The translations under genes were made by a program, and so were the position numbers. A model generated the notes under the pieces. The model did not search any database. It was not told the origin of the DNA and saw nothing but the letters and a program-made list of their open reading frames with translations. A stretch of 32,134 nucleotides of DNA from Kiritimatiellia bacterium (GTDB lineage: Bacteria; Verrucomicrobiota; Kiritimatiellia; RFP12; UBA1067). The DNA lies in assembly GCA_017427485.1 (NCBI GenBank), contig JAFRSR010000355.1:1-32134 (forward strand), written 5' to 3'. Below, piece by piece: positions 1-32,134 of the stretch; positions within the stretch are counted from its first letter, which is position 1, and the number at the start of each line of letters is the position of its first letter.

Positions 1-324
1 CAGGGCGCGATCCTCACGGCCTTCGCGAACGACGTGGGGTGGGAACCGGCCTTCGCGCAGCAGGTGCTCGGCCTCGGACGCGCGGGCGACGTGCTCCTCG
101 CGATCTCGACGAGCGGCAACTCGCGCAACTGCGTGGCCGCCGCGCGCGTGGCGCGCGCGTGCGGGTTGAAAGTCGTGTCGCTGACGGGCGCTGGTGGCGG
201 ACACCTCGCGGCGCTCGCGGACGCCGCGGTGCGCGTTCCCGCGCACGAGACATATCAGGTGCAGGAGTTTCATTTGCCAGTCTACCACGCGCTCTGCGCG
301 ATGCTCGAGGAGGAGCTGTTCTGA
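1..324 (+). CDS. gmhA: SIS-domain phosphoheptose isomerase, 3' fragment
   Basis: The frame is open from base 1, so the 5' part lies outside the window; 107 residues remain. GmhA converts sedoheptulose 7-phosphate to heptose 7-phosphate in the cytoplasm for lipopolysaccharide inner-core heptose. What is seen is the C-terminal half of a SIS fold: AFANDVGW, then the sugar-phosphate loop GDVLLAISTSGNS, then VVSLTGAGGG, then VQEFHLPVYHALC, which follow the order seen in GmhA proteins, including the Gln/His metal-site region near the end. The stop overlaps the next start (TGATG at 322-326), suggesting translational coupling to the ABC ATPase. It could be another phosphosugar-binding SIS protein, but the AND and QE-H motifs favour GmhA. 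Confidence 0.85.
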   Translation, partial: QGAILTAFANDVGWEPAFAQQVLGLGRAGDVLLAISTSGNSRNCVAAARVARACGLKVVSLTGAGGGHLAALADAAVRVPAHETYQVQEFHLPVYHALCAMLEEELF

Positions 325-1337
325 TGGCGGAGGCGGTTCAGGCGGGAGTCTCGTTCGAACATGTGGTGAAAGTCTACGCGAAAGGGCAGAAGCCCGCCGT
401 GGACGACTTCACGTTCGAGGTGCATCCCGGCGAGTTCCTCGTGCTGGTGGGGCCGAGCGGCTGCGGGAAGTCCACGACCCTGCGCATGGTGGCGGGGCTT
501 GAGCTGCCCACCTCCGGGTGCATAAAGATCGGCGCGCGCGACGTCACGAACCTCCCGCCGAAGGACCGCGACATCGCGATGGTGTTCCAGAACTACGCGC
601 TCTACCCGCACATGACGGTGCGCGAGAACATGAGCTTCGCGCTCCGTCTCCGCCACGTGCCGAAGCCCGAGATCGCGCGGCGCGTGGACGCGGCGGCGGA
701 GACGCTCGGACTGTCATCCTACCTCGACCGCCTCCCGAAGGCGCTCTCCGGCGGACAGCGCCAGCGCGTGGCGGTGGGCCGCGCGATCGTGCGCGAGCCG
801 GCCGTGTTCCTCTTCGACGAGCCGCTCTCGAACCTCGACGCGAAGATGCGCGTGGAGATGCGCGCGGAGATCGTGCGCCTCCACCACCGGCTGGGCGCGA
901 CGATGATCTACGTCACGCACGACCAGACGGAGGCGATGACGATGGGCGACCGCATCGTGGTGATGGAGGGCGGACGCATCCAGCAGGCCGCGCCGCCGCT
1001 GGAGGTCTACGACCATCCCGCGAACAAGTTCGTGGCGTCCTTCATCGGCACGCCGCCGATGAATCTCCTGCCGCCGGGCGTGCTCGACCTCGGGCGCACC
1101 GTGGGGGTGCGTCCCGAGCATCTGCGCGTGTTCCCCGCCGCTGACGCGCCCGAGGGCGCGCTGCTCGCGCACGTGGACATCGTGGAGCCGCTCGGCGCGG
1201 AGACGCTCGTCCACGCCGTGCTCGACGCGCGCAAGACGCCCGTTGTCGCGCGCGTGCCGGGATCGACGGTCATCCACCACGGCGACGCCCTCGCCCTCGT
1301 GCCCGACATGTCGAAGGCCGTGAAGTTTACCTCATGA
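324..1337 (+). CDS. ABC transporter ATP-binding protein, MalK/UgpC type
   Basis: A 337-residue cytoplasmic ATPase of the carbohydrate importer (CUT1) class. Walker A GPSGCGKST is at residues 43-51, the Q-loop glutamine near 89, the signature LSGGQ at 141-145, Walker B VFLFDEP at 161-167 and the switch histidine in THDQ at 199. After about residue 240 comes a shortened MOI/TOBE-like regulatory tail (MNLLPPG, VGVRPEHLRV) typical of MalK, UgpC and MsmK. The start ATG at 324 overlaps the stop of the isomerase gene. The open frame continues upstream but only as a shadow of that gene. No permease or solute-binding gene lies beside it, so it probably energises a transporter encoded elsewhere; MsmK-like ATPases are known to serve several transporters. 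The substrate is not deducible. Confidence 0.9.
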   Translation: MAEAVQAGVSFEHVVKVYAKGQKPAVDDFTFEVHPGEFLVLVGPSGCGKSTTLRMVAGLELPTSGCIKIGARDVTNLPPKDRDIAMVFQNYALYPHMTVRENMSFALRLRHVPKPEIARRVDAAAETLGLSSYLDRLPKALSGGQRQRVAVGRAIVREPAVFLFDEPLSNLDAKMRVEMRAEIVRLHHRLGATMIYVTHDQTEAMTMGDRIVVMEGGRIQQAAPPLEVYDHPANKFVASFIGTPPMNLLPPGVLDLGRTVGVRPEHLRVFPAADAPEGALLAHVDIVEPLGAETLVHAVLDARKTPVVARVPGSTVIHHGDALALVPDMSKAVKFTS

Positions 1338-1353
1338 CATCCAGGAGTCCATC

Positions 1354-2592
1354 ATGCAGCAGACATTTCCGAACCTTGAGCTGAACGGCCAGGCCGTCGA
1401 CATTGCCGTGGCGGACGGACGCATCGCGTCGATCACGTCGGCGGCGACGCCAGGCGCGGCGACGCGTCCCGTGGTGCCCGCGTTCTACAACTGCCACACG
1501 CACCTCGCGATGAACCTGCTGCGCGGCTTCGCGGACGACCTGGAGCTCATGCCGTGGCTGCAGGAGCACATCTGGCCCGCCGAGGCGCACCTCACCGACG
1601 AGATCGTCTACGCCGGCACGCGTCTTGCGATCCTCGAGCTCATCCGCTCCGGCACCGTGTTCGCGAACGACATGTACTGGTACGCGCCCGCCGTCGCGCG
1701 CGCCGCCGAGGAGATGGGCATCCGCTGCGCCGTGTCGATGCAGACGATCGAGACGGGCGGCCCCGGCCACAACGACCCGAAGAACGTGGCCGCGAACGCG
1801 GCGCTCGCCGGCCTGCCGCGCGACGCGTCGAGCCGCGTGTTCGCCACGCTCGCGCCGCACGCGATCTACACCGTGTGCGAGAGCTCGTTGCGCGACATCG
1901 CCGCGCGCGCGAAGGCCGAGGACACGTTCATCCACGTGCATGTGGCGGAGACGCGTTTCGAGTTCGACACCTGCCTGAAGGAACACGGCGGGCGCACGCC
2001 CGTCGCCTACCTGAACGACGTTGGGCTGCTCGGCCCCAAGACCGTGATGGCGCACTGCGTGCACCTGACGGACGACGACGTCAAGATCATCGCCGACACG
2101 GGTGCGGTGATCTGCGAGAACCAGCAGTCGAACATGAAGCTCGTTTCGGGGCTCTTCCCGTTCAAGCGGGCGGTCGAGCAGGGAAAGTGCCGTGCGTCGA
2201 TCGGCACGGACGGCGCGTCGTCGAACAACGCGCTCTCGATGTTCGCCGAGATGAAGTGCGCCGCGCTCGCGGCGAAAATCGAAAGCGGCGATCCCACGTG
2301 CGCGTCGGCGGAGACCGTCTACCGCCTCGCCACGCGCGGCGGCGCGGAGGCGTTCGGCCTCGACGCGGGCGAGGTACGCGTGGGCGCGGCCGCCGACTTC
2401 GTGATCCTCGATCCGAACCGCCTGCCGCTCGTTCCCGGCTTCAATCGCACGAGCGACCTCGTCTATGCGGCGGATCCCTCGTGCGTGGACACGGTGGTGT
2501 GCGCCGGCCGCGTGCTGATGGAAGGGGGCGTGATTCCCGGCGAGGAGGAGATCGTCGCCGCCGCCCGCGTCGCCGCCGCGAAGCTCGGATAA
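1354..2592 (+). CDS. mtaD: Amidohydrolase, MTA/SAH deaminase-like
   Basis: A 412-residue metal-dependent hydrolase of the ATZ/TRZ-like amidohydrolase group. The first metal site is NCHTHLAMN (His48, His50); the sequence continues with HVHVAET, MAHCVHL and the final metal Asp region SIGTDGASSNN, the order seen in 5-methylthioadenosine/S-adenosylhomocysteine deaminases, guanine deaminases and TrzA/AtzB relatives. The motifs LLRGFADDLELMPWL and IWPAE are typical of the MTA/SAH deaminase subgroup, which deaminates the adenine ring in methionine salvage. At 412 residues it is slightly short, with a trimmed N-terminal beta domain. A ribosome site AGGAG (1344-1348 region) precedes ATG 1354, and only 16 bp separate it from the ABC gene, so it is probably in the same transcript. 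Exact substrate is uncertain. Confidence 0.82.
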   Translation: MQQTFPNLELNGQAVDIAVADGRIASITSAATPGAATRPVVPAFYNCHTHLAMNLLRGFADDLELMPWLQEHIWPAEAHLTDEIVYAGTRLAILELIRSGTVFANDMYWYAPAVARAAEEMGIRCAVSMQTIETGGPGHNDPKNVAANAALAGLPRDASSRVFATLAPHAIYTVCESSLRDIAARAKAEDTFIHVHVAETRFEFDTCLKEHGGRTPVAYLNDVGLLGPKTVMAHCVHLTDDDVKIIADTGAVICENQQSNMKLVSGLFPFKRAVEQGKCRASIGTDGASSNNALSMFAEMKCAALAAKIESGDPTCASAETVYRLATRGGAEAFGLDAGEVRVGAAADFVILDPNRLPLVPGFNRTSDLVYAADPSCVDTVVCAGRVLMEGGVIPGEEEIVAAARVAAAKLG

Positions 2593-2593
2593 G

Positions 2594-2618
2594 GGCGTTG
2601 CGCCAGTTTGAGGTTTTT
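2594..2618. terminator. Possible weak bidirectional terminator between convergent genes
   Basis: Only 24 bp separate the stops of mtaD (plus) and atpA (minus). They hold a small GC hairpin (GGCG, loop TTG, CGCC at 2594-2604) followed nine bases later by five T on the plus strand. The stem is short and the T tract distant, so this is a weak call. Confidence 0.25.
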
Positions 2619-4365
2619 ACCGTGCGGCTGCGTCGATCTTCGCGAGCAGGCCGTCGCGCGCAGTGGTGAACTCGGGCGCGTCGCTCTTGACGTTGTTCCA
2701 GTCGATGAACGCCTGCTGGAGGGACATGAAGAACGCGCGGGCGTCGTCCTTCGTCTCGAACTTGTAGTCCGTGAAGAGCGCCTTCTCGACGACGTCGAAC
2801 ATGATCTTCTGGCGCTCTTCGGGCGTGGAGGCGTCCACATCCGAGAAGGCGTTCTGCTGGAGGTACACCGTGTCGAGGAATTCGCTCTTCAGGTAGACCG
2901 TGAAGTCAGAGAGGCTTGTGCCTTCCTCTCCCACGACCTTCATCATCTGCCCCACCTCGTTGCCCTTGCGGAGAAGGGCGCGCGCCTTCTCGACGCGGTC
3001 GGATTCGATGATGGACTGGTAGTGGCTCCAGCTGTCGAGCGGGTCGATGGCCGGATAGCGGCGGGCGTCGGAACGCGCGCGGCTGAGGCCGTGGAAGCCG
3101 CCGACGACCTTGAGCGTCGCCTGCGTGACGGGTTCGTCGAAGTTGCCGCCCGCCGGGGAGACGGTGCCGCCGATCGTGACGGAGCCGACGGAGCCGTCCT
3201 TCAGCGTGACGCGTCCCGCGCGCTCGTAGAACGCGGCGATGCGCGATTCGAGGTAGGCGGGGAACGCCTCTTCGCCGGGGATTTCCTCCAGACGCCCGGA
3301 AAGCTCGCGCATGGCCTGCGCCCAGCGGCTCGTGGAGTCCGCGAGCACGAGCACGTTGAGGCCCATCTGGCGGTAGTACTCGGCGAGCGTCACGGCCGTG
3401 TACACGGACGCCTCGCGGGAGGCGACCGGCATCGAGGACGTGTTGCAGATGATCACGGTGCGGTCCATGAGCTTCTTGCCTGTGCGCGGGTCGTCGAGCT
3501 CGGGGAACTCCTTCAGCATCTCGACCACCTCGCCGGCGCGTTCGCCGCAGGCGGCGGAAACCACGATGTCGACCTTCGCGTAGCGCGCGGTCGTCTGCTG
3601 TAGCACGGTCTTGCCCGCGCCGAAAGGGCCGGGGATGCAGTAGGTTCCGCCGATGGCGACGGGGAAGAACGTGTCGATCGTGCGCACCGAGGTGACGAGC
3701 GTCTCAACGGGCGCGAGGCGCTCCGCGTAGCACGTGATCGGCACCTTCACCGGCCAGCGCTGCATCATCTGGACCTTCGCGTCGCGTCCGTCGGGCCCCT
3801 GCAGGGTGGCGACGTCGTCCGTCACCGTGTAGTCGCCGGCCGGGGCGAGGTCCTTGACGGTCCACGCGCCCGTGAAGGCGAAGGGGACCATGATCTTGTG
3901 GTGGAAGATGCCCTCGGTGACCCAGCCGAGCTCCTCGCCGGCGGTCAGGCGCGCGCCCGGCTGCGCGGTGGGATGCCAGTCCCATTTCCGCTCGCGGGGG
4001 AGTCCGGGCAGGTACAGGCCGCGCTGGAGGAAGAAGCTGCGTTCCTTGCCTTCGGTATTCTCCACTTCCCGTGCGAGTTCTGGCAGCGGGTTCTGCAGGC
4101 CGTCGTACACCTGGGTGAGGATGCCGGGGCCGAGTTCGGCGGCGAGCAGGTTGCCGGTGAACTCCACGCGGTCGTCGACCATGAGCTCGGAGGTGGACTC
4201 GAACACCTGCATGTCGCAGCGCGTGCCGCGCACGCGCACGATCTCCGCCATCAGGCGCTTGTCTCCCAGCACGGCGTAGCCCACTTCGTTCTGGGCGACG
4301 GCGCCGTCGAACGCGACGGTGATCATGTTGCCGTTGACGGCGACGATTTTTCCTGTTGATTGCAT
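2617..4365 (-). CDS. atpA: V-type ATP synthase/ATPase subunit A
   Basis: A 582-residue catalytic subunit, full length for bacterial V/A-type enzymes. The N-terminal barrel starts TGKIVAVNGNMI; the non-homologous insert with GLYLPGL and WDWHP follows; the P-loop GPFGAGKT is at 246-253, the catalytic glutamate is in GERAGE (Glu275), and LADSTSRWAQAMRE and SGRLEEIPGEEAFP complete the nucleotide site. It couples ATP synthesis or hydrolysis to H+ or Na+ movement at the cytoplasmic membrane. The start is ATG 4365; AAGGG upstream overlaps the end of the DUF2764 gene, 5 bp away. The frame is open far upstream but carries no V-ATPase sequence there. It is the last gene of its operon: the usual next genes (B, D, I, K) are absent and a convergent gene follows. 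Confidence 0.96.
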   Translation of the reverse strand: MQSTGKIVAVNGNMITVAFDGAVAQNEVGYAVLGDKRLMAEIVRVRGTRCDMQVFESTSELMVDDRVEFTGNLLAAELGPGILTQVYDGLQNPLPELAREVENTEGKERSFFLQRGLYLPGLPRERKWDWHPTAQPGARLTAGEELGWVTEGIFHHKIMVPFAFTGAWTVKDLAPAGDYTVTDDVATLQGPDGRDAKVQMMQRWPVKVPITCYAERLAPVETLVTSVRTIDTFFPVAIGGTYCIPGPFGAGKTVLQQTTARYAKVDIVVSAACGERAGEVVEMLKEFPELDDPRTGKKLMDRTVIICNTSSMPVASREASVYTAVTLAEYYRQMGLNVLVLADSTSRWAQAMRELSGRLEEIPGEEAFPAYLESRIAAFYERAGRVTLKDGSVGSVTIGGTVSPAGGNFDEPVTQATLKVVGGFHGLSRARSDARRYPAIDPLDSWSHYQSIIESDRVEKARALLRKGNEVGQMMKVVGEEGTSLSDFTVYLKSEFLDTVYLQQNAFSDVDASTPEERQKIMFDVVEKALFTDYKFETKDDARAFFMSLQQAFIDWNNVKSDAPEFTTARDGLLAKIDAAAR

Positions 4366-4370
4366 GTGCG

Positions 4371-4910
4371 TTATCCCTTCAGGACCGACTCGGGCGCGGA
4401 CGCCGCGGTCAGGCGGTTGAAAACTTCGTTGCCCGCGTCCGTCCCGAGGGCGGAGCGGCGGATGGAGATGGCGAGGCGGATCGCGTAGGTGAACGCGGCG
4501 GCGGCCGAAAGCGGCGAGGCGGCGGGAGTGAGGTCGCCGGCGGCGTCCCAGCGCACCTGGTCGAGCAGGCGCTCGCGCTTCGCGGGGTCCTTCTCCTGGA
4601 ACGCCGCCGTCACGCGGTTCGTCCAGTACAGGGCGCAGCCCTCGGCCGGACGGCGCCACTTGGTGGGATCCTGCCCGACGAGGCGCGCGCGCTCGGCGGC
4701 GGCGGCGTTGCGGAGCTGCGTCTCGAGGTCGCGCCAGCGCTCGGCCACGGGGTGGTTCGAGGGCGCGCACGCGAGGGCGGCTTCGATGCCCGCCGTCGTC
4801 TTCTCGCCGAGCTGCTCGCGGCAGGCGGCGAGGAAACGGTCCAGCGCGAGGGGCGCGGGGCCGTCCAGCGCGAGCGGCGGGAGGGAGGCGATGAGGTAGT
4901 CGGCTGCCAT
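4371..4910 (-). CDS. DUF2764 family protein of V-ATPase operons
   Basis: A 179-residue protein with the N-terminal pattern YLIASLPPLALDGPAPLALDRFLAACRE, which matches the DUF2764 family found between subunits E and A in V-ATPase operons of Bacteroidetes and Chlamydiae. The position here is exactly that: 9 bp after atpE and 5 bp before atpA. It is mostly helical and lacks a signal peptide or membrane segment. By position and by analogy to the A-type operon, it may take the place of subunit C (the stalk-to-ring connector), but that is inference. The SD before ATG 4910 is weak (GACGGG), so translation may depend on coupling to atpE. Confidence 0.8.
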   Translation of the reverse strand: MAADYLIASLPPLALDGPAPLALDRFLAACREQLGEKTTAGIEAALACAPSNHPVAERWRDLETQLRNAAAAERARLVGQDPTKWRRPAEGCALYWTNRVTAAFQEKDPAKRERLLDQVRWDAAGDLTPAASPLSAAAAFTYAIRLAISIRRSALGTDAGNEVFNRLTAASAPESVLKG

Positions 4911-4919
4911 GGGCCCGTC

Positions 4920-5498
4920 TTACTTGATGAGCTCGGCGAGGTCGGAACGCAGGCGCTGCGCGAGCGCTCCGGAGATGGCGGCGTCGGTGAAGTCGTGCTC
5001 CACGCGGCCGTTGTCGAGCTTCACGGTGAAGCCGGCGCCGGTCATGTCGTCCGCCACCACCTTGACGCCGCTCTGCGCCTGCGCGGCGAGCTGGGCGCGG
5101 AGCGCGTCGACGAACTTGGACGCCGTGGCGACCTCGGCCGCGGCGGAGCCGGTCACGAGTTCCTTCACGGCGGCGGCCGCGAGCGGCACGGCCTCGTTCG
5201 CGAGTGCGGCGGTGACGTCCTGCGCGAGCAGCTTCGTGAGCAGCTTCGTGACGTCCTCCTTCACCTTCAGCACGGTGTCGCGCGCGGCCTGGCTGATCGT
5301 CTCGCGGGCGCGCGCGGCGTAGGCCGCGGCCTCCTCTTCGGCTTTCGCGCGGGTCGCGGCGGCTTCCTCCTCCGCGTTCTTCACGAGCGCGTTCGCCTCG
5401 TCTTTCGCCTTCGCGACGATCGCGGCGGCTTCGGCGTTCGCCTTGTCGACGCCGTCGCGCTGGATTTTCTCCAGGAGCTGCTGTAGTTCTTCGGACAT
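4920..5498 (-). CDS. atpE: V-type ATPase subunit E (peripheral stalk)
   Basis: A 192-residue protein whose first two fifths are a charged Ala/Glu/Lys coiled coil (ANAEAAAIVAKAKDEANAL onward), followed by a globular C-terminal domain ending in RLRSDLAELIK. This is the architecture of subunit E, which forms the peripheral stalk holding the catalytic head against the membrane sector. ATG 5498 has a strong GGAGGAA site at 5501-5507. It is the first gene of the operon E-DUF2764-A, with a near-consensus promoter 24 bp upstream of the start codon. Sequence similarity in subunit E is low in general, so the call rests on architecture plus operon position. Confidence 0.88.
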   Translation of the reverse strand: MSEELQQLLEKIQRDGVDKANAEAAAIVAKAKDEANALVKNAEEEAAATRAKAEEEAAAYAARARETISQAARDTVLKVKEDVTKLLTKLLAQDVTAALANEAVPLAAAAVKELVTGSAAAEVATASKFVDALRAQLAAQAQSGVKVVADDMTGAGFTVKLDNGRVEHDFTDAAISGALAQRLRSDLAELIK

Positions 5499-5521
5499 AG
5501 TTCCTCCAAAAAGTGGCAGTT

Positions 5522-5550
5522 ATTATACCCTTTTTCGGCTGCAAAGTCAA
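5522..5550 (-). promoter_or_regulatory. Sigma70-like promoter of the V-ATPase operon
   Basis: On the minus strand TTGACT (5545-5550), a 17-bp spacer and TATAAT (5522-5527) form an almost perfect sigma70 promoter. The predicted transcription start is near 5515, giving a leader of about 17 nt with the SD GGAGGAA. Confidence 0.8.
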
Positions 5551-5583
5551 AGGCGTATCAAACATGGCCATGGGCCTTTTGAC
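5547..5583. promoter_or_regulatory. Dyad between divergent promoters, possible operator
   Basis: GTCAAAGGC (5546-5554) is mirrored by GCCTTTTGAC (5574-5583, one extra T), so both -35 boxes lie in the arms of one imperfect dyad, and the 10-bp palindrome CATGGCCATG (5563-5572) sits near its centre. This could bind a dimeric regulator controlling both directions. The symmetry is seen; the regulatory role is inference. Confidence 0.35.
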
Positions 5584-5608
5584 GCAAGTCCGTGGGGTGT
5601 GGTATAAT
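5579..5608 (+). promoter_or_regulatory. Extended -10 promoter of the GH106-like gene
   Basis: TTGACG (5579-5584), an 18-bp spacer and TATAAT (5603-5608) preceded by TG+G (extended -10, TGGTATAAT). The -10 ends only 8 bp before ATG 5617, so the predicted transcript starts at or just before that codon. Confidence 0.75.
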
Positions 5609-5616
5609 CTTTCCAT

Positions 5617-8247
5617 ATGAGAAAATGTCGTGTATTGCCAAGAATGTGTGAAAAGGGGCTGGCCCTTTTGCTGGCAGCTGCGATGGCGGCGCTGGCGAGC
5701 GACCCGCAGGAGGTGTTCGAGAATCCGCCGCAGAGCGCGAAGACGGGCGTCTGGTGGCATTGGATGGGGGGCAACGTCTCGAAGGAGGGGATCGTCAGGG
5801 ACCTCGACTGGTTCAAGGAAACCGGCATCGGCGCGGCGACGATCTTCGGCATGGCGGACGCCTGCACGCCGTGGGCGGCGTCTATCCGGAACAGTCCCAC
5901 CGCTGGGCTCGTCGCCTTTACGCCCGACTGGTGGGCGCTCGTGCGCTTCGCGTGCGTGGAGGCGGAGAGGCGTGGCATCGAGCTGGGCATTCACAACTGC
6001 CCCGGCTACACGTCGACGGGCGGACCGTGGATCCCGCCGCGTCTCGCCATGCGCGAACTCGTGTTCAATGTCACGAACGCGGAAACGCAGATCTCGCTCA
6101 AGGCGCACGCGCTCTTCCCGGTCGAGATCGGGGACACCGGCACGTTTGACCGTCCCGACGTGCCGAGCCGCCGCACCGATCTGCAGGAGATCGGCGTCGT
6201 GGACGGCATCCGCGTCCAGCATATCCCGATGGGCTCCTTCACCCAGCCGAACCAGTGGGAGGCGTTCGGACTGGAATGCGACAAGATGAACCCCGAGGCG
6301 GTGGCGTTTCACCTCGATCACGTGATCGGCGAGATGAAGAAACGCCTCGGCGACCAGGTGGGGCGCGGGCTCAGGTTCGTCCTGCTGGACAGCTACGAGG
6401 CGGGCAAGCCCTCGTGGACGCCGCGGATGCGCGAGGAGTTCCAGAAACGGCGCGGCTACGATCCGCTGCCGTTCCTGCCCGTCCTCGGCGGCTACAAGGT
6501 GTCCGCCGCGCCGGACGAGGCGTCGGTCAAGAAGTTCAAGGCGGACTACGCGCGCACGATCGCCGACCTCTACCGCGACGTGCTCTTCAAGATCATGCAC
6601 GAGAAGCTGAAGGCGGCCGGCCTCGAATTCGCCTGCGAACCGTACGGCGGGCCGTTCAGCACCCAGGAGTGTGCGGCGTACGTCGATCGGCTGATGACCG
6701 AGTTCTGGTTCCGTCCGAACCTGAACCGCAAGATCCCGGGCGTGCTCGGCTGGAACCAGTGGACGGGACCGGACGGGAAGCGCCACAACGTCGTGGAGGC
6801 GGAGGCGTTCACGTCGGGTCCGCCCGCCTGCAACTGGACCGAGACGCCGTACCAGCTGAAGGCCGTCGGCGACTCGCAGTTCTACCGCGGCGTCAACCGC
6901 ATGACGCTCCACACGTGTCCGCACCAGCCGTGGGACGATACAATCCTTCCCGGCAAGGTGATGGGACGCTGGGGCACGCACTTCGGGCGCACGCAGACAT
7001 GGGCCCGGAGCGGGAAGGGGTGGTTCGACTACCTCAACCGCTGCCAGGCGCTTCTCCAGTGGGGTGAACCGAGTCCGACGAGGATCGTCGGCAACAGCAT
7101 CACCCCGCGCGGCACGTTCCTCACGGCGCAGTGCCGCGAGTCGGACGGCACCTACGTGTTCTTCGTGATGAACCACTCCGACAAGCCCGCCTCGATGAAG
7201 ATGGGCCTGCCCGACGTGGGCAAGGTGCCGGAATGGTTCGATCCCGTGACGGGACGCATCACGCCGCTCGCGCTCGTGAAGGGACTCGTTCCGATCCAGC
7301 TCGCGCCGTGCGGGAGCGGGTTCCTCGTCCTGCGCAAGCCCGCCGGCTCGCTTGCACCCACGCGCGAGTCGGTCTATCTCCAGCGCCTGCCCAAGCCGTG
7401 CAGCGGCCCGGCCGCCGCGACGGTCATGGGGCCGTGGCAGATCCGCTTCGGCGACGTTGAAATCACGAGCAAGGATCTCTTCGATTGGACGACGAGCGAC
7501 AACCCGCAGATCAAGTACTTCAGCGGCACGGCGAAATACCGCACCACGTTCACGTACGCGGCGGATGCGGCGGCGGACGTCATCTCGCTGGGAAACTGCA
7601 ACGGACAGATCGCGAAGGTCGTCCTCAACGGCGTGGACGCGGGAACCGTCTGGTGCGCGCCGTACGAAATCCTCTTGTCGCCGGGCGCGGTGCGGCGGGG
7701 CGAGAACACGCTGGAGATCGAGTTCACGAACGTGTGGGCGAACCGGCTCATCGGCGACGAGCAGGAGCCGCCCGATTGCGAGTTCGTCGAGCAGAAGGCG
7801 TTCAAGAACGCAGGCGGCACGTACCTGGCGCGCTTCCCGGACTGGTTCAAGGACGGCCTCTCCGCGCGTTCGTCCAAAGGTCGCACGTGCTTCACGGACT
7901 GGAACTACTTCACGAAGGATTCCAAGCTCGTTCCCTCCGGTCTCCTCGGCCCTGTCCGATTTTACGGTTTGGATGAACCGCAAGTCAAAAACTTAACCAG
8001 CCAGTTGCCTGACTGGCGGGAAGAAGATGTTAGACAGGATTACAGGATTACGAGGATTAACAGGATTCTTTATAGTGGTTGGCAGATTGATTGCAGTAGG
8101 TACAATTTAGACAGGATTACAGGATTTACAAGATTAACAGGATTGTTTCCTGAATCACAAAATCCTGTAAATCCTGACAATCCTGTAATCCTGTCAAAAC
8201 AAACGAGCTGCTCATTTTGGAGATTCGGCAGTCAATCAGCTAACTAG
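5617..8247 (+). CDS. Exported GH106-like alpha-L-rhamnosidase with a repeat-derived C-terminal tail
   Basis: An 876-residue protein with a signal peptide (charged start, then LALLLAAAMAALA). The mature region opens with FENPPQSAKTGVWWHWMGGNVSKEG, split by the family hallmarks VWWHWMGGN, GIGAATIFGM, LGIHNCPGYTSTGGPW and LDSYEAGKPSWTPRMREEF, which are characteristic of GH106 enzymes that release alpha-L-rhamnose from plant or bacterial glycans. A C-terminal beta-sandwich (KVVLNGVDAGTVWCAPYEI, NTLEIEFTNVWANRLIGDE) matches the galactose-binding-like domain of this family. The family-like sequence ends at about LLGPVRFYGLDEP; the last 88 residues or so (from base 7981) are encoded by AT-rich repeat DNA and are unlikely to be functional sequence. 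The start is uncertain: ATG 5617 would be leaderless given the promoter, and ATG 5644 lacks an SD. Confidence 0.85.
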   Translation: MRKCRVLPRMCEKGLALLLAAAMAALASDPQEVFENPPQSAKTGVWWHWMGGNVSKEGIVRDLDWFKETGIGAATIFGMADACTPWAASIRNSPTAGLVAFTPDWWALVRFACVEAERRGIELGIHNCPGYTSTGGPWIPPRLAMRELVFNVTNAETQISLKAHALFPVEIGDTGTFDRPDVPSRRTDLQEIGVVDGIRVQHIPMGSFTQPNQWEAFGLECDKMNPEAVAFHLDHVIGEMKKRLGDQVGRGLRFVLLDSYEAGKPSWTPRMREEFQKRRGYDPLPFLPVLGGYKVSAAPDEASVKKFKADYARTIADLYRDVLFKIMHEKLKAAGLEFACEPYGGPFSTQECAAYVDRLMTEFWFRPNLNRKIPGVLGWNQWTGPDGKRHNVVEAEAFTSGPPACNWTETPYQLKAVGDSQFYRGVNRMTLHTCPHQPWDDTILPGKVMGRWGTHFGRTQTWARSGKGWFDYLNRCQALLQWGEPSPTRIVGNSITPRGTFLTAQCRESDGTYVFFVMNHSDKPASMKMGLPDVGKVPEWFDPVTGRITPLALVKGLVPIQLAPCGSGFLVLRKPAGSLAPTRESVYLQRLPKPCSGPAAATVMGPWQIRFGDVEITSKDLFDWTTSDNPQIKYFSGTAKYRTTFTYAADAAADVISLGNCNGQIAKVVLNGVDAGTVWCAPYEILLSPGAVRRGENTLEIEFTNVWANRLIGDEQEPPDCEFVEQKAFKNAGGTYLARFPDWFKDGLSARSSKGRTCFTDWNYFTKDSKLVPSGLLGPVRFYGLDEPQVKNLTSQLPDWREEDVRQDYRITRINRILYSGWQIDCSRYNLDRITGFTRLTGLFPESQNPVNPDNPVILSKQTSCSFWRFGSQSAN

Positions 8248-8282
8248 TTTCTCACAAATCCCGTAAATCTTGTAATCCTGTC
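8033..8282. repeat. ACAGGATT repeat cluster: two direct and two inverted arrays
   Basis: Four arrays built from 8-10 bp units around ACAGGATT: 8033-8067 and 8110-8144 in direct orientation, 8161-8195 and 8257-8282 inverted. By eye the first two share 31 of 35 bases, and the third is complementary to the second at 31 of 35 positions across a 16-nt loop, so RNA or single-stranded DNA could form a long hairpin. The block is strikingly AT-rich against its surroundings, begins inside the 3' end of the GH106-like frame and ends 33 bp before the next gene. Similar AGGATT-type repeats occur in environmental PVC-group genomes; no transposase is present here. Confidence 0.85.
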
Positions 8283-8326
8283 TGAAAACCCGAACAGTTT
8301 AATTTGAAAACAATATGAGGTCATGT

Positions 8327-9649
8327 ATGAAGTTATTGACGAGTTGGGGGCTGGTTGCGGTCTCGGTGGCGGCGAACGCGGCGGCTTTGCCGGACGAGAC
8401 GTGCGACGTGGCCGTGGTCGGCGGCGGCGCCGCTGGCGTGGCCGCCGCCGTGCAGAGCGGACGCGCCGGCGCGCGGACCGTGCTGATCGAGCAGGGACAC
8501 CAGGTGGGCGGCAACATGACGAGCGGCGGCGTCAACTTCCCCGGGCTGTTCCACGCGTGGGGCCGGCAGGTGATCGACGGCGTCGGCTGGGAGATCGTGA
8601 CCAACTGCGTGGCGCTTGACGGCCGCACGCTGCCGGATTTCACGAAGCCGACGGGACGCCAGCACTGGCGCCATCAGGTGACGGTCAACATCCCGCTGTA
8701 CGTGGCGCTCGCGGAGGAGGCGCTGACGAAGGCCGGCGTCACGATCCATTACCACGCCGCGCCGACGCGCATCGTACGGGACGGCGAGTGGTGGAAAATC
8801 TCCGTGGCGGCCGTCGGCGACACGCGCACGGTCACGTGCCGCCAGATCGTCGACTGCACGGGGAACGGCGCCGTGGCGTCGCTGCTGGGGCTGGAGCGCA
8901 TGCGGGAGAGCACGTGCCAGCCGGGTTCGTTCGTCTACAAGATATCCCCGGAGACACCGCTCGACGCGCTCGACGCGGAGGCGCTGGAGGCGGCCCGCGC
9001 GAAGGCCGTGATGGAAGGGCGTCTCCTCCCGAACGACACGCGCGCCGGCGTGATGGGCTTTTTGCGTCGGGGCGGCGACACCGCCAACTACATTGACGAC
9101 GCCGACAACTCCACGGCCGACCTGCGCACGCAGACGAACCTGCGCGGACGGGCCTCGATGCTCAGGATGTACCGCTTCCTGAAGTCGCTGCCGGGACTGG
9201 GGAACGTGCGGCTGCTGGCCATGTCGCCGGAGGTGGGCGTGCGGGAAACGTTCCGCGTGCGCGGGGAATACGTCGTCACGCACGAGGACTACACCTCCGG
9301 GCGGACGTACGCGGATTCGGTCTGCTACGCGTTCTACCCGATCGACCTCCACGACAAGGTGAGCGGCATACGTCCCGCGCACCTGAAGGAGGGCATGGTG
9401 GCAACCGTTCCGCTGCGCGCGCTCGTGGTCAAGGGCGTGGACGGCGTGCTCGTGGCCGGCCGATGCGTGAGCAGCGACCGCCTGGCGAACTCGGCGCTGC
9501 GTGTGGAGGCGACGTGCATGGCGACGGGACAGGCGGCCGGCGCGGCCGCCGCCCTCGCCGCGCGGCACAAAACGACCGCCCTGAAAATCGACTTCGGCGA
9601 ACTGGCCGCGCTTCTCCGCGCCCACCGAGCCATCGTCCCGGGCATGTAA
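8327..9649 (+). CDS. Exported FAD-dependent oxidoreductase (FAD_oxidored family)
   Basis: A 440-residue protein with a short signal peptide (MKLLTSWGLVAVSVAANAAA). It carries the dinucleotide motif VAVVGGGAAGVAAA, then VLIEQGHQVGGNMTSGG, a mid-protein CTGNGAVASLLG, and the closing FAD motif GVLVAGRCVSSDRLANSALR followed by ATGQAAGAAAAL. This is the family of GxGxxG flavoproteins often found exported and beside glycan-degradation genes in Verrucomicrobia, Planctomycetes and Lentisphaerae; the substrate is not known. ATG 8327 is preferred over in-frame ATG 8315 because GAGG (8317-8320) lies 6 nt before it. No convincing promoter is visible in the repeat-rich leader, so it may be read through from the GH106-like gene. 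Confidence 0.87.
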   Translation: MKLLTSWGLVAVSVAANAAALPDETCDVAVVGGGAAGVAAAVQSGRAGARTVLIEQGHQVGGNMTSGGVNFPGLFHAWGRQVIDGVGWEIVTNCVALDGRTLPDFTKPTGRQHWRHQVTVNIPLYVALAEEALTKAGVTIHYHAAPTRIVRDGEWWKISVAAVGDTRTVTCRQIVDCTGNGAVASLLGLERMRESTCQPGSFVYKISPETPLDALDAEALEAARAKAVMEGRLLPNDTRAGVMGFLRRGGDTANYIDDADNSTADLRTQTNLRGRASMLRMYRFLKSLPGLGNVRLLAMSPEVGVRETFRVRGEYVVTHEDYTSGRTYADSVCYAFYPIDLHDKVSGIRPAHLKEGMVATVPLRALVVKGVDGVLVAGRCVSSDRLANSALRVEATCMATGQAAGAAAALAARHKTTALKIDFGELAALLRAHRAIVPGM

Positions 9650-9656
9650 ATCGCGC

Positions 9657-9685
9657 TTGCGGGGGAGGCTGGGTTTTGCTATCAT
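9657..9685 (+). promoter_or_regulatory. Extended -10 promoter before surface protein 9767
   Basis: TTGCGG (9657-9662), a 17-bp spacer and TATCAT (9680-9685) with the extended element TGC directly before it (TTTTGCTATCAT). It starts 8 bp after the FAD gene and predicts a leader of about 75 nt. Confidence 0.65.
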
Positions 9686-9766
9686 TCACAAAACTTCTCC
9701 TAACTGCCAAAGGGTGGAACGGAGAGGCGTGCGATCTCAGGTAGACCGACGAAGGAGAAGCCCAAC

Positions 9767-11977
9767 ATGAAAAAACTGTGTCTTGCGGCGGCGATTGCCG
9801 CCAGCCTCGCGTGCGTGCGCACGTACGCGCTGCTCGAAGTGAGCGGCGACTACACGATAACTACAGGTACGATTGACGTGCCATTGGTGTTCACGGGCGA
9901 CGCCAACCTCACCATCGCGGAGAACGTCGGGTCGTCCACGTCCCTCGGCGTGTTCCTCGGCACCGTCACGAACGACGGACACAACGTGACGATCAACATG
10001 GAGAGCGGCTGCAAGGCGCAAGTCAACTGGTTCCAGAACCTGAACGGTGCCACCATGAAGATCAACTTCAAGGGCGGCAGGTTCACGGACGGTGGCGGCT
10101 GGGGATCGCGCTGGTTCAAGACACCTGCGGGATGTACGGTGGAATTGGCGTCAGTGGACGGCAACAACATCTGGATCACGCATCCGAACTCGCAGCACAA
10201 GTATCTCAACGATGGCGACGGGCGCGTGTTCACGTCCGGCTCGGGCAAGTTCCTGGTGCAGACGGCGAACATCCACAACGGAACGCTGCTGTACTTCCGG
10301 GCCAACATTCCAAGTACGAATTATTTCCACACGGGCGGCACAACTTTCTCCGGCAACAGTGATAGCAACGGTGGCTGGTTTACATTCACGGGGAACAATC
10401 AGTTCCCTCCGGGACGGGTGGAGATCGGGCGTGCGGCAAACGCGGGCGGCGCGTGGGTGAACCTCGACGGCAAGTCGCAGACGGCGGAGCAGGTCGTTCG
10501 CGTCGGCTCGTATGGCTGCATCACGAATACGAGTTCCACGGCGGGCACGCTCGTATTCAGCAAGGCTGATTCGTTGCTGGATTGTCCTGTGCAGGGCAAC
10601 GTGGTCGTGCAGAAGACGGGCTCGTCCACTACGCTCACGGTGAAGCGCGGCCCCATCTCCACGCTTGAGTTGCGGGAGGGCATGGTGCTCGTGAAGCCGG
10701 ATACGGCGGGAACAACGGTCAAGGTTGGCAGACTGCGCGTCTACAGCGGCGCGACGCTGACGGTAGACGGGTGCATACTCGAAGCGGATGCGGCGGACAT
10801 CGGCTTGAGCGCGACGCTAACGTGCGTGAACGGCGGCCGGTTGCGAATCTCGGTGGCGGCGAACACGACGAACGTGATGGATGCGGCCAGTTGGAGCGGC
10901 GGTTCGCTGGAGAAGACGGGCGCGGGCACGGTCGGTCTGGGCACGGACACCGCTCTGGCTCTGACCGGTTTCAACGTGGCGGAAGGTACGCTCCGGTTGG
11001 GACGCCTCGGCGTCACCAACCGCTTCTGGCGCGTGTCGATCAAAAGAACGAACAACGGCGGCAAGCTGGCATTGGGGCCGTTCCGCCTCTACGACCGCGA
11101 CAACAACATGACGGACGGAGGTACTTACAACGGCGGCGACGGAAACGGCACCTATACAGACAAGTCCTCAGCGGGCATCTCGGCCAGCCAGCTGGCGGCG
11201 AAACAGTTCATCTGCTCGCGGACGGACTATGAGCCGAACAGGAACCAGAGCGGCAGCAACTATCGCCCGCCGTACGCCATGTTTGGTTCATCAACCGTGT
11301 TCAGCTGCATGTTCGTCAATGCGCCGAGTCCTTCGGTTGACAATCCGGCAAGCTGGGTGGTGATGACCTATCGCATTCCGGACACGTATGCAGTCACTCA
11401 CGGCTACGACCCGAAGTCGCAGTGGGAAGGCGTGAACAACCATCCCGGCACGTGGAGCATCGAGTCCAGCCCCGATGGCACGGACGGAAGCTGGGAACTG
11501 GTCGATGAGAGGAGCGGACAGGCTGCCGCGAACGGGCAGACGTGGTATCATGGCGGAAACAACGGTACGTCGGGCAATCCGTCGTCGTGGGATCCCTACA
11601 CCTTCCAGTCGCTCCGCAGGGGCGGCGGCATCTCGCCGGCGGCGAACGTGCAGGTGGCGGCAGGAGCGACACTGGACGCGACGCTGGTGGACGGCGGGCA
11701 GGCGGTGTCGAGCCTGACCGTGGACTATACGGCAGGCGGCGGAACGCTGAAGGGCGTGAAGTTCGCGGCGGTCGGCACGCTGAACCTCGTGAACGTGCCG
11801 GCCGGCACGAAGCTCTCGGAATACGCGGTGCCGCTGACGTTCGAGGGCGCCGGCGACACGTCGAACGCCCGGACCTGGTCGGTGCAGGTGGATGGCGTGG
11901 CGACCCGCGCCAAGCTGAAGTGGCAGGACGGCGGCCTCTTCGTGCCCAGCGCCGGCACGATCGTGACTTTCCGCTAG
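9767..11977 (+). CDS. Exported beta-strand-rich surface protein with discoidin-like module and FR C-terminus
   Basis: A 736-residue protein of unknown function with a signal peptide (MKKLCLAAAIAASLACVRTYA). Residues of about 25-420 are Gly/Thr/Val-rich beta repeats in the style of autotransporter-associated strands (GDYTITTGTIDVPLVFTGD, SLEKTGAGTVGLG, AEGTLRLGRLG). A module from about 425 to 620 (FWRVSIKRTN, FRLYDRDNN, ASWVVMTYRIPDTYAVTHGYD, WSIESSPDGTDGSWELVDER) looks like an F5/8 type C (discoidin) carbohydrate-binding fold. The end is SAGTIVTFR-stop, matching two other proteins of the window. The SD AAGGAG is at 9752-9757, 9 nt before ATG. It has its own promoter. Likely at the cell surface, perhaps binding or organising a glycan; no catalytic motif is seen. 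Confidence 0.8.
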   Translation: MKKLCLAAAIAASLACVRTYALLEVSGDYTITTGTIDVPLVFTGDANLTIAENVGSSTSLGVFLGTVTNDGHNVTINMESGCKAQVNWFQNLNGATMKINFKGGRFTDGGGWGSRWFKTPAGCTVELASVDGNNIWITHPNSQHKYLNDGDGRVFTSGSGKFLVQTANIHNGTLLYFRANIPSTNYFHTGGTTFSGNSDSNGGWFTFTGNNQFPPGRVEIGRAANAGGAWVNLDGKSQTAEQVVRVGSYGCITNTSSTAGTLVFSKADSLLDCPVQGNVVVQKTGSSTTLTVKRGPISTLELREGMVLVKPDTAGTTVKVGRLRVYSGATLTVDGCILEADAADIGLSATLTCVNGGRLRISVAANTTNVMDAASWSGGSLEKTGAGTVGLGTDTALALTGFNVAEGTLRLGRLGVTNRFWRVSIKRTNNGGKLALGPFRLYDRDNNMTDGGTYNGGDGNGTYTDKSSAGISASQLAAKQFICSRTDYEPNRNQSGSNYRPPYAMFGSSTVFSCMFVNAPSPSVDNPASWVVMTYRIPDTYAVTHGYDPKSQWEGVNNHPGTWSIESSPDGTDGSWELVDERSGQAAANGQTWYHGGNNGTSGNPSSWDPYTFQSLRRGGGISPAANVQVAAGATLDATLVDGGQAVSSLTVDYTAGGGTLKGVKFAAVGTLNLVNVPAGTKLSEYAVPLTFEGAGDTSNARTWSVQVDGVATRAKLKWQDGGLFVPSAGTIVTFR

Positions 11978-12011
11978 AGAGGAAACCTTGGACTTCTGGA
12001 AAGTCTCCCTT

Positions 12012-12063
12012 GGGACAACGGACGTCCCGCCCGTTGCGGGAGCGGCCGCGCTTGTCGCGGCCG
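12012..12063. repeat. Run of three GC hairpins in the intergenic gap
   Basis: GGGAC/GTCCC (12012-12016, 12024-12028), CCCG-TTG-CGGG (12030-12040) and a perfect 8-bp stem CGGCCGCG-CTTGT-CGCGGCCG (12043-12063). The last is followed by TAAAAAG, not by a T tract, so it is not a classical terminator. It may stop or protect transcripts or be a REP-like element; only one copy is seen here. Confidence 0.55.
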
Positions 12064-12089
12064 ACGGCTAAAAAGTGGCAGGAATAGAC

Positions 12090-13745
12090 ATGGCAAAGCA
12101 GAAAGCAAACGCCGATGGATTCGGCAAGTTCAAGTTCGAGCTGACGGGCGTCGGCTCGCGGGTGGTCGTGATTCCGGAACACATCACCCTTGACAAGGTG
12201 CACGAACTCGTGCAGGGGCTCTTTCACTGGGAAAATTACCATCTGTGGGAATTCCAGGACGGCGCAGGACGAAATTTTGGGCACAAAGGCGATACCGAAT
12301 GGATATCGCCATCGGACGAGCGGCTTATTTCGCCGTCGAAGGTCTGTCTTTCCGACGTTCTGCCGGAGCGTGGCGGGAAACTCCGCTACACGTATGATTT
12401 CGGCGACGACTGGCGGCACGTGATCACGCGTATGGCGGATCCGAAGACGCCGGGCATCTACTGCGTGAAGACGGAGGGGCCTGACGGCATTGAGGACATC
12501 GGCGGCGTGTGGGGGCTTCAGTGCTGCAAGGAGGATTGGCACGTGCCGGACGTCGCCGAGATCACGAAGCGGCTGGCGCGCATCAGGTTCAACCCGAAAA
12601 AGTCCGGCACGGGACTCCTGAAGAAAGAGACTGAAGAGCTGGATGCCGTCATCAAGTCGTTGAACGACTTTGAATGGGAGTGGTTGTGCCAGCTCGGGGA
12701 AAAGGGCTTCGCCCGGATGTGGCGCAAGAACGAACGCCTTGAACAACTCGTCAGCCTCTTGCCCGGTATCAGGTATCTCAAGATGTCGTCCGCTATGTGG
12801 GGCGGAGACACCTATGATGCCGAACCAGAATTCCGTCGCTATTGGCGCAAGATGCGCGACACATGGGCGCAGATGCGCGCTCTGCCGGACGAAGGTGTGC
12901 AGGCCTTGCACGAACCTCCGAGCGACGTTCAGGACGAGATATACGACTTCGCCTGCGCGGCGGCATGCCTTTACGGGGCGGTAGGGGAATCCGACCTTTG
13001 CGAGCTGTTTGACAAATGGCGCGGAGAGGCGGATTGGCTGAAGAATGCCACGAAGGAAACGGCGTCCTACGCCCTGCAGCTTGTGCGGAGGAAGATGTTC
13101 GCCAAAAACGCGCTGGCCTATGTTTCCGACGGCTTGGCCATTTCGAGCATGAAGTATCCTCCAGACGGCCGCAAAGGCGTGGGCGGCTTTGTGGCGGACA
13201 AGACGCTCGCTGAGATGCTGGAGCGGCGCAGCGGCAAGACACGCTGGTATCCCGAAACGTATGACGATTTCCTCTACTACTGCGATGGCGGCTATGACAA
13301 CTCGAAAGAGTACGACGAGCTGGAACTTTTCATCGTGGGAACTTGGAACATCGACAAGAAGAACCGATTGGATGCGGCGGACTTGGATGACACCATGGCC
13401 GACGTATTCTATGTCTTTTCCACGGGGCGTGGATGTCAGGCTGCCGTTGAGGCGATTCGCGAGCAGTTCGACATGTCAGACCTGTCGTCTCGCGAGCTCT
13501 CAACGCTCACAAAGCTTCTCGTGAACGCCTCGAACGCGACCCGGCATGATTCTAACTGGGGGTATACGCCAAAGGAGATGGCCGCGATGTACGGCGAAAC
13601 GACAGACGTGCCGCCGGCGCAGTATGACTTCGCGGTCAATCCCAATGTGCCGGTTGTCCGCAAGGAAGTCAAGGTCGGTCGGAACGACCCCTGCCCCTGC
13701 GGAAGCGGCAAGAAGTACAAGAAATGCTGCGGCCGCGGGAAGTGA
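12090..13745 (+). CDS. pRiA4b ORF-3-like protein with C-terminal SEC-C zinc motif
   Basis: A 551-residue cytoplasmic protein. The N-terminal part (about 1-175) has the pRiA4b ORF-3 signature: [30 protein letters not shown], broken up as [28 protein letters not shown] and GGVWGL. The middle (about 180-520) is unassigned and helical. The C-terminus is a canonical SEC-C zinc-binding motif, [22 protein letters not shown] 12090 is preferred to the in-frame GTG 12075 because AGGA (12080-12083) lies 6 nt upstream of the ATG. The family is named from a plasmid and shares a fold with transposon passenger proteins, but its function is unknown. It has no signal peptide, unlike its neighbours, and lies 25 bp before the exported glycosidase pair. 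Confidence 0.85.
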
Positions 13746-13770
13746 AAAGGGCGCAAAGGAAGTATCGGCG

Positions 13771-15045
13771 ATGCAAAAAAACGGTAGTTGTTTGCCTTGT
13801 GGCGGCAAGATGAAGCAGTGGATCGCCTGTTGCGTTGCGGCGGTCGCGGCAGTCGCGAGCGGGGGGCTCCGGACGAACGACTATTCGTGGGTGCGCGGCA
13901 CGCACTACTATCCCACGAACGACGCGGCCGTGATCGCGCGCGAGCTCGGCTACGGCAAGCGCGTGGGGTTGAATACGATCCGGTTCCGGATGCAGATGGA
14001 GGACTGGCGCAAGGACCCGAACGGCTACACTGAGAAAATCCGCACGTTCGTCCGGTGCGTCTGGGCGAACGGCTACTGGTCGATGCCGTTCATCTTCAAC
14101 GGAAACCATTCCAAGCCAGAGATGTTCGAAGAGGCGGCCTGGACGGAGTGTGCCGCGTACGCGACCGATCTCGTGACGGCGCTGAAGGACGAGCCGGGCC
14201 TCCTGATGTGGGACGTGATGAACGAGCCGGTCCAGAATCCGTGGATTTACCGCGAGAAGGACAAGAAGGAGCGCCAACGGCGCCGCGAGCTTGTGTGGGC
14301 GTTCACGCGGCGCGCCTGCGCGCTCGTCCGGCGTCTCGACCCCGGCACGCCCCTCACGCTCGGCCACACGCGCGCGTGGGAGATCGAGCCGACGGCGGAG
14401 ATCGTGGACGTCATCTCGTTCCACGACTACGAGCCGACGCGCGCGAAGATGGAATACAACTTCAACCTCGCCGAATCGCTTGGCAAGAAATATGGCAAGC
14501 CCGTCATCAATTCGGAAATGGGGTGCCTTGCGCGCGCGAACCCGTACGACATGGTGCTGGAGGAGTGCCAGCGCCGCAGGATGGGCTGGATCATCTACGG
14601 ACACATGATCCGCCGCCGCTCGGACAACATGCACGGCGTGTTCTACACGGACGGCACGGTGCGCGATCCCGCGACGGTCGCGGCGATGATGGGCTGCTTC
14701 CGCTGCCGCGACACGTCCGTGATCATTCCCGGCCTCGCCAACCGCGAGGGATCGGCACGAAAGGCCGTCGACCGCCTGCGCCGGGCGCTCGCGGGAGTCA
14801 AGCCCGAGAACTCGTTCACGTGGCGGTTCGCGTCCACACGTGAGCTGCTGGAAGCCTCCGAGCACGCGGCGAACCTGCTGGAGTGCTGCGACCTCGTACC
14901 GATGGCGATTCCGCCGACGGCGCGGATCGCGGCCTGGCGCAAGATGGAGAATCCGCCGTGGACGGACATCCGGATCTTTGCCTACGACCTCGCCAAGCGG
15001 CTGGAGAAGGCATGCGAACTCTCTCAACAGGAAGAAGAAAAATGA
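13771..15045 (+). CDS. Exported GH5-like glycoside hydrolase, copy 1
   Basis: A 424-residue (beta/alpha)8-type hydrolase of clan GH-A. The hydrophobic export segment WIACCVAAVAAVASGG follows MK at residue 14, so ATG 13810 may be the start; ATG 13771 has the better SD (AAAGGAAG, 8 nt spacing) and is given here. Putative acid/base is Glu152 in DVMNEP and the nucleophile Glu249 in NSEMG; DVISFHDY lies between them, as in GH5-type enzymes. After the barrel comes a Cys-containing tail (MMGCFRCRDTS, EHAANLLECC) shared with the next gene. Substrate is unknown; endo-acting or exo-acting beta-glycan hydrolysis is the family norm. The stop overlaps the next start (ATGA, 15042-15045). Confidence 0.85.
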   Translation: MQKNGSCLPCGGKMKQWIACCVAAVAAVASGGLRTNDYSWVRGTHYYPTNDAAVIARELGYGKRVGLNTIRFRMQMEDWRKDPNGYTEKIRTFVRCVWANGYWSMPFIFNGNHSKPEMFEEAAWTECAAYATDLVTALKDEPGLLMWDVMNEPVQNPWIYREKDKKERQRRRELVWAFTRRACALVRRLDPGTPLTLGHTRAWEIEPTAEIVDVISFHDYEPTRAKMEYNFNLAESLGKKYGKPVINSEMGCLARANPYDMVLEECQRRRMGWIIYGHMIRRRSDNMHGVFYTDGTVRDPATVAAMMGCFRCRDTSVIIPGLANREGSARKAVDRLRRALAGVKPENSFTWRFASTRELLEASEHAANLLECCDLVPMAIPPTARIAAWRKMENPPWTDIRIFAYDLAKRLEKACELSQQEEEK

Positions 15046-16262
15046 ACAAGATGCAGATGATGGCTGTCGGCGCGCTGCTGGCGGCGGGGACGGCGCTCGG
15101 CGGCGTGCGGACGAACGACTACGCATGGGTGCGCGGAACGCACTACGGCCCGGGCGGCGATCCCGAGCAGCTCGTCCGCGAGCTGGGCTACGGTCGGCGC
15201 GTGGGGCTGAACGCGACGCGTTTCTGGCTCGGCCGGGGAGCGTGGAACAAGGATCCGAAGGGATACGTGGAACGCGTGCGCGCGTTCGTGCGGATCGCGT
15301 GGGAGAACGGCTACTACTCGATGCCCATCCTCTTCAACGGCAACATGATCAACCCGAAGATGCTGGACGACGGGGAATGGGCGAACTGCGCCGCCTACGC
15401 GAAGGACATCGTGCTGGCGCTGAAAGACGAGCCGGGCCTTCTGATGTGGGACGTGATGAACGAGCCGACCTGCAATCCGTGGGTGAACGCGCAGAAGGAC
15501 AAGACGGAGAAGGAGAGGCGCCGCCAGAAGACCTGGGCGTTCCTGCGCAGGGCATGCGTGCTCGTGCGCGAACTCGACCCGGGTTCGCCGATCACGGTCG
15601 GTTACACCACGGCCTACGAGGCGGAGCCGACCGTCTCGTGCGTGGACGTGATCTCCTTCCACGACTATTCGTCCACGCGCGCGCGCCAGGAGGCGAACTT
15701 CGCGCTCGCCGAATCGCTCGGCAAGAAGTACGGCAAGCCGGTGATCCAGACGGAGACGGGGTGCCTTGCGCGGTCCAATCCCTACGACATGGCGCTTGAG
15801 GCGTGCGAGCGACACAAGATGGGCTGGTTTCTCTTCAACCTCATGATCCGCGGTCGCTGCGACAGCGAGCACGGCGTGTTCTACCCCGACGGCACGGTGC
15901 GCGACCCCGCGACGGTCGCGGCGATGATGGGCTGCTTCCGCTGCCGCGACACGTCCATGATCATCCCCGGCCTCGCCAACCGCGAGGGGTCGGCCAAGCG
16001 CGCCGTGGAGAAAATCCACAAGGCGCTGACGGAATACACGTCGGACGCGTTCGACTACCGTCCCTCGTCCGTGAAGGATTTGCTGGAGGCATCGGAGCAC
16101 GCCGCGAACCTGCTGGAGTGCTGCGAACTGGTGCCGATGGCGATCCCGCCTACGGCGCGGATCGCGGCCTGGCGCAAGATGGAAAAGCCGCCGCTCGCGG
16201 AGATCCGGCGTTTCGCCTACGAACTGGCGCTTGAACTTGAAAAGGCCTGCCAGTTGCTGTAG
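15042..16262 (+). CDS. Exported GH5-like glycoside hydrolase, copy 2 (tandem paralogue)
   Basis: A 406-residue paralogue of the preceding protein, aligned over nearly its whole length, with long identical blocks such as GLLMWDVMNEP and PATVAAMMGCFRCRDTS. The signal peptide is MNKMQMMAVGALLAAGTALG. Both catalytic glutamates are kept: Glu141 in DVMNEP and Glu238 in QTETG, where copy 1 has NSEMG. The differences cluster around active-site loops (HYGPGGDPEQ, NMINPKM, TETG, WFLFNLMIRGR), which suggests a changed substrate rather than simple dosage. The 4-bp ATGA overlap with copy 1 implies coupled translation. Identity to a defined GH5 subfamily cannot be judged by eye; a separate unclassified GH-A group is possible. 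Confidence 0.87.
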   Translation: MNKMQMMAVGALLAAGTALGGVRTNDYAWVRGTHYGPGGDPEQLVRELGYGRRVGLNATRFWLGRGAWNKDPKGYVERVRAFVRIAWENGYYSMPILFNGNMINPKMLDDGEWANCAAYAKDIVLALKDEPGLLMWDVMNEPTCNPWVNAQKDKTEKERRRQKTWAFLRRACVLVRELDPGSPITVGYTTAYEAEPTVSCVDVISFHDYSSTRARQEANFALAESLGKKYGKPVIQTETGCLARSNPYDMALEACERHKMGWFLFNLMIRGRCDSEHGVFYPDGTVRDPATVAAMMGCFRCRDTSMIIPGLANREGSAKRAVEKIHKALTEYTSDAFDYRPSSVKDLLEASEHAANLLECCELVPMAIPPTARIAAWRKMEKPPLAEIRRFAYELALELEKACQLL

Positions 16263-16289
16263 AAATCACATATAAGGAAAATGTGGGGA

Positions 16290-16318
16290 ATGGCAGAGTC
16301 GTTGCTGGCGTCTGCCAT
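16290..16318. repeat. 8-bp inverted repeat overlapping a promoter
   Basis: ATGGCAGA (16290-16297) and TCTGCCAT (16311-16318) are perfect inverted copies 13 bp apart, lying over the -35 region of the promoter before the beta-helix gene. It could be an operator or a transcript-end stem; there is no T tract. Confidence 0.4.
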
Positions 16319-16334
16319 CTAGGTTTGCTATACT
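16306..16334 (+). promoter_or_regulatory. Extended -10 promoter of the beta-helix gene
   Basis: TGGCGT (16306-16311, one base from the TTGCGT seen at 17927), a 17-bp spacer and TATACT (16329-16334) preceded by TGC (TTTGCTATACT). The -10 ends 7 bp before ATG 16342, again predicting a leaderless transcript. Confidence 0.5.
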
Positions 16335-16341
16335 CTGCGGC

Positions 16342-17868
16342 ATGAAGAAAAATAACAGGAAATATGGCGTCGTCAGGCGTTGCGCGGTGGCGCTGGCGGC
16401 GCTGGTGGCGGTCGGCGCGCGGGGCGCGGTCGATCCCGTGGCGTACGTGCGGGAGGCGCTTGCGCGCGGCGAGAAGACGGTGACGGTGCCGAAGGGGCGG
16501 TACGTAATCGACACGGACGACACGGTGTTCTTCCGCCTGAAGGGGCTGGACGGCGTGACGATCGACTTCGGCGGCTCGGAGCTGGTCTGCAAGAAGCGCA
16601 CGCGCTACATCGGGCTCGACCACTGCACGAACACGGTCGTGCGCAACGTGACGCTGGACATGGATCCGCTGCCGTTCTCGCAGGGCGTGATCGAGAAGGT
16701 TCTGCCGGGCGGTGCGTGGGAGGTGCGCGTGCTGGACGACTACGCGCAGCCCGAGGAGCGCGCGGGGAGCGACCAGGCCTACCGGAACGTGTGGCCGCTC
16801 CAGGTGTACGACCGCACGACGCTGGAGACGAAGAACTGGATGCGCGCGTTCAGCGGCTTCAAGATGGAGGCGATCGGTCCGTGCCGCTTCCGCGTGACGG
16901 GCGGCGGAAACCGCAGGGGCGACGTGGGCGACTACTGCGTGTGGCGCACGGGCGAGACGACGCGCAAGGCCGAGGTGTTCGGCATCCATGCGGAGAAGTG
17001 CCAGGACTGCCGCGTGGAGAACGTGACGATGTACGCGTGCTGGGGCGTGGCGTTCAACGAGCACTTCTCCAGCGGCGGCGTGTGGAAGAACTGCCGCCTG
17101 ATGCGCCGTCCCCCCGAGACGGACGTGCGGCAGCATTCCGTGCCGCGCCTCAGGAGCGGCGCGCACGACGCGTTCAACAGCCGCATGGCGGGGAAGGGGC
17201 CGCGCCTGGAGAACTGTTCCTTCGCGTACCACTGCGACGACTGCGTGAACATCAGCGGCTACTACGCCGTGGTGACGGAGGCCGAGGGAAAGACGGCGCG
17301 CATCCTCTACAAGGGGAAGACGCGCTACGGCAAGCTGCTCTTCGCGGGCGACACGCTGGAGATCATGACGCCGGAGGGCGTGTCGAAGCCCGAACATCCG
17401 AAGCTGCTCGCCATCCGCGAGGACGCGCCGCAGACGCCGTCCGAGCTCGCCTGGCTGAAGACGCTGAAGCTCTGGCCGAGGCAGGCGGAGGCCTGCACGG
17501 ACGGCGCGCGCGTGGGGCTGGACAGTCCGGGGCTTCTCGCGAAGGGCGACCTGCTCATTGCGGAAAACAAACAGGGCAACGGCTGGGCGCTCGTGGGCTG
17601 CTCGTTCGGTCCGAACCGGGCCTATGGCATCCGCATCCGCGCCTCGCACGGACTGGTGGAGAACTGCACGTTCAACCGCACCGAGGGCGCGGCGGCGATG
17701 GTCGGTCCCGAGTACGAGTGGTTCGAGGGGGGATTCGGGAACGACATCCTCTTCCGCAGCAACCGCTTCATCGGCTACGAGGACCGCACGCGCCTCTACG
17801 TGGGCGGCGGCGCCGCGCACGGCAAGCGCATCCCGGCGTCCGCCCACGCGAATGTCAAGGAAGAATGA
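16342..17868 (+). CDS. Exported right-handed parallel beta-helix protein, candidate glycosidase or lyase
   Basis: A 508-residue protein with a signal peptide (MKKNNRKYGVVRRCAVALAA, cut after VGARGA). The body has pectate-lyase-like rungs: TVTVPKGRYVID, GVTIDFGGSELVC, NTVVRNVTLDMDPLPFSQG, CRVENVTMYACWGVAF, PRLENCSFAYHCDDCVNISG and GLVENCTFNRTEG. The paired Asp299-Asp300 in HCDDCVN sits where GH28 and GH110 enzymes carry catalytic acids, so a polygalacturonase or alpha-galactosidase-like activity is possible; the overall pattern is closest to GH110-style proteins but this is not certain. It is a single gene between two promoters, with no closer ATG downstream of the start for 100 codons, so the leaderless reading of its promoter is hard to avoid unless the promoter call is wrong. 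Confidence 0.78.
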   Translation: MKKNNRKYGVVRRCAVALAALVAVGARGAVDPVAYVREALARGEKTVTVPKGRYVIDTDDTVFFRLKGLDGVTIDFGGSELVCKKRTRYIGLDHCTNTVVRNVTLDMDPLPFSQGVIEKVLPGGAWEVRVLDDYAQPEERAGSDQAYRNVWPLQVYDRTTLETKNWMRAFSGFKMEAIGPCRFRVTGGGNRRGDVGDYCVWRTGETTRKAEVFGIHAEKCQDCRVENVTMYACWGVAFNEHFSSGGVWKNCRLMRRPPETDVRQHSVPRLRSGAHDAFNSRMAGKGPRLENCSFAYHCDDCVNISGYYAVVTEAEGKTARILYKGKTRYGKLLFAGDTLEIMTPEGVSKPEHPKLLAIREDAPQTPSELAWLKTLKLWPRQAEACTDGARVGLDSPGLLAKGDLLIAENKQGNGWALVGCSFGPNRAYGIRIRASHGLVENCTFNRTEGAAAMVGPEYEWFEGGFGNDILFRSNRFIGYEDRTRLYVGGGAAHGKRIPASAHANVKEE

Positions 17869-17885
17869 ACAATCATGATCAGCCC

Positions 17886-17908
17886 GGGCATATCGGCTTG
17901 ATATGCTC
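17886..17908. terminator. Hairpin after the beta-helix gene, possible terminator
   Basis: GCATATC (17888-17894), loop GGCTT, GATATGC (17900-17906), extendable by a G-T and a G-C pair. It lies 18 bp past the stop codon and is followed by TCCTTCT rather than a clean U tract, so intrinsic termination is only plausible. Confidence 0.4.
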
Positions 17909-17921
17909 CTTCTGGCGATTT

Positions 17922-17955
17922 GCCGCTTGCGTGCGGCGGGGCGATTTGGTATCAT
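17922..17955 (+). promoter_or_regulatory. Promoter of the 18016-27453 operon with -35 box in a small dyad
   Basis: TTGCGT (17927-17932), a 17-bp spacer and TATCAT (17950-17955) preceded by TGG (TTTGGTATCAT). The -35 hexamer is exactly the loop of the inverted repeat GCCGC/GCGGC (17922-17926, 17933-17937), which could be a small operator. The leader is about 55 nt. Confidence 0.6.
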
Positions 17956-18015
17956 TTCACTGCATTTTTTCGGGTTAACCGACTCTGGCCGTGAATGCGG
18001 CGGAAAGGCGATTGA

Positions 18016-19584
18016 ATGGAAAAATTCTTCAATATAGCGGGGCCATGCAATCCCGCCAAGCACTACATGCTTCCTGCCACGGCGCGCATACCTGGAATCA
18101 TGCGCCTGGTTGAGCGGGAGCAGTACTTCGCCATACATGCTGCGCGCCAGTCCGGCAAGACGACGCTCCTTCAGGCGCTTGTGGATGAGATCAACGCCTC
18201 AGGTGAGCGCATCGCGCTTTATTTCACGGTGGAGAGCGTACAGGCCTACCCCGATCCACACGATGGAATCTTCAAGATCGTGGAGCGTATGCGGTCGGAC
18301 TTGCTGTCCCATCCGCTCTTCGGGGAGCTTGTTCGCGATCCGTCCTCGCCGATTCCGAAGTTGCTGCCTCAGCCGCCCGACCTCGGCGTGAAACTGTTCC
18401 TCACCATGCTCGCGCAGAAGGCCGGGAAGCCGCTTGTCGTGCTCTTCGACGAGGTGGACGGCCTTACGGAGGGCACGGCGGTCACGTTTCTGCGCGAACT
18501 GCGTGACGGGTACATCACGCGCAACAACATTCCCTTCCCGTCATCCGTCGCCATCGTGGGAATGATGGACATCCGCGACATGAAGGCTAAGGTGCGTCCG
18601 CACTCCGAGACGCTCGGCAGCAAGAGTCCGTTCAATGTGATCGCAAAGGACTTCACGCTGCGCAACTTTACTGCGGACGAGGTGCGGACGCTCTACGCGC
18701 AGCACACGGCCGCGACAGGACAGGTCTTCGAGTCGGAAGCCCTTGCGGCTGCGATGGAATGGAGCGGCGGACAGCCGTGGCTCGTGAACGCGTTGGCGAG
18801 CGAGTGCGTGGAGGCGATTCACGACTTCCGCTACGACGAGCCGATCACGGCGGCGGACATCGAGACGGCGAAGGAGGCGATCATCCGCCGCCGCGACACG
18901 CATGTGGATAGTCTCATGGACCGTCTTCGCGAGCCGCGCGTGAGGCGTATCGTGGAGCCTGTCATCCTTGGCGAGCAGCTGGGAGAGGTCTCCGTCAACG
19001 ACGAGGACTACCGCTACGTGCAGGACCTTGGCCTTCTCAAGGAGGTCAAGGGCGTGCTGGTTCCGTCAAACAGGATGTACGCGGAAATAATCGGGCGCTA
19101 CCTCTCGCGCGATGAGCAGACGCGCATGGTGCAGTCCATCCCGCAGACGCCGTGGGCGACGGCGGACGGTCTTGACATGCCGGGCCTCATGGCGGCGTTC
19201 CAGAAGTTCTGGCGCGAGAACAGCGAGGCGGACCGCCGCGCCTACGAGTACGGCGAGGCCACGCCGCATCTCGTCCTGATGGCGTTCCTCCAGCGCGTCA
19301 CGAACGGCAACGGGCACATCCGCCGCGAAATGGCGCTTGGATCGAAGCGCCTCGACCTCTGCGTGGAATACGGCGGCCACCGTTATGCCGTGGAGGTGAA
19401 GACGGCCAGAAATTTTGCGGGCGAAGACTCCTACAGACAACTTGCCGGCTATCTTGACAAGTTGGGCCTGACCGAGGGCTGGATGCCGATATTCGACGAG
19501 GACAAATCGAAGCCGTGGGACGAGAAGATCTACTCCCGCGACGAAACCGTTGACGGCAAGACCATCCATGTCATCGGGTTGTGA
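18016..19584 (+). CDS. AAA ATPase fused to a C-terminal PD-(D/E)XK nuclease-like domain
   Basis: A 522-residue cytoplasmic protein. The N-terminal ATPase (about 20-330) resembles the AAA_35-type group: Walker A HAARQSGKTT with Lys48 (the first Gly replaced by Ala), Walker B LVVLFDEVDGL with Asp145-Glu146, sensor-like VAIVGMMDIRD, and WSGGQPWLVNALA. A C-terminal segment has the restriction-fold core LDLCVEYGGHRYAVEVKTAR with Asp447, Glu460 and Lys462. This two-domain architecture is widespread in Bacteroidetes and PVC genomes, often in many copies, and its role is unknown; DNA transactions or defence are possibilities. It heads a run of four genes with short gaps, the next (an exported surface protein) 15 bp away. 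GGAAAGG precedes ATG 18016. Confidence 0.85.
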   Translation: MEKFFNIAGPCNPAKHYMLPATARIPGIMRLVEREQYFAIHAARQSGKTTLLQALVDEINASGERIALYFTVESVQAYPDPHDGIFKIVERMRSDLLSHPLFGELVRDPSSPIPKLLPQPPDLGVKLFLTMLAQKAGKPLVVLFDEVDGLTEGTAVTFLRELRDGYITRNNIPFPSSVAIVGMMDIRDMKAKVRPHSETLGSKSPFNVIAKDFTLRNFTADEVRTLYAQHTAATGQVFESEALAAAMEWSGGQPWLVNALASECVEAIHDFRYDEPITAADIETAKEAIIRRRDTHVDSLMDRLREPRVRRIVEPVILGEQLGEVSVNDEDYRYVQDLGLLKEVKGVLVPSNRMYAEIIGRYLSRDEQTRMVQSIPQTPWATADGLDMPGLMAAFQKFWRENSEADRRAYEYGEATPHLVLMAFLQRVTNGNGHIRREMALGSKRLDLCVEYGGHRYAVEVKTARNFAGEDSYRQLAGYLDKLGLTEGWMPIFDEDKSKPWDEKIYSRDETVDGKTIHVIGL

Positions 19585-19599
19585 AAAGGAGTCATGGAG

Positions 19600-22500
19600 A
19601 TGAAGAAACGCGTTTGTGTAACGGTCGTCATATTGGGGAGCATTGTCAGCGCGGACATGGTCGTCGGCAATTTGTCGCGCGCGAGCGTGACGAACGGCAC
19701 GCTGGGCGAGACGCTCGTTGCTGCGCCGCTGGCGTCGTCGATCGACAAGATCGGCGCGGGAACCTATTCGCTTTCCGCGGAACAGGTGCGCGCGCGCTCG
19801 GAACTCGGCGTGAACGTGCATCAGGGAACGCTGGTCTTTTCGGACGCCAGCGGCGACATCCCGTCCGTGACCGCGCCGCCCGCCGTGATGGACGCGGCGG
19901 TGCTCTGGCTCGAGGCGAGCACGAACGTGGTGGCGGACGCCGACGGCTACGTGACGAAGTGGTATGACGTGCGCGAGACGCAGAGCGCGGGCACGTGGGG
20001 AGCAACGCGCTACCGTGGCGTCTCCGCCGTCATCGCCGACATCGAAGGGGCCACGAATCCTGTCATGCGCGTGAACGCCGCCGGGCAGCCGATGGTCTAT
20101 TTCAACGGCAGGCAGAGCGGGTCGTACATGACGTTCCAGAAGCCGAATGGCGCCGGTGTGGAAGACATCGGGAACATCTATCATGTGTTCCAGGTGCTCT
20201 GCATCTCCAACAGCCTGGGCTATGCGCTCGGCAACCGGTCCAGTGCAGACGGGATTGCCTACTTCCATCCGCAGAACACCGATGGAACCTTGGGCTACCA
20301 TCTCGACCCGAATGGCACGGTGGATCCGTCTGTGTCCGGCGGAAGGGCCTATTTGGACGGCGTCTACACGGACATGGCCGCCACGTCGGCTACCCGCGGC
20401 ATGCATCTGACGGAATACCAGATGACGGAGGCGCGCGCCGCGAAGGTGGGAAGGTTCTTCTGCGACCGGGGCATGGGCGGCGGCACCTACAAGCGTTCAG
20501 GCGGCGACTACATCGGCGAGGTCGTTCTCTTCACGAATCGTCTGGACGAGGCGGATCGGCTCGCGGTGGGCGAGTATCTGCTGAAGAAATGGGTGAGTCC
20601 CGTGCCGCATGTGCCGTTATCCGTCAAGACCGCGTCGGGCGCCGCCGCGCAGGTCTCGGCAGATGCAGGCGTCACGACCGCGCCAATCCACGCGATGGGC
20701 GCAGGAACCTTCGTGAAGGACGGCGCGGGGACGGTTGCGCTCGTCGCGCCCGCATACGGTTCTGGCGTTGCGGCAGAGGTGCGCGTGGACGCCGGCGACG
20801 TGCGCACCGACCTTGCCGTGGTGGACGTGGCGGTGCGCGCGGGCGACGCCTACGTAAAGGCAGGCGTGAACGGCAACGAGCGCAGGATTTCCCGCGCGGC
20901 GGCGCCGGCAGGCGAGTTTTCCGTCTCGGGCGGCGTGTGGCGCGTCTCCGAGGTGCCGGTTGGCGTCAAGAAGCTCACGGCCACGGCGGACGAACTTGTG
21001 CTGGCGGGCGGAACGCGCGAAGCGGGCTTCAACGTCGCGTCCGACGTCATCGAGGCGACCATCCCCAACCACAGCTTTGAGAAAGGGACGGTCTCCACGG
21101 TCAACCCCGGCTACACGACAACGGTGGAAGGCTGGACGTTCAAGGCGTATACAAAGGCTTCGGTTGGAAACACCGGATACGATGGATACGTCTATCTTCA
21201 GTCATTGCCAAGGGAGAGCGACTGGAAGGTCAAGCATCCATACGGAGCCCCTGACGGCAATAAGGTGTTCATGGGCAAGGCGGGCTTTGCCGCCTGGTGC
21301 ACGGTGAACGTGCCGACGGGCGGCATCTACGAGCTGTCGTTCAAGTATTGCAAGCGCGGTGACATCGGGCCGGCTGCCGTGGACTTCGCCATCGTCACGG
21401 GAACGCAGACGAACTGGATCGGTCGGCACTACGCCACGAGCCTTTCCAACTTCCGCGAGCAGCGTTACCGCACGCCCTGGCTGGCGGCGGGCGATCACGT
21501 GCTTTATTTCGGTCACGTGAACGGCACGGACTGTCTGCCGCATTACGACGACTTCCATTTGCGATTGGTTCCCGAGGAGAATGTCGAAACCGCTCCTGTG
21601 CCCAACGGCAACTTCGAGATGGCGAGATACACGGGCATGCGGCTGAGCAGCAATCTCCCCATCACGAATGCCTGGTCCAAGTCCAACACGTTGGACGGCT
21701 GGACGCTCACGCAGACTTCTGCCGCCACGAGCCAGCCGTCCGTGGCGCCGTCGTCGCGCTTCACTCCTGGCTATTTCCGCGAGGCGCGCGCGGTGGGCGA
21801 TGGGCAGCTCGTCTTCTCGTTTGCCGGTGGCGTGGCCACGTCTCCTGCGTTCAAGTTGCCGGCGGGCAAATGGCGTCTGCGCTTTCAGGGTACGCGCTGG
21901 TGCGTGAACAATTTTCCTTTCTGGGCGTGGAACGGCACAACGAGAGTGGTCGGAACGCCCAATTTGTCGGCGACCATGACGGTGAACGGCGCGGGCGAAC
22001 CGGTCTCGCTTGGCACCGTCTCCGTCTCGTCTCGCCTCCCGAGCACGTACAGATTCGGTACGCCGATCACCGTGACGGCAGAGGACGAGCTCGTCCTGTC
22101 GCTCACGCAGACGGTCGATGCGGCGACAGCGGTTCTTGACGATCTGGAATTCGAACGCGTCGCGGAAGGCGACGAGCTGGTGACGAACGGCGGATTCGCC
22201 TCTGACTTGAGCGGGTGGACGACAGGGACTTTGCAAAACGACGCCGACAGTTATCTCAAGAAGTGCAACCTGTTCAGAAAAGGCAATACGGACAACAACT
22301 ATTCGCATAACACGTGCGACGGCAATCATGGCGTAATGATGGTCCAGGCTGCCTGGCTCGAACAGAACATCGCGTTCCCGTCTTCCGGCGTCTATCGCCT
22401 CTCGTTCTGGACGGCCACGCGGTGGGACTACACATACAGCAGCGGCCAGCTTCCGTATGGCGGCAATGCGCTGGAGGCGTACCTCGTGAAGGATGGCGTC

Positions 22501-22950
22501 ACGAATGCGATCGGGCGGACGGACGCCTGTCTCAGCACGAACTTCCAGCACCGCGTGTACACCTTTGCCGTGCCGGCTGCGGGCACTTACACGTTCGGCT
22601 TCCGTTCGCTGAACGGCTGGCCGACGCCCGACGGCGGCCACATTCTGACGCAGCCGACGGGGTATGGCGTCCCGTTCGTTACCTCGGACTGCCATGTGTT
22701 CCTCGATGCTGTCTCGATCACTCCGGCCGGAGAACTCCCACCGCCGGATGTCGATCGCCAAGTCGAAGTGAAGCTCGACGCGGGAACGCGTCTGCGCCTT
22801 GACTACAGCGGCACGGTGGAGGTCGGACGGCTGTCCCTGGGCGGCAAGTCGGTTGTCGGCGTCGTCGACGCCACGCATCCGAGCGGCCTCGTCTACGGGC
22901 CGGGCGCGCTGTACATCCGCCCGAAGGGAACCGTCGTGATCTTCAGGTAG
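19600..22950 (+). CDS. Large exported multi-module surface protein, LamG-like and CBM-like, with FR C-terminus
   Basis: About 1116 residues. ATG 19600 is preferred to 19594 because AAGGAG (19586-19591) is 8 nt from it. After the signal peptide (MKKRVCVTVVILGSIVSA) comes a LamG/concanavalin-like module (about 85-335: VLWLEASTNVVADADGYVTKWYD in part, PMVYFNG, YIGEVVLFTNRLDEADRLAVGEYL). A beta-strand stretch follows, then three tandem jelly-roll modules that each open with an N-x-x-F pattern: IPNHSFEKG, VPNGNFEMA and VTNGGFASDLSGW, as in CBM4/9-like or DUF642-like domains. The tail is VEVGRLSLGGKSVV ... KGTVVIFR-stop. No catalytic residues are recognised, so glycan binding or adhesion at the cell surface is the best guess. 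It lies 15 bp after the AAA-nuclease gene and 45 bp before a CBM-GH protein. Confidence 0.83.
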   Translation: MKKRVCVTVVILGSIVSADMVVGNLSRASVTNGTLGETLVAAPLASSIDKIGAGTYSLSAEQVRARSELGVNVHQGTLVFSDASGDIPSVTAPPAVMDAAVLWLEASTNVVADADGYVTKWYDVRETQSAGTWGATRYRGVSAVIADIEGATNPVMRVNAAGQPMVYFNGRQSGSYMTFQKPNGAGVEDIGNIYHVFQVLCISNSLGYALGNRSSADGIAYFHPQNTDGTLGYHLDPNGTVDPSVSGGRAYLDGVYTDMAATSATRGMHLTEYQMTEARAAKVGRFFCDRGMGGGTYKRSGGDYIGEVVLFTNRLDEADRLAVGEYLLKKWVSPVPHVPLSVKTASGAAAQVSADAGVTTAPIHAMGAGTFVKDGAGTVALVAPAYGSGVAAEVRVDAGDVRTDLAVVDVAVRAGDAYVKAGVNGNERRISRAAAPAGEFSVSGGVWRVSEVPVGVKKLTATADELVLAGGTREAGFNVASDVIEATIPNHSFEKGTVSTVNPGYTTTVEGWTFKAYTKASVGNTGYDGYVYLQSLPRESDWKVKHPYGAPDGNKVFMGKAGFAAWCTVNVPTGGIYELSFKYCKRGDIGPAAVDFAIVTGTQTNWIGRHYATSLSNFREQRYRTPWLAAGDHVLYFGHVNGTDCLPHYDDFHLRLVPEENVETAPVPNGNFEMARYTGMRLSSNLPITNAWSKSNTLDGWTLTQTSAATSQPSVAPSSRFTPGYFREARAVGDGQLVFSFAGGVATSPAFKLPAGKWRLRFQGTRWCVNNFPFWAWNGTTRVVGTPNLSATMTVNGAGEPVSLGTVSVSSRLPSTYRFGTPITVTAEDELVLSLTQTVDAATAVLDDLEFERVAEGDELVTNGGFASDLSGWTTGTLQNDADSYLKKCNLFRKGNTDNNYSHNTCDGNHGVMMVQAAWLEQNIAFPSSGVYRLSFWTATRWDYTYSSGQLPYGGNALEAYLVKDGVTNAIGRTDACLSTNFQHRVYTFAVPAAGTYTFGFRSLNGWPTPDGGHILTQPTGYGVPFVTSDCHVFLDAVSITPAGELPPPDVDRQVEVKLDAGTRLRLDYSGTVEVGRLSLGGKSVVGVVDATHPSGLVYGPGALYIRPKGTVVIFR

Positions 22951-22995
22951 GATGGGGACTGGTTCACTGGGACGATGATGTCAAGGAGAAGCAGT

Positions 22996-24621
22996 ATGAT
23001 GATGCGAAACATGTTGGCGTCCCTGTTTGCGGCGGGACTGATCGCCGGCGCGTCCGGCGGGCCGCTTGTCAATCCCGGATTCGAGGAACCGGCGTCGGAC
23101 GGCGTCATTCCCGGCTGGACTTACGACCGCGATGACGCGGTGGCGACCGTCGCGGTCGTTCCGGGCGAGGGCGTCGGCGGAACGAAGGCTCTTCGCATCG
23201 ACAAGCGTTCGCCTGACAAGTGGTTTTCGGTACGGCAGCGCATTCGCCTGACGCCGGGCGGACACTATCGCGTCACGTGCCGCATCCGCACGGAGGACTT
23301 CATCTGTCGCAACGTTGACCTGACCGGTCCCAATCTCCTAGTCCGCCATATTATCGGCGGGAAGGAAGTTGCCATTCCCGCGCAGAGCTCACGTCCGGTG
23401 ACGGAAACCTCTGGCGGATGGGCCCGTGCGGTGGGGCATATCGACCCGCCTGCCAATGCCGAGGGCGAAGTGGAGCTTCGTCTTTCGATTCACTTCTCCG
23501 TCACTGGAAGGTTCTATTTCGATGACATCACGGTTGAAGCGCGTGTCGATCCGCCCGTCCCTGAACCGTCGCGGGCCGACGCCTCCATCGTTGACGAGCA
23601 TAACCGCCTGCTTGTCGACGGCAAGCCGTTCCTTCCGCTCGGGTTCTACACCGAGGCGTGGGATCCGTTCACCGTCTCGAATCTCGACCTTGTCGCGTCC
23701 GGTCCGTTCAACGCGCTCGTGCCCTACTCGTTCCCCGACCGACGCCAGATGGATCTGTGCGCCGCGCGCGGGCTGAAGGTGCTCTACAACGCGAACGTCT
23801 ATTACGGCACGCGCTGGGCGTTCGGCAAGGTGCGCAGCGAGGAGGAGGAGACGGAGTGGATCGGGCGGACGGTCGCCGAGTTCAAGGATCATCCCGCGCT
23901 GCTCGGCTGGTACGTGAACGACGAGTTCAACTTCGCGTTTCGCGACCGGCTTGTCGCCCGCAACCGGCTCGTCAAGTCGCTCGACCCGCGCCACGTCACG
24001 TGGGGCGTCCACATGGAGCCGCGCGACTCGCGCTGGTTCCTCGCCTGCCACGATGTCCTGGGGGTCGATCCCTATCCGATCTCGGGGAACGCGAAGGAGA
24101 TGAAGCGGCTCAAGCTCTGCTACGAGCATCCGTCGGTGGCGTTGCAGACGGTGGCGAACATGCGCGCCTTGTGGCAGGTGATCCAGGCGTTCGACTGGGG
24201 CATGTTCAATGAGGAAATGCTGAAGGGCGGAACGCGCGCGCCCACCCGCGACGAGCTCTCCGCCATGACGCAGCTCGCGATCGCGGGCGGCGCAAGCGGC
24301 ATCTTCTACCTTTCGACTACCGCGCTCGGTTCGCCGGTCAACGGCGCGGAGTTCCATCGGCGCTGGGCGGATGTCCTCGCCGCGGCGAACGAGGTGAAGG
24401 CCAACGAGGCGACGATCCTTTCGCCGCCAGGCCCCGCCGTCACGGAAGTTTCTTCCCCAAGCTTGAAGGTGCGCACGTGGAGCACGGGCGACCGGCAAGT
24501 TGCGCTTGTCGTCAACGGCTCCTATCAGCCCATTGTCGGAACGGTGCGCTGTGCGGGATGTGCGCCGCTTGAGGTGAACCTCGGCGGACTCGCGCACGGA
24601 TATTACGTTTTGCAGAAATAG
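22996..24621 (+). CDS. Exported CBM plus GH-A-like TIM-barrel protein
   Basis: A 541-residue protein. ATG 22996 is chosen over the in-frame ATG 22975 because AAGGAG (22983-22988) sits 7 nt before it and the signal peptide (MLASLFAAGLIAGASGG) follows directly. Residues about 18-180 form a CBM4/9-like jelly roll (LVNPGFEEPASDGVIPGWTYD in part, HYRVTCRIRTEDF, GRFYFDDITVEA). The rest is a GH-A-like barrel beginning LLVDGKPFLPLGFYTEAWD, with a probable acid/base Glu310 in WYVNDEFN and later LGVDPYPIS and GGASGIFYLSTTALG. The layout resembles GH2/GH5/GH42-type exported enzymes, but the nucleophile cannot be placed and no family is named. It lies between the multi-CBM protein and the esterase fusion, 15 bp before the latter. 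Confidence 0.8.
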   Translation: MMMRNMLASLFAAGLIAGASGGPLVNPGFEEPASDGVIPGWTYDRDDAVATVAVVPGEGVGGTKALRIDKRSPDKWFSVRQRIRLTPGGHYRVTCRIRTEDFICRNVDLTGPNLLVRHIIGGKEVAIPAQSSRPVTETSGGWARAVGHIDPPANAEGEVELRLSIHFSVTGRFYFDDITVEARVDPPVPEPSRADASIVDEHNRLLVDGKPFLPLGFYTEAWDPFTVSNLDLVASGPFNALVPYSFPDRRQMDLCAARGLKVLYNANVYYGTRWAFGKVRSEEEETEWIGRTVAEFKDHPALLGWYVNDEFNFAFRDRLVARNRLVKSLDPRHVTWGVHMEPRDSRWFLACHDVLGVDPYPISGNAKEMKRLKLCYEHPSVALQTVANMRALWQVIQAFDWGMFNEEMLKGGTRAPTRDELSAMTQLAIAGGASGIFYLSTTALGSPVNGAEFHRRWADVLAAANEVKANEATILSPPGPAVTEVSSPSLKVRTWSTGDRQVALVVNGSYQPIVGTVRCAGCAPLEVNLGGLAHGYYVLQK

Positions 24622-24636
24622 AAGCAGAGGAATGAC

Positions 24637-27453
24637 ATGACACGAAAGACATTCGGCATCGCGCTTTGTGCGCTGGGAATTGCCGCGCACGGCGCGGTGA
24701 ACTGGGATGACGCGCTCATCTTCGGGCGCACGAACGGCGACAAGTGCTTCTACGCGGCGGGCGAGGAGATGGTCTTCACGCTCGAGCTGAAGGGCGTGAA
24801 GGGCGAGATCCCGTCCGGCGAGTACTTCATCGACTGGGTGCGCTCGGCGAACGACGGCAAGACGGAGAAGGGGCGCGCGGAGGCGTCGCTCGCGAAGCCG
24901 CTCGTGATCCGCACGTCGCTGGACCGTCCGGGCTTCGTGAAGATCGAGGCGAACCTCGTGGACAAGACGGGGAAGCGCGTGCCGAAGAAGCACATGTGGG
25001 AGAAGCGCGTGTTCTTCCAGGGCGGCGCTGGCGTGGAGGTCGAGAAGCTGCAGGCGTGGCCCGAGCCGAAGGACTTCGACGCGCACTGGGCGGCGGAGCG
25101 GAAGATCGTCGACGACCTGCCGCTGGAGGTGATCGAGCGCGTGCAGCTTCCCTGCGCGAATCCCGGGCTCAACCTGTGGCGCATGAAGCTGAACGCGCCC
25201 GAGGGTTACCGTCCCGCCACCGGCTACCTCGTGATACCCAAAAAGGCCTCCGCCGCGAACCGCCTGAAGGCGACGGGCAAGCTCTCCGGCTACTACGACG
25301 CCCCGGAGCGCTGCCCGAACTGGCTCACGAACCACGTGGACGGCATCGAGATGTACATCAACCGCCACGGGTGCGAGGTGGACCGCGAGCCGGACTACTA
25401 CAAGCAGTTCTACCGCAAGTGGCCGATGCCGCCGGACCACTTCCGCGGCATGGTGTTCCGCGCGCTCCAGATGTTCCGTTTCCTCAAGACGCTGCCCGAG
25501 TGGAACGGCAAGGACCTCATCGCCTACGGCACCTCGGGCGGCGGCATGCAGACCTTTTGGATGGGCGCGCTCGTGCCGGGATTGACGCGCATCGACTGCG
25601 CGACGCCCGCGCTCGCGGATGTCTACGGCTTCAAGTACGGTCGCGCCGCGAGCGGCCTCGGCGCGCACGTGGACGAGATCAACTACTACGACATCTGCAA
25701 CTTCGCGAAGCGCGTGACGTGTCCCGTCACGATCAACGCGGGCCTGGGCGACTACACGTGTCCGCCCGCCGGCATCGCGATCGTCTACAACAACCTCAGG
25801 GGCAGGAAGAAGATCACCTGGTGCCAGGGCTGCACGCACGGCTGGTGGCCGCAGGGCATGAAGAAGGTGACGTTCGAGGCGGAGGCGCAGGTGGTGGACA
25901 ACGCGGAGCTCGCGCGCCGCGTGGCGGAGGACGTGGCGAAGCCCGTGCGTCCCGCGGGCGTGAACGGCCAGCCGTTCTGGAACGGCGCGTCGTGGATGTT
26001 CATGTATCCGCCGTCGTTCGAGTTCAAGAAGGTGCCGGGCGCGGCGAAGTACCGCTTCACGGCAATCGACGACATCCACCGCACGCACACGATGGAGGCG
26101 GCGGAGCCGACCGCGCTCCTCACGCCGATGTGGGGGAAGATTCCCGCGCGCGGACTCGTGACGGTGGTCTGCGACGGCCTGGACGCGAAGGGAAACGTGT
26201 GCGGCCGCGCCGGGATGCGCCGGTTCTGGAAGTCCGCGCCGTTCACGCCGGGCGGCTACAGGCCCGCGCCGCGCTCCTACGCCGAAGCGGCGGCGAAGGC
26301 GTGCGACTTCATCTGGAAGCTCCCCAACACGCGCCATCTGCTGGAGAAGGGCGAGCCCGATCCCTCCTACTCGCTCAACTGCTACCCCGCGAAGATGAGC
26401 GGCAGCGTGATCGGCATCATGCTGGACTACGCGAAGCGCCGTCCCGAGCGCGCGAAGGAGGCGCTTGCCGTGGCGCGCGCCGCCGCCGATTACCTGCTGC
26501 GCATCTCCCAGCCGGCCGCCGCGCCGCTCGCGCACTTCCCGCCCACCTACCGCGGCACCGCCAATACCGCCAAGCAGTACGCGGGCCAGCAGATGCTGCT
26601 CTATCCGGCGCGCGTGGCGGAAAACTACCTGAAGCTCGCGGACGCGACTGGCGATGAAAAGTACGCCATCGCCGCCGAGAACATCGGCCGCACCTACCTG
26701 AAGCTCCAGGGCGCGGACGGCACGTGGTACCTCAAGCTCTGGGAGAAGGACGGCAAGCCCGTGCTGCCGAACAGGGTCTTCCCGCTGGAGCCGCTGGAGC
26801 TCTTCGAGAAACTCTACGCGCGCACGAAGGATCCCGCGTGGCGCGCGGCGGCGGACCGCGCGTTCGCCTACATCGAGAAGGGGCCGCTTACGACCTGGAA
26901 CTGGGAGTGCCAGTTCGAGGACGTGCAGCCGCATCCGCCGTACAAGGCGCTCACGAAGCACCAGGCCTGCTCCACGGCGATGTTCCTCCTCGCGCGCTTC
27001 CCCGGCGACCAGCGCCGCTTCGCGCAGGCGCGCGAGCTGCTGCGCTTCGCCGAAGACCAGTTCGTCTACTGGGAGAAGCCGTGCCGCGCGGACGGCACGG
27101 GCTACCGCGCCGGCACGCCCTGGCCGGGGAACATCTGCGACTGGAACTGGGACTACCTCCACTGGGCCACGCCCGGCGTGGGCGAGCAGTACGGCTGGGA
27201 GATGCCCATCGACGCGTCCAATTCAAAGCTCATCCGCACCTATCTTGCGCTCTACAAGGCGGAGGGCAATCCCCTCGACCTCGCCAAGGCGCGCGCGCTG
27301 GGCGACACGCTCGTGAACGTGCAGAAGGCGGACGGCTCCATCCGCACGCAGATGCTGATGCGCCCCGACGCCGACAACTTCTGGATCAACTGCATGGGCG
27401 CGTCAATACGCGCGCTCGACATGCTGGCCGAAATCCCCCTTGACGCGCACTAA
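24637..27453 (+). CDS. Exported two-domain protein: acetyl-xylan-esterase-like plus alpha/alpha barrel
   Basis: A 938-residue protein with a signal peptide (MTRKTFGIALCALGIAAHGA). After a beta domain, residues about 170-430 form an alpha/beta hydrolase close to AXE1/CE7 esterases: YRPATGYLVIPKK, then nucleophile Ser300 in YGTSGGG, Asp372 in GLGDYTCPP and His401 in CTHGWW, a complete triad in the right order. A beta insertion leads into an alpha/alpha toroid from about 545 (SYAEAAAKACDFIWKL, AENYLKLADATGDEKYAIAAENIG, DNFWINCMGASIRALDML) like those of glycoside hydrolases or lyases of the six-hairpin type. Deacetylation plus chain cleavage of an acetylated glycan would fit, though the second activity is inferred. 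AGAGGAA precedes ATG 24637. The last codons overlap the next promoter. Confidence 0.83.
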   Translation: MTRKTFGIALCALGIAAHGAVNWDDALIFGRTNGDKCFYAAGEEMVFTLELKGVKGEIPSGEYFIDWVRSANDGKTEKGRAEASLAKPLVIRTSLDRPGFVKIEANLVDKTGKRVPKKHMWEKRVFFQGGAGVEVEKLQAWPEPKDFDAHWAAERKIVDDLPLEVIERVQLPCANPGLNLWRMKLNAPEGYRPATGYLVIPKKASAANRLKATGKLSGYYDAPERCPNWLTNHVDGIEMYINRHGCEVDREPDYYKQFYRKWPMPPDHFRGMVFRALQMFRFLKTLPEWNGKDLIAYGTSGGGMQTFWMGALVPGLTRIDCATPALADVYGFKYGRAASGLGAHVDEINYYDICNFAKRVTCPVTINAGLGDYTCPPAGIAIVYNNLRGRKKITWCQGCTHGWWPQGMKKVTFEAEAQVVDNAELARRVAEDVAKPVRPAGVNGQPFWNGASWMFMYPPSFEFKKVPGAAKYRFTAIDDIHRTHTMEAAEPTALLTPMWGKIPARGLVTVVCDGLDAKGNVCGRAGMRRFWKSAPFTPGGYRPAPRSYAEAAAKACDFIWKLPNTRHLLEKGEPDPSYSLNCYPAKMSGSVIGIMLDYAKRRPERAKEALAVARAAADYLLRISQPAAAPLAHFPPTYRGTANTAKQYAGQQMLLYPARVAENYLKLADATGDEKYAIAAENIGRTYLKLQGADGTWYLKLWEKDGKPVLPNRVFPLEPLELFEKLYARTKDPAWRAAADRAFAYIEKGPLTTWNWECQFEDVQPHPPYKALTKHQACSTAMFLLARFPGDQRRFAQARELLRFAEDQFVYWEKPCRADGTGYRAGTPWPGNICDWNWDYLHWATPGVGEQYGWEMPIDASNSKLIRTYLALYKAEGNPLDLAKARALGDTLVNVQKADGSIRTQMLMRPDADNFWINCMGASIRALDMLAEIPLDAH

Positions 27454-27469
27454 GCATAAATGCAATAAT
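27440..27469 (+). promoter_or_regulatory. Promoter before surface protein 27522
   Basis: TTGACG (27440-27445), an 18-bp spacer and AATAAT (27464-27469) with TGC directly before it, the same extended -10 layout as at 5603, 9680, 16329 and 17950. The -35 overlaps the last codons of the esterase gene. Confidence 0.5.
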
Positions 27470-27521
27470 ACCCGTCAAACCCCGAAAAGAGGAGTGATCA
27501 AGTATGCAGGAGGACTACAGG

Positions 27522-30500
27522 ATGAGAACAATCTTTGCGTTGGTCGCGGTTGCTGCGTGTGCGGCGGCGCATGCGGATTCGCCCACCGATACGGTGACCC
27601 TTACCGGGGAGACGACGATCTCTAGCAGCACGACCTACAATGCGCGGATCACGGGCAGCGGCTCGTTCAAAGTCACGAACGGCGCGACGCTCACGCTCAA
27701 CCACGGCACCAACGACTTCACCGGAGGCGTGGTGGTGGAGAGCGGCGAGCTGTACACCCGAAACGCCTTGAACAACACTAGCACGTTCGCCGGAACGGGC
27801 GATGTCACGCTCAACTGCACCGGCAACAGGAAATGCCAATGGATCTTCCATTCCGTCTTGGACAACAACATCGTCATCAACGGCAATTCCTCGGCCACGT
27901 ACCCGGCAACGGACCAGGTCGGCGGGGGGACGATCAGGGGAACGGTCACGGCCAATGGCGACTGGTACATCGGAAGCAGCGGCTACGATGGGCGCAGCGA
28001 CAGCATGGACTCGGAGAAGGTCGCCTTCAACGGCGTGGTGAACGCGGCGGGCCACAAAATCAGCGTGGCGAGCCACATGTTGATCCGCTTTGGCGCGGCC
28101 ATCACGTGCGACACGCTGGAGGGCCGGTACCGGACCGTCAACAACTCGACCGCCAAGAACGGCGTGATGGGCGGTTACACCTTGAGGGCGGCCAACAACG
28201 TGATCGGCACCATCCGGCTTGACCACCAGAAGGTGTGGTGCTACGTCAACAACGCCGTGAACGGCGCGGCGCTCGTGTTCGAGGGGCAGCATGCCCCCGC
28301 GACCGCCGCTTCCAGCAATTACAGTTCCGAGACGAGCTACATCAACCTGAACCGGTCCGGGGCGGGCTCGTTCACCCAGACGTTCAAGTCGATCTCGTCC
28401 GACGCCTGGCCCCGTGGCACGGCAGTCGGCTACGAGATCCGCAACACGACGGGAACTGCCGCGACGCTCAAGATCACGGGTGCCGCCGACACGTCGGCTA
28501 CCTGCTACGTGGCGGTGAACAACAAGGTGAACGTTCTCCTTGCGGCGCCGTCGACGTACAGGCAGACGTTCCTGGACCGCGCAAGCCTCACGACGGGCAA
28601 CATCACCGTGACGGGCGGCGAACTCGAGCTGGGCGGCACCGCCACGTTCGCGTCCGTTCCCGCCGTCACCGTGTCGGGCGGCGGCCTGCTCGTGAACTCC
28701 ACGCTGGCCGGGTCGCTGGCCGGCGTCAAGTCCGTGGACCTTTCCGGAACCGGCGCGCTGTCCTTCGGCTCCGGCGCGGCCGCGCCGTTCACCGACGCGT
28801 TGGCGACGCTGTCCATCACGGGATCGGACGCGCAGATCACGTCCGCAAGCCCCGTCACTTGGATTGTGAAGTCGCTGACCGTGGACGGGGTGCAGCGTCC
28901 GATCGGCAGGTATACGTCCGCCAATCTCGCCAACCTCGGCGCCAACGTGACGATCCTGGCCGCCACGGGGTCCGGCGGCGCCTCGGATCTCGCGTGGATC
29001 GCGCAGGGCACGGACGAGAAGACGTCGACGGCGGGGAACTGGGATCTCGGCGGCGAGACGCCGGACTTCTCCACGATGCAGTACGTCCCCGTGTTCTCCG
29101 CGGGTTCCCGCGCCCTTGTGGACGGTACGATGTGGGTCGCCGGACTCACGTTCGACGCGCCCGCGCCGGGCTTCGCGCTGGCGCCGCTCAACGCTTCTTC
29201 GTCGATCGCCACGGTTGGCGGGACGGCGTTCACGTGCGTGAAGGCGGCGGAGGGCGCAGCGGCGCGGACGACGGAGATTTCCGTGCCCATCGAGATCATC
29301 GGAGGCGGGAAGGAGCGGTTCGTGGTCAACACGAACGAGACGCTGCGCATCACCGGCGGCATCACCGGCAGCACCCAGCTCGTCACCGATGGTTTCGGGA
29401 CAATTGAGTTCGCGGGGCTTCCCGACTTCGCCGGAGGAATCCGGATCACGAACGTGCACGCGCGCATGAGCGGCATGATCGGCACGCCCGACAATGCGAA
29501 CGACCTGATTCTCGACTGGAAGCGCGTCGGCGCCGCCGGCGTCACCACGCGCGGTTACCTGTACCTCAGCAACACCGTCTGCAACCTACGCTTCGTTCCG
29601 GGCGGCACCGGCGTGTCCGTCGATGAGGACTACCACTGGTTGTCCGTGGCCCCCGGCACCACCAACATCTTCGAGCAGGGGGTGCTGATGGGTTCAAGCG
29701 AGGTGTTTGAGAATGACGACGGCGCGGCGCTTGTGTTCAGGAAAGGGCGTACTACAATTGGCCTTGGCACGGGGAGCGACTATACGCTGCGTTTCAGGAA
29801 CCTTCACACGAAGGGAAATGCGTACGGCCCAGCCGTCTTCCGCTTCGAGGGACCGCTCTCCCTTGTCGGAAACGGCGGCACGAAGCGCAGCCTTGCGATT
29901 GACAGCGAAAACATGAAGGTTGAGTTTGCCTGTACGGGGAACTGCATGTCCGGCGGTTTCCAAGTGGCAAACAACGTCGTCTATGAAACGCTGGTGGACG
30001 ATGCGCTGACGACGAACGCATGGTTCAGGAGTTCGGGCACCGGGTCTCTCCTCCTGGGCTCGACCCATCAGCAGATCGGCTACCTGAACGATTGCAGGGG
30101 GCTGACGATCAGCGGCACGTATCCCGCCACGCTCGAGATGAGGGCGGGCGGCACGTCCGCCGAAACCAGCTCGAAGTGTCTTTACCAGACGAAGTTCTCC
30201 GGATGGGTGGGGCTTGCGGTGAACACGATCGCGAAGGACAACATCTGCCAGCTGACCGGCGTGAAGAGCGCGTCGTACGGCGACATCACCGTCACGCGCG
30301 GCGTGCTGGCGTTCAACGCGGCGTCGTCGTGGCTCAACGGCACGAACGTGACGGTTGGCGCGGAGGGGACGCTGAAGATCGCCTCCGCGAACACGTTCAA
30401 CAAGGACGTCGCCGTGCTGCACCTCGCGGAGGGCGGCACGATCGACATCCCGGCCGGCGTCACGCAGGTGTTCGCCAAGGGCTGGCTGGGCAACACGCCC

Positions 30501-30602
30501 CTGCGGGCCGGCTCGCGGCACGCCACGGGCAGCGTGAGCTACGTGACCGGCGGCGGCGCGTTCCGCATCGCCGGCGGCGGCATGACCATCTTGTTCAGGT
30601 AA
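27522..30602 (+). CDS. Exported PATR-like beta-helical surface protein with FR C-terminus
   Basis: About 1026 residues. ATG 27522 is preferred: a perfect AGGAGG (27508-27513) is 8 nt before it and the signal peptide (MRTIFALVAVAACAAAHA) follows; an in-frame ATG at 27504 also has GAGGAG upstream. The body is Gly/Thr/Ser-rich strand repeats of the passenger-associated type (GSGSFKVTNGATLTLNHG, DFTGGVVVESGELYTRN, ITVTGGELELGGTATF, GFGTIEFAGLPDFAGG). Near the middle is the W-x-x-x-G-x-W layout common in autotransporter passengers (LAWIAQGTDEKTSTAGNWDLGG). The end is GGGMTILFR-stop, with no 12-strand autotransporter barrel of usual length visible, so secretion must use something other than a classical type Va barrel. 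It starts a run with an exported phosphatase 20 bp downstream. Confidence 0.82.
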   Translation: MRTIFALVAVAACAAAHADSPTDTVTLTGETTISSSTTYNARITGSGSFKVTNGATLTLNHGTNDFTGGVVVESGELYTRNALNNTSTFAGTGDVTLNCTGNRKCQWIFHSVLDNNIVINGNSSATYPATDQVGGGTIRGTVTANGDWYIGSSGYDGRSDSMDSEKVAFNGVVNAAGHKISVASHMLIRFGAAITCDTLEGRYRTVNNSTAKNGVMGGYTLRAANNVIGTIRLDHQKVWCYVNNAVNGAALVFEGQHAPATAASSNYSSETSYINLNRSGAGSFTQTFKSISSDAWPRGTAVGYEIRNTTGTAATLKITGAADTSATCYVAVNNKVNVLLAAPSTYRQTFLDRASLTTGNITVTGGELELGGTATFASVPAVTVSGGGLLVNSTLAGSLAGVKSVDLSGTGALSFGSGAAAPFTDALATLSITGSDAQITSASPVTWIVKSLTVDGVQRPIGRYTSANLANLGANVTILAATGSGGASDLAWIAQGTDEKTSTAGNWDLGGETPDFSTMQYVPVFSAGSRALVDGTMWVAGLTFDAPAPGFALAPLNASSSIATVGGTAFTCVKAAEGAAARTTEISVPIEIIGGGKERFVVNTNETLRITGGITGSTQLVTDGFGTIEFAGLPDFAGGIRITNVHARMSGMIGTPDNANDLILDWKRVGAAGVTTRGYLYLSNTVCNLRFVPGGTGVSVDEDYHWLSVAPGTTNIFEQGVLMGSSEVFENDDGAALVFRKGRTTIGLGTGSDYTLRFRNLHTKGNAYGPAVFRFEGPLSLVGNGGTKRSLAIDSENMKVEFACTGNCMSGGFQVANNVVYETLVDDALTTNAWFRSSGTGSLLLGSTHQQIGYLNDCRGLTISGTYPATLEMRAGGTSAETSSKCLYQTKFSGWVGLAVNTIAKDNICQLTGVKSASYGDITVTRGVLAFNAASSWLNGTNVTVGAEGTLKIASANTFNKDVAVLHLAEGGTIDIPAGVTQVFAKGWLGNTPLRAGSRHATGSVSYVTGGGAFRIAGGGMTILFR

Positions 30603-30622
30603 ACATCCCAAGGAGACAGAAA

Positions 30623-31861
30623 ATGAACGGAAAAAGGATTTGCGGATTCTGCGTGGCGGCGTCCGCCCTCGCCCTTCCGGCGCAGATCGAGCTGGTTGCG
30701 CCCGCGAGCAACGCGGTCGTGCGCCAGCTGCACACGATCCAGCGGCGCTACTCCCAGGCGCCATGGGCCGAATGCGAGAAGTACTTCGACGGCGCGGCGA
30801 ACGCGAAGGAGCTGAGAAGCCGGGGATCGACCCCCGTCCCGATCAAGCTGCAGTGGAAGGGCGACGCGAAGGAGTACCAGGTGACCGTGCGCCGGCTGCC
30901 GGACGGCAAGGTCGCGCTCGCGCAGGTCGTCGCCACGAACTGCGTGGAGGTGGACAGCCTCGACATCGGCACGGAGTGGGAATGGACGGTCGCCGCGAGC
31001 AACGACTGCCTCGTCAGCCGCTTCAAGACCGAAGACTGCATCCCGCGCCTCGTCCGCATGACGGGCACGAGCAACTGCCGCGACATCGGCGGACGCCGCG
31101 GGCTCGACGGACGCCGCATCCGCCAGGGGCTCGTCTACCGCACCGCGGGGCTGAACTCCAACGCGCCCATGGAATACTACACGAACGAGGAGATCCTCGA
31201 GTTCGAGAAGAAGGGCGAGCTGGTGAAGATGGGGCATCCCGGACGCGAGCTGCACCGGAGACTCGCCAGAGGCGAGAAGCTGTCGTCGCATCCCTCGAGG
31301 AACGGGCTCGTGAAGCGCACGTGCTTCGCGCCCGGCAAGCGCCGCCTGTCCGACCGCGAGGTGGCGCGGATCCTCTCGTTCTACGGCATCCGCACCGACA
31401 TCGACCTGCGGACCGACAACGAGTGCTACGGCATGACGGGATCTCCGCTCGGGCCGTCCGTCAAGTGGGTCCACATCTCGTACAGCGGCTACACTGGCGC
31501 CTTCAGCGAGGCGGGGCTGGCCATCAACAAGAAGGTCTTCGCCGTGTTCATGGACGACAACAGCTACCCGATCGTGTTCCACTGCATCGGCGGCGCGGAC
31601 CGCACGGGCACGGTGGCGATGCTCCTCGAGGCGCTTCTCGGCGTTCCCGAGGACGAGCTCTGGCGCGACTACCTCACGACCGGCTTCGTCGGGGGCGTGA
31701 GCGACGCCAAGCACCAGCAGTGGTTCGGCTCCGCGGTTAAGAAGCTGAAGGAATACCCGGGCGCGACCCTGGCCGACAAGGCCGAGGCGTATTTCCTGAA
31801 ACTCGGCTTCACGAAAGACGACGTCTCCCGCCTCCGCGAGCGTCTTCTGGAGCACCTGTGA
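30623..31861 (+). CDS. Exported tyrosine-protein phosphatase-like protein
   Basis: A 412-residue protein with an N-terminal signal peptide (MNGKRICGFCVAASALALPA), a small Ig/FN3-like region to about 130 (IELVAPASNAVV, WEWTVAASNDC), then a bacterial tyrosine phosphatase domain of the Y_phosphatase3 type: RMTGTSNCRDIGGRRG, GLVYRTAGL, YGIRTDIDLRTDNE and the P-loop HCIGGADRTGT, with Cys321 and Arg327 in the C-x5-R arrangement. Such enzymes hydrolyse phosphotyrosine or phosphoinositide-like esters; the export signal means the target is outside the cytoplasm and is unknown. A general acid Asp in the D-R-T loop region is plausible but not assigned. AAGGAG lies 7-8 nt before ATG 30623, 20 bp after the surface protein gene. 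Confidence 0.88.
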   Translation: MNGKRICGFCVAASALALPAQIELVAPASNAVVRQLHTIQRRYSQAPWAECEKYFDGAANAKELRSRGSTPVPIKLQWKGDAKEYQVTVRRLPDGKVALAQVVATNCVEVDSLDIGTEWEWTVAASNDCLVSRFKTEDCIPRLVRMTGTSNCRDIGGRRGLDGRRIRQGLVYRTAGLNSNAPMEYYTNEEILEFEKKGELVKMGHPGRELHRRLARGEKLSSHPSRNGLVKRTCFAPGKRRLSDREVARILSFYGIRTDIDLRTDNECYGMTGSPLGPSVKWVHISYSGYTGAFSEAGLAINKKVFAVFMDDNSYPIVFHCIGGADRTGTVAMLLEALLGVPEDELWRDYLTTGFVGGVSDAKHQQWFGSAVKKLKEYPGATLADKAEAYFLKLGFTKDDVSRLRERLLEHL

Positions 31862-31904
31862 TCCGTAAGGAGCAACGTTTCACCTTCAAGAAGGAGTCTC
31901 GGAC

Positions 31905-32134
31905 ATGAACATCAGATTCGCCGGCGTTGTGGTCGGTGCGGTGGCGGCGCTTCGCGCCTTTTCCATGGACGTCACGCTCGCCCCGGCGGGCAACATCCGC
32001 TTCGGCGACGACAAGGACTGCGCGCTCCGCACCCTCGTGGCGCTGCCCGGCTGGCAGGGGCTTTCGGCGAAGGGCGGCTGGGAGATCAAGAAACCGGGCG
32101 TCGCGCCGTTCACGCTCGTGAAGGGCGCCACGAA
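31905..32134 (+). CDS. Exported protein of unknown function, 5' part only
   Basis: The frame is open from ATG 31905 to the end of the window (76 codons) and AAGGAG (31891-31896) lies 8 nt upstream. The start is a signal peptide (MNIRFAGVVVGAVAALRAFS) followed by VTLAPAGNIRFGDDKDC and ALPGWQGLSAKGGWEI. I do not recognise the family from this fragment. The 43-bp gap after the phosphatase suggests the same transcript and the exported-glycan context suggests another surface or carbohydrate-active protein. Confidence 0.75.
   Translation, partial: MNIRFAGVVVGAVAALRAFSMDVTLAPAGNIRFGDDKDCALRTLVALPGWQGLSAKGGWEIKKPGVAPFTLVKGAT

Follow-up and report, generated by a model that had tools for sequence, protein, structure and literature searches.

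The analysed stretch of DNA (hereafter the window) comprises 32,134 nucleotides of a Kiritimatiellia bacterium, the assembly of which spans 6.3 Mb in 446 contigs, with 90% completeness and 7% contamination. Two forward-strand genes, a GH106 alpha-L-rhamnosidase-like open reading frame (PF17132; 5617-8247) and an FAD-dependent oxidoreductase gene (PF12831; 8315-9649), border a junction occupied by two hairpins, one nested within the other. The inner hairpin (8110-8195) consists of inverted 35-nt arms (8110-8144 and 8161-8195) around a 16-nt loop, each arm carrying four CAGGATT units spaced by 1, 2 and 2 nt. It belongs to a larger forward-strand element (8074-8250) of the flank subfamily termed B below, with extra outer inverted repeats at 8078-8094 and 8228-8244 (GTTGGCAGATTGATTGC and GCAGTCAATCAGCTAAC). 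This B element is inserted in the loop of the outer hairpin, formed by a left arm on the forward strand (8033-8067) and a shorter, three-unit right arm on the reverse strand (8257-8282), 33 nt past which the oxidoreductase gene starts. The GH106 frame extends across the left arm of the outer hairpin and the entire inner hairpin, so that its tail, the last ~72 codons from ~8030, is repeat-derived (...RQDYRITRINRI...NPVNPDNPVILSK...).

The preliminary description of this locus had reported complementarity at 31 of the 35 arm positions across a 16-nt loop, arms built as strings of short units, a direct copy at 8033-8067, a partial inverted copy at 8257-8282, and a base composition unlike that of the remaining window. 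The arm pairing, the loop and the partial inverted copy were recovered as described; the strings resolved into the four CAGGATT units of each arm, the direct copy proved 88% identical over 42 nt, and the local GC content was ~0.50, compared with 0.60-0.72 across most of the window. A repeat finder stretched the inner arms to 8106-8144 and 8161-8199 (39 nt, 87% complementary), and 8033-8067 and 8257-8282 pair mutually as well as with the inner arms. The palindrome is not a product of chance, since the DNA fold of 8106-8199 reached -26.1 kcal/mol against -7.3 for shuffled sequences (z = -8) and the RNA fold of 8030-8290 gave z = -13. The Rfam matches on the palindrome, mostly microRNA models plus one pseudoknot model, were all sub-threshold and were treated as chance.

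Elsewhere in the window, three large secreted-looking reading frames, with C-termini at 11977, 22950 and 30602, share a common tail of the form G(T/M)xxxFR (GTIVTFR, GTVVIFR and GMTILFR). The same tail, with the appearance of a C-terminal sorting signal, occurs upstream of hairpins in L127 and L152 (GTTVLFR and GTMVIFR).

Genomic copies, arm design and insertion sites

The 17-mer GACAGGATTACAGGATT gave 35 forward and 36 reverse matches in the same genome with <=2 mismatches, against none for a reversed-word control. These correspond to about 32 full hairpins, mostly 80-86 bp long, which are placed in gene junctions, often near a start codon, and display two flank subfamilies recurring at unrelated loci. 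Subfamily A flanks read ATGAGGATAACTTCTGAG...TCAAGTTATAGGCAAG, while subfamily B, comprising the window copy and about nine others, is distinguished by the extra outer inverted repeats (TGGTTGGCTGATTGATTGG.../...CAGTCAATCAGCTAACC), the flanks of the further copies being 85-92% alike over 130-180 bp. A single genomic copy, which would have refuted the idea of an element, is thereby excluded.

Two loci depart from this simple form. At L142 4987-6970 (G000 C254:27286-29269), the arms of one hairpin lie 1.9 kb apart, with loop and right-arm sequence (GATT..GAAACAATCC..TAATCTTG) at both ends of an insert that contains further palindromes. At L144 ~5037-5118, TTTCCCAGTTAGC occurs as a direct copy on either side of the hairpin, along with a GCCGCCAAGATGGCGGC palindrome, which may indicate that additional small elements are nested here.

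Pairing was compared in 29 copies aligned in register. At the positions of the four CAGGATT units per arm, 771 of 812 pair (95%), and 27 of the 29 copies pair at the first spacer (1 nt), whereas the two 2-nt spacers pair at 29 of 116 positions, i.e., at chance. Conservation concerns the unit and the inverted layout of the units rather than pairing along the stem, and the arms thus resemble inverted binding-site arrays rather than a stem maintained by pairing. Such a design points to a protein that reads the unit, although this is an inference made without binding data. In a crude test, no within-copy co-variation of the arms was seen; similarity was lower within than between copies because the spacers are fixed and differ between the left and the right arm, and there was consequently no sign of compensatory change.

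For five hairpin sites, the two flanks were joined and looked for in 16 genomes of the genus. G009 and G013 lack the C170 hairpin, and G005 holds a different unit array at that site; G011, G013 and G014 lack the C76 hairpin together with its A flanks, which therefore belong to the element; the C160 site carries other repeats in G005 and G006. As hairpins are absent or replaced by other repeats at sister-species sites, the elements have inserted into gene junctions or replaced sequence there. Identity at the empty sites compared is 76-89%, some of these sites being occupied by other repeat arrays, and the exact element ends are not fixed. The hairpins meet two criteria of MITEs, being short, multicopy inverted repeats without a transposase gene and showing insertion polymorphism among relatives (C170 and C76 sites). 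With ~32 genomic hairpins and orthologous junctions devoid of them in sister species, the earlier proposal of a non-autonomous mobile or structured element is supported.

GxxExxY genes enclosed by unit arms

The 17-mer was found in at least 15 phyla, as named in the sequence records, and 64 of the 113 loci had an inverted partner within 800 bp (none with the reversed motif); some single matches are coding coincidences. At several of these loci, ACAGGATT arms were observed to enclose a GxxExxY gene: L048 (Lentisphaerota), L055 (Spirosoma oryzae), L080 (Fidelibacterota) and L081 (Bacteroidota). Arms of the same ACAGGAT-class unit surround a GxxExxY gene in the genus-mates G003 (L224), G004 (L221) and G005 (L236), where the frame runs into the 3' arm (NPVNPVNPVILS), and the G004 and G005 elements have four units per arm, like the window hairpin. 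The window arms satisfy both arm criteria of such elements, as their unit is identical to that of the ACAGGAT-class GxxExxY lineage and they are inverted, multi-unit arms with 1-3 nt spacers. The GxxExxY gene itself is missing between them, the inner loop being only 16 nt long and the outer one holding the nested B element; the window copies are therefore termed derivatives rather than full members. Gene remnants, namely truncated GxxExxY genes between arms, were detected in G033 and G035, and appear to connect the full and gene-less forms, as expected for a series leading from full element to hairpin.

The association was quantified as the best inverted repeat between the 350-nt flanks of a gene, with a score threshold of >=14. 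This was reached by 95% of 91 GxxExxY genes from the same genome and its relatives, against 5% of mismatched flank pairs, 5% of random positions, and 4% of the ParE toxin genes of the same relatives, used as a control gene family; the relatives are not independent data points. In other phyla, 83% of 29 GxxExxY genes lie between inverted flanks (control, 3%); their genomes were picked for carrying the 17-mer, and most of the arms found have other units. The unit varies between elements (CGCAGAG, CACGGAA, CGCAAAG, CGCGAAT and CATGATT, among others) and is common within one element, with arm autocorrelation peaking at 8-10 nt. The family is present in 47 of 59 related genomes and in 21 of 24 genomes of other phyla, the latter chosen for carrying the repeat.

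Whole GxxExxY elements were compared with orthologous sites at three of eight prepared sites (L221, L155 and L157). G000 and G007 lack the ACAGGATT-armed element of L221, G006 lacks that of L155, and G001, G004 and G006 lack that of L157. At element-free sites in relatives (L380 ~1680-1720, L383 ~1690-1740, L347 ~1740-1790), the junction is filled by different arrays of short, heptamer-like tandem repeats (TCATTCG, CTCTTCA and GGGACA, for example), which are perhaps scars or single arms.

Unit sequence was observed to follow protein lineage. Among 83 GxxExxY proteins under 75% identity, arm similarity correlated with protein identity (Mantel r = 0.25, exceeding all 500 permutations), similar arms occurring in 20% of pairs at 50-60% protein identity versus 0.7% at 25-40%. 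In a 105-protein tree, the 14 members that have ACAGGAT arms required 4 changes, compared with 13.3 for shuffled labels (0/500), and grouped across phyla (Kiritimatiellota, Lentisphaerota, Bacteroidota, Fidelibacterota and others) with a single interloper, L205, whose ACATGAT arms are a one-base variant. Two ACAGGAT labels were set by hand (L231, in the tree, with a GCCAGGATTACTGGATT arm, and L321 if present). The simplest reading of this coupling would be recognition of the unit by the GxxExxY protein, which is inferred from sequence comparison in the absence of binding data. It could alternatively reflect co-inheritance of the whole element, which is less expected because non-coding arms should, we infer, diverge at such protein distances.

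The GxxExxY family (matches to Pfam PF13366, PDDEXK_3, E ~1e-41, and to TIGR04256) is common in environmental bacteria and almost unstudied: in the literature searched, its name appears in two papers and its Pfam accession in one. Its predicted catalytic motif (E, D, E-x-K) is intact, being 98-100% conserved in the aligned set. An AlphaFold2 model (pLDDT 83, with only five sequences; the other four models 47-66) has the element order H-H-E-E-E-H-E of PD-(D/E)XK proteins, and the nearest solved folds are Cas4 SSO0001 (Z 9.7), AF1548 (Z 9.0) and the Holliday-junction resolvase Hjc (Z 7.7). These moderate Z values indicate fold, not function. By sequence, the PDB yielded no convincing homologue. 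GxxExxY is described here as a predicted, uncharacterised PD-(D/E)XK nuclease-like protein.

An ACAGGAT-class GxxExxY gene was not found in the window's own assembly (90% complete), where each of the six GxxExxY genes has arms of a different kind. It is thus unproven that the hairpins are currently mobile in trans, and they may be relics or may have been moved by a lost or unassembled gene. No obvious homology was seen by eye between the hairpin loops and the inner ends of the gene element. A Fisher test of ACAGGATT arm number against ACAGGAT-class gene presence in 59 genomes returned p = 1e-4, but is not relied on because the gene count covered only inspected loci. A phage origin was rejected: no match was obtained in a phage collection, the 17-mer occurred in only 8 of 2.9 million viral contigs, and a single-sequence query found no GxxExxY relative among these viral sequences.

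Origin of the hairpins and related elements

The explanation we favour, and consider probable without regarding it as settled, is that the window structure represents two nested, gene-less, non-autonomous (MITE-like) copies of a GxxExxY palindromic mobile element moved by a unit-reading nuclease. Their identity as GxxExxY-type derivatives is well supported; descent from an ACAGGAT-class element in particular, and a nuclease that drives mobility, are inferred. The full element spans ~450-750 bp and has the GxxExxY gene between inverted arms; in each arm a ~7-nt unit (here CAGGATT) is repeated two to four times, with spacers of 1-3 nt. The nuclease would read the inverted units as a series of binding sites and cut or nick there, or at the cruciform; the palindrome would then be copied by repair or replication to gene junctions elsewhere. 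Copies with internal deletions would retain the arms, being moved in trans or persisting as relics.

Like MITEs, the hairpins are short, gene-less, multicopy inverted repeats located between genes, and they have both an apparent parent that carries a gene and intermediates with internal deletions. They differ in that this parent encodes a GxxExxY PD-(D/E)XK protein instead of a DDE or HUH transposase, in that the arms are 7-nt unit arrays, and in that no target duplication has been shown. A PD-(D/E)XK_2 (PF12784) origin has been suggested for the hupL MITE of Thiomargarita (PMC4853749), although that family is different from GxxExxY.

A second gene family is found in arms of the same style. 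Of 28 genes for four-helix bundle proteins (TIGR02436; S23/IVP-like) in the same genomes, 89% are enclosed by inverted arms, versus 6% for a control, and the repeats in these arms recur strictly every 7 nt (autocorrelation 0.63 at lag 7 and 0.59 at lag 14). Judged by sequence, they would form a second class parallel to the GxxExxY elements. The four-helix loci L286-L315, L376, L378 and L379 have inverted arms of 7-nt tandem repeats and lie outside rRNA where tested. One conserved gene junction holds a GxxExxY element in G015, a four-helix element in G000 and another GxxExxY element in G037. Different elements and units at the same junction across species were noted at L261 889-1473, L303 1398-1892 and L274 846-1514, and also at L254 939-1490 and L311 1334-1883, as if certain junctions acted as hot spots. 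For L261, L303 and L274, an intervening sequence (IVS) of rRNA was ruled out, as Rfam detected no rRNA.

The finding of an unrelated family in such arms is also an argument for regarding GxxExxY as a passenger or accessory gene, with palindromes that arise and spread through host recombination or through replication slippage with template switching, and genes captured in their loops. Gene-free unit arrays at the same junctions in related species, and tandem hairpin arrays in some Deltaproteobacteria MAGs, are compatible with this. We nevertheless judge it unlikely: array geometry differs by gene family (strict 7-nt period for four-helix genes, 8-10 nt for GxxExxY), unit sequence tracks the GxxExxY lineage across phyla, and ParE genes are not enclosed by arms.

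It is more doubtful still that the hairpin acts as RNA, as an operon-internal structural or RNase III-processed element kept for regulation in the manner of a 23S rRNA IVS. The very stable predicted RNA fold and the position in gene junctions, often near a start codon, would suit such a role, but pairing itself is not conserved in the 2-nt spacers, arm co-variation was not seen in the crude test, copies vary between sister species, and Rfam offered sub-threshold models only. The 23S rRNA IVS of Coxiella, which contains an S23p ORF, has GACAGAT heptameric repeats beside the ORF and 28-bp terminal inverted repeats (PMC4990558). GxxExxY elements share with it the stem-loop, the small ORF in the loop and the heptameric repeats; however, the IVS is located within rRNA, its product being a four-helix S23 protein, whereas GxxExxY elements lie at protein-gene junctions, and the closer match is provided by the four-helix elements of relatives. 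In the window, Rfam found no rRNA at 7900-8400 and the flanks are protein genes, so that the location criterion of an IVS is not met, and the 16-nt inner loop contains no S23/four-helix ORF.

Least plausible, and in our view highly improbable, is a REP/REPIN-like repeat mobilised by a RAYT (Y1 tyrosine HUH transposase) whose gene lies at another genomic site: REPs are likewise short, many-copy intergenic palindromes, reported in the PVC superphylum too (PMC3733652), and the genome has seven Y1_Tnp matches, but none of the seven loci carries the ACAGGATT unit array, which speaks against RAYT mobilisation, no copy has a RAYT beside it, no GTAG or CGTC tag is conserved in the flanks of 32 copies, the arms are multi-unit arrays rather than single 20-40 bp stems, and the same arms border GxxExxY instead of RAYT.

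Extending the favoured GxxExxY-derivative reading beyond this locus, we tentatively propose, as a serious possibility that falls short of a probable one, a widespread class of selfish DNA in many phyla. In it, a 110-130 aa PD-(D/E)XK protein, GxxExxY, would move a palindrome via heptamer arrays without any transposase, unit and nuclease would co-evolve, four-helix (S23-like) elements with strict 7-nt arrays would form a sister class, and gene-less hairpins would be its MITEs. The target of each GxxExxY could then be read from its own flanks. If the flanking arrays are indeed the target, the gene declares its own recognition site, making the function of a nuclease family of unknown role directly testable; in Kiritimatiellota and related lineages, and probably in other phyla too, this would also account for a large class of intergenic palindromes and for repeat-derived tails of proteins (...NPVNPVNPVILS). 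Neither such an element nor the repeat sequence itself was found in the literature searched. The TAACTGA heptamers of Beggiatoaceae and cyanobacteria, for which a regulatory role was proposed, resemble the window arrays in being intergenic, tandem and patchy across phyla (PMC4679880), but are direct repeats, and a nuclease gene between inverted arms was not found in the parts consulted.

Finally, ACAGGATT hairpins also occur as tandem arrays in two Deltaproteobacteria MAGs (L010 25-601 and L021 50-628) and in a Prevotellaceae MAG (L085 2191-2620), with regular periods, of 112 and ~186 nt, in L010 and L021.

Follow-up and report, generated by a model that had tools for sequence, protein, structure and literature searches.

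Why should three large exported proteins with unlike bodies finish in nearly the same seven residues? The question is raised by a window of 32,134 nucleotides (the whole stretch of DNA analysed) from a Kiritimatiellia bacterium, in which a first-pass annotation had reported the endings GTIVTFR, GTVVIFR and GMTILFR on proteins terminating at 11977, 22950 and 30602 and had proposed a recognition tail. Sequences and coordinates proved exact, and the features concerned are as follows.

9767..11977, forward strand: exported protein of 736 aa (translation), with no Pfam family at E ≤ 0.1 and a signal peptide by a home-made rule; bears tail 1
11954..11974, forward strand: tail 1, GTIVTFR, stop codon next (translation)
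19594..22950, forward strand: exported protein of 1118 aa (translation, homologues); bears tail 2
22927..22947, forward strand: tail 2, GTVVIFR, preceded by RPK (translation)
27504..30602, forward strand: exported PATR-like protein of 1032 aa (TIGR02601 below cut-off, E 0.015); bears tail 3
30579..30599, forward strand: tail 3, GMTILFR (translation)

The bodies are not obviously homologous, as had been proposed: once the last 10 residues were removed, the best blastp match among them had an unconvincing E value of 0.013, and the three proteins share no recognisable domain. The 1118-aa protein has seven more near-full-length copies in the same genome, as detected by homologue search. Adjacent exported enzymes, by their endings and Pfam matches, lack the tail; this had been noted for four enzyme types and extends to a GH106 protein.

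5617..8247, forward strand: GH106 rhamnosidase (Pfam), no tail
8315..9649, forward strand: FAD-dependent oxidoreductase (FAD_oxidored, Pfam) with signal peptide, no tail
13810..16262, forward strand: two related exported GH5-like proteins, of which the second has a Pfam Cellulase (GH5) match and the first is alike by eye, no tail
24637..27453, forward strand: AXE1-type esterase (Pfam), no tail
30623..31861, forward strand: exported Y_phosphatase3 protein (Pfam), no tail

Searched as a DNA pattern, G-x-h-h-h-F-R plus a stop gave 51 matches genome-wide against 0 for the reversed control; with TRR as its last codon the pattern can match TGG too, and 50 of the 51 matches end in true stops, the remaining one (C96) in a non-stop. 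A broader DNA pattern, which lets Ser codons through at the Arg position and TGG at the stop, gave 75 matches genome-wide against 1 for the control. At the protein level, the test set was 58 stretches taken by contig number, with 399 complete genes predicted by a gene caller written for this analysis; signal peptides were assigned by the home-made rule, which also catches some membrane proteins, the range C200–C222 was picked after the strict-pattern result had been seen, and the motif-bearing contigs C24 and C36 lay outside the set. In this set the ending G[TS]hhhh[RK] was carried by 5 of 69 signal-peptide proteins of at least 500 aa and by 0 of 330 others (0/92 shorter signal-peptide proteins and 0/238 without signal peptide; Fisher P 1.4e-4). 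The looser ending hhhh[RK] occurred in 9/69 large, 0/92 shorter and 2/238 signal-peptide-free proteins (P 3.6e-6). Gene calling covered 101 stretches in all, among them 44 picked for the motif (three of which, C213, C218 and C220, also fell in the number range and were counted among the 58), C445, picked for a homologue, and the window itself.

Internally, G[TS]hhhh[RK] was found five times in 158,515 positions of large signal-peptide proteins. Chance is excluded as the source of the tails. Their codons vary, none of 2485 tail pairs being identical over 21 nt, which rules out a DNA cassette spread by copying. Large exported proteins carry the ending far more often than other proteins do, as a recognition tail would lead one to expect, and the observation is confirmed as real and as extending far beyond the three proteins of the window.

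Information content over 63 tails, all selected for FR and the preceding G, outlines a common block of approximately P-x-G-T-h-h-h-F-R with a sharp upstream edge: 3.33 bits at −7 (G, selected) and 2.77 bits at −6 (T, unselected), falling to 0.58 bits at −8 and 0.96 at −9. Residues immediately before the tail are enriched in Pro and Lys. The penultimate Phe to which the first-pass annotation had pointed is not the signal's core, since other families mostly have L, I, V or M at −2; more constant are G-[T/S], the stretch of hydrophobic residues and the C-terminal Arg. Tails outside the 63-tail set sometimes end in VR, FK, LQ or LY.

Conservation was followed in the family of the 1118-aa protein, for which 36 relatives were fetched (8 from its own genome and 28 from related ones) and 25 aligned. 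The aligned members keep R in 24 cases, T in 23, F and P in 19 each and G in 18; with a mean column identity of 31%, the tail T falls among the top 7% of columns by conservation and the R among the top 5%, which indicates that the tail is under selection. The 11 unaligned relatives comprise six that end in R, one in K and one in Q, two that run off their contigs, and one short partial match that ends MYGA without the tail.

What precedes the tail is diverse. Most of the 71 tail proteins come from stretches picked because they hold the motif. Grouped by homology that extends into the last 40 residues of each partner, they form 38 groups. Within the last 280 residues of 67 of them (the 71 minus four short fragments), PATR matched 13, Laminin_G_3 4 and choice_anch_Q 2; the tail also ends a glycine-rich protein (L212), and no enzyme domain was recognised in tail-bearing bodies. 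For ten full-length tail proteins, from contigs picked by number plus C199, the sole Pfam match was PATR (2/10); 63 tail-less large signal-peptide proteins match 85 Pfam families, of which the 25 listed are mostly enzymes. Two AlphaFold models were both weak (mean pLDDT 48 and 55; tail ~22–31), and the geometry of the tail is given no weight. The one of the 1118-aa protein (mean 55) gave Foldseek matches to CBM61, CBM16, CBM4 and CBM22, which rest on its better part and make a portion of the C-terminal third CBM-like by fold.

The choice-of-anchor Q domain (NF041518) is informative as to position. A choice-of-anchor domain is by name one that precedes differing C-terminal anchors; unlike the tail, it is body of the protein. 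In five tail proteins picked for this domain, it ends at residues 1202/1213, 833/843, 478/488, 709/722 and 591/603 (the last below the curated cut-off), and because it stops 10–13 residues before the C-terminus, the tail occupies the place that an anchor signal would take. Against this, tail-bearing genomes also hold copies without the tail: one runs on for at least 340 residues (G230), one ends SNLRIVP (G412) and one GTLLIIE (G192). Across the class, 30 loci were returned, mostly another type of this domain, and a separate search motif matched five: two have tail-like but inexact ends (GTLLIIE; GSVFFIRQERLTAP), and in the other three the match lies a long way from the C-terminus. Twenty further places divided into eight with a stop 77–280 residues on, three short ends, six that ran off the stretch and three with no match to that search motif; among the short ends, PTGAVIQVR and PAGLTIIAR (both G177) are tail-like, and the G412 end is not.

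The distribution of the tail among genomes is uneven. By the broader pattern, its occurrence within the class (probably Kiritimatiellia) is patchy, and the rest of the phylum stays close to background; 12 of the genomes sampled from orders of the class other than that of the window gave at least eight matches each. The strict F-R pattern was too narrow as a phylum marker, −2 shifting to L/I/V/M beyond the genus, and gave way to the broader one. Three candidate machineries were tried, and none follows tail presence. Sortase (PF04203) was found in 0 of 59 genomes (3 of 14 control genomes matched), and SprA (TIGR04189) exceeded its cut-off in 0 of 59, with one match below it (G300) and 0 of 14 among control genomes, which thus supply no positive control. 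Exosortase (PF09721) is present in 58 of 59, including all six tail-less f2 genomes.

No recurrent machinery emerged among the neighbours of tail genes in the 20 families listed, where families of at least four members are visible. Some families do lie near tail genes, with 7 of 11 members against 2.6 expected (P 0.005), 6 of 10 (P 0.014), 4 of 6 (P 0.03) and 3 of 4 (P 0.04), all P values being uncorrected. By eye, these are a sugar-type regulator, an ATPase, a phosphoesterase-like protein and an exported protein, none of which resembles a sorting machine.

The recognition tail of the first-pass annotation is thus borne out in part: a shared C-terminal element does sit on differing large exported proteins, whereas no transporter or protease that reads it was found among the few candidates. 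In our view the tail, approximately P-x-G-[T/S]-h-h-h-[F/L/I/V]-R-COOH, probably serves as a minimal signal at the C-terminus for sorting or anchoring, recognised by a putative receptor; in being a common C-terminal element on apparently unrelated exported bodies, it shows one trait of sorting signals. A tail protein would be exported by Sec, and its beta-solenoid or lectin-like body would fold in the periplasm, leaving a free hydrophobic strand and terminal Arg to be bound by a dedicated, putative outer-membrane receptor, which would pass the protein to the cell surface or retain it there. Tail-less exported enzymes would remain in the periplasm or exit by another route.

We put forward more tentatively the possibility that Kiritimatiellia own an undescribed sorting or secretion system that reads an Arg-ending C-terminal peptide of 7–9 residues, with no membrane helix or folded signal domain, and places dozens of large carbohydrate-binding and adhesin-like proteins per genome on the surface. 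No account of such a signal in this group was found in the open-access literature, most subscription journals lying outside the scope of the search, and secretion and sorting terms are absent from two papers on cultured Kiritimatiellales/Pontiella (PMC7356697, PMC6388578). If true, the tail would be among the shortest surface-sorting signals in bacteria, would point to an undescribed machine of the outer membrane in a gut lineage with few cultured members and would make the surface proteome of these genomes readable from sequence. Genomes rich in, poor in and empty of tails within one class would provide a clear phylogenetic profile for finding that machine. Genomes with RUG names are rumen genomes.

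Among the alternatives, the one that survives best, although we regard it as unlikely, is that the tail is a structural or assembly strand, the last of a terminal hairpin, which either caps beta-solenoid proteins or pairs in a donor-strand-like way with the next subunit of a fibre or surface layer, without any sorting machine. Many bodies are indeed beta-rich repeats, and hydrophobic residues are favoured at −11 and −13 in the 63-tail set, followed by the P-x-G turn and then the strand; in a low-confidence fragment model GALYI and TVVIF form the final two strands (pLDDT ~31), and the tail may thus end a hairpin, which would suit a structural role equally well. However, the domain types before the tail, such as the glycine-rich L212 and choice_anch_Q, are unrelated and offer no evident common sheet to close, and the terminal Arg and immediate stop are mostly kept, where a plain strand need not end.

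Distinctly less probable is a modified BAM beta-signal, read by BamA or another Omp85 protein that would thread or tether the protein at the outer membrane. The two elements are alike in length (about eight residues), in a G-x-x-h-x-h core and in their place at the extreme C-terminus. BAM is, to our knowledge, universal, whereas the tail is patchy. The core of the consensus given in PMC10945584, zeta-x-G-x-x-[aromatic/hydrophobic]-x-[aromatic/hydrophobic], fits 70 of 71 tails, much of this by selection, but its polar position fits 23 of 71. Tail hydrophobics stand in a row, those of the beta-signal alternate, and a basic residue (Arg/Lys) follows the last hydrophobic in the tail, but the BamA of this genome finishes in SIGYDF and has no Arg there. 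Moreover, no barrel of a known family is recognisable in tail proteins: neither Autotransporter (PF03797) at E ≤ 0.01 nor another barrel Pfam was found in the last 280 residues of the 67.

The PEP-CTERM/exosortase system (TIGR02595/PF09721) offers a general likeness, namely a short element that ends many signal-peptide proteins of otherwise unrelated kinds, patchy across genomes, with Pro, Thr, hydrophobics and Arg in the same order. Two relatives that end GEPSTTIIFR and HEPATILILR prompted the idea that the tail is an eroded exosortase signal of which P-x-G-T, a few hydrophobics and a single Arg survive; the near-ubiquity of exosortase also speaks for this idea, which we rejected and rate as very improbable. 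The near-invariant Pro-Glu-Pro is absent (PEP in 0 of 71 tails at −14 to −6), and a single Arg or Lys replaces the C-terminal basic cluster. The PEP-CTERM definition, in PMC1569441, has a hydrophobic helix of about 14 residues, compared with 4–5 hydrophobic residues in the tail, which cannot span a membrane. Canonical signals such as VPEPSSGLLLLIGGAMLALRRRRQK coexist in the same genome on small proteins other than those with the tail, and the six f2 genomes have exosortase and 18–34 PEP-CTERM matches at E ≤ 1, yet no tail match. Single weak PEP-CTERM matches mean little, since 7 of 14 control genomes matched at E ≤ 1 (2 over cut-off). That the tails agree by coincidence, or through the unrecognised common descent of a single terminal domain, is scarcely credible: although 46 of 71 bodies chain together through repeats that they share (E < 1e-4), the enrichment over controls, the 38 C-terminal-homology groups and the occurrence of the tail after different domain families already contradict it.

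The favoured sorting or anchoring signal can also be set beside the remaining known systems. With type V autotransporters, tail proteins share PATR passenger repeats (13 of 67) but no C-terminal beta-barrel domain match; some full-length NCBIfam autotransporter models match them (best 7e-8), and we think that these matches arise via the passenger repeats. The T9SS C-terminal domain likewise serves as a signal at the C-terminus of large surface proteins in bacteria with an outer membrane, but it is a folded domain of ~80 residues and its system needs SprA, for which none of the 59 genomes exceeded the cut-off. For LPXTG/sortase, the P-x-G-T letters are reminiscent and a sorting role would be common to both, whereas sortase is missing from all 59 genomes and, as the first-pass annotation had correctly stated, the tail has neither the membrane helix nor the Arg cluster of PEP-CTERM or LPXTG. 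At seven residues, the tail is shorter than any other sorting signal that we know of, which counts against reading it as one.

Three large exported proteins of the window end in a short block of roughly the form P-x-G-[T/S]-h-h-h-[F/L/I/V]-R (h, hydrophobic; positions count back from the stop), termed the tail below. The source is a 6.30 Mb draft genome (446 contigs, 90.3% complete, 7.1% contaminated), of which the window is one entire contig, C314. The three endings listed below are exactly those read in the first-pass annotation; the neighbouring enzymes it described as exported and tail-less proved real and free of the ending by Pfam and sequence check, and its view that the three bodies are not obviously homologous held (best E 0.013, not convincing).

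Features of the window
2617-5498, minus strand: genes of a V/A-type ATP synthase (one subunit with ATP-synt_ab, next gene DUF2764), pointing away from the cluster of exported proteins
9767-11977, plus strand: tail protein, ending GTIVTFR at 11977
13546-16262: two related GH5-like exported proteins in tandem, the first most likely starting near 13810 rather than 13546
18016-19584: ATPase of the AAA_35 type, flanked by exported genes; on another contig, a protein that starts similarly (L108:2172) also matches AAA_35, below the cut-off
19594-22950, plus strand: tail protein ("second protein"), ending GTVVIFR at 22950
27504-30602, plus strand: tail protein, ending GMTILFR at 30602

The tail is a recurrent terminal feature that is restricted to large exported proteins. 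Across the genome, DNA encoding G-x-h-h-h-F-R with TRR directly behind it was matched 51 times and the reversed pattern never; TRR admits TGG, and one match has TGG and no stop. A more permissive pattern, G-[TS]-h-h-h-h-[R/S], gave 75 matches against one in the control. Genes were called by a script based on codon usage, and signal peptides by a simple rule, on 101 stretches totalling 1.35 Mb (850 genes; 845 once duplicates were dropped), where FR ended 47 of 176 large signal-peptide proteins versus 13 of 553 other complete proteins, frequencies that are overstated because 44 stretches had been selected for holding the motif. In 58 stretches chosen by contig number (399 complete genes), a set that is near-unbiased rather than strictly so, motif-bearing C24 and C36 being omitted and C200-C222 picked after the pattern search, G[TS]hhhh[RK] ended 5/69 large exported, 0/92 small exported and 0/238 other proteins (P 1.4e-4), and hhhh[RK] ended 9/69, 0/92 and 2/238, respectively (P 3.6e-6). 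Inside large exported proteins, the same heptapeptide occurred five times in 158,515 internal positions.

To compute information content, 63 tails selected for FR and a preceding G were lined up at their stop codons. Accordingly, G fills -7 in all 63 (3.33 bits); T, which was not selected for, occupies -6 in 49 (2.77 bits), followed by hydrophobic positions -5, -4 and -3 (1.73, 2.35 and 2.69 bits). Upstream, the signal drops to 0.58 bits at -8 and is 0.96 bits at -9, where 23/63 tails have P; the five residues preceding the tail are enriched in Pro (2.8-fold) and Lys (2.1-fold). A looser set of 71 ended in FR (60), VR (8), IR, LR and FK (one each). Relatives of the second protein (25 of 36 fetched family members aligned; mean column identity 31%) retain the final Arg in 24 cases, the Thr in 23, Phe and Pro in 19 each and Gly in 18, the Thr column ranking in the most conserved 7% and the Arg column in the top 5%. 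Codons and stop codons vary, and none of the 2485 pairs among the 71 tails shares an identical 21-nt sequence; selection therefore acts on the peptide. The rare codon AGG supplies 19 of 70 tail Arg codons in this genome; its share among Arg codons overall is 6.3%, and in other genes it accounts for 10 of the 125 Arg codons that are C-terminal.

The bodies carrying the tail are diverse. Although 46 of the 71 proteins chain together via repeats, requiring similarity to extend into the final 40 residues of both partners splits the 71 into 38 groups. Within the last 280 residues of 67 tail proteins, Pfam matched PATR (13), Laminin_G_3 (4) and, once each, CBM-like, Beta_helix, Lectin_L-type_dom, Chlam_PMP and Fil_haemagg; NCBIfam added choice-of-anchor Q (choice_anch_Q) twice and several autotransporter models. 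On number-picked contigs plus C199, PATR (2/10) was the sole family matched in full-length tail proteins, whereas 63 tail-less large signal-peptide proteins, a set into which the rule admits membrane proteins such as MurJ, matched 85 families, among the 25 listed of which are rhamnosidase, GH2, GH92, GH32, GH26, GH20, fucosidase and phosphoesterase. Thus, bearers of the tail seem to be large, beta-rich proteins without enzymatic function.

The tail is patchily distributed. Among 59 genomes (this one and relatives), the richest held 75 (own), 66, 64, 59, 55 and 46 broad-pattern matches (controls 0-3), and six genomes of family f2 held none; among 12 f2 genomes in a class-wide sample, only G219 had matches (two). 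Across 213 genomes of the class, the tail is also rich outside the window's order, with mostly I, V, L or M at -2 (matches/control: G110 32/0, G377 32/1, G389 17/0, G412 12/0, G379 11/0, G387 10/0, G429 10/3, G375 9/1, G391 9/2, G165 8/0, G369 8/0, G192 8/2), most remaining families lying at or close to background. One genome, G177, has no match yet contains the variant ends PTGAVIQVR and PAGLTIIAR. In G389, three near-alike exported proteins of ~670 aa stand in a row (C5:94001-114000), all ending GTLIL[IV]R. Phylum-wide, in a set of 288 genomes, the highest count outside the class was 5 (G235, control 2); G016, G131 and G172 had four each against a control of 0. Protein similarity led to six named loci, whose assembled genomes carry the labels Kiritimatiellae (goat omasum), Lentisphaerae, Verrucomicrobia or uncultured bacterium; the class is thus most likely Kiritimatiellia.

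In other families of the class, the tail follows choice_anch_Q, NosD-like helices or a glycine-rich protein. In five tail proteins picked for this feature, one scoring below the curated cut-off, 10-13 residues separate the end of the choice_anch_Q domain from the C-terminus; in examples from the tail-bearing G230, G412 and G192, the protein continues past the domain or ends differently. Five choice_anch_Q proteins from tail-poor families (L257, f9; L259 and L261, f5; L264 and L265, f11) continue for ~100-130 residues to the similar endings FYLIKVELAP, FYKVDVQLAP, FYKIGVELK, FYRIEVSIP and FYRVDVQVP, perhaps another common C-terminal module replacing the tail.

Since a short C-terminal block recurs on unrelated exported bodies, after a Pro/Lys-enriched stretch and in an anchor-domain position, the tail is probably a tag for sorting or anchoring. 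It would be recognised by a receptor at the outer membrane, and tail proteins would thereby be placed on the cell surface. The main rival, a structural or assembly strand, appears unlikely, although a hairpin would result from hydrophobics at -13 and -11 together with the P-x-G turn and a strand that closes it, as a weak predicted model shows. A BAM-type signal is improbable, as the tail fails some of the features tested; the genome's own BamA has an Omp85 domain reaching the last residue and ends SIGYDF. Less credible still is a shrunken PEP-CTERM, which likewise fails some of the features tested. Canonical PEP-CTERM sequences coexist with the tail in this genome, borne by small proteins (10 matches at E<=1; frames of the five listed, 168-269 aa), and f2 genomes hold 18-34 matches.

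Regarding machinery for a sorting tag, exosortase was found in 58 of the 59 genomes, tail-less ones among them, sortase in none, and SprA in none over the cut-off in a search run without a positive control. Neighbour analysis, which cannot see single-copy genes, returned no recurrent machinery beside tail genes. Two of the genome's three exosortase matches (L070, C103:13000-30000; L097, C381) lie within ~15 kb of a PEP-CTERM-like gene and tail-bearing genes.

C-terminal sorting signals are already known as a kind, and the titles and abstract openings of the open-access literature searched held no description of one such as this. A dedicated machine, if found, would make the tail more than a variant of that kind. 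Known signals are defined by a helix, a basic cluster or a folded domain, whereas the tail has none of the three.
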